Both the position numbers and the translations under genes were made by a program. A DNA stretch of 38,014 bases from Candidatus Woesearchaeota archaeon (lineage in GTDB: Archaea > Nanobdellota > Nanobdellia > Woesearchaeales > JACPBO01): assembly GCA_030651135.1 (NCBI GenBank), contig JAUSCS010000004.1, forward strand, positions 1 through 38,014, written 5' to 3'. Under the pieces are notes generated by a model. It searched no databases, had not been told where the DNA came from, and was given only the letters and a program-made list of their open reading frames with translations. Numbering within the stretch: position 1 is the stretch's first letter; each line of letters opens with the position of its first letter. This document shows positions 1-38,014 of the stretch, piece by piece.

Positions 1-87
1 AGACCAATACGGCAAGTGGCGATATATTTTAATAAAACAGCAGAATTAATACAAAGGTGGTTTGCAAAACAATCAATAGAGAGTTAG
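1..87 (+). CDS. C-terminal end of an unidentified protein (5' truncated by window)
   Basis: An open frame runs from the first base of the window to a TAG at 85-87 and gives 28 residues ending in IQRWFAKQSIES. It has no start inside the window, so it would be the tail of a gene that begins upstream. The residue mix (basic and aromatic, no stop) is compatible with a real coding end, and the next gene follows after 38 bases on the same strand. The fragment is too short to assign a family, and a chance open frame cannot be excluded. Confidence 0.4.
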   Translation, partial: RPIRQVAIYFNKTAELIQRWFAKQSIES

Positions 88-125
88 AATTAGAGAATAT
101 AATACTATTTTGAAAATATATAAAT

Positions 126-758
126 ATGAAAAAATTTAGCAGATATCCAAAACTATCTTTACAGTCAGGACAAGTGTCAAGATTACTTTTGGTTTTGGCA
201 ATAATTGTTTTTGTTGCAGTTATAATTGTTTATGTAGTTTTGAGAGCGACTACTGCTCCGCCAAAGCCAGTTACAGACCAATCGACCGGTCCGAAAGTAG
301 TATACGAAGCAACATTAGGAAATATTAAATTTACATTTCAGGAAGCAAGAGATGTTGGTAAAATTCTGGCTGGCTCAAAATCTAGGTTTTCTGACTGGCA
401 AAAAGATTTAACTACCACGGAAAAATTTATAATAGTCACAATTGGAGCCCAGAATAAAGGAAAAGAAAACATACCAGAAAGAGTTTGGGACATAGGAAAT
501 ATAGTTGATTCGGAGGGAAGAAATTTTGTGCCATTAGACAATGTAGCAGATGCCTGGCAGCCAGATCCTAATTTATGCGGAGCTTTATTAAAACCAGAAT
601 TTGCCGCCACTCCTTGCGTTAAAATATATGAGGTGTCGCGAATTTCCACTGGTTTGAAAATAAATGTTTCTGCCTTTAAAAAGGAGGGCATTGCGACCTA
701 TTCAACTGACGATAGAAATAAAGAAACAGCGCTTATAGACCTGGTGGTGACTCAATAA
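126..758 (+). CDS. Membrane-anchored extracytoplasmic protein, DUF4352-like
   Basis: This 210-aa protein has a short basic N-terminus, one strong hydrophobic segment at about residues 20-42, a proline/threonine-rich linker, and a soluble domain from about residue 58 to the end. The domain alternates predicted beta strands and contains a stretch ('IVTIGAQNKGKENIP') that resembles the Ig-like DUF4352 family often found on the outside of Gram-positive and CPR cells. Two cysteines (in 'LCGALL' and 'TPCVKI') could form a disulfide. A TATAAT lies at 98-103, so the transcript may start close to the ATG; no clear Shine-Dalgarno is visible. The family call rests on pattern only, and the function is unknown. 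Confidence 0.6.
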   Translation: MKKFSRYPKLSLQSGQVSRLLLVLAIIVFVAVIIVYVVLRATTAPPKPVTDQSTGPKVVYEATLGNIKFTFQEARDVGKILAGSKSRFSDWQKDLTTTEKFIIVTIGAQNKGKENIPERVWDIGNIVDSEGRNFVPLDNVADAWQPDPNLCGALLKPEFAATPCVKIYEVSRISTGLKINVSAFKKEGIATYSTDDRNKETALIDLVVTQ

Positions 759-779
759 TTTTAAGAGACCAATATATCT

Positions 780-1169
780 ATGACAGATGAAAAAGAAAAA
801 ATAAAACAGCCTTCCAGTGAAAGTTTGTCTCCTGAACAGAAAATAGAATTTTCCCCAGAGGGAATAAAAAAAACTCCGGAAAAAATAGAAACATCAAGAG
901 AAGAAATTATCACAAAAGAATCATTGAAAAGGGAGATATCTATGATGGAGTTAGACGATAATTTAAAAGAAGAAGCGTCTCAAAAAGCAAAAGAAATACA
1001 GGCATTAGGAGAAGAAGAAAAAATTGAGCATTTGTTAGAAATTACTAAAAATAAGGGAATAGTTTTTGCGGTCAGAGCCGCACAGCAAATGAATGACCCA
1101 TATATTTTAGATACTTTCCACGACATATTAGTTAAAAATTGGTCAGACTATAAACAATTTTTAAAATAG
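780..1169 (+). CDS. Small charged cytoplasmic protein, unknown
   Basis: This 129-aa protein begins 21 bases after the previous stop on the same strand. The first 60 residues are almost entirely Lys, Glu, Ser and Pro and probably disordered. Residues 60-125 look helical ('EEEKIEHLLEITKNKGI', 'FAVRAAQQMNDPYIL') and end in a hydrophobic/aromatic tail. There is no signal peptide or membrane segment. The arrangement, a disordered arm followed by a short helical domain, is common in CPR proteins encoded next to large secretion-type ATPases and may serve as an adaptor, but this is inference. I do not recognise the family. Confidence 0.6.
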   Translation: MTDEKEKIKQPSSESLSPEQKIEFSPEGIKKTPEKIETSREEIITKESLKREISMMELDDNLKEEASQKAKEIQALGEEEKIEHLLEITKNKGIVFAVRAAQQMNDPYILDTFHDILVKNWSDYKQFLK

Positions 1170-1345
1170 ACCTGCTGATTAAAGGTTTCCGTTATGAAAT
1201 GTTAAGATTTCAAAGCGAAAATTTAGAAGAGCGAGGAGGTTTATACAGAGTATAAGCCGACGAGATATTACAAATTTGTAGCTGAAATATTAATATTGCA
1301 ATAGGAAAATCTTTAGTCAGGAGGGCTAATTAAAAAGGATAATTT
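1170..1345 (+). other. 176-bp leader region with hairpin and possible leader peptide
   Basis: This non-coding gap precedes the large ATPase gene. It contains a hairpin with 9-bp arms GGTTTATAC and GTATAAGCC (1238-1258; one G-T pair, loop AGA) and a small stem GAAAT/ATTTC just before it. An 18-codon frame (ATG at 1199, stop at 1253-1255) would encode MLRFQSENLEERGGLYRV, and its stop lies inside the hairpin's 3' arm. An AGGAGGG at 1319-1325 is too far upstream to serve the ATPase start; AAGGA at 1336-1340 fits better. The sequence may be a structured 5' leader. I cannot match it to a known riboswitch. Confidence 0.35.
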
Positions 1346-3781
1346 ATGTATTTGTTGTACATATTAGTTTTAATTTTCATCTTAATTTTATTAGGATTTG
1401 TTTTTGCTTTAAAGACAGAAAAAAGTGGTAAAGGCGCGATGTTGGGCGGATTGGAAACCGTTCTTTTTTTGGTTATGATGCCAAAAAATGATTTCAAAAA
1501 AGACGAGTTAATGCAAAAAGAAGAAAAAGTTTTAATCTCCCAGATGGAGCAGATTTTATCTAATTTCCTGTATCTTAAAAAAACTAAAATGTTTGAGGAG
1601 CCTCCTTGTGTGGCTCTTGAAATCGCTTCGCAAATTGGCGGTAAAGATATTTCTTTTTATGTTGCTGTGCCCAAATATTTAGATACTGCTTTTGAAAAAT
1701 ATGTTCAAGGAGTATATCCAAGGGCAATAGTAGAAAAAATTCCTCAAGATTATACTATTTTTGAACCTCAGGGAGTGACAGTCGGTTCATATTTAAAACT
1801 AAGAGAAAATTCATTATTTCCAATTAGCACTTATCAAAATTTAGAGAAAGACCCTCTTTCAACTATTACGAATAATTTAAGTAAAATATCAGATAAAGAA
1901 GGGGCCGCAGTTCAAGTGATAATCAGACCGTTGACTGGTTTTAATTTAAGGGAAAAGGGAGAAAAGGTTTTGACAAGAATTAGAGAAGGCAAGTCGGCTA
2001 AAGTTGCTATTGCAGAAGTTTTTAGAGCCGGTTCATTTAAAGTTGCCGAAGATTTAATTAGGGGTCCAGCAAGCACAAAGGATAAAGATAAGATATTTGA
2101 AGATACAAAAAATAAACAGCAAGGAATTAGCCAAAGAGATTACGACGCCATTGAAAGAAAAATTCAAAAACAGTCGTTTGAGACAAATATCAGAATAATA
2201 ACTTCTGCAAGAACCAAAGACAGGGCAGAAGAAATTTTATTGCATTTACAGAGCGCTTTTTCACAATTTTCGCTTTCAGCAATAAATAGTTTGGAACCCC
2301 AAAATGTACATAAAAAAGAGCTTAAAAAGCTAATTTATGATTTTACATTTAGGAACTTTAATCCAAAACAAACCAATATCTTAAATTTAGAAGAGCTGTC
2401 TAGTATTTATCATTTTCCTACTCATTTTATTGAAACTCCTTATATTAAGGCAGCAAAATCGGGAGTAGCGGCGCCTCCATCTGATTTGCCTGAAAATGGA
2501 GTTAATTTAATTGGCAGAGTTGTTTTTCGCGGAGATGAAAAAAAGGTTTATTTTGCATCAAGAGAAGACAGAAGAAGGCATTTTTATGTTATTGGTCAAA
2601 CTGGAACTGGTAAAACCACTTTATTAAAAGAAATGATAAGGCAAGATATTGAAAATGGAGAGGGGGTGGCTGTTGTGGACCCTCACGGTGAATTAATCGG
2701 TGATATTTTATCGTATATACCAAAAGAAAGAGTTGACGACGTGGTCTTGTTTGAGCCGTTTGATTTAGAAAGGCCAGCTGGCTTAAATATGCTTGAATAT
2801 GATACGCCAGAGCAAAAAGATTTTGCTGTTCAAGAAATGATATCTATTTTTTACAAATTGTTCCCGCCAGAAATAATAGGCCCGATGTTTGAGCACTATA
2901 TGAGAAATGCAATGCTTGTTTTAATGGCCGACAAAGAAAATCCAGGCACTTTAGTTGAAATCCCAAAAATGTTTACAGATGCTTCATTCTTACAGGAGAA
3001 ATTAACTAAAGTTACAGACCCAATTGTCAGAAATTTTTGGTTAAAAGAATGGGCGCAGACCACAGGGAGCACAAAAAGCGATATGTTGGGTTATGTTGTT
3101 TCTAAAGTTGGCAGATTCATTGAAAACGAAATGATGAGAAATATAATTGGTCAGTCGCATTCCAGTTTTGACCTGTCAAAAATAATGGACGAAAAGAAAA
3201 TTTTCTTGGCTAATTTATCAAAAGGATTAACGGGTGAAGTGAACAGTTCTTTATTGGGCTTAATTTTAGTTTCAAAAATGCAGATGGCAGCTATGAAGAG
3301 AGCTAGAATTTCAGAAGAAGAAAGAAAAGATTTTTATTTGTATATTGATGAATTCCAAAACTTTACGACAGATAGTATTTCTACAATTTTATCTGAGGCC
3401 AGAAAATATAAGTTAAACTTAATAATGGCCCACCAGTATATTCCTCAATTAACTGACCAAATTAAAAATGCTGTTTTTGGAAACGTTGGTACAATTGGAG
3501 CTTATCGTATCGGGGCAGAAGACGCCGAATTTTTAGAAAAGCAATTTGAACCGGAATTTTCAAGGTTTGACTTAGTAAACCTGGATAATTTTAATTTGAT
3601 TTTAAAAATGATGATAAATAATAAAACATCAACTCCATTTAAAATTGAAGTGATAAAACCCACGAAAGGCAAACCAGAAATTGTAGAACCCATTAAAAAA
3701 ATATCAAAACTAAAATACAGCAAAGCAAGAGCAGTAGTTGAAAAAGAAATTAGCGAGAGGTCGTTTACAACATCAATATAG
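1346..3781 (+). CDS. HerA/TraD-like P-loop ATPase (DUF87/type IV coupling protein-like) with N-terminal membrane anchor
   Basis: This 811-aa protein has a hydrophobic anchor at residues 1-22, a long N-terminal domain (about 40-400) and a C-terminal RecA-like motor. Walker A reads GQTGTGKTT at about residues 417-425 and Walker B LYIDEFQNF around D668-E669. 'VVDPHGELIGDIL' and 'IMAHQYIPQL' are typical of the HerA/VirD4/TraG superfamily. Such ATPases move DNA or protein across membranes in conjugation or competence-like systems; a large membrane-anchored version is widespread in CPR genomes, where its role is not established. It follows a 176-bp leader and ends at a strong bidirectional terminator. 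The superfamily is secure, but whether it pumps DNA, pilins or protein is open. Confidence 0.85.
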   Translation: MYLLYILVLIFILILLGFVFALKTEKSGKGAMLGGLETVLFLVMMPKNDFKKDELMQKEEKVLISQMEQILSNFLYLKKTKMFEEPPCVALEIASQIGGKDISFYVAVPKYLDTAFEKYVQGVYPRAIVEKIPQDYTIFEPQGVTVGSYLKLRENSLFPISTYQNLEKDPLSTITNNLSKISDKEGAAVQVIIRPLTGFNLREKGEKVLTRIREGKSAKVAIAEVFRAGSFKVAEDLIRGPASTKDKDKIFEDTKNKQQGISQRDYDAIERKIQKQSFETNIRIITSARTKDRAEEILLHLQSAFSQFSLSAINSLEPQNVHKKELKKLIYDFTFRNFNPKQTNILNLEELSSIYHFPTHFIETPYIKAAKSGVAAPPSDLPENGVNLIGRVVFRGDEKKVYFASREDRRRHFYVIGQTGTGKTTLLKEMIRQDIENGEGVAVVDPHGELIGDILSYIPKERVDDVVLFEPFDLERPAGLNMLEYDTPEQKDFAVQEMISIFYKLFPPEIIGPMFEHYMRNAMLVLMADKENPGTLVEIPKMFTDASFLQEKLTKVTDPIVRNFWLKEWAQTTGSTKSDMLGYVVSKVGRFIENEMMRNIIGQSHSSFDLSKIMDEKKIFLANLSKGLTGEVNSSLLGLILVSKMQMAAMKRARISEEERKDFYLYIDEFQNFTTDSISTILSEARKYKLNLIMAHQYIPQLTDQIKNAVFGNVGTIGAYRIGAEDAEFLEKQFEPEFSRFDLVNLDNFNLILKMMINNKTSTPFKIEVIKPTKGKPEIVEPIKKISKLKYSKARAVVEKEISERSFTTSI

Positions 3782-3793
3782 TAAAATTAAAAT

Positions 3794-3832
3794 AAAAACC
3801 GACTCTTGTAATAATATGGGTCGGTTTTTTTA
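3794..3832. terminator. Bidirectional intrinsic terminator
   Basis: Arms ACCGAC (3798-3803) and GTCGGT (3820-3825) are flanked by an A-run on the left and a T-run on the right. The hairpin therefore works in both directions, ending the ATPase transcript (plus strand) and the efp transcript (minus strand), whose stop codons converge here. Confidence 0.85.
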
Positions 3833-3842
3833 ATAAGATAAC

Positions 3843-4403
3843 TTATACTCTTTTTACATATTCGCCAAGTTCTGTGTTTACTTCAATAACATCTCCTTCT
3901 TCAATAAAGAGTGGAACTTGTACTTCGGCTCCCGATTCTAATATGGCTAATTTTGTGCCTCCTTGGGCTCGGTCTCCCTTAAGTCCTGGAGGAGATTCTT
4001 TAACTTTTAGTTGGACTTTTATAGAGGCCGAAATATTAATTATCTTATCATCAAAAAGTATGCCTTCAACGAGAGAATTAGGTTTAAAAAACTTCGCTTG
4101 TTTACCAATTTGGTCTTCTGTGAAAGAAAATCGGTTTTTAGGGTCGTTCTCTTCACAAAAAAAATATTGACCTTTGTTGGAATATAAAAATTTGATATTT
4201 TTCTTTTCTAATTCTGCTTCTTGAAATACATCTCCTTGCTGAAAGTTTTTTTCTTTTACAGTGCCATTTATAAGATTTTTGATTTTACTTTGAATAACAG
4301 GCCTTCTTTGAGCCATTTTTAAAAGCTGGGCTTCTAAAACTTCCCAGGGTTGGCCTTCATAAATAAATCTCGTTCCTTTTTTTAAATCTGTATGAGTAAG
4401 CAT
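3843..4403 (-). CDS. efp: Translation elongation factor P with atypical tip loop
   Basis: This 186-aa protein has full EF-P length with the N-terminal KOW-like domain and two OB-type domains. The diagnostic C-terminal signature is present ('SPPGLKGDRAQGGTK' followed by 'VPLFIEEGDVIEVNT'). EF-P binds between the P and E sites of the ribosome and relieves stalling at polyproline. The tip loop, which in E. coli is KPGKGQA with modified Lys34, reads KMAQRRP here; an ungapped alignment puts Gln at the modified position and Arg next to it. It should therefore not be a substrate for EpmA-type lysylation, and no modification gene is visible nearby. It is the downstream gene of a two-gene minus-strand unit, 32 bp after the helix-hairpin-helix gene. 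Confidence 0.95.
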   Translation of the reverse strand: MLTHTDLKKGTRFIYEGQPWEVLEAQLLKMAQRRPVIQSKIKNLINGTVKEKNFQQGDVFQEAELEKKNIKFLYSNKGQYFFCEENDPKNRFSFTEDQIGKQAKFFKPNSLVEGILFDDKIINISASIKVQLKVKESPPGLKGDRAQGGTKLAILESGAEVQVPLFIEEGDVIEVNTELGEYVKRV

Positions 4404-4435
4404 GTTTAGTAAAGATTATTGCCTCGCAAAAATTA

Positions 4436-5113
4436 TTATTCTATTATTTTCCACTCAATTGTCGATTCTTTATCGGCAAATTCTAACCATTCGCCGTATT
4501 TTGAAATTACAAACCATTTTTTCTTTGATTCTGACCACACCATCGGGCTTCCCTTATAAAATGGTTTTTTTACGATTTCTTTTGGCTTTAAAGTGTCTAA
4601 CTCAAGCCATTTCTTAAAAACGGTCTCAATAGCGTAATCAAGTTTTCTGGAGCTCGCCCATTGAGAAACTTTTTTAATTGCTTCCTTGGCCTTCTCGGTA
4701 GAGCCAGCTAAATCCAAAAGCTGTTTTGCTGGTTTTGTAAATCTTGAATATATTATCTTTCTTTTTTTAGCATTTTCTTTTAATTCCTGCAAGGATAATC
4801 CCTTTGACTCAAAAAAATAAGTTATAATTTGGCGGATTGCAGTTTCCTCTTTTAATTTTTCAAAATCTTTAATTTTTCCGCGTTTTATATACTCTTCAAT
4901 TTTTTTAGTATTTTTTTCGCCAATGCCAATATCTCTTATTCCTTTTAATCCTTTTTCTTTATAAATTTCACCTATATTAACTTTTAAGTTATCTAAAATA
5001 TTTATAGCGTTTTTGTAGGCCTTTAATTTATAGTTCAAAGCTTTGTCTCCTTTTATTTCTAAAAGATGTATTATATCTTTGAAAATTTTTGATATTTCTT
5101 CGTTCACCCCCAC
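4436..5113 (-). CDS. PolX-type helix-hairpin-helix domain protein
   Basis: This protein has up to 225 aa. The N-terminal 90 residues match the helix-hairpin-helix module that opens family X DNA polymerases and PolX: 'ISKIFKDIIHLLEIKGD', then 'AYKNAINILDNL', then the hairpin 'IRDIGIGEKNTKKIEEYI'. No polymerase palm aspartates follow. The rest is a lysine-rich helical region and a C-terminal part with several Trp (KKWL, PMVW, KKKWFV, GEWLEF) that I do not recognise. It probably binds DNA. The start is a GTG at 5113 or 5107; both lie in a G-rich repeat (TGGTGTGGGGG), and 5107 would place translation exactly at the conserved domain edge. Confidence 0.65.
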   Translation of the reverse strand: MGVNEEISKIFKDIIHLLEIKGDKALNYKLKAYKNAINILDNLKVNIGEIYKEKGLKGIRDIGIGEKNTKKIEEYIKRGKIKDFEKLKEETAIRQIITYFFESKGLSLQELKENAKKRKIIYSRFTKPAKQLLDLAGSTEKAKEAIKKVSQWASSRKLDYAIETVFKKWLELDTLKPKEIVKKPFYKGSPMVWSESKKKWFVISKYGEWLEFADKESTIEWKIIE

Positions 5114-5205
5114 ACCAAACGAGCTTATTATCTAATGACCTTAGCTCGTTGGTAATTATTATTAATTTTATACATGGACCCCTTGCTCGTTATGGTGTGG
5201 GGGTT
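5105..5205. repeat. Inverted pair of REP-like elements (TGGTGTGGGGG family)
   Basis: Two copies of the 11-mer TGGTGTGGGGG face each other: one on the minus strand (5107-5117) and one on the plus strand (5193-5203). Both are extended by GCTCGTT, so the arms match over about 20 bases with one indel. Inside lies a second local palindrome: ACCAAACGAGCT (5114-5125) against AGCTCGTTGGT (5143-5153). A third copy with the same 'hairpin ending in TGGT, then GTGGGGG' design occurs at 10132-10163. Paired inverted elements of this kind resemble REPINs. The left arm overlaps the start of the helix-hairpin-helix gene. Confidence 0.6.
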
Positions 5206-5234
5206 CATGGTTTGATTTTAACATTTTTTTTGCA

Positions 5235-5270
5235 ATAAAAAAGAGACCGTTAGCTTTTGCTTTCGGTCTC
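5235..5270 (-). terminator. Intrinsic terminator of the PD40 gene
   Basis: On the minus strand, arms GAGACCG and CGGTCTC (5264-5270 and 5243-5249) form a 7-bp stem that an inner AAAGC/GCTAA pairing may extend. A run of six T residues follows. It sits about 20 bases after the stop of the secreted beta-propeller gene. Confidence 0.85.
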
Positions 5271-5290
5271 GTTGAATTTTGCAAGGGTTG

Positions 5291-6433
5291 TTATTTCCTG
5301 GCGATTTTTTCGGTCGTTTCGCCAGTTGTGATTTGGGTTTGTTTTGAACCGTCGGGGTTCATGGTCCAAATCTCTCCGTTCCTCACGAATGCTATTTTTT
5401 TTCCATCGGGTGACAACGAAGGATGTTTGTCTTCTCTGTTGTTGCCGATGTTTTTTATAGTTTTTAGACTGATTTTCGCTCCGGTGTGTTCAAGCGTTTT
5501 GTTTAAGCCGTAGCTTCTGTAAGTACGACTATGGCTTAAATCCATCACGCAGATGCCGAAGTTGTTGTTGAAAACCAGTTTTTTTTCGTCTGGGAACAAA
5601 GACAAGTCGGAAGAGAACTCGTTTACTCCGTTGTAAACGGCAAGGTTGCGGTTTGCGCTGTCCTTGGCGTTTATTGAAAAGATATACTCTCTTGATGTGA
5701 AAAAAAATTTACTGCTGTCTGACAGCCAGCAAATTCTATCATCAGGGGAGAGCTCGGTAATCCAGGCTTCTTTTGCCGTGAAATGGTATTCTGTTCCTTC
5801 ATCAACGTTCACGACGCCAATGGTGTATCCCATTGAGGAGATGCCGTTCATTTTTTCAAATGTGAAAGCAATTTGCTTTCCGTCCGGCGACCAAACAGGA
5901 TGACTGCCGTTTGTCAATTTACGGAATACTCCGTTAGAACCCATCAGGCAAATTTCCTCTAAATTGGGCGTATTGTCGATACCGCTGTGAGAAACCTTCG
6001 TAAAAGCAATTTGCTTTCCGTCCGGTGACCACGAAAGCTGGCTATGACAATACTCAATTTTAGCTAGCTGGCGAAGATTTGATCCGCTTTTGCCGATCAC
6101 GTAAACGCCGCTATCGTCAGTGGAAGGCCCTCTTTTTACAAAGGCTATCCCGTTTCCGTTGGGAGACCAATAAAAATTGTCATTCAAAACATGGTAAGTA
6201 TCCGGAAGTTTTTTCAGATTAGTCCCGTCGTCGTTTATTACGCAGAGACTTTTTTTGTGACTTTCCCATGATTCGTTTGTCTCGGTTAAGACGAAACAAA
6301 TCTTGTCTCCGCGAGGAGACCATTTGGGATTGGATTTCCAGGATCGATTTTGCCATTGGTCTGCTTGCAGCAGGTTGATGTTTAGCCCAATAATTAGGCA
6401 AATCAGCGAGAATATCAAGGTTATCTTTTTCAC
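5291..6433 (-). CDS. Secreted TolB-like beta-propeller (PD40 repeats)
   Basis: This 380-aa protein has a cleavable-looking signal peptide (MKKITLIFSLICLIIGL, cleavage probably after LLQA). It then has at least five PD40/WD40-like blades with the hallmark 'SPDGKQIAF': about residues 38-46, 87-97, 133-143, 181-190 and 341-350. TolB-type propellers bind proteins or peptidoglycan-linked partners outside the membrane; no Tol genes are nearby, so the role is unknown. The start is GTG at 6433, chosen because AAGGAG lies 7 bases upstream and the signal peptide begins there. It has a near-perfect promoter and its own terminator. Its GC content is visibly higher than that of its neighbours, which suggests acquisition as a single-gene unit. 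Confidence 0.8.
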   Translation of the reverse strand: MKKITLIFSLICLIIGLNINLLQADQWQNRSWKSNPKWSPRGDKICFVLTETNESWESHKKSLCVINDDGTNLKKLPDTYHVLNDNFYWSPNGNGIAFVKRGPSTDDSGVYVIGKSGSNLRQLAKIEYCHSQLSWSPDGKQIAFTKVSHSGIDNTPNLEEICLMGSNGVFRKLTNGSHPVWSPDGKQIAFTFEKMNGISSMGYTIGVVNVDEGTEYHFTAKEAWITELSPDDRICWLSDSSKFFFTSREYIFSINAKDSANRNLAVYNGVNEFSSDLSLFPDEKKLVFNNNFGICVMDLSHSRTYRSYGLNKTLEHTGAKISLKTIKNIGNNREDKHPSLSPDGKKIAFVRNGEIWTMNPDGSKQTQITTGETTEKIARK

Positions 6434-6491
6434 GTTTCTTCTCCTTGCAAAACAAAAGTTGTAAAGGTTCTGTAATTTACTCTCTACGTAT

Positions 6492-6519
6492 ATTATATAT
6501 GATTAAGGCAATATGTCAA
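6492..6519 (-). promoter_or_regulatory. Consensus sigma70-type promoter for the PD40 gene
   Basis: On the minus strand, TTGACA (6514-6519) is followed after 16 bases by TATAAT (6492-6497). Both hexamers match the consensus exactly. Transcription would start near 6485 and leave a leader of about 50 bases before the GTG at 6433. Confidence 0.75.
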
Positions 6520-6576
6520 TATCGTTGAGATATTTGAATTATTTTGTTAGACTATCTAATATACTAACCTAATGCT

Positions 6577-7155
6577 ATGAAAATAAAACACCGTATTTTT
6601 ATCGCTATAAATTTACCGAGCGACATTAAAAAGCAACTGAACTTATATAAAGACAAATGGCAAGAACTACCGGCAAAATGGACTAATTTGGGCAATATGC
6701 ATATTACTTTAGAGTTCTTGGGAAATTTAACAGACGAAGAATTAGGAGAAGTATGCATGGCTGTTAAAGAGGTTTCAGAAAAACATAAATTTTTTAGTAT
6801 CAATTTAAATAAAATTATTTATGGACCATTTCAACTTCATTTGGGGCAGGCTCCTAAAATGATTTGGGCTAAGGGAGAGAACTCAAAAGAATTATCATTT
6901 TTAAAGGCTGACCTGGAAGATAAATTATTTAAAATTGTACGGCTTGCTCCGGAAACTAAATTATTCTATCCTCACGTTACTTTAGCTAGAATTATTGGTT
7001 GGGAATGGAAAAAAATTGATCCGATAGAAAGACCAGAAGTTAATGAAAATATAGATTTTGTTTTTACGGTTGAATCAATTGAAGTTATGGAAAGCGTTTT
7101 TAAGAAAAGCGGACCGGAATATACAGTGATAGAATCGCATAATTTAAAAGTTTAA
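6577..7155 (+). CDS. thpR: RNA 2',3'-cyclic phosphodiesterase / 2'-5' RNA ligase
   Basis: This 192-aa protein of the 2H phosphoesterase superfamily has both catalytic HxTx motifs: HITLEFLG at about residues 42-49 and HVTLARI at about residues 132-138. N-terminal 'RIFIAINLPSDIKKQL' is typical of bacterial ThpR/LigT. The enzyme hydrolyses 2',3'-cyclic phosphates on RNA or joins tRNA halves with 2'-5' linkage; its physiological substrate is uncertain. The ATG at 6577 gives the normal length. A weak promoter (TTGAGA at 6525, TAGACT at 6548) may lie back-to-back with the PD40 promoter. murC follows after 34 bases and is probably cotranscribed. Confidence 0.88.
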   Translation: MKIKHRIFIAINLPSDIKKQLNLYKDKWQELPAKWTNLGNMHITLEFLGNLTDEELGEVCMAVKEVSEKHKFFSINLNKIIYGPFQLHLGQAPKMIWAKGENSKELSFLKADLEDKLFKIVRLAPETKLFYPHVTLARIIGWEWKKIDPIERPEVNENIDFVFTVESIEVMESVFKKSGPEYTVIESHNLKV

Positions 7156-7189
7156 ATTAAATGTTTATCTTAGATAAATTTAAGAATTT

Positions 7190-8512
7190 ATGAAAATTCA
7201 CTTTATCGGTATTGGGGGGATAGGTGTTTCAGCATTATCTCAATATTATTTATCAAAAGGGCATGTTGTCAGTGGTTCTGATTTGGCATCTTCTGAAATT
7301 ACAGAACTCTTAAGAGAAAAGGGAATTAAAATTATTATTGGTCCTCATTCTGAATATAATTTAAGCACTGATGCTAACTTAGTTATTTTCAGTCCTGCAG
7401 TAAGACCGGATAATCCAGAATACAAAAAAGCAAAAGAGTTAAAAATCAAACTGCAAAGTTATCCGGAGGCTTTGGGAGACCTAACAAGACAATATTTTAC
7501 AATTGCTGTTTCTGGTACTCACGGAAAAAGCACTACAACATCAATGATTGCTTTGGTTTTAGAAAAATCAGGTCTTGACCCAACTGTTATCGTGGGCACA
7601 AAAATTAAAGAATTTGGAAATCATGCCCTGAGTCCTGCCGAAGGGACAAATTTTAGAGCAGGCAAAAGCAAAATATTGGTTATTGAAGCAGATGAACATT
7701 TTGCTTCATTTTTGAATTATTGGCCTAAAATTATTGTGTTAACAAATATTGAAAAAGAACACTTGGATTACTATAAAAATTTAAATAATATTAAAAAAAC
7801 CTATAAATCGTATTTAAGCCACCTAAAGGAAGGCGATATTTTAGTAGCTAATAAAGAAGATAAAAATATTAATAAAATAACTAAAAAAAATAAATACGAA
7901 ATAACTTTTTATTCAATAAAACAAAAAGAATCAAAAAAGTTTAAAAGAATATTAAAAATACCAGGGAAACACAATATTTATAATGCATTGGCTACTTTAA
8001 CAGTAGCAAGAACTTTGGGAGTTCCAGATAAAACATCTTTTGATGTTCTATCAAAATACAGAGGATCATGGAGAAGGTTTGATTTAAAGCAGGGAAGTGT
8101 CGAAGGCAAGAAAATTATAGTCATATCTGATTATGGACACCACCCAACCGAAGTTTCAGCAACTCTAAAATCTATAAGAGAAAAATACCCAAAGAAAAAA
8201 ATTTGGTGTGTTTTTCAGCCACATCAGTATCAAAGGACATATTATTTATTTGAAAATTTTGTAAAAACTTTTAAATCTTTAAAAATAGACAATATTATAA
8301 TTACTGATATTTTTGATGTTGCCGGACGAGAAAAAAATAAGATTAATATTGAAGTAAATTCAGAAGAATTAGTTAAAAAAATTAATAAAAATAATGTTAG
8401 GTATCTTTTATTGTGCGACATAGAAAGCCATATTAAAGAAAATATAAAGAGTGGAGAAATTTTGGTAATTATGGGTGCTGGTGATATTTATAAACTGGCA
8501 GACAAGTTTTAA
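7190..8512 (+). CDS. murC: UDP-N-acetylmuramate--L-alanine ligase
   Basis: This 440-aa enzyme adds L-Ala to UDP-MurNAc using ATP, the first step of peptide-stem assembly in the cytoplasm. The N-terminal Rossmann motif GIGGIGVSAL (about residues 7-16), the ATP loop GTHGKSTTT (about 109-117) and 'YGHHPTEV' in the C-terminal half are all diagnostic of MurC. It is somewhat shorter than E. coli MurC (491 aa), mostly in loops. It lies about 5 kb upstream of the mraY-murG cluster, separated by tRNA-synthetase genes. An exact copy of the 13-mer TTATTGTGCGACA is embedded near its 3' end (8408-8420). Confidence 0.95.
   Translation: MKIHFIGIGGIGVSALSQYYLSKGHVVSGSDLASSEITELLREKGIKIIIGPHSEYNLSTDANLVIFSPAVRPDNPEYKKAKELKIKLQSYPEALGDLTRQYFTIAVSGTHGKSTTTSMIALVLEKSGLDPTVIVGTKIKEFGNHALSPAEGTNFRAGKSKILVIEADEHFASFLNYWPKIIVLTNIEKEHLDYYKNLNNIKKTYKSYLSHLKEGDILVANKEDKNINKITKKNKYEITFYSIKQKESKKFKRILKIPGKHNIYNALATLTVARTLGVPDKTSFDVLSKYRGSWRRFDLKQGSVEGKKIIVISDYGHHPTEVSATLKSIREKYPKKKIWCVFQPHQYQRTYYLFENFVKTFKSLKIDNIIITDIFDVAGREKNKINIEVNSEELVKKINKNNVRYLLLCDIESHIKENIKSGEILVIMGAGDIYKLADKF
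8408..8420 (+). repeat. Copy 1 of over-represented word TTATTGTGCGACA (inside murC)
   Basis: This is an exact match of the 13-mer, lying within murC codons for LLLCDIE. The reading frame over the word differs from that of the copy in murL-murD, so shared protein sequence does not explain the match. Confidence 0.8.
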
Positions 8513-8538
8513 AAAAAGAGCCGACACATGTCAGCTCT
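8511..8538 (-). terminator. Intrinsic terminator for the 63-aa protein gene
   Basis: The hairpin AGAGCCGAC..GTCAGCTCT (8517-8538, one mismatch) is followed on the minus strand by seven T residues. Its left edge touches the murC stop codon, so this short gap serves two convergent genes. Confidence 0.75.
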
Positions 8539-8587
8539 AAATATTGAGAAGAAAAGATTGAAATGGAATGAAAATAAAAGGGGAGTG

Positions 8588-8779
8588 TTAAAAATCACGA
8601 ATGGTTGATTTTTTTTGAAACCCTTTGCTGCTCATCATTTTGGCGGCAAATTTACTGCTTTGGTTGATTTTTCTTTGACAGCGATCGCACGTATGTTTAC
8701 CCTTGGGTAACATTTCAGTACATCCAGCTCCCAAGCATTGGTTTGGCAGTTCAATTTTTTCCGTTGTTTGAGAATCCAT
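8588..8779 (-). CDS. Small putative zinc-binding protein (63 aa)
   Basis: A longer frame starts at 8827, but the ATG at 8779 is preferred. AAGGA lies about 8-10 bases before it, and a strong promoter upstream puts the transcript start near 8839. The protein reads MDSQTTEKIELPNQCLGAGC at its start and contains a C-x4-C pair (residues 15 and 20) and a C-x2-C pair in 'CDRCQRK', a likely four-cysteine zinc site, followed by a basic tail. It has no transmembrane segment. It is convergent with murC and has its own promoter and terminator. A role in nucleic-acid or ribosome binding is possible but unproven. Confidence 0.6.
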   Translation of the reverse strand: MDSQTTEKIELPNQCLGAGCTEMLPKGKHTCDRCQRKINQSSKFAAKMMSSKGFQKKSTIRDF

Positions 8780-8845
8780 TCTAAATCCTTTCACAAAAGA
8801 TTGACAATGAGCAAAGATATATTCCAACTTTAGGAATACTTTTGT

Positions 8846-8874
8846 ATTCTATTGATTTTATTCTTTTTTGTCAA
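8846..8874 (-). promoter_or_regulatory. Promoter for the 63-aa zinc-type protein
   Basis: On the minus strand, TTGACA (8869-8874), a 17-base spacer and TAGAAT (8846-8851) lie about 65 bases upstream of the ATG at 8779. Confidence 0.7.
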
Positions 8875-8897
8875 TAGAATCGGCTGTTAATATAACC

Positions 8898-8925
8898 TTT
8901 AACTTTTTTACAAAATAGGTATAAT
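8898..8925 (+). promoter_or_regulatory. Probable promoter of the tyrS operon
   Basis: TATAAT at 8920-8925 has a TTTAAC hexamer 16 bases upstream (8898-8903). The -10 matches the consensus and the -35 is weak. The start codon of tyrS follows 19 bases after the -10, so the leader is very short. Confidence 0.55.
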
Positions 8926-8944
8926 AAGATTACATTATAAAATC

Positions 8945-10117
8945 ATGATTAACACAAATTCTGAAAAAATAGACGAAATACTTAAAAGGGGAGTTGAGGA
9001 AGTTATTGAAAGGGAAAGCTTGGAAAAAAAACTAAAATCTGGCAAGAAATTAAGGATAAAATTAGGCATTGACCCCACAAGTCCCAATATGCATGTTGGC
9101 AGGGCTATACCTTTGCTTAAGTTAAAAGATTTTCAGAAACTTGGACATAAAATAGTTTTAATCATAGGTGATTTTACTGGAATTATTGGAGATACCTCTG
9201 ACAAAGAGAGCGAACGACCAATGCTGGATACGAAGACCATAAAAGAAAATATGAAAACATATGCAAAGCAGGCCGGAAAAATTTTAGACATGAAAAAGTG
9301 CGAATTGAGATATAATTCCAGTTGGTTGAAAAAACTTGGATTTGTGGAAATTGGAAGAATGGCTGATTTGTTTGGCTTGCATGAATTTGAAAGCAGAGAA
9401 AATATCAGTTTAAGATTGCGTGAAGGCAAGCGAGTATCTGTGCGTGAATTGTTGTATCCAATTATGCAAGGATATGATTCCGTTGCAGTAAAAGCCGATG
9501 TGGAACTTGGTGGAACTGACCAGCGTTTTAATTTATTATCCGGTAGGGAAATTCAGAGGTATTATAATCAGGAGCCTCAGAATATTATGACAAATCCATT
9601 GATTGAAGGGACCGATGGCCGAAAAATGAGCTCAAGTCGGGGCAATACCATAAACCTTTTGGATAATGCAAAAGAAATGTTTGGAAAAACAATGTCGCTA
9701 CCAGATGAGTTAATTATAAAGTACTTTTTACTGACTACACGCCTACCAATGTCTAAAATTGAGGAAATTAAAAAAATGTCAAATCCAAGAGACCAAAAAT
9801 CAAGATTAGCTTATGAAATTGTAAAAATGTATCACGGAGAGAAAGAAGCCCAAAAAACAGAAGATGAATTTAATAAAACTTTTCGTGATAAAAACCCGAC
9901 TTTTACGGAGTTTAAGATAGAAAAAAAAGAAGTTCCCATTCTTGATTTATTAGTAGAAACTAATTTAACGCCTTCAAAAAACGAAGCAAAAAGACTAATT
10001 TTACAAAAAGCGGTAAAAATAAATGGAGAAGTTCAAGAAGATTGGCAAAAAATTATTAAAATAGTTACGGGAACAAAAATTCAAGTCGGTCCCAGAAAAT
10101 TTTTAGAATTAATTTAA
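8945..10117 (+). CDS. tyrS: Tyrosyl-tRNA synthetase
   Basis: This 390-aa class Ic synthetase charges tRNA-Tyr. The HIGH-type motif is HVGRA (about residues 50-54, after 'LGIDPTSPNM') and the KMSKS loop is KMSSS (about 227-231, 'DGRKMSSSRGNT'). 'GGTDQRFNLLSGRE' lies in the tyrosine/ATP site region. An S4-type RNA-binding domain closes the protein ('LTPSKNEAKRLILQKAVKIN'). It is of the TyrZ-like bacterial type with shortened linkers. A short-leader promoter lies directly upstream, and a REP-like palindrome separates it from the next gene. Confidence 0.95.
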   Translation: MINTNSEKIDEILKRGVEEVIERESLEKKLKSGKKLRIKLGIDPTSPNMHVGRAIPLLKLKDFQKLGHKIVLIIGDFTGIIGDTSDKESERPMLDTKTIKENMKTYAKQAGKILDMKKCELRYNSSWLKKLGFVEIGRMADLFGLHEFESRENISLRLREGKRVSVRELLYPIMQGYDSVAVKADVELGGTDQRFNLLSGREIQRYYNQEPQNIMTNPLIEGTDGRKMSSSRGNTINLLDNAKEMFGKTMSLPDELIIKYFLLTTRLPMSKIEEIKKMSNPRDQKSRLAYEIVKMYHGEKEAQKTEDEFNKTFRDKNPTFTEFKIEKKEVPILDLLVETNLTPSKNEAKRLILQKAVKINGEVQEDWQKIIKIVTGTKIQVGPRKFLELI

Positions 10118-10131
10118 ATTAACCCATCACG

Positions 10132-10163
10132 ACCATTTTGCCAATGGCTAAATGGTGTGGGGG
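10132..10163. repeat. REP-like palindrome with TGGTGTGGGGG tail
   Basis: ACCATTTTGCC (10132-10142) and GGCTAAATGGT (10146-10156) form an almost perfect hairpin with one mismatch. GTGGGGG follows at once. The 11-mer TGGTGTGGGGG at 10153-10163 is shared with the two copies at 5107-5117 and 5193-5203, and the hairpin-then-G-run layout matches the minus-strand copy. It sits between tyrS and the next gene. Confidence 0.6.
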
Positions 10164-10175
10164 CAAAAAAAATTT

Positions 10176-10889
10176 ATGGCAGAAGAAAAAGGCAACTTAG
10201 CATTAGCAATAATTATAGTTATAGTTTTCACAGCAATAATTGCTCTGGGGCTGTATTTGATTTATAACGAATCGTTATTTACAGAAAAACGAGAAAATCC
10301 GGTAGCCTGCACTCAAGAGGCAAAAATTTGTCCTGACGGATCTTCTGTCGGTCGCACGGGCCCTAACTGCGAATTCACCAAGTGTCCAGAAGTACAAGAA
10401 GTATCGGCTTTTGATAGTTTGGTTAATTTTACCATTAGCAAACAAATTAAGTTTAGTGATGGATTAACCGTAACACTCACAGAAATAAATGATTCACGAT
10501 GTAAACCAGGAGTGGTTTGCATACAGGCTGGCGAGCTTTCACCAGTTTTTACTATGATGGGTGGGAATATAGGTGATTTACCAGAAGAAGTTCGACTTGG
10601 CACTTCGACCGTAAAGAAAGTAATTAAAAATGGATACATATTTGAATTAAAAGATGTGATCGAAAATACAGCAACAATCACGATTAGTAAAGAATTAAAA
10701 ACTTTAGGTAATTGCTATATTGGTGGTTGTAGTAAAGAAATTTGTTCCGATAAAGAAGGCGTAGTATCAATTTGTATGTATAAAAAAGAATACGCATGTT
10801 ATAAAAATGCTAAATGCGAAAGACAAATAAATGGCCAATGCGGATGGACGCAAGAACCACAGCTTCAAGCTTGCTTAAAAACAAACTAA
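10176..10889 (+). CDS. Membrane-anchored protein with C-terminal eight-cysteine cluster
   Basis: I start this gene at ATG 10176 and not at the in-frame ATG 10152, because the latter lies inside the REP-like repeat. The 237-aa protein has one hydrophobic anchor (about residues 8-30), then a small cysteine module ('ACTQEAKICPDGSSVGR', 'GPNCEFTKCP') that is common in Parcubacteria surface proteins. A beta-rich middle follows. The C-terminal domain holds eight cysteines, starting CYIGGCSKEIC and ending with 'GQCGWTQEP' and a last Cys, and matches my recollection of the eight-cysteine-cluster domain. It is probably extracellular and disulfide-bonded. aspS starts one base after its stop. Confidence 0.7.
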   Translation: MAEEKGNLALAIIIVIVFTAIIALGLYLIYNESLFTEKRENPVACTQEAKICPDGSSVGRTGPNCEFTKCPEVQEVSAFDSLVNFTISKQIKFSDGLTVTLTEINDSRCKPGVVCIQAGELSPVFTMMGGNIGDLPEEVRLGTSTVKKVIKNGYIFELKDVIENTATITISKELKTLGNCYIGGCSKEICSDKEGVVSICMYKKEYACYKNAKCERQINGQCGWTQEPQLQACLKTN

Positions 10890-10890
10890 T

Positions 10891-12354
10891 ATGCCTAGAT
10901 TTTTAGTAAAAGACACAGCAAAACATATAGGAGAAAAAGTAAAAGTTGCCGGCTGGGTAAACAGCAGAAGGGCCCACGGTAAAATTTTATTCATTGACCT
11001 CCGCGACAGAAGCGGAGTTTTGCAAGTAGTTTTTGTTCCATCAAATAAAGAGGTTTATGAATTGGCTCAAAACTTAAGGCCAGAATGGGTGGTGGAAATA
11101 ACAGGTCAAATTGTAAAGAGACCGGAAAATATGATAAACCCAAAAATTAAAACAGGGGAAGTTGAGCTTTCAGTGGAATCTTTAAATATTTTGTCAGAAG
11201 CGCAAACTTTGCCTTTTTCAATTGACCAGTCAGGTTATGAAATAAACGAAGAAATAAGAATGAAGTATAGATATTTGGATTTAAGAAGAGAAAGATTAAA
11301 AAATAATCTTATAGCTCGCAACACGGTCATAAAATTTATTAGAGATTTTTTAGACAAAGAAGATTTTGTTGAAATTGAAACGCCAATGCTTACAAAATCA
11401 ACGCCCGAGGGGTCAAGAGATTTTATTGTTCCTTCAAGATTACATCCGGGGAGTTTTTATGCTCTTCCGCAATCTCCACAGCAATACAAACAACTTTTAC
11501 AAGTTGCAGGTTTTGAAAGATATTTTCAAATAGCTCGTTGTTTAAGAGATGAAGACCCAAGAGGTGACCGCCAAATAGAACACACTCAGCTTGATTTGGA
11601 AATGAGTTTTGTTGAACAAGAAGACATAATAAATTTAACCGAAAGACTTTTTATAACTTTAATTAAAAATCTGTATCCGAATAAAAAAATTCAGGAAGTT
11701 CCTTTTCCAAGATTAAGTTACAAGGAGGCAATGAAAAAATATAATTCAGATAAGCCGGACCTCCGCAAAAATAAATCAGATAAAGACCTCCTGGCATTTT
11801 GCTGGGTAATTGACTTTCCATTTTTTGAAAAGGATGATAACGGCGGCTGGACTTTTACCCACAATCCCTTTTCTGCGGCAAAGCCAGAATTTAAAGAAGA
11901 TTTGTTAAATAAAAAAAACATAGGAGATATTTTAACAACTCAATATGATATTGTGCTAAATGGATCAGAGGTAGGAGGTGGAAGCATTAGAAATCACAAG
12001 CCGGAAGCAGTGGAATCTGTATTTGAAATAATTGGTTACAAAAAAGAAGAGATTAAAGAAAAATTCGGACATATGTTGGAGGCCTTCACTTATGGAGCTC
12101 CGCCCCATGGAGGAATTGCTCCTGGTATTGATAGAATTTTATCTATTCTGCATTCAGAACCAAACATCAGAGAAGTAATTGCTTTCCCCAAAACGGGAGA
12201 CGGAAGGGATTTAATGATGCAGGCTCCCAGCGAGATTTATAAAAAACAATTAGAAGAGTTGCACATACGAGTTAGTTCTGCCAAACCTAAAAATCCCAAA
12301 AAATTGACGGGCAAAAAATTACGTAAACCCGCTAAAAATAAGTCCAATGGATAA
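10891..12354 (+). CDS. aspS: Aspartyl-tRNA synthetase lacking the GAD insertion domain
   Basis: This 487-aa class IIb synthetase has an N-terminal OB anticodon-binding domain ('KVAGWVNSRRAHGKILFIDL', about residues 17-36), motif 2 ('FQIARCLRDEDPRGDRQIEH', about 210-230) and motif 3 ('GGIAPGIDRILSIL', about 407-420). It is of bacterial type, as shown by 'NGSEVGGGSIR' and 'IREVIAFPKT'. The GAD domain that normally separates 'SDKPDLR' from 'WVIDFPFFE' (roughly 130 residues in E. coli) is replaced by about a dozen residues, which accounts for the short length. A basic tail (PKKLTGKKLRKPAKNK) is extra. It may be discriminating or non-discriminating for Asn. Its last 8 bases overlap the next gene. 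Confidence 0.95.
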   Translation: MPRFLVKDTAKHIGEKVKVAGWVNSRRAHGKILFIDLRDRSGVLQVVFVPSNKEVYELAQNLRPEWVVEITGQIVKRPENMINPKIKTGEVELSVESLNILSEAQTLPFSIDQSGYEINEEIRMKYRYLDLRRERLKNNLIARNTVIKFIRDFLDKEDFVEIETPMLTKSTPEGSRDFIVPSRLHPGSFYALPQSPQQYKQLLQVAGFERYFQIARCLRDEDPRGDRQIEHTQLDLEMSFVEQEDIINLTERLFITLIKNLYPNKKIQEVPFPRLSYKEAMKKYNSDKPDLRKNKSDKDLLAFCWVIDFPFFEKDDNGGWTFTHNPFSAAKPEFKEDLLNKKNIGDILTTQYDIVLNGSEVGGGSIRNHKPEAVESVFEIIGYKKEEIKEKFGHMLEAFTYGAPPHGGIAPGIDRILSILHSEPNIREVIAFPKTGDGRDLMMQAPSEIYKKQLEELHIRVSSAKPKNPKKLTGKKLRKPAKNKSNG

Positions 12355-13312
12355 GATTAATATACGATCATTAGCTAAAAATATATTATTGTTCGCCGTG
12401 TTTATTTTTTTAGTGGCAACAATTATAGGAGCTCTTCAGTGGTTCTTTGGAAGTTTGTATGGATTTTTTGAAAAAAAGGTAGCCTTAAATTATCAAAACT
12501 CTTTGGCTAGCTTGGCTGGATCTTCTACTGTTCAAAATTTATCTCCATACAGAAATTGGCAAATAGAGGATTTAAAGATTGATGCAGAGGCAGCCATTTC
12601 AGTTGAGACGGATTTATTAGTGCAAAAAAAAGTTCTTTTTAAAAAAAATGAAACAAAAATTCTGCCGATAGCCAGTTTGTCAAAACTTATGACGGCCTTA
12701 GTAGTTTTAAATAATTATGATTTGAAAGAAAAAATAACCATAACAGAATCAGATGTTTTACAAGAAGGCGAGCAGGGTGATTTAAAAGCGGGGCAAACGC
12801 TTTCAGCAAAAGACCTTTTGTATACAACTCTAATTGAATCCAGTAATGACGCGACTTTCGCCTTGTCCTCTGTTATGGGACAAGACAAATTTGTAGATTT
12901 AATGAATAAAGAAGCCAATAATATAGGTCTTCAGAACACTCATTTTGCAGATTCCAGCGGATTAGACGAGAGGTCTTATTCTACGGCAAAAGATTTGGTA
13001 GTTCTTACAGAACATTTATTAAATAAATATCCATTAGTTTGGCAAATCATAGGGTTAAAAGAATATGATTTATATTTAGATAATGGCCAACTGCATCATA
13101 AATTGATAAATACCAATAAGCTTTTAGGAGAAATACCAGAAGTTATTGGCGGTAAAACTGGTTTTACAAATTATGCCAAAGGCACTTTTCTTGTAGTTGA
13201 GAAAAGTCCGGTTGAAGGAAATTATTTAATACATGTTGTTTTGGGTTCTGCAGACAGATTGGAAGAAATGAAAAAAATAATTAATTGGTTAAACGTTGCT
13301 TATAAGTGGTAA
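12347..13312 (+). CDS. D-alanyl-D-alanine carboxypeptidase, PBP5/DacA-like (peptidase S11)
   Basis: This 321-aa protein has an N-terminal membrane segment (about residues 13-35). Its serine penicillin-binding fold carries all three catalytic motifs: SLSK at 110-113 (nucleophile Ser110), SSN at 165-167 and KTG at 270-272. It trims the terminal D-Ala of peptidoglycan stems outside the membrane. The C-terminal amphipathic anchor domain of PBP5 is missing, and the N-terminal helix probably tethers the protein instead. It overlaps aspS by 8 bases and sits 19 bases before mraY, so it belongs to the wall-synthesis operon. Confidence 0.9.
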   Translation: MDKINIRSLAKNILLFAVFIFLVATIIGALQWFFGSLYGFFEKKVALNYQNSLASLAGSSTVQNLSPYRNWQIEDLKIDAEAAISVETDLLVQKKVLFKKNETKILPIASLSKLMTALVVLNNYDLKEKITITESDVLQEGEQGDLKAGQTLSAKDLLYTTLIESSNDATFALSSVMGQDKFVDLMNKEANNIGLQNTHFADSSGLDERSYSTAKDLVVLTEHLLNKYPLVWQIIGLKEYDLYLDNGQLHHKLINTNKLLGEIPEVIGGKTGFTNYAKGTFLVVEKSPVEGNYLIHVVLGSADRLEEMKKIINWLNVAYKW

Positions 13313-13331
13313 TTAGTAGAGCTAATACAAA

Positions 13332-14366
13332 ATGACACTATTTACTTTTAATGTTATTAAAGTTTTAGGTTCGGCGGCTATGGCCTCAGCTATAGCTGCT
13401 CTTTGGTGTCCCTTATTAATTAATTTTTTGTATAAGAATAAACTTTGGAAAAAGGAAGCAAGAATAAAAGCGATAAGCGGTGAAAATGCTACTGTTTTTT
13501 ATGACCTTCACAAAGAGAGAGAGACAAAAGTTCCTCGTTTTGGAGGACTTTTAATCTGGATAACAGTAGTTTTAGTTATTTTTATTTTATATTGGTTTCC
13601 TGGTTTTAATTTTTTATCAAGAAGTCAAACATGGTTGCCATTGTTTACTTTAATAGTTGCTTCATTGGTCGGATTTTTAGATGATTTTTTACAAGTTTTT
13701 GGAAAAGGAAAATATATTGGCGGAGGACTTTCATTAAAAAAAAGAATTTTTATTGTAATTTTAATCGGATTTATCGGCAGTATTTGGTTTTATCAAAAAT
13801 TAGGATGGGATGTAATTACGATTCCTCTTATTGGCAGTATTTCTGTTGGATATTTTTATATTCCGATTTTTATTTTGGTAATGACGGCTACTTGGTCAGG
13901 AGGAATTATAGATGGATTAGATGGGTTGGCCGGGGGGACTTTTGCTTCAATTTTTGGAGCATTTACAATAATCGCTTTTTCCCAAGGAAAAGTGGATTTG
14001 GCTACTTTTTGTGCTGTAATTACGGGAGCTTTGCTCACCTTTTTATGGTTTAATATACCTCCCGCTAGATTTTATATGGGAGAAACCGGCATATTGGGTC
14101 TGACTACCACATTATCAGTAGTGGCTTTTTTGACTGATTCTGTTTTTGTCTTGCCAATTATTGCCGGACTTTTAGTCTTAGAAACTGGGTCTGTGATAGT
14201 TCAGCTTTTATCAAAGAAATTTAGAAAGAAAAAAATATTTCTTTCTTCTCCGATACATCATCATTTTGAAGCGATTGGATGGCCACAATATAAAATTACT
14301 ATGCGGGCATGGATTGTTGGGATAGTTTTGGCGATTATTGGAGTTGCCATAAGATTAATAAATTAA
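13332..14366 (+). CDS. mraY: Phospho-N-acetylmuramoyl-pentapeptide transferase
   Basis: This 344-aa polytopic membrane enzyme transfers phospho-MurNAc-pentapeptide from UDP to undecaprenyl phosphate to make lipid I. Family signatures are clear: 'FGGLLIW' near residue 70, 'GFLDDFLQ' (catalytic Asp pair) near 116, 'GIIDGLDGLAGG' near 190, 'GETGILGL' near 250 and 'SPIHHHFEAIGW' near 305. It has about ten hydrophobic segments. Its length matches the family. It lies within the wall operon between the carboxypeptidase and a cysteine-rich surface protein. Confidence 0.95.
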   Translation: MTLFTFNVIKVLGSAAMASAIAALWCPLLINFLYKNKLWKKEARIKAISGENATVFYDLHKERETKVPRFGGLLIWITVVLVIFILYWFPGFNFLSRSQTWLPLFTLIVASLVGFLDDFLQVFGKGKYIGGGLSLKKRIFIVILIGFIGSIWFYQKLGWDVITIPLIGSISVGYFYIPIFILVMTATWSGGIIDGLDGLAGGTFASIFGAFTIIAFSQGKVDLATFCAVITGALLTFLWFNIPPARFYMGETGILGLTTTLSVVAFLTDSVFVLPIIAGLLVLETGSVIVQLLSKKFRKKKIFLSSPIHHHFEAIGWPQYKITMRAWIVGIVLAIIGVAIRLIN

Positions 14367-14380
14367 TTTATTCATAATAT

Positions 14381-15343
14381 ATGGAAATAATTCACAAATT
14401 AATTATTATTAGCGCTGTAATATTTGCCACGTGTGGTATTTTTTTAATAGGGCATCCCCAGATTGTTCAGGGGCAATATCAATATCCTGGATTATGTAGC
14501 CCAAATGCAACGCTAAAATGTGTGGGCAACTCTGTTTTTTGGTATGATTCGTGTGGTAATCAGCAAAGCTGGGTTAAAGATTGTTTTAACGGATGCCAAA
14601 ACGGACAATGCATAGAATCTCAAAGTTCTTATGTAAAGCATTTTCAAAAAAGTTGCAGTGATAATAATTTATATTGGCGCGACTCAAATGGAATTGTTAA
14701 TGATTTATATAAAAACTGTTCTGACAATAACGAGTGTACAAAAGATAGTTGTTTAGATAGTCAATGCGTAAACGAGGGTGATTGTAATGTGCAGGCAATT
14801 CCTTTTATTAGAGCTCTTGATGTGTCTACTTTTTGCGGAGCTAAAAATGAATCTTTAAATTTATCAAAAAACATTACTGTCTCAGCTGATCAAATGATTA
14901 ATTGTTTTGTAATAGTAAAAAATACATCAAATGATTTGGTTAACGATATCACAATAAGAGTAGACATTCCTTCGGAGATAACTAATACTAGCGAAGTAAA
15001 AATTGATGGAATGGAACTTAATGGCAATATAACTTCGGGCATTAATATGGGAAACTTTTCTCCTATTCAGTCAAAAATAATTACTTTTATCGGTAAAACC
15101 CAGCCAATTATTAATCAAATTTCCGCAAAGCAAATTACAGCAATAGCAAGTTTTGGCACTTTTTCTGTAGCGGATTCGATGGTAATTAATTTTCAGACAG
15201 TTGCCACTAATAATGTTGTTTCTCAAGCAGAGCCATCTTCATTTGTAAATTTTTTAAAACGCTGGTACGTCTGGATTTTATTAGCCATTGTGTTAATTTT
15301 TCTATTTTTTGTAATATTTAGAAGAATTTCTTCTAACGTTTAG
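14381..15343 (+). CDS. Cysteine-rich surface protein with signal peptide and C-terminal anchor
   Basis: This 320-aa protein has an N-terminal hydrophobic signal (residues 5-24), about 110 residues rich in cysteine ('CSPNATLKCVGNSVFWYDSC', 'DCFNGCQNGQC', 'CTKDSCLDSQC') and a beta-rich domain at about 145-280 that resembles DUF11-type surface repeats ('VSADQMINCFVIVKNTSND'). A C-terminal transmembrane helix (about 296-315) and a short basic tail follow. It is therefore anchored and exposed. I do not recognise a named family. It is placed 14 bases after mraY and 5 before murL-murD, inside the cell-wall operon, which suggests a link to envelope assembly or division. Confidence 0.7.
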   Translation: MEIIHKLIIISAVIFATCGIFLIGHPQIVQGQYQYPGLCSPNATLKCVGNSVFWYDSCGNQQSWVKDCFNGCQNGQCIESQSSYVKHFQKSCSDNNLYWRDSNGIVNDLYKNCSDNNECTKDSCLDSQCVNEGDCNVQAIPFIRALDVSTFCGAKNESLNLSKNITVSADQMINCFVIVKNTSNDLVNDITIRVDIPSEITNTSEVKIDGMELNGNITSGINMGNFSPIQSKIITFIGKTQPIINQISAKQITAIASFGTFSVADSMVINFQTVATNNVVSQAEPSSFVNFLKRWYVWILLAIVLIFLFFVIFRRISSNV

Positions 15344-15348
15344 CCTTT

Positions 15349-17880
15349 ATGAAGTCAAAACCAACTATTTTTGAGTTCACTTCTTATAAATTTGAGCCCA
15401 CTCAAAAAAGAGTTTTTTTTAATTACAAAACGGAATTTAAAGAAAAAAAAGATACTCTTTTTTTTACAGAAACCATAATTTTGCCAGAAACGGCTGATTT
15501 TGAAAAATTACCGATAGGGTTTTTAAATAAGATATTTGAAAGCTTGCATTTAGTACTGGGCGTTAGTTATTGGAAATCTTATTGTGCGACAAAGATAAAA
15601 GTAAATTATTCATTATCAAAAGAGGAAGCCTATTTTTGGAATATAGTTTACAAAAAAGGATTAGGCGAATTTTTTTATAAAAATAATCTTAATCCTAAAA
15701 TTTCTCCCAAGTTTTCGTTTAAAAACAATGTAAAACCAATTTTTTATAAATTAGATAAAAATAATAAATGTCTTGTTGCTGTCAGTGGGGGAAAGGATTC
15801 AATAGTAGCAACAGAGCTTTTAAAGAGTCAAAATTTTGATATTACGGCTTTTTTTGTACAAACACAAAAAGAGTCAGATCTTGTTAATGAAATAATAAAA
15901 ATATCAGGAATAAAATCGATAAAAATAAAAAGAATATTGGACAAAAAGATATTTGAACATCATAAATACAACGGCCATGTCCCTGTCTCCGCCATGTATG
16001 CTTTCTTGGGTATTTTATGCTCTGCCTTATATAAGTATTCTTATTGTATTATGTCCAATGAATACAGCAGTAATTTTGGTAATACAGAATATAAGGGAGA
16101 AACTATAAACCATCAGTGGAGCAAATCTTCAGAATTCGAAAACCTGTTTTCAAATTACGTTAAAAATTTTATAACTCCGGATATTTATTATTTTTCTTTA
16201 TTAAGACCGTTCTATGAAATTCGTATAGTGGAACTTTTTTCAAAATATAAAAAATATTTTACTAATTTTTCCAGTTGCAATAATAATTTTATAATTCAAC
16301 AAGATAAATTACGCAAAAAGAAAAATAAGGATTTGTGGTGCAAAGAATGTCCAAAATGTATTTTTGTGTTTACTTTATTATCTGCTTTTTTGTCTAAAAA
16401 AGAGCTGATTCACATTTTTAAAAAAAATCTCTATGCTGAAAAAAAATTAATACCTTTATTTAATGACATCCTTGGCTTTGGCAAAATGAAACCATTTGAT
16501 TGCGTGGGAACTTTTAAAGAAGCGAGGGTAGCTTTATATCTGGGTTCTAAAAAATTTAAAAATAATTTAATTATTAATACATTTTTGCCTAAAATAAAAA
16601 AATCAGAATCTTTAATAAAGGATGTCTTTGGCACTAATTTGTCGCTAAATATTCCTAGCCAGTTTAGATTTTCGGGCATAAAAAATGTCTTAATCTTAGG
16701 ATATGGCAGAGAAGGTAAAATTACAGAAAAGTATATTAAAAAAAATTACCCTAATTTAAAAATTGGGGTAGCCGACATTAAATTAGATAAAAATTATTTA
16801 AAAAAGCAAAAAGATTACGATATGGCTATAAAGAGCCCAGGAATTCCTAAGAGTTTTGTGAAAATTAATTATACGACAGCTACAAATATATTTTTTTCTG
16901 AAATTAAAGAATTAGGAAACAAAACAATTGGTATTACAGGAAGCAAAGGGAAAAGCACAACCGCGCGTCTTATTTACTTTATTTTAAAAGAGTCTGGAAA
17001 AAATGTGAGAATTTTGGGCAATATTGGAGAACCAATGCTTAAAGTGTTTTTAGAACCAATTAAAAAAGACCAGATATTTGTATTAGAGCTTTCAAGTTAT
17101 CAATTAGATGATATTAATTTTTCTCCCAATATTGCAGTGGTTACCAACTTGTTTAAAGAGCATATGGATTATCATTTGGGGGCAGAAAATTATTATTTAG
17201 CCAAGCAAAATATAATTAATTTTCAAAGTAAGAATGATATTTTTGTTTATAACCCAAAATATAAAAAACTAGTTTCCTGGGCTAAAGAATCTTATTCAAA
17301 GACAATTCCGTTTGTGAGAAACATTCCATTGGAGAATTTGAACATTCCTTTAATTGGAGAACATAACAAAGAAAATATTAGAGCGGCAATTACAGTTGCC
17401 AAAATTTTTAAAGTTCCAGACAGTGTAATAAAAAGAGCAATAGAAAATTTTAGCGGTTTGCCACACAGATTAGAGTTTGTTGGGGAATTCGCCGGCATTA
17501 AATTTTATGATGACGGCAGTTCAACTAATCCAGAATCGGCAATATCGGCAATTAAATCTCTTAAAAATATTGATACGATTTTTCTTGGAGGTCAAGACAG
17601 GGGATATGATTTTTCACAATTGGAAAAAACAATTAAAAAATATAAAATAAGAAATATAGTATTATTTCCCGACAGCGGAAATAAAATTTTAAAATCACAA
17701 AGAAATCTTAACGTACTGCATACTTCTAAAATGGAAGAAGCGGTTAAATTTGCTTACAAAAACACCAAAAAGGGAAGTATATGCCTGTTATCGGGGGGCT
17801 CGCCAAGCTATTCTTTGTGGAAAGATTTTGAAGACAAGGGAAATCAATTTAAATTAATGGTCAAAAAAAATAAGCATTAA
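15349..17880 (+). CDS. murL-murD: Fused MurL epimerase - MurD ligase
   Basis: This 843-aa protein has two enzymes. Residues about 1-440 match MurL, the epimerase that converts UDP-MurNAc-L-Ala-L-Glu to the D-Glu form (described in Xanthomonas): 'GLGEFFYKNNL', an ATP loop VSGGKDS at 145-151, 'MSNEYSSNFGNTEYKGE', 'YYFSLLRPFYEI' and the cysteine cluster 'WCKECPKCIFVF'. Residues about 444-843 are a MurD ligase: Rossmann motif 'VLILGYGREGK', ATP loop GSKGKSTT at 531-538, 'LELSSYQLD' and 'FYDDGSSTNPESA'. The MurD half would add L-Glu, and the MurL half would then invert it. Fusion ensures coupling. It contains an internal copy of the TTATTGTGCGACA word. ftsW follows after 8 bases. Confidence 0.88.
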   Translation: MKSKPTIFEFTSYKFEPTQKRVFFNYKTEFKEKKDTLFFTETIILPETADFEKLPIGFLNKIFESLHLVLGVSYWKSYCATKIKVNYSLSKEEAYFWNIVYKKGLGEFFYKNNLNPKISPKFSFKNNVKPIFYKLDKNNKCLVAVSGGKDSIVATELLKSQNFDITAFFVQTQKESDLVNEIIKISGIKSIKIKRILDKKIFEHHKYNGHVPVSAMYAFLGILCSALYKYSYCIMSNEYSSNFGNTEYKGETINHQWSKSSEFENLFSNYVKNFITPDIYYFSLLRPFYEIRIVELFSKYKKYFTNFSSCNNNFIIQQDKLRKKKNKDLWCKECPKCIFVFTLLSAFLSKKELIHIFKKNLYAEKKLIPLFNDILGFGKMKPFDCVGTFKEARVALYLGSKKFKNNLIINTFLPKIKKSESLIKDVFGTNLSLNIPSQFRFSGIKNVLILGYGREGKITEKYIKKNYPNLKIGVADIKLDKNYLKKQKDYDMAIKSPGIPKSFVKINYTTATNIFFSEIKELGNKTIGITGSKGKSTTARLIYFILKESGKNVRILGNIGEPMLKVFLEPIKKDQIFVLELSSYQLDDINFSPNIAVVTNLFKEHMDYHLGAENYYLAKQNIINFQSKNDIFVYNPKYKKLVSWAKESYSKTIPFVRNIPLENLNIPLIGEHNKENIRAAITVAKIFKVPDSVIKRAIENFSGLPHRLEFVGEFAGIKFYDDGSSTNPESAISAIKSLKNIDTIFLGGQDRGYDFSQLEKTIKKYKIRNIVLFPDSGNKILKSQRNLNVLHTSKMEEAVKFAYKNTKKGSICLLSGGSPSYSLWKDFEDKGNQFKLMVKKNKH
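15579..15591 (+). repeat. Copy 2 of over-represented word TTATTGTGCGACA (inside murL-murD)
   Basis: This is an exact 13-mer inside the MurL coding part (codons for SYCATK). The next bases (AAGATAAA) also resemble the flank of copy 3 (AAAATAAT), so the match extends beyond the core. Confidence 0.8.
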
Positions 17881-17888
17881 TTTTAACA

Positions 17889-19010
17889 ATGAAAAAGCAT
17901 CCAAATTATTATTTCTTTTTTTTAGTGGTTATTTTGGTTGTTTTTGGCATTTTGTTTTTATCAACTCTTTCAGCCCCCGCTTCTATTAGGAATTTCGGTA
18001 ACACTAACTATTATTTAATACATCAATTGTATTTACTTTTTATAGGAATAGTTTTGGCAATAATCGCTTATAAATTTCCACTAAATTATTTTAAAAAATT
18101 AGCGCCATTATTATTATTTTTTAATTTCGTACTATTAGCAATTGTGTTTTTACCGATATTTGGAGTTAAATTTTGGGGAGCAAAACGTTGGATAGATATA
18201 GGAATAGCCACTTTTCAGCCATCTGAAATTTTAAAAATTACATCAATTTTATATTTGAGCGCGCTTATTTCTAATAAATTATCAGATGGACGCAAAGGAG
18301 GATGGCTTTTAGCAACAAAAAAAGGTTATCATAATATAAAATATGTATTTATTCCTTTTATAGTTTTTTTAACAATAATTTCAATATTTTTGATATTACA
18401 GCCGGACGTAAGCACCTTGGGAATAATAGGATTAACATTAGTTCTTATGTATTTTTTTGCCAATACGCCCATTTGGAATACCTTTTTAATATTTTTTATA
18501 GCCATAGGGGGATTGTTCGCTTTAATAAAATTTGAACCGTACAGAATGAATCGGTGGTTAATTTTTCTGAATCCGGAGATAGACCCATTAGGTAAAGGTT
18601 TTCATATGAAGCAGTCTTTGATTGCAATCGGATCGGGCGGATTTTTCGGAAAAGGGTGGGGGATGTCTGTGCAAAAATTCGAATTTTTACCAGCGGCGAT
18701 GTCAGATTCAATATTCTCTATATTAGGAGAAGAAACTGGAATAGTTGGTTGCCTATTTCTGGTTATCCTTTTTATGCTTTTTTTGTGGCTCGGAGTTAAA
18801 ATTGCAAAATCGTCAAATGATAAATTTGGGCAACTAACTGCCATAGGCATCACTTTTTGGATAGTAATTCAGGCATTTTTTAATATCGCAGCTAACTTGG
18901 GGATAGCTCCATTGGCCGGTATCCCATTACCATTTTTTAGCTATGGCGGGTCGCATTTAGTTACAGAGTTAATAGGAGTCGGCATATTACTAAATATATC
19001 TAAAAAATGA
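17889..19010 (+). CDS. ftsW: Septal peptidoglycan polymerase FtsW (SEDS family)
   Basis: This 373-aa polytopic membrane protein has about ten helices. SEDS signatures are present: 'GAKRWIDIGIATFQPSEI' near residue 98, 'LQPDVSTLGI' near 172, 'GSGGFFGKGWGMS' near 247, 'LPAAMSDSIFSILGEETGI' near 265 and 'GIPLPFFSYGGSHL' near 350. It polymerises lipid II glycan strands at the division site. The neighbours (MurD, MurG) favour FtsW over RodA. The stop TGA overlaps the murG ATG by 4 bases (ATGA), a sign of translational coupling. Confidence 0.9.
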   Translation: MKKHPNYYFFFLVVILVVFGILFLSTLSAPASIRNFGNTNYYLIHQLYLLFIGIVLAIIAYKFPLNYFKKLAPLLLFFNFVLLAIVFLPIFGVKFWGAKRWIDIGIATFQPSEILKITSILYLSALISNKLSDGRKGGWLLATKKGYHNIKYVFIPFIVFLTIISIFLILQPDVSTLGIIGLTLVLMYFFANTPIWNTFLIFFIAIGGLFALIKFEPYRMNRWLIFLNPEIDPLGKGFHMKQSLIAIGSGGFFGKGWGMSVQKFEFLPAAMSDSIFSILGEETGIVGCLFLVILFMLFLWLGVKIAKSSNDKFGQLTAIGITFWIVIQAFFNIAANLGIAPLAGIPLPFFSYGGSHLVTELIGVGILLNISKK

Positions 19011-20164
19011 AAATATTATTTACAGGAGGTGGCACAGGGGGCCATATATTTCCAATAGTTGCTATTGCAAGAGAGATAAGAAGAATCTATCCTAAGAAAG
19101 ATTTGGAATTTTATTATTTGGGATTAAAAGATGAATTCGGGCTCATAATGCTCAGTCAAGAGGATTTTAAAATAAAAACAATAATATCAGGAAAAATTAG
19201 AAGATATTTTTCTGATTCTGGATTTTCTATTTCTCAGATAAATCTCGCAACCGTGTATAAAAATACCATAGACATATTGTTTAAAATACCATTCGGATTT
19301 TTACAGAGCATATTTTTGATTTTAATGATACGTCCTCAGCTTGTTTTCAGTAAAGGAGGATCGGGGTCTATTTCTGTGACGCAGAGCGCAAGATTATTGG
19401 GAATACCTGTGTTTTTACACGAATCGGATGTTGTACCCGGGTTATCCAATAAGATAACTTCAAAATGGGCAAAAAAGATATTTGTTTCTTTTCCAAAAAC
19501 AGAATATTTTGACCCACAAAAAACAATTTTAGTTGGAAATCCAATAAGAACAGAATTGTTGAATGGAGATAAAAAAACAGCTGGAGACTTGTTTGACCTT
19601 ACTTTCCAAAAACCAATAATTTTATTTTCAGGAGGGTCGCAAGGGTCGGAAGCCATTAATGATTTTGTTTTAAATAGCTTAAACGATTTTTTGGCAGAAT
19701 TTGAATTAATACATGTTTGTGGCAGGAATAATTTAGAAGAAGTAGAGGCAGAATCATCAGTGGTAATTGATAAAGATTTGGCAAAATACTATCACGTTGT
19801 AGGCTTTTTAGACGAAGAAAAATATAAGCATGCTTATAAGTCAGCTGACCTTATAATATCTCGCTCTGGTTCAGGTTCTATTTTTGAAATAGCGGCCTTG
19901 GGGAAACCCAGTATTTTAGTTCCATTACCATCAGCGGCGGCTAATCATCAAGCAAAAAATGCTTATGTATATTCGCAAACTGGAGCGGCGTTAGTCGTAG
20001 AACAAGATAACCTGACCCATAATTTTTTTATAGATATAATCCATAATTTATTTTTACATCTTGATAAATTAGAAAAAATGAAAGAAGAAGCATTAAGATT
20101 TTCAAAGCCATTGGCCGCTAAAGCCATTGCCAGAGAAATTTTAGAATATTTTACTTTAGAATAA
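19007..20164 (+). CDS. murG: UDP-N-acetylglucosamine:lipid I GlcNAc transferase
   Basis: This 385-aa GT-B glycosyltransferase adds GlcNAc to lipid I at the inner face of the membrane to make lipid II. The glycine loops GGGTGGHIFP (residues 6-15) and 'FSGGSQGSEAIND' (about 206-218) are present. 'RSGSGSIFEIAALGKPSILV' and 'PLPSAAANHQAKNA' form the UDP-GlcNAc site. It is slightly longer than E. coli MurG (355 aa). It overlaps ftsW by 4 bases and is followed by gltX after 4 bases. Confidence 0.95.
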   Translation: MKILFTGGGTGGHIFPIVAIAREIRRIYPKKDLEFYYLGLKDEFGLIMLSQEDFKIKTIISGKIRRYFSDSGFSISQINLATVYKNTIDILFKIPFGFLQSIFLILMIRPQLVFSKGGSGSISVTQSARLLGIPVFLHESDVVPGLSNKITSKWAKKIFVSFPKTEYFDPQKTILVGNPIRTELLNGDKKTAGDLFDLTFQKPIILFSGGSQGSEAINDFVLNSLNDFLAEFELIHVCGRNNLEEVEAESSVVIDKDLAKYYHVVGFLDEEKYKHAYKSADLIISRSGSGSIFEIAALGKPSILVPLPSAAANHQAKNAYVYSQTGAALVVEQDNLTHNFFIDIIHNLFLHLDKLEKMKEEALRFSKPLAAKAIAREILEYFTLE

Positions 20165-20168
20165 AAAC

Positions 20169-21665
20169 GTGAAAGCAAAAGATAATAAAATAAAAAAAGT
20201 TCGTGTCAGGATAGCCCCGTCTCCAACTGGAGCCTTACATATCGGCACGGCCAGAAGCGCGCTTTTTAATTATTTATTTGCAAAAAAGAATAAAGGTGTT
20301 TTTGTATTACGTATTGAAGATACGGATTTGGAAAGGTCTGATTTAAAATGGACGCAAGACATAATAGAAGAATTAAAGTGGCTTGGAATAAATTGGCAGG
20401 AAGGCCCTGATATTGGCGGTAAATATGGCCCGTATAAGCAATCTCAAAGGTTGGATACTTACGAAAAATATATAAAAAAACTTTTAACCGATAATAAAGC
20501 TTATCATTGTTTTTGTTCAGAGGATGAGTTAGATGCAATGCGTCAAGAGCAGATGGTTAGGGGAGTGGCTCCTCATTATAATGGCAAATGCGCAAATTTT
20601 TCAAAAGAAGACGTAAAAAAACTTTTAGATGAAAAAAAATCTTCTGTGATAAGATTTAAAATTCATAACAAAAAAATTAAATTTACAGACCTGATCAGAG
20701 GCGTAGTAGAGTTTGACGCCGGATTAATGGGGGACATTATTATAGCCAAGGACGAAAAAACTCCATTGTATAACTTTGCTGTTGTGGTTGACGATTACGA
20801 AATGCAAATAAGCCATGTTATTAGAGGAGAAGACCATATTTCAAATACTCCAAAGCAGATTCTAATGCAGGAAGCATTGGGCTTTGATCAACCAATATAT
20901 GCTCATTTGCCGTTGATTTTAGCGCCAGACAGAACAAAGCTTTCAAAAAGAACCGGCACGGTTTCTATTGCTCAATACAGAGAAGAAGGATATTTACCAG
21001 AAGCCCTGGTAAACTTTATGGCGCTTTTAGGATGGAATCCTGGCACAGATAAAGAGATATTCACTTTATCGTCTTTAAGCAAAGAATTTTCTATAGAAAA
21101 AGTGCAAAAAGCTGGGGCCATTTTAAACATTCAGAAATTAAATTTTATAAACAGTTTTTATATTCGAGAAAAAACAATAGAAAAATTAACTAAACTTTGC
21201 AGGCCTTATTTAAAAAAAGCAGGGCTGTTAGTGGAAGGCCAAGTTTCTGATAGTAAACTGGAAAAGATTATTGAAGTCTCAAAAACAAGAATGAAGAAAT
21301 TATCAGAGGTTGTGGATCTAACAGATTTTTTCTTTAAAGATAAATTAAAATACGATAAAAATTTATTAGCTTGGCAAAAAATGGGAAACAGTGATATAAA
21401 AGAATCTTTAGAGTATTCGGTAAAAATATTGTCTGAAATTAAAAATTGGGATTTAAATATAATACAAGAAAAATTATTTGAAGAAGTCGTAAAATTTAAT
21501 TTAGATAAAAATTATCCGGAGAAAAATAGGGGATATCTGCTTTGGCCATTAAGAGTTGCTTTATCTGGAAAACAAGCATCGGCTGGTCCATTTGAAATTG
21601 CTGATATTTTAGGCAGAGAAAAAACTTTGCAAAGAATAAAAGAGGCAATAAGACTTCTTGCATAG
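20169..21665 (+). CDS. gltX: Glutamyl-tRNA synthetase
   Basis: This 498-aa class Ib synthetase starts at GTG 20169, four bases after murG. 'RIAPSPTGALHIGTARSALF' includes the HIGH motif at residues 24-27, and the KMSKS motif is KLSKR at about 257-261 ('LSKRTGTVSIAQY'). A zinc-type cluster is suggested by 'YHCFCSEDEL' and the later 'GKC'. Full length includes the C-terminal helical anticodon-binding domain. It is probably non-discriminating (charging tRNA-Gln too) if the genome uses GatCAB; this is inference. It is the last core gene before the accessory stretch. Confidence 0.95.
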   Translation: MKAKDNKIKKVRVRIAPSPTGALHIGTARSALFNYLFAKKNKGVFVLRIEDTDLERSDLKWTQDIIEELKWLGINWQEGPDIGGKYGPYKQSQRLDTYEKYIKKLLTDNKAYHCFCSEDELDAMRQEQMVRGVAPHYNGKCANFSKEDVKKLLDEKKSSVIRFKIHNKKIKFTDLIRGVVEFDAGLMGDIIIAKDEKTPLYNFAVVVDDYEMQISHVIRGEDHISNTPKQILMQEALGFDQPIYAHLPLILAPDRTKLSKRTGTVSIAQYREEGYLPEALVNFMALLGWNPGTDKEIFTLSSLSKEFSIEKVQKAGAILNIQKLNFINSFYIREKTIEKLTKLCRPYLKKAGLLVEGQVSDSKLEKIIEVSKTRMKKLSEVVDLTDFFFKDKLKYDKNLLAWQKMGNSDIKESLEYSVKILSEIKNWDLNIIQEKLFEEVVKFNLDKNYPEKNRGYLLWPLRVALSGKQASAGPFEIADILGREKTLQRIKEAIRLLA

Positions 21666-21666
21666 T

Positions 21667-21679
21667 TTATTGTGCGACA
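21667..21679 (+). repeat. Copy 3 of TTATTGTGCGACA (left edge of accessory region)
   Basis: This exact 13-mer starts one base after the gltX stop codon. The longer match TTTATTGTGCGACAAAA is shared with copy 7 at 27375 in the same orientation, so the two look like direct repeats bounding the 5.7-kb accessory segment. Confidence 0.85.
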
Positions 21680-21694
21680 AAAATAATAAAAAAT

Positions 21695-22024
21695 ATGAAC
21701 GAAAAAGGATTTATAAAAAATATTGTTATTATAGCCGTGCTTTTGCTAGTAGTTTTTTTAAGCCAACAGCCTTATTTTAAAAAATATGGCAATGATTTAT
21801 ATTTAAAGGCAAAACCGCGAATTGAAGTATATTTGACAAAAGCAACAGATTGGATAAAAAATAACGTCTATCCAAGGGTGAGTGGGGAAGTGGAGCAGAA
21901 AAGCGCGGTAATACAGCAAGAAATTAATAAACAAAAAAATAATATTATGCAAAATACTTGGGAAAAAATAAAAGATTATTTTGCAAATATTTTCTCAAAA
22001 GTTTCCGGCACATCTGTAAAGTAG
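21695..22024 (+). CDS. Small membrane-anchored protein, unknown
   Basis: This 109-aa protein has an N-terminal hydrophobic helix (residues 8-24) followed by a basic, helical soluble part ('KAKPRIEVYLTKATDWIKNN', 'VIQQEINKQKNNIMQNTWEK') with coiled-coil tendency. There is no cysteine and no signal cleavage site. It is probably attached to the membrane with its tail outside. It begins 29 bases after gltX and could be cotranscribed with it. I do not recognise the family. It lies just inside the copy-3 word. Confidence 0.6.
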   Translation: MNEKGFIKNIVIIAVLLLVVFLSQQPYFKKYGNDLYLKAKPRIEVYLTKATDWIKNNVYPRVSGEVEQKSAVIQQEINKQKNNIMQNTWEKIKDYFANIFSKVSGTSVK

Positions 22025-22032
22025 GCAAGGCA

Positions 22033-22061
22033 TTGACATGGTATTTATAGAGAGTTATTGT
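22033..22061 (+). promoter_or_regulatory. Candidate distal promoter of the recombinase gene
   Basis: TTGACA (22033-22038) is followed after 17 bases by TATTGT (22056-22061). The -35 is perfect and the -10 matches 4 of 6. A second -10 lies downstream at 22110. Confidence 0.45.
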
Positions 22062-22109
22062 TAGTATATAGTATGTCGCAAAATGTAGGTAAACCGAAGT
22101 AATATATAG

Positions 22110-22115
22110 TATAAT
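22110..22115 (+). promoter_or_regulatory. TATAAT -10 element upstream of the recombinase gene
   Basis: A perfect TATAAT lies 21 bases before the ATG at 22136, and the -35 region has no good match. Between the two candidate promoters, TATGTCGCAAAAT (22070-22082) is a degenerate relative of the 13-base word. Confidence 0.45.
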
Positions 22116-22135
22116 AGGGCAATAAGGCCTAACTT

Positions 22136-23107
22136 ATGAAAAAGTCATCAAAACCATTAAAAGAACACTTGCTAGACTTTTTGGATTATTGTGAGGTTGA
22201 AAAAGGTTTGCGCAATAATACTCAGGAAAATTACAAAAAATATCTTGAAAAGTTTTTTTATTGGCTAAACCATACTAAAAATAGCTCCCTACTTCCCCAC
22301 CAACTGACCGCAGAACACATTTGGACCTATAGATTGTTCCTATCTCGCACCCCAAGTCCGGCTACGGGTAAATTGCTGTCTAAAGGTACTCAAAACTACT
22401 ATCTTGTCGCTTTAAGAGGCTTTTTAGCCTATTTTGTGGCAAAAGACATACTTTCACTACCCCCAGGTAAAATAACCCTTCCTAAGGCCGATAAAGCCCA
22501 AAAAACGGTTAAATTTCTTAGTTTAGAGCAGATTGGCAAGCTTTTGGTTTCAGTTGAGTCAAAAGACGCTATTTCTATTCGCGATAGAGCTATTTTGGAG
22601 AGCTTTTTTTCAACCGGTTTGCGTATTGCAGAATTGGTATCTTTAAATCTTGAGCAGTTTAACAGTTTAAAAGAAAAAAAAGATATGGAGCTTGGTGTTA
22701 TTGGTAAAGGTGGTAAACCGCGAGTGGTTTATTTTTCTGAACGCGCCCTCAACTTCATAAAAAAATATTTACAAATAAGAAATGGAATAGAAAATGCAAA
22801 TACCAAAGCTTTATTTATAAACTTCCGTGATACAAAAGGCGAAAACGATTCTCGGTTAACTCCAAGATCAATTGAAAGAATGGTTAAAAAATATGCTTTG
22901 TTGTCTGGTATACCTGTCTTTACTACCCCGCACACCCTGCGTCATAGTTACGCAACAGACCTATTAAACCAAGGAGTTGATTTGCGAAGCATCCAAGAAT
23001 TTTTAGGCCACAGCAATATTGCCACTACCCAAATTTACACGCACGTTACTAACAAGCGTCTCCGTGACATCCACCACCAATTTCATTCTGACCCAGACAA
23101 AAAATAG
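22136..23107 (+). CDS. Tyrosine site-specific recombinase, XerC/XerD-like
   Basis: This 323-aa protein has an N-terminal SAM-like DNA-binding domain (about residues 8-110, 'LLDFLDYCEVEKGLRNNTQ') and a C-terminal catalytic domain with the full set: Arg163 in 'STGLRIAELV', His266 and Arg269 in 'HTLRHSYATDLL', His292 in 'LGHSNIATT' and nucleophile Tyr301 in 'IYTHV'. It cuts and rejoins DNA at specific sites. It could be the chromosome-dimer Xer enzyme or a mobile-element integrase. Its place among accessory genes, each bounded by copies of TTATTGTGCGACA, makes a role in moving these genes worth testing. Its GC content is a little higher than that of the core genes. Confidence 0.9.
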   Translation: MKKSSKPLKEHLLDFLDYCEVEKGLRNNTQENYKKYLEKFFYWLNHTKNSSLLPHQLTAEHIWTYRLFLSRTPSPATGKLLSKGTQNYYLVALRGFLAYFVAKDILSLPPGKITLPKADKAQKTVKFLSLEQIGKLLVSVESKDAISIRDRAILESFFSTGLRIAELVSLNLEQFNSLKEKKDMELGVIGKGGKPRVVYFSERALNFIKKYLQIRNGIENANTKALFINFRDTKGENDSRLTPRSIERMVKKYALLSGIPVFTTPHTLRHSYATDLLNQGVDLRSIQEFLGHSNIATTQIYTHVTNKRLRDIHHQFHSDPDKK

Positions 23108-23122
23108 TAACTAAAATATATT

Positions 23123-23368
23123 ATGAAAATATCAAATGGCGTAGTCCACAAAGTTCCCGCAGACCTAAAAAAGCCCCTTATCGCTGACCCAAAAGCCTTG
23201 GAAAAATGGGAAGACATTACCCCGCTTGCGCGTAACGAGTGGCTCTGTTGGATTGACTCAGTCAAGAAATCAGAAACAAGAAATCTGCATATTAAACGAA
23301 CATGCACAGAGCTTAAGGAAGGAAAACGCCGACCTTGTTGCTGGGCCGGTTGTTCTCACCGCAAATAA
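23123..23368 (+). CDS. YdeI/OmpD-associated family small protein
   Basis: This 81-aa protein corresponds to the conserved C-terminal module of the YdeI/OmpD-associated family: 'VPADLKKPLIADPKALEKWE', 'DITPLARNEWLCWIDSVKK', 'ELKEGKRRPCCW'. The paired cysteines and the basic GKRRPCCW end are typical. Family members have been linked to bacteriocin or peptide tolerance, but the mechanism is not known. It begins 15 bases after the recombinase stop, on the same strand, and ends at a hairpin terminator. It travels with the recombinase between two inverted word copies. Confidence 0.75.
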   Translation: MKISNGVVHKVPADLKKPLIADPKALEKWEDITPLARNEWLCWIDSVKKSETRNLHIKRTCTELKEGKRRPCCWAGCSHRK

Positions 23369-23369
23369 A

Positions 23370-23390
23370 AAGAGGGCTTACTGTCCTCTT
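23370..23390 (+). terminator. Hairpin terminator after the YdeI-like gene
   Basis: Arms AAGAGG (23370-23375) and CCTCTT (23385-23390) are followed by a T-rich stretch. The hairpin lies directly after the stop at 23366-23368, with a copy of the repeated word 17 bases beyond it. Confidence 0.65.
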
Positions 23391-23406
23391 CTGTTTTAGT
23401 CTAATT

Positions 23407-23419
23407 TGTCGCACAATAA
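23407..23419 (-). repeat. Copy 4 of TTATTGTGCGACA (between YdeI-like gene and nuclease operon)
   Basis: This exact 13-mer on the minus strand lies in the convergent gap. It is in direct orientation with copy 5 (26305), and the two exactly bracket the three-gene restriction-like operon. Confidence 0.85.
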
Positions 23420-23425
23420 ATAGTT

Positions 23426-24520
23426 TTATTTTCCAGATTTAGTTCGGTTATCTTCTCTGCACAGCATCTGGCAATTTTTTGAAATCGTTTTTCCTCCCGC
23501 GTGCCAGGGTTTTATATGGTCTGCTTCCATTTCTTCTAACGCAAAATGTTTTTTGCACCAAACACATTTACCCCTTTTCCGCTCGTACGCCTCGCGTTTC
23601 ATTTTATCAGTAAAAGCACGAATATTAAGAGACTTTTCGTTTCGAGTTAAAACATATTCGTAAATGCCGGATTTTTTAGTTACATCTTCGTCTTGCATCA
23701 ATTCTGTGATTTCCGCTTTTAATTTAATAGTATCCTGTTTCTTGTCTTTGAATTTGTTATACAACTCGCCCCATGGCACACTATTCATTTCCCGGCGGTA
23801 ATCGGTAAAAGTTACGCGCGCCCACGCGATTACATGTTGAAAATAATTCCATAATTCATCGGCATTTGTGCTGTGCTGATGTTTGGCCATATAATCTTCT
23901 ATTTTGCCGTCATTTATCCACAAAAGCGCGGTTTCCAAATACTCCTGCCGGATTGGCGAACCGCTCACTAATTGCCCGCCGTCATGGGCCAGCAAATATG
24001 CTGCGCAATTTGATTTGCTAAATTTTAATTTTGCATCAGAAAGCCATGGCCCGGTATAAACCGCGTTGCGAATTTCTTGATCGGTTAATTTCTCTCCAGC
24101 AATATTGATAATCCTAAACCAATCCAAACGCTCTTTGTCTGTACCTTCGCAAAAGTAAATCATCAGCTCATAATCCAAAATTTTATCTTGTTCTTCTTTG
24201 GTCAAATTGTGAAAAAACCGGTCATTCAGCGAAAAATCGCCTGTAACATACTGCCCAATACTAATAGTGCGCTGTTGACCGTCTAGCACTTCATAGCCAC
24301 CATCTTCTCTAATCATCCAATACATCACGTTCAGCGGAAAGCTGTTTTTAATGGTTTCTATCACGGCATTGCGTTGCTTTTCCTTGTACACAAACTCACG
24401 CTGATATTTTGGACGAATATCAAGCTTGCTATCATAAGCCACCACGCCTCCCTCTCCAGGAATTTCTTTGTAGCCGTCTACGACCTTACGCACTGGAATT
24501 TTATGTAAATCAATTTTCAT
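23426..24520 (-). CDS. DUF262 - HNH nuclease (GmrSD-like)
   Basis: This 364-aa protein has an N-terminal DUF262/ParB-like domain with the signature DGQQRTISIG (80-89) and 'YQREFVYKEKQRN' before it. These proteins use nucleoside-triphosphate hydrolysis to control DNA cutting. The C-terminus is an HNH nuclease: zinc pair CVWC (about 319-322), catalytic 'EADHIKPWHAGG' and 'NCQMLCREDNRTKSGK'. The layout is related to the GmrSD modification-dependent restriction enzymes, but the order and size differ. It is the last gene of a minus-strand operon with a DNA methylase and an unknown protein, so a restriction or phage-defence role is likely. Confidence 0.85.
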   Translation of the reverse strand: MKIDLHKIPVRKVVDGYKEIPGEGGVVAYDSKLDIRPKYQREFVYKEKQRNAVIETIKNSFPLNVMYWMIREDGGYEVLDGQQRTISIGQYVTGDFSLNDRFFHNLTKEEQDKILDYELMIYFCEGTDKERLDWFRIINIAGEKLTDQEIRNAVYTGPWLSDAKLKFSKSNCAAYLLAHDGGQLVSGSPIRQEYLETALLWINDGKIEDYMAKHQHSTNADELWNYFQHVIAWARVTFTDYRREMNSVPWGELYNKFKDKKQDTIKLKAEITELMQDEDVTKKSGIYEYVLTRNEKSLNIRAFTDKMKREAYERKRGKCVWCKKHFALEEMEADHIKPWHAGGKTISKNCQMLCREDNRTKSGK

Positions 24521-24552
24521 ATTTTTTTTATTTTACCATGAAATTTGTATAA

Positions 24553-25179
24553 CTATTTTTTAGGAAATTCTAACTTAACTCTAATTAAGTTTTGCTTTGA
24601 GAAGAAATTCCTTATCTTATCCTCCTCACCCCAATAATCTTTCAGGTGGAATTTATACTCACCAATACCAAGTGTTTGACTACCCCATGTTAAAAAGTGA
24701 TTAGTGTTTGTTTTTATATTTTTATTCGTTTTTGCAAAAATAGAGATGGCTAAAAGTGCCCAAATAGCTCTGGTTGGCATATAAAAAATATTATCCCCGA
24801 ATTGCCAATAAGATTTCCCATCCTCCACCGGTAAAAATCCATAACCAGCGGGAATTTCCTTCCCGTGAGCGTGTGAACAACGAAAGATATTATATACAAC
24901 GTCAGCAAAGTCTGGATCTGTGATAGGTTTATTACTTTTCATTATTGTCAGTCTTCTAAATTTTGTTTCCTCAAGATTGAGTCCTGCACCAATCATTGGT
25001 TCAATAATCCAATAATAATCCCTGATTAGTTTTACATAATCTTCGCGTCCCGCATCTACCTTTTTTACATATTTTTGGGCAGTTCCATCCAATGCTATAC
25101 ATGCATGTAAAAGTGCTGCGTCAAATTCATTCTGTAAAAAATCATCAAATGATTTAATAACGTGCTGTTCTATCCTCAT
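24553..25179 (-). CDS. Unknown protein with RX4H motif (possible HEPN-like nuclease)
   Basis: This 208-aa soluble protein is the middle gene of the restriction-like operon (17 bases after the methylase stop, 32 before the nuclease start). The N-terminus is helical ('FDDFLQNEFDAALLHACIAL'), and mid-protein there is 'FRCSHAHGKE', where Arg100 and His105 fit the R-x4-H pattern of HEPN ribonucleases. The position of the motif after helices is suitable, but the residue after Arg is Cys and not the usual polar one. I do not recognise a named family; the HEPN idea is a hypothesis from motif and context only. Confidence 0.6.
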   Translation of the reverse strand: MRIEQHVIKSFDDFLQNEFDAALLHACIALDGTAQKYVKKVDAGREDYVKLIRDYYWIIEPMIGAGLNLEETKFRRLTIMKSNKPITDPDFADVVYNIFRCSHAHGKEIPAGYGFLPVEDGKSYWQFGDNIFYMPTRAIWALLAISIFAKTNKNIKTNTNHFLTWGSQTLGIGEYKFHLKDYWGEEDKIRNFFSKQNLIRVKLEFPKK

Positions 25180-25196
25180 AATTTATTTACAAATAA

Positions 25197-26222
25197 TTAT
25201 TTTTTCACTTTCTTATTTTTAATTAAAATTCTAAAAAATGGACACTTTCCATTTATTATTAAATCCTTATCGTCGTCACCTTTGCGAAATTTTATTATTT
25301 CAAATTGACCTGGATTATATTTATCAATAAAAGTGATTGGCACACCCATTGCGCCAGTATAATTTTCTGGGATTTCGGCTACTTTTGAGACTTCGATTGC
25401 ATCATAATTGTCATATTTTGGATATTCTTCGGGATTGTATTTTTTATACAAGATTAAATATTCTTTATGCTTTTCGACCTCCATATTTGTGAACCAGCAT
25501 GAAGTCGATACGCGCGCAATTTTTCTTCCTTCCTCATCTATATGATGAAAAAGCTCCCAGTCGTCTGGCACAACAAAGAACATTCCAATATTAAAATTTG
25601 TATAGCCTGTACGGAGTTTATTTTCTTTAATTAACTTAAAAATCTCTTTGTAGGTTAGCGAATTTGTATTGCCGATGATTACAAACTTTTTATCATATTC
25701 CGACAATTGCGCCACATATTCACGAAAAAGAGAAAACGGTGGATTAGTTACGACAATATCTGCTTCTTTCAGCAGTTCAATGCATTCATCGCTACGGAAA
25801 TCACCCGTACCTTTTAGGGGCGTAGCAATATTAGCATTGTGCTTCAACAACGATTTTACATCGGTAAGATCAATGGCACCGTCTTTGTTGGCATCCGGTA
25901 CCTCACTGATTTCAATTTTAATTGGTTGTTTGCCTTTTGATCCTTTTATTTCGAGCAACGACAATTGTCCTCCAATAATCGGTGAACCGGAATAACTTGT
26001 GGCAATAAGTTTTTTTAATTTTAACGCGTTAAAATTGGCGGCAAAATATTTAAAAAAATTACTCTCAAACGGGTCGTCGCAATTACAATACACTATCTTG
26101 CCACGAAACTGCTCTTTGTAATGCTTTAACTCTTTCTCAATATCAACAAGCTGGGTATAAAACTCATCTTTTTTTGCTTGATTTGCTTTGTGTAAGTTTT
26201 TATTCGAAGATTTCTTTTCCAT
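25197..26222 (-). CDS. EcoRI-type adenine-specific DNA methyltransferase
   Basis: This 341-aa protein of the EcoRI methylase family has a characteristic N-terminus ('LHKANQAKKDEFYTQLVDIE', 'VYCNCDDPFESNFFKYF') and the catalytic motif NPPF at 160-163 ('DIVVTNPPFSLF'). It transfers a methyl group from S-adenosylmethionine to N6 of adenine. A calcium-loop-like insert DANKDGAIDLTDV (110-122) resembles an EF-hand, and similar inserts occur in this family as I recall. No EcoRI-like endonuclease is adjacent; the DUF262-HNH protein downstream is the candidate cutter. It is the first gene of the minus-strand operon. Confidence 0.88.
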   Translation of the reverse strand: MEKKSSNKNLHKANQAKKDEFYTQLVDIEKELKHYKEQFRGKIVYCNCDDPFESNFFKYFAANFNALKLKKLIATSYSGSPIIGGQLSLLEIKGSKGKQPIKIEISEVPDANKDGAIDLTDVKSLLKHNANIATPLKGTGDFRSDECIELLKEADIVVTNPPFSLFREYVAQLSEYDKKFVIIGNTNSLTYKEIFKLIKENKLRTGYTNFNIGMFFVVPDDWELFHHIDEEGRKIARVSTSCWFTNMEVEKHKEYLILYKKYNPEEYPKYDNYDAIEVSKVAEIPENYTGAMGVPITFIDKYNPGQFEIIKFRKGDDDKDLIINGKCPFFRILIKNKKVKK

Positions 26223-26272
26223 ATATGATTATCTAAATTTACTCCTTTTTTGATAAAGTTTCAATCCAACTA

Positions 26273-26298
26273 AAAAGTCGAGCATAAACCCGACTTTT
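26273..26298. terminator. Hairpin upstream of the methylase operon
   Basis: AAAAGTCG (26273-26280) and CGACTTTT (26291-26298) form a perfect 8-bp hairpin that could stop transcription from the 92-aa gene upstream or act as a leader structure for the methylase. Copy 5 of the repeated word begins seven bases to its right. Confidence 0.5.
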
Positions 26299-26304
26299 CC
26301 AACC

Positions 26305-26317
26305 TGTCGCACAATAA
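26305..26317 (-). repeat. Copy 5 of TTATTGTGCGACA
   Basis: This exact 13-mer on the minus strand lies between the methylase operon and the 92-aa gene. It is a direct repeat with copies 4 and 6. Confidence 0.85.
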
Positions 26318-26334
26318 AAACATAAATTTAATAA

Positions 26335-26363
26335 ATAAAAAACCGCCAAATAATTTTAGCGGT
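26335..26363 (-). terminator. Intrinsic terminator of the 92-aa gene
   Basis: On the minus strand, ACCGC (26359-26363) and GCGGT (26342-26346) form the stem, followed by six or so T residues. It lies 40 bases beyond the stop at 26403. Confidence 0.75.
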
Positions 26364-26402
26364 AAAACCGACGGTTGATGAAGTCTTGCGACCTTGTTTA
26401 AT

Positions 26403-26681
26403 TTATCCTTTGAGAAATTCTTGATTAATTCCACATGACAAAAGTTCTTTTTGCACATTTTCAGGAGATGGCAAGCCAGTTTTATTAGTAGTGGCTCTGC
26501 TAAGCCGACGTAAGATTTCAGTTTTTAGAAGAATGATTTCTGCACGAATACATTCCACTAACTCCATCTTTGTTGCCGAGGGAGTAAATTCTTCTGCTAC
26601 TCTTAGTATTAGTTTTTCAATTAATTCTTCATCAGACATTTTTATTACTTCTTCCAAAAATTCTTCAATATAGCTTGTCAT
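26403..26681 (-). CDS. Small helical protein, unknown (92 aa)
   Basis: AGGAG lies 7-8 bases before the ATG at 26681. The protein is acidic and almost wholly helical ('YIEEFLEEVIKMSDEELIEK', 'ELVECIRAEIILLKTEILRR'), with two cysteines and no membrane segment. It has its own terminator and lies alone between direct copies 5 and 6 of the repeated word, so it behaves like a one-gene cassette. It could be an antitoxin-like or regulatory protein; nothing in the sequence proves a function. Confidence 0.65.
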   Translation of the reverse strand: MTSYIEEFLEEVIKMSDEELIEKLILRVAEEFTPSATKMELVECIRAEIILLKTEILRRLSRATTNKTGLPSPENVQKELLSCGINQEFLKG

Positions 26682-26769
26682 CTTTTTCTCCTGGTAATAG
26701 ATTTAAAATGAAAGGTTCTAATTGTATTTGTACTATAATAATATCTAATTTGTCAATTCTGGATAACTA

Positions 26770-26798
26770 TTGTCGCACAATTGAATATTTGGTATAAT
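26770..26798 (+). promoter_or_regulatory. Promoter of the LAGLIDADG gene overlapping the repeated word
   Basis: TATAAT (26793-26798) has TTGTCG (26770-26775) at 17 bases. The -35 hexamer is part of copy 6 of the repeated word, so a protein bound to the word would compete with RNA polymerase. Confidence 0.5.
26771..26781 (-). repeat. Copy 6, 11-base core ATTGTGCGACA
   Basis: This copy keeps the 11-base core on the minus strand, but the two outer bases differ (CA replaces TT). It lies upstream of the LAGLIDADG gene. Confidence 0.75.
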
Positions 26799-26823
26799 GA
26801 GTTATATTAAAATTTAAAACAAT

Positions 26824-27321
26824 ATGTCATCAAAAACCGATATCAATATTCCATTATTAGTTAACAAAGAAGGATGCTTTGATTTGCAATTTAGGAAAGA
26901 CACAAGGCGCGAACGAACCAATTCACCAACATACTACAGATGGAAAATTCAGTTTGTTATTACAGGTCCTAAAGAAAAACAAAAGATGTTTAATAATGTT
27001 AAAAGCGTAATTGGGTGTGGAGATGTTTGTATTACAAAAGAACAAGCGAGATATTCTGTGCAAAAAATTGATGATATAAATAATATAGTTGTTCCTTTTT
27101 TCCGGAAAAATAAACTGGCAGATAAAAAGAAAAGAGATTTTGAGCTATGGCAGAAAGCAGTTGGCATTATATATAAAAACAAAGGAAAATATCTTGCGAA
27201 ATGGAAGAAAAACGATTTACTTTCTTTAATTGAAATTCAAAAATCGGCGGTAAAATATAAAAATAAACCAAGGCAACCAAAGTGGATTCAGATGGCTCAA
27301 GAGCTGGCTAAGACTCTTTAA
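26824..27321 (+). CDS. Free-standing LAGLIDADG-type homing endonuclease
   Basis: This 165-aa single-domain protein has a LAGLIDADG-like helix that is degenerate at its start ('IPLLVNKEGCFDLQFRKD') and the typical body 'YRWKIQFVITG', 'VKSVIGCGDVCITKEQARYS', 'VQKIDDINNIVVPFF', 'DFELWQKAVGII'. Close relatives, as I recall, are found in introns of CPR ribosomal RNA genes. It makes a sequence-specific double-strand cut that promotes its own copying. No rRNA or intron is visible around it, so it is free-standing here. It has its own promoter and terminator. The acidic catalytic residue is probably the Glu before GCF. Confidence 0.8.
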   Translation: MSSKTDINIPLLVNKEGCFDLQFRKDTRRERTNSPTYYRWKIQFVITGPKEKQKMFNNVKSVIGCGDVCITKEQARYSVQKIDDINNIVVPFFRKNKLADKKKRDFELWQKAVGIIYKNKGKYLAKWKKNDLLSLIEIQKSAVKYKNKPRQPKWIQMAQELAKTL

Positions 27322-27374
27322 ATTGTAGTTGCTATTTGCGTTCGCTTCCCTATTTTGAGGTATGCCCCATTATT

Positions 27375-27387
27375 TTATTGTGCGACA
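27375..27387 (+). repeat. Copy 7 of TTATTGTGCGACA (right edge of accessory region)
   Basis: This exact 13-mer lies after the LAGLIDADG gene, in direct orientation with copy 3, with AAAATATAT following. It lies 16 bases before the terminator at 27404. Confidence 0.85.
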
Positions 27388-27403
27388 AAATATATAAAAT
27401 AAA

Positions 27404-27427
27404 ACCGACAAGTTGTCGGTTCTTTTT
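27404..27427. terminator. Bidirectional intrinsic terminator
   Basis: ACCGACA (27404-27410) and TGTCGGT (27414-27420) form a perfect 7-bp stem with a 3-base loop. A T-run follows on the plus strand and a T-rich stretch on the minus strand. It ends both the LAGLIDADG gene and the convergent 123-aa gene. Confidence 0.8.
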
Positions 27428-27438
27428 AAAAAAGAAGT

Positions 27439-27810
27439 TTAGCGAGACGTTAGTCGTTCGTTTATCGGCAATGCTTCAAAGACGAATATCTTGTATTTAT
27501 AGCCCAATGGCTCATTTTCTGTTCTTACGTACTGCCATAAATTATCTTCGTCATCAGTGAGAAAAGCTTTGGCGTGTTTGTGGTCTTCTTTGGTGTCGCC
27601 ACTTAAGATATTGTTTGGCATAATTACACCAACAAAAACTTGTCCATCTTCTTTTAAAAATTCCAGATATTTAGATTTTTCTCCTTTGAGAATTATGTAG
27701 TTTACATATTCAAATGGCTGTAAGTTTAATTTTGCTATTAAGATTAATATTACGTTTGTAACAATTAAAATAAGAATAAATACAGATTTCCGCCATTTTT
27801 TGAGAAACAT
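27439..27810 (-). CDS. Membrane-anchored small protein, unknown (123 aa)
   Basis: AAGGAG lies 9 bases before the ATG at 27810. The N-terminal helix (about residues 9-28) is a membrane anchor. The rest is soluble, with 'GQVFVGVIMPNNILSGDTKE' and 'YKIFVFEALPINERL' giving alternating strands. There are no cysteines. It lies 23 bases after the 61-aa gene on the same strand and probably shares its promoter. I do not recognise the family. Confidence 0.6.
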   Translation of the reverse strand: MFLKKWRKSVFILILIVTNVILILIAKLNLQPFEYVNYIILKGEKSKYLEFLKEDGQVFVGVIMPNNILSGDTKEDHKHAKAFLTDDEDNLWQYVRTENEPLGYKYKIFVFEALPINERLTSR

Positions 27811-27833
27811 AATGAGACTCCTTTCTTTGAGTG

Positions 27834-28019
27834 TTATTTTCTTTTCCGCTTGCCCTTTTTAGATATTTTTATAGAACGGCAATCTTCAAAACACACATGA
27901 ACCAATAATCTTTTTTCTTTGCCTTCAGTTTTCTTTAAGAGCTTGTTTAGGCTTTTAACAAGCAATAAAATATCCAGATGGTCGTCTAAATAAAACTCAT
28001 AAAATTCATCATCATTCAT
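27834..28019 (-). CDS. Small protein, unknown (61 aa)
   Basis: AAGGAG lies 8 bases before the ATG at 28019, and a good promoter is upstream, which supports a real gene. The first half is acidic ('MNDDEFYEFYLDDHLDILLL') and the tail strongly basic ('KISKKGKRKRK'), with two cysteines in 'VCFEDC'. There is no membrane segment. It forms a two-gene unit with the 123-aa membrane protein. Function unknown. Confidence 0.6.
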   Translation of the reverse strand: MNDDEFYEFYLDDHLDILLLVKSLNKLLKKTEGKEKRLLVHVCFEDCRSIKISKKGKRKRK

Positions 28020-28058
28020 AAAAACTCCTTTTCTTGTATGTTAAAGAGCTGTTTTTCT

Positions 28059-28087
28059 ATTATATATAATAGTTTTTATATTATCAA
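28059..28087 (-). promoter_or_regulatory. Promoter of the 61-aa/123-aa gene pair
   Basis: On the minus strand, TTGATA (28082-28087), a 17-base spacer and TATAAT (28059-28064) lie about 40 bases before the start codon at 28019. Confidence 0.65.
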
Positions 28088-28094
28088 TGAGAGT

Positions 28095-28781
28095 TTATTT
28101 GCCAAATCTTCTCGCTCGTTTGTCAAATTCTTCAAGGGCTAAATCTAAATCTTGCTCTGTAAAATCTGGCCAAAGTTTTGGAGAAAAATATAGCTCAGAG
28201 TAAGCTGCTTGCCATAGTACAAAATTGGATAATCTCATTTCCCCACCGGCCCTTATTATCAAATCTGGGGCTGGCAGACCATTTGTAGACAAATAACTTT
28301 CAAATAGTTTTTCGTCTATTCTATCAGTTGGAATTTTATCTTCTATTATTTTTTTTACTGCTTGCAAGATATCCCATTTGCCTCCATAGCTTATGGCTAA
28401 ATTTAAATTAAGATGCGAGTTATTTGAAGTTGAATCTTCTGTTATTTTTATGGCCTTTTGTAATGATTCTGGCAGTCTTTCTTTTTGTCCGATTATTTTT
28501 ACTTTTACTCCGTCTTTATTATATTTTTCCAAATTATCAACTAAGCATTTCTCCAATAATTTCATTAAATAATTTACCTCTTCTTCTGTTCTTGACCAGT
28601 TCTCTGTTGAAAAACCAAAAGCGGTAAGCGCTTTCACTCCCCTATTTTTACACCACTCGGAAAAATCAATAAGATTTTTATAACCTTGCATGTGGCCTTC
28701 TAAAGAGGCTATCCCCTTTTGTTTTGCCCAACGTCTGTTGCCGTCAGGAAACAAAACTATATGTTGCGGTATGTTTTTCAT
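28095..28781 (-). CDS. uppS: Isoprenyl (undecaprenyl diphosphate) synthase
   Basis: This 228-aa cis-prenyltransferase makes the C55 carrier lipid used by MraY. The family signature is 'LFPDGNRRWAKQKGI' with catalytic Asp13; 'TAFGFSTENWSRTEEEV' and 'LIIRAGGEMRLSNFVLWQAA' confirm it. It is slightly shorter than E. coli UppS (253 aa). The ATG at 28781 lies inside the end of the 66-aa membrane gene (38-base overlap), which suggests translational coupling. It is the only carrier-lipid gene in the window. Confidence 0.93.
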   Translation of the reverse strand: MKNIPQHIVLFPDGNRRWAKQKGIASLEGHMQGYKNLIDFSEWCKNRGVKALTAFGFSTENWSRTEEEVNYLMKLLEKCLVDNLEKYNKDGVKVKIIGQKERLPESLQKAIKITEDSTSNNSHLNLNLAISYGGKWDILQAVKKIIEDKIPTDRIDEKLFESYLSTNGLPAPDLIIRAGGEMRLSNFVLWQAAYSELYFSPKLWPDFTEQDLDLALEEFDKRARRFGK

Positions 28782-28944
28782 AAGTTATTGAGATTGGTTG
28801 TTTTTGTTGGTATTTTGCCATTATAAATCCACAGGCAAAAGAAAATAAAATTAATAAAGCAATAATAATAAATAGTATTATATCATTAAAGTGGGCTTTG
28901 ACAAGATTGGATATTTTTGCTATTATGACTGATATTAAATTCAT
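28744..28944 (-). CDS. Small single-helix membrane protein upstream of uppS
   Basis: This 66-aa protein has one strong membrane helix ('DIILFIIIALLILFSFACGF', about residues 20-40), then 'IMAKYQQKQPISI'. The pattern 'FACGFIMAKYQQKQPI' looks like a short conserved CPR membrane protein, from memory. It overlaps uppS by 38 bases and starts 18 bases from the divergent rpmA. It could be a chance frame, but the clean hydrophobic helix and the start position support it. Function unknown. Confidence 0.55.
   Translation of the reverse strand: MNLISVIIAKISNLVKAHFNDIILFIIIALLILFSFACGFIMAKYQQKQPISITYEKHTATYSFVS
28898..28926 (+). promoter_or_regulatory. Promoter of rpmA located inside the divergent small gene
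   Basis: TTGACA (28898-28903), a 17-base spacer and TATTAT (28921-28926) lie 37 bases before the rpmA ATG, within the coding region of the minus-strand 66-aa gene. Confidence 0.65.
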
Positions 28945-28962
28945 TAATTAGATTTTAAAAAT

Positions 28963-29244
28963 ATGTCAAAAACTAAACAAGGTGGTTCGTCTAGATTAGG
29001 CAGGGATTCGGCGGCCCAAAGACTTGGTATTAAGGTGGATGATGGAGGAAAGGTAAAAGTGGGAATGATTATTATCAGGCAAAGAGGCACAAAATATCTC
29101 CTTGGTAAAAATGTGAAAAGAGGCTCAGACGACACTATTTATGCACTCCGCAACGGCGTTGTTCGTTTTAGTACAAAGTTAAAAAAACTTTTTAACAGGT
29201 CTCAGAGGTTAGCAAAAGTTGTAAGTGTTGACCCTATTTCTTGA
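28963..29244 (+). CDS. rpmA: 50S ribosomal protein L27
   Basis: This 93-aa protein shows the L27 signature: 'GGSSRLGRDSAAQRLGIKVD' and 'IIIRQRGTKYLLGKNVKRGS', then 'TIYALRNGVVRF'. L27 sits near the peptidyl-transferase centre and its N-terminal tail reaches the P site. The N-terminus (MSKTKQGG) is divergent from the common MAHKKGGG but has no Firmicutes-type cleavable extension. L21, its usual partner, is not adjacent. It is a lone plus-strand gene between minus-strand operons, and its 3' end overlaps the pyrG tail by 11 bases. Confidence 0.93.
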   Translation: MSKTKQGGSSRLGRDSAAQRLGIKVDDGGKVKVGMIIIRQRGTKYLLGKNVKRGSDDTIYALRNGVVRFSTKLKKLFNRSQRLAKVVSVDPIS

Positions 29245-30853
29245 TTGCCACTCTTATAAATTCCTTGAAAAGAGGATGAGGTTTTAGCGGTCTTGATTTA
29301 AATTCTGGATGGAATTGGCTAGCTACGAAAAATGGATGATTTGGAATTTCAATAATTTCCGCCAAATCTTTTTCCGGATTTACTCCGGCTATTATCATGC
29401 CGTTTTTTTCCAGGATATTTCTATATTCATTATTTAATTCATAACGATGGCGATGGCGCTCTGATATATTGGGCTTGTCGTAGACCTTATAGCTTAAAGT
29501 ACCTGGTTTTAATTTGCAGTTATAAGACCCTAGTCTCATTGTACCTCCATATCTCTTTTCTTTTAGGAGAACTTTTTGTTCTGGCATAACATCAATTACA
29601 ATATTTTTTGAAGATTGTTTAAATTCTGCTGAAGTGGCATCTTTTAATCCGCAGACGTTTCTTGCAAATTCTATCACTGCCAACTGCATTCCCAAACATA
29701 ATCCCAGAAACGGGATTTTATTTTTTCTGCAATACTCAATAACTTTTATCTTTCCTTCTATTCCCCTATTTCCGAATCCTCCCGGAACAATTATGCCGTC
29801 AAATTTTTTGAGCATTGAAAGTGTTTTAGGATTTTTTTCAAAGTTTTCTGATGATATCCATGTAATTTTTGCTTTTCTATGAAAAGAAAAGGCAGCGTGT
29901 TTTATTGCTTCAATCACGGAGATATAAGAATCTGTTAAAGTAAAGTTTCCTGATTCAAAATATTTACCGACTATTCCAATTTCAACTAGCAAAGGAGAAT
30001 TTTGTATCATTTTAACTAATTTACCCCATTCTTTTAAATCAGATGGTCTGGCCCTTAAATTAAATTTTTTCAATATTCTGTTCCCCATATTTTCTTTTTC
30101 AAAATTAATCGGCACTTCATATATGGATTTTACATCTGGGGCGGAAATAATATCTTGAATCTCAACATTACAAAAATTAGAAAGTTTTCTTTTCCTGAGT
30201 TCGTCCAAAGGAGTTGTAGACCTGGCTAAAATCATGTCGGGTTGAATACCAGCTGAATTTAGCGTTCTAACAGCATATTGTGTTGGCTTTGTCTTCATTT
30301 CGCCCATTATTTCAGGAATTGGCATATAGCTTACCAAAATAAAAAGCACATCTTTTGGATTGCTTATTTTTAACATTCTGGCGGCTTCCAAAAACAGCAT
30401 ATTTTGATATTCGCCTACTGTTCCTCCGATTTCAATTAATATGAAGTCGGCTTTAACTTTTTTGCCTGCTCTATTTATTGTTGCTATTACTTCATTGGGA
30501 ATATCTGGCACTACTTCAACGCATTTCCCTCCATATTCTAAGTTCCTTTCTTTGTTGATTACAGATTGATAAACTCTGCCTGTTGTAAGATAGTTATCGG
30601 TGTATATATTTTCATCTAAAAACCTTTCATAGTTGCCAACATCCTGGTCGCACTCTACGCCATCATCAGTTACAAAAACTTCTCCATGTTCAATAGGATT
30701 CATTGTGCCAGCATCAACGTTGATATAAGGGTCAATTTTTATTGCTGTAACCTTAAATCCTTTGCTTTTTAAAATTCTTCCTATAGAGGCCGTTGCTATG
30801 CCCTTGCCTATGCCAGACATTACGCCTCCTGCTACGAAAATATATCGTGCCAT
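29234..30853 (-). CDS. pyrG: CTP synthase
   Basis: This 539-aa enzyme converts UTP to CTP with ATP and glutamine. The synthetase domain (about 1-265) opens with 'YIFVAGGVMSGIGKGIATAS', and 'IKIDPYINVDAGTMNPIEHG' binds Mg-ATP/UTP. The glutaminase domain (about 290-539) carries nucleophile Cys386 in 'FLGLCLGMQL' and the His/Glu pair in 'SQFHPEFKSRPLKPHP'. Its length matches the family. It is downstream of rplI by 44 bases on the same strand and convergent, with overlap, to rpmA. Confidence 0.97.
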   Translation of the reverse strand: MARYIFVAGGVMSGIGKGIATASIGRILKSKGFKVTAIKIDPYINVDAGTMNPIEHGEVFVTDDGVECDQDVGNYERFLDENIYTDNYLTTGRVYQSVINKERNLEYGGKCVEVVPDIPNEVIATINRAGKKVKADFILIEIGGTVGEYQNMLFLEAARMLKISNPKDVLFILVSYMPIPEIMGEMKTKPTQYAVRTLNSAGIQPDMILARSTTPLDELRKRKLSNFCNVEIQDIISAPDVKSIYEVPINFEKENMGNRILKKFNLRARPSDLKEWGKLVKMIQNSPLLVEIGIVGKYFESGNFTLTDSYISVIEAIKHAAFSFHRKAKITWISSENFEKNPKTLSMLKKFDGIIVPGGFGNRGIEGKIKVIEYCRKNKIPFLGLCLGMQLAVIEFARNVCGLKDATSAEFKQSSKNIVIDVMPEQKVLLKEKRYGGTMRLGSYNCKLKPGTLSYKVYDKPNISERHRHRYELNNEYRNILEKNGMIIAGVNPEKDLAEIIEIPNHPFFVASQFHPEFKSRPLKPHPLFKEFIRVAIKK

Positions 30854-30897
30854 AATAATTACCTTAAATTACGAAACGCAAGTTTTGGCTCTTTATT

Positions 30898-31347
30898 TTA
30901 GATTTTTTCTTCTACAATTATTACTCTTATTTCAACTTCTAAGTTGTGGTCTAGATTAATTTTTATAGGAAATTCTCCCAATGCTTTAATTGGTTGCTCT
31001 AACATTATTTTCGATTTTTTAACATCAAAACCCATCTCTTTTAGCTTTTCGGCTATTTTTTGACTATTAATCGCTTCAAAAAGCTGGCCTTCGTTGCCAA
31101 CCTTTATTGGAATATTTAATTCCAGGCCATCAAGAGTAGAAGCCATCTCTTGCGCTTTTTTTAAGTCTTCTTCTATCTCTTTTGTAATAATTACTTTTTG
31201 CGTTTCAAGCCATTTTATGGCTTGTTTTGTAGCAGTTTTTACCAATCCCTGCGGTATTAAAAAATTCCTAGCATAGCCGTCTTTAACTTCTTTTATTTCA
31301 TATTTTTTCCCAAGATCTTGAACGTCTTTTAGGAGAATTACTTTCAT
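30898..31347 (-). CDS. rplI: 50S ribosomal protein L9
   Basis: This 149-aa protein has the classic L9 N-terminus '[20 protein letters not shown]', then '[20 protein letters not shown]', a long connecting helix and a C-terminal domain. L9 binds 23S rRNA and projects from the large subunit. Some CPR lineages are known to lack L9, so its presence is informative for placement. It stands between the CtpA-like protease gene and pyrG, 44-46 bases from each. Confidence 0.95.
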
Positions 31348-31393
31348 AATATTATTGGACGATTGCTTAATAATTATTTTATCAGAGTTAATA

Positions 31394-32584
31394 CTACTTT
31401 AAATTCTTAATTATTTCAAGCGCTTTATCTAATTGTGGGTCCTTATTGTCCTCAAAATCTTTATCTGTTAATTCTATTTTTATATCAGGAGTTAATCCCA
31501 CCTCTGATATTGAATTTCCGTTTGGAGTAAGCCACTTTGCAACAGTTATTTTAATCATAGAGCCGTCTCTTAACTCCAACACTTGCTGGACGGATCCTTT
31601 TCCAAAAGATTTTTCGCCTATTAACTTAATTTTTCTGTTGTCTCTTAATGCTCCAGATAATATTTCAGATGCAGATGCTGAACCTTGGTTTATTAAAACA
31701 ACTATAGGATATTCAGAAAAATTGGCATTACCGTCAGTTTTATAATATTTTTTATCTTTGTTTTCCCCAAAATTTTCTATTGTTACAACCTGGTCTTTCT
31801 TTAAGAACCAACCCGATATATCCCTGGCAACTTCAAGATAACCGCCGGGATTGTTTCTTAAGTCCAAAACTATCCTTTTGGCTGGACTCTTTAAAATTTC
31901 TAATGCGATTTTGTTAAAATTAGATGACAGTGATCCGTCAAATAAATGTATGCGAACATAGGCAATATCTCCATCTTTGAGCTTCCAATCTGAAGAGGGA
32001 ATATTAATTGTATCTCTAATAATTTTAATATCTTTTGTGTCTTTCCAATCATCTCTAAAGATTGTTAAAGTTACTTCTGTTCCTTTTGTGCCCCTAATTA
32101 AATCCACTGCCTCATCTATGTCCATATCAGAAGTGCTTTTACCATTTATACTTATTATTACATCGCCTGCCCTTAGACCGGCTTTTTTCCCAGGAGTATT
32201 TTCCATAGGGGCGATTATTGTTAATTGATTCTTTTTTAATCCAATTTCTACGCCAATTCCATCAAAAGAACCAGATAGGTCTTGCTCAAATTTCTTGGCT
32301 TCAGTGGGATTAAAAAAATTAGTATACGGATCTCCCAGAGAATTTGTCATCCCAGATATTGCCCCATAAATTATTTTTTGCGTATCTAATTTTGTTGAGT
32401 CAACAAAATTTTCTTGAAGTTTATAATAAGCATCCCAAAAAAGAGAAAGATCAATATTTGTGGGAGCGCAAATTGGACAAACTACTTGTTTTTGGCCAAT
32501 GTAAAAACCCACTCCAAAAACAAGTAAAAAAGCCACTATAAGCCCTAAAAATAAAAATATTTTCCGTTTGTTAAAAGATATCAT
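31394..32584 (-). CDS. C-terminal processing peptidase (S41, CtpA-like)
   Basis: This 396-aa protein has an N-terminal membrane anchor (about residues 9-28), a PDZ domain (about 105-190, '[15 protein letters not shown]', '[15 protein letters not shown]') and an S41 protease domain. The catalytic Ser lies in GSASASEIL (about 301-309) and the Lys in '[11 protein letters not shown]', as in Tsp/CtpA. It acts outside the membrane, cleaving non-polar C-termini of secreted or wall proteins. It starts one base after the stop of the DsbA-partner membrane gene, so it is probably translated with it. Confidence 0.92.
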
Positions 32585-32585
32585 A

Positions 32586-33131
32586 TTAATTAATTTTACA
32601 AACAGCTGGATTCTGAATTTGTTTTGACACCATATAAACTGATATAGATAGCAGAGTTATTCCAATAATACCAAATTCTCCTCCCCGAAGAGGTAAAAAA
32701 GAGAGTACCCAAGATGCGCCTAACAACGAAAGAATACTGGTAATAATTATCGATCCGCAAGAAGCGCATCCTATGCCAAGAATACCACTTATAGCACCAA
32801 AAAATCCTGAAGTGATTCCATTCTGTTTAGTTTCGGTAATTCTTTGTCTTAAATAATAAACAATCATAGAGATATTAATTCCAAATAATACGGCGATAGC
32901 AATCGTATACGAAGCAGAAAGCAGAGTAAAATTAGTGGTAATTGATCCCAAAAGACTAATTGGCAAATTAATCTTTTGCGAAAGTGATATGCCCGAATGA
33001 CTCATAATGCTTATGATTAAACGGATATTTGGTAACCATACGGCAAATACAAACACTATAAAGCTCGTGGCAAGTGCCAAGAGTGCGTATGTTGGTTTTT
33101 GAAATACTTTTTTTAAGGCTCCAAACACCAT
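32586..33131 (-). CDS. Polytopic membrane protein with CxxC motif, DsbA-operon partner
   Basis: This 181-aa protein has four to five membrane helices. Between helices it carries 'GIGCASCGSIII', a C-x2-C pair at a helix start, which could be a redox or metal site. The C-terminus holds another cysteine ('PAVCKIN'). It starts one base after the DsbA-like stop and ends one base before the protease gene. It may reoxidise or reduce the DsbA-like protein, as VKOR or DsbB do elsewhere, but it does not look like either family. Inference from context only. Confidence 0.65.
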   Translation of the reverse strand: MVFGALKKVFQKPTYALLALATSFIVFVFAVWLPNIRLIISIMSHSGISLSQKINLPISLLGSITTNFTLLSASYTIAIAVLFGINISMIVYYLRQRITETKQNGITSGFFGAISGILGIGCASCGSIIITSILSLLGASWVLSFLPLRGGEFGIIGITLLSISVYMVSKQIQNPAVCKIN

Positions 33132-33132
33132 A

Positions 33133-33858
33133 TTATTGTCCCTGCAGAGCCAAATCGATAATTTGCTTGAAAGCAGAATATGGCTGTGCCCCAGAAATAA
33201 GATTCTTGCCTATAATGGAACCAGGAGTCCCATTAATGCCGAAGGTTCCTCCTTCAGTTTTGTCATTATCTATCGCCTTTTGATATTCAGATTGTTTTGA
33301 ATTCATTAAGTTTGCAACTTTATCTCCATTACCAGCTCCGAGTATGGTTTTGGTGAGAGCAATAATATCATCTTTGCTTCCCCATCCTGAATTTTCATTA
33401 TCTTGTTTGTCATATATTGCCATGCGCCAGTCAAAATATTTATTGGGAGCAACTTCCCAGACTGCTCTTCCTGCGATACCGGCTGTTTGCGAGTCGTTAC
33501 CTAAAAATTGAAAGTCCTTAAATACTATTTTTACTTTGTCTGGATAATCCTTAACAATCTGATCTATAACAGTTGTCTCTAACTGTTTACAGAATGGACA
33601 CTGAAAGTCTTCCCAAGTTGCCAATACTACTGGCGCGTTTGCATTACCCACGAAAGGAATGCCAGATGTTTTAACTTTACTAATATCAACGTCAGCGCTT
33701 GGTTGCTGTATAGGTTGATTTATTTCTTGACCCTGGTTATTATTTGTTGCGACAGGAGATGCCGAATTTTTACCTGAAAAATAAATTGCTCCTCCGATAA
33801 TAAGACCTGCAATAATGATTGAAAAAGGAATTATTAATTTGTTGATTTTTTCTGACAT
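33133..33858 (-). CDS. Membrane-anchored DsbA-like thiol oxidoreductase
   Basis: This 241-aa protein has a signal anchor (about residues 10-28), a Gln/Pro-rich linker and a thioredoxin-fold domain with the active site CPFC ('WEDFQCPFCKQLE') and the cis-Pro loop GTPG ('FGINGTPGSIIG'). The helical insert is of DsbA_2/BdbD type. It forms or exchanges disulfides outside the membrane, which fits the cysteine-rich surface proteins encoded elsewhere in the window. It is first in a tightly coupled three-gene set with its own promoter. Confidence 0.88.
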   Translation of the reverse strand: MSEKINKLIIPFSIIIAGLIIGGAIYFSGKNSASPVATNNNQGQEINQPIQQPSADVDISKVKTSGIPFVGNANAPVVLATWEDFQCPFCKQLETTVIDQIVKDYPDKVKIVFKDFQFLGNDSQTAGIAGRAVWEVAPNKYFDWRMAIYDKQDNENSGWGSKDDIIALTKTILGAGNGDKVANLMNSKQSEYQKAIDNDKTEGGTFGINGTPGSIIGKNLISGAQPYSAFKQIIDLALQGQ

Positions 33859-33895
33859 ATTTTTATTTGTTAGATATTAATTATATTATAATAGC

Positions 33896-33924
33896 ATTCT
33901 ATCAAATTGGCATTGGCTCGTCAA
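33896..33924 (-). promoter_or_regulatory. Promoter of the DsbA-like operon
   Basis: On the minus strand, TTGACG (33919-33924), a 17-base spacer and TAGAAT (33896-33901). The -35 overlaps the last codons of the upstream uracil-DNA glycosylase gene. Confidence 0.6.
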
Positions 33925-34490
33925 TTGCCGTTATTTGTTTCTTTAATTTTCTTAAGCATTGCTGGTAATTTTTTAAAATTTTTTTGAAATTCTTTCATCA
34001 TAGCTGGGGCGCGAAGAGCTGCCGCAGGGTGGAACATTGGCGCCACAAACCAATCAGCTACTTTAAAAAGTTTCCCCTGGTCACGCGTTATTTTAGCATT
34101 CGGCAAAAAATAGTTCATTGAGAAACGGCCAAGCGGAACAATTACTTTGGGATTTATTATTTTAATTTGACTAGTGAGATATGGCTTATATTTTTCTATT
34201 TCTTTTGGCAATGGGTCTCTGTTTTCTGGCGGTCTGCGTTTTACTATATTTGTAATATAAACATTTTCCTCTTTCCAGCCAAGTTCGCATATTAATCTGC
34301 GTAAAAGTTGGCCGGATCTGCCAACAAATGGTCTTTTTTGTTCATCTTCAGTTGCTCCCGGAGCTTCGCCAATAAAAATCACTTCACTGTCAGAACTCCC
34401 CTCGCCGAATACCAAATTTGATTTAAGTGGAAGATTTTTATCGTTTTCAATTTCTTGTTTAAGTTTTTCTAAAGCAGAAATTTTATCCAT
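33921..34490 (-). CDS. Uracil-DNA glycosylase, family 4-like, without Fe-S cysteines
   Basis: This 189-aa protein has family signatures: 'VIFIGEAPGATEDEQKRPFV' with 'GRSGQLLRRLI', 'VYITNIVKRRPPENRDP' and 'FHPAAALRAP'. It removes uracil from DNA to start base-excision repair. Family 4 enzymes normally hold a 4Fe-4S cluster with four cysteines: two near the N-terminus, one in 'KCRPP' and one in 'ACRPYL'. Here the N-terminal pair is absent, and the other two positions read KRRPP and EKYKPYL. The only Cys is in 'LICELGW', outside these positions. The enzyme should therefore be cluster-free. Confidence 0.88.
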   Translation of the reverse strand: MDKISALEKLKQEIENDKNLPLKSNLVFGEGSSDSEVIFIGEAPGATEDEQKRPFVGRSGQLLRRLICELGWKEENVYITNIVKRRPPENRDPLPKEIEKYKPYLTSQIKIINPKVIVPLGRFSMNYFLPNAKITRDQGKLFKVADWFVAPMFHPAAALRAPAMMKEFQKNFKKLPAMLKKIKETNNGN

Positions 34491-34513
34491 TCTTTCTTAT
34501 ATAAATAAATTTA

Positions 34514-34915
34514 TTATTCTGTTGTTGTGCCGTCAAATTCTGGACCATTTGTTATGGCTTCTTCTCTGGTAGCACGTACAATGCCGTCTTTATGATGTGG
34601 CGGAGCATAAATAGTATAAAGCTTAAGAGGTTCGCTATCTGAAATATTAACAACATTATGCGTTGTTCCAGCTGGCACAATCACGCTGTCGCCATCAGAG
34701 ACATCATATTCAGTTTCATTGATAATGACTTTCCCTTTCCCTTTTTCAAAACGAAAAAATTGATCTCCATCGTCATGAATTTCAGAGCCAATCTCCTCTC
34801 CAGGATTAAGTGACATTAATACTAATTGGCAGTGTTCGGCCGTATAAAGCACCTTACGAAAATTATCATTTTCCACCGTGAGCTTTTCAATATTATCTTT
34901 ATACCCTTTTTTCAT
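34514..34915 (-). CDS. Cupin-domain protein
   Basis: This 133-aa single-domain cupin has motif 1 'GSEIHDDGDQFFRFEKGKG' and motif 2 'VSDGDSVIVPAGTTHNVVN', with metal ligands His, Asp or Gln, Glu and His in the usual spacing. Its fold resembles small cupins annotated as mannose-6-phosphate isomerase-like or oxalate decarboxylase-like, but such names are not reliable here. It is likely cytoplasmic. It sits between pyk (45 bases) and the glycosylase (23 bases) in a minus-strand run. Confidence 0.85.
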   Translation of the reverse strand: MKKGYKDNIEKLTVENDNFRKVLYTAEHCQLVLMSLNPGEEIGSEIHDDGDQFFRFEKGKGKVIINETEYDVSDGDSVIVPAGTTHNVVNISDSEPLKLYTIYAPPHHKDGIVRATREEAITNGPEFDGTTTE

Positions 34916-34960
34916 AATTTTTTATATACATCTTTTGATGCATTTATAATGACCTGTCAA

Positions 34961-36367
34961 TTAGATTGACTCAATGGTGATAGTATTTATATTTGTTTCC
35001 TTGGAAAAATTAAAATTTACATCATAAACACATACTATTACATCGCCATTTTTGAGAAAATTTTTAACTAAATCAATAGATAATATTAAGTCTTTGATGT
35101 TTTTAGCCGATTTCTTTTTTGTAACAAAAGGAATTACTCCTCGTACTAAAGATAATTGACAAGCTATTTTTGGGTTAGTAGTTATAGCCACTATATTATT
35201 TTTCGGCCTAAAAAAAGAAATTGTTCTAGCTGATTCTCCTGAAATTGTTTTTACAAAGATAGCCTTTGCATTAACTTCCGATGCAATATCTGCGGCCGAC
35301 TTTGAAATTGATAAAAATCTGGAAGAGCCGTAGTTATTTGAATTCTCAGTATAATTTTGAATTATTTCAGTTGATTCTAAAACTTTTCTCATCATTTCAA
35401 CCGCTTCTAATGGATTTTTACCGGAAGCAGTTTCTCCAGAAAGCATTACTGCATCAGCAGAGTCATATACGGCATTAGCCACATCAGAAACTTCTGCCCT
35501 GGTAGGTATCGGATTTCTTATCATTGAATCAAGCATTTGCGTTGCTACAATTACGGGTTTCATTTTATTTCTCACTCTTTCTACGATTTCTTTTTGTCTT
35601 ACGGGAAGCTCCCAAAGAGGAGTTTCAATTCCCAAATCCCCCCTGGCTATCATTATAGCGTCGGCTTCATCGATTATCTGGTCTATATTCAAAAGGGCTT
35701 CCGGCCTCTCAATTTTGGCTATTATTTTAACCTCAGTATTTTTTAAAAATTTCCTAGCTTCTTTTACGTCATTTGCATCACGCAAAAAAGAAATGGCCAC
35801 ATAATCTACTCCTGATTTTACTGCAAAAATTATATCAGATTTATCTTTTTGAGAAAGAACGGAACCTTTAATATAAAGCGAAGGAACATTTATTCCTTTA
35901 TTTGAAAAAAGCACTCCACCTTTTATTACGACAGCGCTAAATATGGATTTATTTTTATTTGTTATTTTAATTTTTATTGTTCCGTCATCAAAAAAAACTA
36001 CATTGCCCTCGCTTGTGCTATCCATAAAAGTTTTTGAGGGAATAGGAATGGTATTATTTACAAAATATTTTGTAGAGGAATCCAATAATATTTTTTGTCC
36101 GTCATTTAGCACCAAACCTTCTTTTGGTAAAATACCAACTCTTATTTTAGGACCTTGTATGTCGGCAATTATTGCTATGTGTTTTACTAGTTTTTTTTCT
36201 ATTTTTCTTATGGATTTTATTATTTTTCCATGACTTTTATGGTCATTATGAGAAAAGTTAAGACGGATGCAATCAACACCGGCCAGTATCATTTTTTCTA
36301 ATATATCTTCCCTTTCAGATGAAGGGCCTACTGTAGCTATAATTTTGGTTTTCTTTTTAAAAAACAT
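34961..36367 (-). CDS. pyk: Pyruvate kinase
   Basis: This 468-aa enzyme makes pyruvate and ATP from phosphoenolpyruvate and ADP. Signatures: 'KIIATVGPSSEREDILEKMI' at the start, 'IRLNFSHNDHKSHG', 'IADIQGPKIRVG', the active-site block 'IIAKIERPEALLNIDQI' with 'IMIARGDLGIETP', and 'ATQMLDSMIRNPIPTRAEVS'. The C-terminal domain is present but no extra PEP-utiliser domain follows. It is the first gene of the minus-strand run at the edge of the GC-rich element and is preceded by a hairpin leader (36391-36418). Confidence 0.96.
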   Translation of the reverse strand: MFFKKKTKIIATVGPSSEREDILEKMILAGVDCIRLNFSHNDHKSHGKIIKSIRKIEKKLVKHIAIIADIQGPKIRVGILPKEGLVLNDGQKILLDSSTKYFVNNTIPIPSKTFMDSTSEGNVVFFDDGTIKIKITNKNKSIFSAVVIKGGVLFSNKGINVPSLYIKGSVLSQKDKSDIIFAVKSGVDYVAISFLRDANDVKEARKFLKNTEVKIIAKIERPEALLNIDQIIDEADAIMIARGDLGIETPLWELPVRQKEIVERVRNKMKPVIVATQMLDSMIRNPIPTRAEVSDVANAVYDSADAVMLSGETASGKNPLEAVEMMRKVLESTEIIQNYTENSNNYGSSRFLSISKSAADIASEVNAKAIFVKTISGESARTISFFRPKNNIVAITTNPKIACQLSLVRGVIPFVTKKKSAKNIKDLILSIDLVKNFLKNGDVIVCVYDVNFNFSKETNINTITIESI

Positions 36368-36390
36368 ATTTTATTTAATTAATTTTTATT

Positions 36391-36418
36391 GGTGTGCCTC
36401 TTAAAGGAGGCTCGCACC
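36391..36418. other. Hairpin between pyk and the GC-rich element
   Basis: GGTGTGCCTC (36391-36400) pairs with GAGG..CGCACC (36407-36418), with a two-base bulge. There is no T-run on either side, so it is more likely a leader or boundary structure than a terminator. Confidence 0.4.
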
Positions 36419-36420
36419 TA

Positions 36421-36504
36421 TTTTAGCAAAAATGGAGGCACTTTACCTAGTCACGCGGGTAGTCAGTCGCTCCTTGCCCGAATGACTAGGGAGAATTGCT
36501 AAAA
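36421..36504. repeat. 84-bp nested palindrome at the element boundary
   Basis: The outer arms are TTTTAGCAA (36421-36429) and TTGCTAAAA (36496-36504), a perfect 9-bp match. Inner arms are CCTAGTCA (36446-36453) and TGACTAGG (36483-36490), also perfect, with CGGG/CCCG inside them. It lies where composition changes from AT-rich core to GC-rich element and could be an attachment site, replication or transfer origin, or a structured RNA. Confidence 0.55.
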
Positions 36505-36758
36505 GCCCTATTAAACATTGCCTTTTGCAGAGCACCGCCTCGCAAAATCAAAAGCCGACTTCACTCCGCTCCTCGCAAAGCCTCGTCGCTCCGTGAAATG
36601 TCGCGGGTTCGCGTTTGGTGGCTCGGCCTTCTCTCCTGTTCTGCTATTTCTTTTTGCTCGTTGGTGGGGGGGGGAATACGAAGAAAAAAGGATAGAACAG
36701 GAGAGGAAGGCCTCGGCGAGGGGGTCGGATAGGCGTATAATGACAATATAACGCTCCT
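36505..36758. other. GC-rich intergenic stretch with a 19-bp inverted repeat
   Basis: I see no convincing gene here. GGCCTTCTCTCCTGTTCT (36625-36642) pairs with the complementary AGAACAGGAGAG..GGCC arm at 36694-36712, with one bulged base. The loop contains a run of nine G residues (36666-36674). A second inverted pair, GAGGGGGTCGGA (36718-36729) and TCCGACCCCCTC (36801-36812), encloses the promoter and start of the next gene. ATAACGCTCCT occurs twice (36748-36758 and 36830-36840). These features suggest regulation of, or an origin for, the mobile element. Confidence 0.5.
36736..36741 (+). promoter_or_regulatory. TATAAT -10 for the replication-relaxation gene
   Basis: A perfect TATAAT lies 17 bases before the ATG at 36759, with no good -35. 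The transcript would have a leader of only about 10 bases and would be nearly leaderless. Confidence 0.4.
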
Positions 36759-37622
36759 ATGTCAAAACCAAGCTCAAAGTTATTTCAACGATTAGAGGTG
36801 TCCGACCCCCTCAAGCTCCAGCCCCGCGACATAACGCTCCTCCGCGATGTTGCTGATTTCCGTTTCCTTAACACGGAGCAAGTTTTAGCACTTCACGAGG
36901 GAAGCCGCCGCAACCTGATGGAGCGATTGAGCCGCCTCTACCATCACGGCTACCTTGACCGACCAGTCAGTCAAAGCTCCGCACGCCTCACCTCGGCGCA
37001 CATGGTTTACTCCTTGGGACGCAAGGGAGCGGAGCAACTGTCAAAAGACGCGGAGGAGCGCGAAGGGATTTATCGCCGACTGCGCGAAAATGAAAGGACG
37101 CTTCCTTTGATGGCTCACTCTTTAATGATTTCTCAATTCAGAGTTTGTCTTACGCTCGCCGCCAAAACTCACGGAGTAAAAATCACTCGCTTCACGCAGG
37201 GCTACGATCTGAAAGATATGTTGCGTGATGTTCACGGCGAAAATCCCTCATTAGTTCCCGACGCATTTTTTACGATTGAAGACAAAGATGAGGTTATCAA
37301 CTTTTTTCTTGAGGCCGACCGAGGCACGATGAAAACCGAAAGATTTGTTGATAAACTTAAAACCTACTGGTCGTGGCGAAGCGACGAGAGGTTAAAAAAG
37401 AAACTTCGCCTTACCCATTTCCGCGTCCTCACTATCGCCCCGTCAGAAAGACGGAGCGACAGTTTACGGAACGCTGGAAAGGGCGGCGATCCTCGCGGAG
37501 ACGGAAGTTTAATGTTTTTATTCGCCCCCGAAACAGAATATAGCTTGTCCAAGCCGGATATGCTTTTGAAGCCGATTTGGAAGTCGCCGAAAGACGAAAC
37601 GCCACACACGATTTTGGAATAA
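36759..37622 (+). CDS. Replication-relaxation family protein (mobile-element type)
   Basis: This 287-aa protein has an N-terminal winged-helix domain ('LQPRDITLLRDVADFRFLNT', 'RRNLMERLSRLYHHGYLDRP') and a C-terminal nuclease-like fold ('SLVPDAFFTIEDKDEVINFF', 'LEADRGTMKTERF'). Both are typical of the replication-relaxation family found on plasmids and integrative elements in CPR and Gram-positive bacteria. It probably binds the element's origin or relaxes DNA before transfer. Its codon use and GC content are clearly higher than those of the core genes. No relaxase is visible before the window ends. Confidence 0.8.
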   Translation: MSKPSSKLFQRLEVSDPLKLQPRDITLLRDVADFRFLNTEQVLALHEGSRRNLMERLSRLYHHGYLDRPVSQSSARLTSAHMVYSLGRKGAEQLSKDAEEREGIYRRLRENERTLPLMAHSLMISQFRVCLTLAAKTHGVKITRFTQGYDLKDMLRDVHGENPSLVPDAFFTIEDKDEVINFFLEADRGTMKTERFVDKLKTYWSWRSDERLKKKLRLTHFRVLTIAPSERRSDSLRNAGKGGDPRGDGSLMFLFAPETEYSLSKPDMLLKPIWKSPKDETPHTILE

Positions 37623-37703
37623 GTGGTAAAATGAAGTTGCAAGTTTTCTTGGCCGTATAGTCGTGCGGTCTTAATTAACCAGTTATTTAATAAAATCTTA
37701 TAT

Positions 37704-38014
37704 ATGGGAACAATAATTTTTTGGATAATTGTCGTTATCGCGGGCTACGCCGTTTTGCGAAAGTTTAAGCTCATACCGAAACTTATTGGAATCAGGTTCG
37801 GCATTGGGACAGGAAGTTCGGTTATTAACGAAAACAATATCGTTGAGCAATGGTCGCAACTTCTTGTGGGTATGAGTGGCAAGGGCGAAGAACTCTTGAA
37901 AGTAATCGCCCGAAAACTTCAAGAGTTAAATATGCCGAGCGTTACTTTTTTGCGAAAGGAAGCGACCTTCGGCGGTTCAAACAATAAATACGAGTTTATT
38001 TGGATGAGGCACGA
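37704..38014 (+). CDS. N-terminal part of a membrane-anchored protein of the mobile element (3' truncated by window)
   Basis: The frame starts at ATG 37704 and is open to the window end (103 codons). The first helix ('IIFWIIVVIAGYAVL', residues 4-18) is a membrane anchor. The soluble part reads 'NIVEQWSQLLVGMSGKGEEL' and continues with 'RKEATFGGSNNKYEFIW'. It follows the replication-relaxation gene by 81 bases on the same strand and is also GC-rich, so it belongs to the same element. In similar elements a transfer ATPase lies nearby; this part alone is not enough to name it. Confidence 0.6.
   Translation, partial: MGTIIFWIIVVIAGYAVLRKFKLIPKLIGIRFGIGTGSSVINENNIVEQWSQLLVGMSGKGEELLKVIARKLQELNMPSVTFLRKEATFGGSNNKYEFIWMRH

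Follow-up and report, generated by a model that had tools for sequence, protein, structure and literature searches.

A polar word converging on a predicted dif/xer locus in Candidatus Staskawiczbacteria and a LAGLIDADG-fold protein as its candidate reader

Introduction

Two unrelated replication fork traps had been described in bacteria as of PMC6549158; that source restricts tus and rtp to four clades and presents ter sites as non-palindromic and facing dif. According to PMC10331603, both tus and rtp have ter sites in their promoter areas.

Here we analyze a 38,014-nt stretch of DNA (the window), in which copies of a short asymmetric word converge from both sides on a predicted dif/xer locus, and in which a nearby gene encodes a candidate reader of the LAGLIDADG fold.

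Results

The contig that forms the window belongs to Candidatus Staskawiczbacteria and sits in a mixed bin. The bin was judged to be mixed because 35 protein queries from the window had matches in Staskawiczbacteria stretches (median identity 65%), whereas the proteins of 20-kb pieces sampled from the four large bin contigs had hardly any (2, 3, 2 and 1 queries matched, median identity 30–48%).

The initial annotation had reported six exact copies of the 13-mer TTATTGTGCGACA and a seventh copy keeping an 11-base core, and all seven were recovered. Three lie on the plus strand to the left of a tyrosine recombinase gene (22136–23107) and point to dif: 8408–8420, within the Mur-ligase gene that the initial annotation called murC; 15579–15591, inside an 843-aa Mur-ligase-domain gene; and 21667–21679, the innermost left copy, between gltX and a small membrane-protein gene. 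To the right of the recombinase gene, three minus-strand copies also point to dif: 23407–23419, the innermost right copy; 26305–26317; and the core copy at 26771–26781, which has two mismatches outside the core and lies upstream of a LAGLIDADG gene. The remaining copy, at 27375–27387 on the plus strand just 3′ of the same gene, is the only one in the window facing away from dif. Both gene strand and GC skew flip at the recombinase gene. The convergence of the copies on this gene had not been part of the initial annotation. At up to two mismatches, the seven copies in the window compare with 1.09 expected, and none of 100 shuffles reached seven, which bears out the reported over-representation. 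The core of the word is ATTRTGCGACA, preceded by a T-rich stretch, and the whole word is asymmetric and about 16 bp long (YTTT-ATTRTGCGACA-A).

In the entire bin (1.415 Mb) the exact 13-mer occurs six times, always on the window contig, and it was found in three of 60 bin relatives, the bin itself being counted and the other two having one copy each. The initial annotation had named confinement to one region as evidence against a lineage-specific uptake or recombination word. The bin displays this confinement at face value (6/6 copies on one contig); the Staskawiczbacteria genomes do not. In the 11 genomes G060–G070, there are 11–27 matches per genome at up to one mismatch versus 0–2 for a reversed-pattern control, spread over many contigs (the distributions were read from contigs, none of which is a closed chromosome). 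The word is lineage-specific, as had been proposed. A contig-private repeat, suggested by the bin count, was ruled out, since the bin is mixed and the word is present on many Staskawiczbacteria contigs.

Between the innermost copies lies a predicted dif of 11 + 6 + 11 bp (22074–22101, plus strand), with left arm TGTCGCAAAAT and a right arm that is degenerate in the window contig. When aligned with those of 11 relatives, ten are alike and that of G072 has diverged. The neighboring gene (22136–23107, plus strand) encodes a 323-aa Xer-type tyrosine recombinase (PF00589, E 2e-38). On the other side, dif is adjoined by a gene for a small protein carrying a hydrophobic segment at its N-terminus (21695–22024, plus strand), present at this place in 11/11 genomes compared. 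With a 28-bp two-arm site and a 6-bp spacer, placed beside a tyrosine recombinase gene at a skew switch, the region 22074–23107 is a predicted dif/xer dimer-resolution locus at the GC-skew switch, i.e. at the terminus. Pooled GC skew was +0.129 in the kilobase before dif and −0.106 in the kilobase after it. The cumulative skew maximum lay within 232 bp of dif in nine of ten contigs (the G067 piece extends only 1 kb past dif) and 15 kb from dif in the exception, G069. The gene xer shares its coding strand with its left-hand neighbors, and yet this maximum is found near dif. A skew switch at dif is also seen in E. coli and is no proof of fork arrest.

Across 12 xer-bearing stretches, 82 of 84 core copies face dif/xer, and the shorter TTRTGCGACA faces xer in 85 of 88 copies. 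Each of the two core copies facing away has a LAGLIDADG gene no more than 100 bp from it. In 614 kb of eight contigs, 70 core copies point toward the locus and one away; ATTGTGCGACA alone has a polarity of 59:1, with 0.2 copies expected, and the top Markov z among the 11-mers scored (71.8). When words were sought de novo, as a control, in 200 kb surrounding the Xer-like genes of G011 and of G040, the best 11-mer reached a z of 9.2, although this control is weak, with no clear skew switch and a different sample size. One-mismatch copies were less polar (22 toward, 13 away), but seven of the 13 facing away were the dif-arm sequence itself, leaving 22 versus 6. Polarity was also seen off the dif contig: in four genomes, all nine such contigs with at least two core copies carried them on a single strand, and in G069 19/19 copies agreed with the sign of the contig GC skew.

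The density of the core falls from 0.688 per kb at 0–2 kb from the xer center to 0.062 per kb at 10–20 kb, and is about 0.06 per kb over 10–80 kb. The four genomes counted have 16–25 core copies each, 43 of the total 76 being on the dif contig, and in G069 the core is confined to four contigs (C3, C4, C9, C11). In 10/10 testable genomes the innermost convergent pair brackets dif at a spacing of 1.5–3.1 kb (1738 bp in the window; 1513–3094 bp in all nine relatives tested).

The copies show an intergenic excess, yet they also occur within genes, where every frame is used (same-strand genic copies: 10 in frame 0, 7 in frame 1 and 9 in frame 2); the initial annotation had noted two copies in core genes in different frames. 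By crude clustering, 59 of 63 positional classes were confined to one genome, a turnover slightly overstated, as a common G061/G062 site was split by rounding. Word positions therefore turn over between genomes while polarity is retained. Protein conservation as the cause of the word was ruled out by even frame use together with this turnover. A gene-strand or RNA signal underlying the polarity is not fully separable from these data, as the leading strand carries 87% of the called coding sequence. Three of 44 non-genic copies have both neighboring genes on the opposite strand, and the lone antisense genic copy (in G069) is really in the promoter of a LAGLIDADG gene, at codon 8 of a frame called too long.

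The LAGLIDADG gene of the window (26824–27321, plus strand) encodes a 165-aa single-chain protein assigned to this fold by profile (PF00961, E 2.6e-12) and by predicted structure (mean pLDDT 88.9). Foldseek matched the model to I-TnaI (E 6.1e-9, TM 0.71 by query). The Pfam scan of this protein listed PF00961, neither Tus (PF05472) nor RTP (PF02334), and no further recognized DNA-binding domain. Orthologues (E ≤ 1.5e-65) were found in 13/13 genomes with the word and in 0/17 others. A core copy is present upstream of the gene in 12 of the 13 orthologues, with a one-base variant in the thirteenth. The spacing from core to −10-like box is 11 bases in 10/13 genes and 8 bases in one; in the window, the core ends 11 bases before TATAAT (26793–26798), overlapping the −35 place. 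Wherever the gene and dif share a contig, they are 1–14 kb apart. An 11-bp core fits half of a LAGLIDADG target. Judging from these associations, the 165-residue protein probably reads the word, and the suggestion of the initial annotation that the word may be protein-bound is probably correct.

The motif acid, whose position was assigned in this analysis, is D or E in 11 of the 13 orthologues, N in G067 and V in G068, and the catalytic acid conserved in homing endonucleases is thus lost in two. The 11 orthologues keeping D or E may have nuclease activity. The candidate is not the sole LAGLIDADG protein in four word genomes, each of which has a second, weak match elsewhere (E 7e-10 to 1.3e-12). 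In a phylum-wide search, six of 371 genomes matched the candidate reader at E ≤ 1e-10, the bin of the window included; the other five matched at 1.1e-13 or weaker. A viral origin of the gene was also considered; of the 50 pattern matches from a single scan of viral contigs, none was confirmed as a relative.

Discussion

Several non-palindromic sites face dif from both arms and surround the terminus, as is the case in fork traps. We consider it slightly more probable than not that the word and its candidate LAGLIDADG reader constitute a replication fork trap that is independent of Tus/ter and RTP/ter and uses a domesticated homing-endonuclease fold; binding of the word and fork arrest by this protein are inferred. 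One protein monomer would occupy each asymmetric site, with one face toward dif. Forks heading to dif would meet the permissive T-rich side and pass, while a fork overshooting dif would meet the GCGACA side and be stopped, and fusion would therefore occur between the innermost pair, 1.5–3.1 kb apart, beside the dimer-resolution site. The reader may also tune its own promoter via the upstream copy. The situation in G067, where two exact 13-mers of opposite orientation precede the LAGLIDADG gene by about 0.4 kb, counts against the fork-trap reading. It is possible, though slightly more open to doubt, that this is a third, independently evolved bacterial fork trap whose terminator is a domesticated single-chain LAGLIDADG homing endonuclease. 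Its ancestor may have homed into dif, because the word nearly equals one dif arm.

The polarity and gradient of the word would also fit a KOPS/SRS-like signal orienting FtsK, or another translocase, to dif, through FtsK gamma or the LAGLIDADG protein, and FtsK gamma was above the cut-off in 12 of 13 relatives (G060–G072). However, the gamma recognition helix (GYSRAARLIDMLE) looks canonical in comparison with those of E. coli and B. subtilis. The same contigs contain separate G-rich polar words (GCAGGGGA, 41:0; GGGNAGGG, 37:5) whose gradient is much flatter. In G069, away from the dif contig, GGGNAGGG follows the skew sign in 24 copies and opposes it in five (GCAGGGGA, only 7 versus 3). For KOPS one would not expect a linked gene carrying the word in its promoter, and the core, limited to four contigs in G069 and, over four genomes, with more than half of its copies on the dif contig, is not a skewed octamer distributed chromosome-wide. 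In PMC5357621 and PMC6549158, KOPS/SRS (FtsK/SpoIIIE) resemble the word in being polar, inverted at dif and increasingly dense toward it, and the former source adds that KOPS lie on the leading strand. The word differs from them in being longer (11–16 bp), not G-rich and placed mainly near the terminus, and we regard a translocase-orienting role as unlikely.

The similarity of the word to dif raises a further explanation, in which Xer itself would bind isolated half-sites as oriented landing sites. Read backwards, the left dif arm of the window and of nine of the ten like relatives is ATTTTGCGACA, which differs from the core by one base (ATTTTGCGACG in G060), and in G071 it is exactly ATTGTGCGACA. 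Yet G071, having xer and the exact arm, lacks a LAGLIDADG orthologue and any further core copy in its 0.4 Mb, and G073–G080, with related Xer genes, gave 0–6 matches to ATTNTGCGACA versus 0–3 for the reversed control. Moreover, there is no enrichment of scattered copies having T as the fourth core base, all seven ATTTTGCGACA copies in the eight contigs facing away like the dif arm itself, and the dif arms of G072 differ from the word at the outer end. We find Xer half-sites quite improbable.

A terminus-domain organizer or a regional regulator, comparable to MatP/matS or to a regulon operator and without direct effect on forks, would account for the density peak at the terminus and for the copy at the LAGLIDADG gene promoter. 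Neither bridging nor repression needs polarity, however; copies also occur in genes in every frame, and positions turn over while polarity persists. In addition, matS, the terminus-domain site read by MatP, is palindromic, and the word is asymmetric and polar; such a role seems decidedly improbable.

A DNA-uptake sequence, a Chi-like hot spot or a family of homing-endonuclease targets can hardly explain a word with so few copies (DUS and USS have high copy numbers and do not converge on the terminus) that converge on the terminus, become denser toward it, are missing from several of the contigs sampled and coexist in numbers within each genome, even though the word is short, in intergenic excess and close to a recombinase gene and a LAGLIDADG gene. 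The E. coli Chi octamer itself has no polarity here (13:12), which also speaks against such readings.

Of the interpretation given in the initial annotation, a lineage-specific, over-represented and probably protein-bound word was retained and DNA uptake abandoned, as the 16–25 copies per genome nearly all face the terminus. Its alternative, a recombination word, has an indirect link, through the orientation of the sites toward the dif/Xer locus and the resemblance to one dif arm. The word had been new to its author, and in the open-access papers searched, including for Patescibacteria FtsK/dif/Xer and the Staskawiczbacteria replication terminus, we found no description of such a word.

If the fork-trap reading is correct, a trap with an unrelated reader in a reduced Patescibacteria genome would be the third independent case, termination would be tied directly to dif, and a homing-endonuclease fold would have been recruited to chromosome maintenance. 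Even without fork arrest, a polar word that is not G-rich, together with the protein proposed to read it, would add a new level to terminus organization. Comprising a single 165-aa protein and a site of 16 bp, the system is small and easy to test.

Among the known systems, the tus gene of E. coli is near the terminus, as is the reader gene here, and the innermost pair of RTP/ter is tight, as in these genomes. Available accounts of WhiA likewise describe a homing-endonuclease-type domain in a DNA-binding regulator; WhiA adds a helix-turn-helix domain, whereas the candidate reader shows no further recognized DNA-binding domain in Pfam and goes with terminus sites. The archaeal ASPS are, in the consulted sections of Cortez 2010 (PMC2958812), short polarized sequences facing dif in single-Xer lineages, with HerA merely suggested as the translocase; unlike the word, they are 4-base skewed words. 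RTP/ter of Bacillus also has a small reader and a ter site in the promoter area, but there the ter site has two halves, on which dimers of RTP act (PMC10331603), while here the core is a single asymmetric element of 11 bp and the candidate reader has a LAGLIDADG fold. Tus/ter, of Enterobacterales and some relatives, resembles the word system in its non-palindromic sites facing dif from both sides of the terminus (PMC6549158) and in that the reader gene has a ter site in its promoter area (PMC10331603). It differs from the present system, in which the candidate reader has a LAGLIDADG fold, the site a different sequence and the innermost pair a separation of only 1.5–3.1 kb.

Lineage and over-representation of the word

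The initial annotation had described a strongly over-represented 13-base word in the window. Its copies were found at the positions reported, with seven matches at up to two mismatches compared to 1.09 expected from shuffles. All six exact copies in the bin lie on the window contig C4, which is a complete contig (38,014 bp) of a 1.415-Mb bin. The 11 closest relatives of the window tyrosine recombinase (Xer; loci L050-L060, 77-91% identity) are from Candidatus Staskawiczbacteria, one being titled only Patescibacteria group. Contigs were placed by blastp, using translated open stretches as queries against Staskawiczbacteria stretches and two relatives of the bin. Thirty-five window queries matched the former (median identity 65%) and three the latter (median 33%). 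The small contigs C1, C2 and C11 were window-like, with 7, 3 and 4 queries matching Staskawiczbacteria (medians of 79, 67 and 81%), while 20-kb pieces sampled from the large contigs C6, C9, C10 and C13 gave 2, 3, 2 and 1 such matches (medians of 30-48%); C3, C5, C7, C8 and C12 received no placement in this comparison. Judged by these protein matches, the bin is mixed: C4, C1, C2 and C11 are Staskawiczbacteria-like, and the large contigs, where sampled, are not. Bin-wide word counts are therefore uninformative about the window's own genome. The remaining contigs, an accidental negative control, hold two copies of the word core, ATTRTGCGACA, outside C4. The window ends carry a TrwB/HerA-like ATPase gene (1346-3781) and a Replication-relaxation family gene (36759-37622).

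Genome-wide counts in the relatives bore out a lineage-specific word: genomes G060-G070 each carry 11-27 copies at up to one mismatch, compared to 0-2 for the reversed word. The more distant G072 (Xer identity 56%) has 16 matches, mostly as TTATTATGCGACA, against one reversed, and no copy at up to one mismatch was found in G071. Across eight longer xer-bearing contigs (614 kb; the window and seven relatives' contigs), ATTGTGCGACA outscores in Markov z every other 11-mer present 12 or more times, with 59 copies pointing toward dif/xer, one away, and 0.2 expected; some A-rich words are equally skewed, yet at most few-fold above expectation. The word is part of a real, lineage-specific, polar terminus system.

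Polarity and sequence context

Polarity was scored in 12 xer-bearing stretches, comprising the eight longer contigs and four short loci (L061 and L062 were left out), where 85 of 88 copies of TTRTGCGACA point toward xer. For the full core, 70 copies point toward and one away in the longer contigs, and 12 and one in the short loci (82 and two overall); both away-pointing copies (window 27377; L058 4499) lie less than 100 bp from a LAGLIDADG gene. All six core copies on the dif contig of G072 point toward dif. The dif contigs of G060, G061, G062 and G069 hold 43 of these genomes' 76 core copies, and each of their nine other contigs with at least two copies carries them on a single strand. All 19 core copies in G069 agree with the sign of contig GC skew. 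An exception to uniform polarity is found in G067 (L258, contig G067:C16, distinct from its xer contig), where two exact 13-mers lie in opposite orientation, 51 bp apart and ∼0.4 kb upstream of a LAGLIDADG gene.

The 70 toward-pointing cores are preceded by a four-base T-rich lead and followed by A, and their fourth position is G in 84% and A in 16%. One-mismatch copies number 22 toward and 13 away, but seven of the latter are the dif-arm sequence itself, leaving 22 versus six outside dif. Although called genes fill 92% of the eight contigs, 44 of 71 core copies lie outside them, and same-strand genic copies occupy reading frames 0, 1 and 2 in 10, 7 and 9 cases. Crude clustering, which splits a few classes, gave 63 positional classes, 59 of them confined to a single genome. 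Site positions turn over while polarity persists.

The dif site and its surroundings

Aligning the sequences upstream of xer (window 22136-23107) located a predicted dif site, at 22074-22101 in the window. In the clade, dif reads TGTCGCAAAATGTAGGTAAA and continues with a right arm resembling GCGACGT (in G060 with CGTCGC... at the start), and that of G072 reads GGTTCGCATAA-TTATAG-TTAAGCGCACC. The right arm of the window dif is degenerate relative to its relatives; this dif may be weakened, or paired with a diverged Xer preference. GTCG/GCGAC-type, dif-arm-like sequences also precede more distant Xer genes (L064, L066, L068, L069).

At the xer locus the coding strand of the genes switches, and so does GC skew. 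Skew pooled over as many as 10 contigs drops from +0.129 in the kilobase that ends at dif to -0.106 in the one that begins there, and the cumulative maximum falls within 232 bp of dif in nine of 10 contigs, being 15 kb off in G069; the G067 piece, ending 1 kb past dif, says little in this test. Since xer shares the strand of its left neighbours, the skew switch there is not a gene-strand effect. The density of toward-pointing cores is 0.688/kb at 0-2 kb from the xer centre, then 0.229, 0.113, 0.062 and 0.057, and finally 0.069/kb at 40-80 kb. An innermost convergent pair of cores brackets dif in all nine relatives tested (span 1513-3094 bp), G065, G067 and G068 having too little sequence beside xer to enter the test. 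The dif pattern missed the window because of the degenerate right arm, and its bracket, measured by hand, spans 1738 bp.

Adjoining dif is a small protein (21695-22024) with an N-terminal hydrophobic stretch and no Pfam match, found at the same place in 11 of 11 genomes. Within the site-bearing region, 23426-26222 encodes a GmrSD/HNH-domain protein and an EcoRI-type adenine methylase, and is probably a restriction-modification island at the terminus.

A LAGLIDADG gene as candidate reader

Genes within 15 kb of dif were clustered across the 11 genomes. Few proved common to almost every genome: gltX and the small membrane protein occur in all 11, and a LAGLIDADG_1 gene (26824-27321 in the window; 165 aa) in 10, as do xer and two cell-wall gene clusters. 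In its 10 genomes the LAGLIDADG_1 gene lies 1.3-14 kb from dif and is always coded outward; in the eleventh, G067, it is on a separate contig. An alignment search found orthologues at E ≤ 1.5e-65 in all 13 word genomes (window contig counted) and in none of 17 others, three of which gave weak matches (G078, 7.9e-12; G005, 2.9e-9; G001, 4.8e-8). A second, weak match occurs in word genomes G060, G063, G066 and G072. The word check of the 17 was uneven, with G005, G012, G020, G040 and G054 checked by exact 13-mer only; the other twelve, checked for ATTNTGCGACA, have 0-4 R-bearing copies per genome, in G071 as the dif arm only.

The gene is preceded by the core in reverse complement, nearest at -53 to -63 in eight of 10 orthologues (-22 in L060, -135 in L062), with a second upstream copy in five. 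A core also precedes the gene in G065 and G067, and a one-base variant in G068. A -10-like hexamer (TATAAT, TATACT or TACAAT) follows the upstream core in 11 orthologues, at a spacing of 11 bases in 10 and eight in one (G068 was outside this scoring); none was found after the core in G070. With this spacing the core overlaps the -35 place, and the gene may be autoregulated.

The predicted model of the protein has a LAGLIDADG fold (mean pLDDT 88.9), its best Foldseek matches being chains of I-TnaI, I-LtrI, I-SmaMI, I-OnuI and I-CreI. By our own count, 34 of 50 residues are invariant in sheet regions 17-49 and 66-82, compared to 32 of 115 in the rest of the protein, the pattern that would arise if a putative DNA-binding face were fixed. 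Eleven of 13 orthologues have D or E as the motif acid, while G067 has N there and G068 has V; cutting is therefore not the conserved trait.

Read backwards, the left dif arm is one base off the core in the window and nine of 10 like relatives, and two bases off in G060. Xer may read the word, or a LAGLIDADG ancestor may have homed into dif. The latter is favoured because in G071 (L061 1-40) the arm is an exact reverse complement of the core, with no other word copy and no LAGLIDADG gene in the genome, although absences from so small a genome (0.4 Mb) are weaker evidence.

Comparison with known polar systems

Polar words around dif recall KOPS, the classical FtsK signals, and the ASPS of archaea, which are treated in PMC5357621 and PMC2958812, respectively. 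That the word is a classical FtsK signal is less likely, because FtsK gamma is present with a canonical-looking recognition helix, and separate G-rich polar words with a flat profile occur on eight Staskawiczbacteria dif contigs: GCAGGGGA (41:0), AGGGGATT (45:2) and GGGNAGGG (37:5). Scored by skew sign off the dif contig of G069, GGGNAGGG gave 24:5 and GCAGGGGA only 7:3. These three words are candidate FtsK KOPS of this lineage.

A replication fork trap appears to be the best explanation of the terminus system; in it the LAGLIDADG protein would read the word and arrest forks in a polar manner. According to PMC6549158, two unrelated fork traps had been described, with ter sites that are non-palindromic, point to dif and block forks progressing from dif; PMC10331603 places ter sites in the tus and rtp promoter areas. 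In whatever features sequence can reveal, the arrangement found here closely matches this plan.
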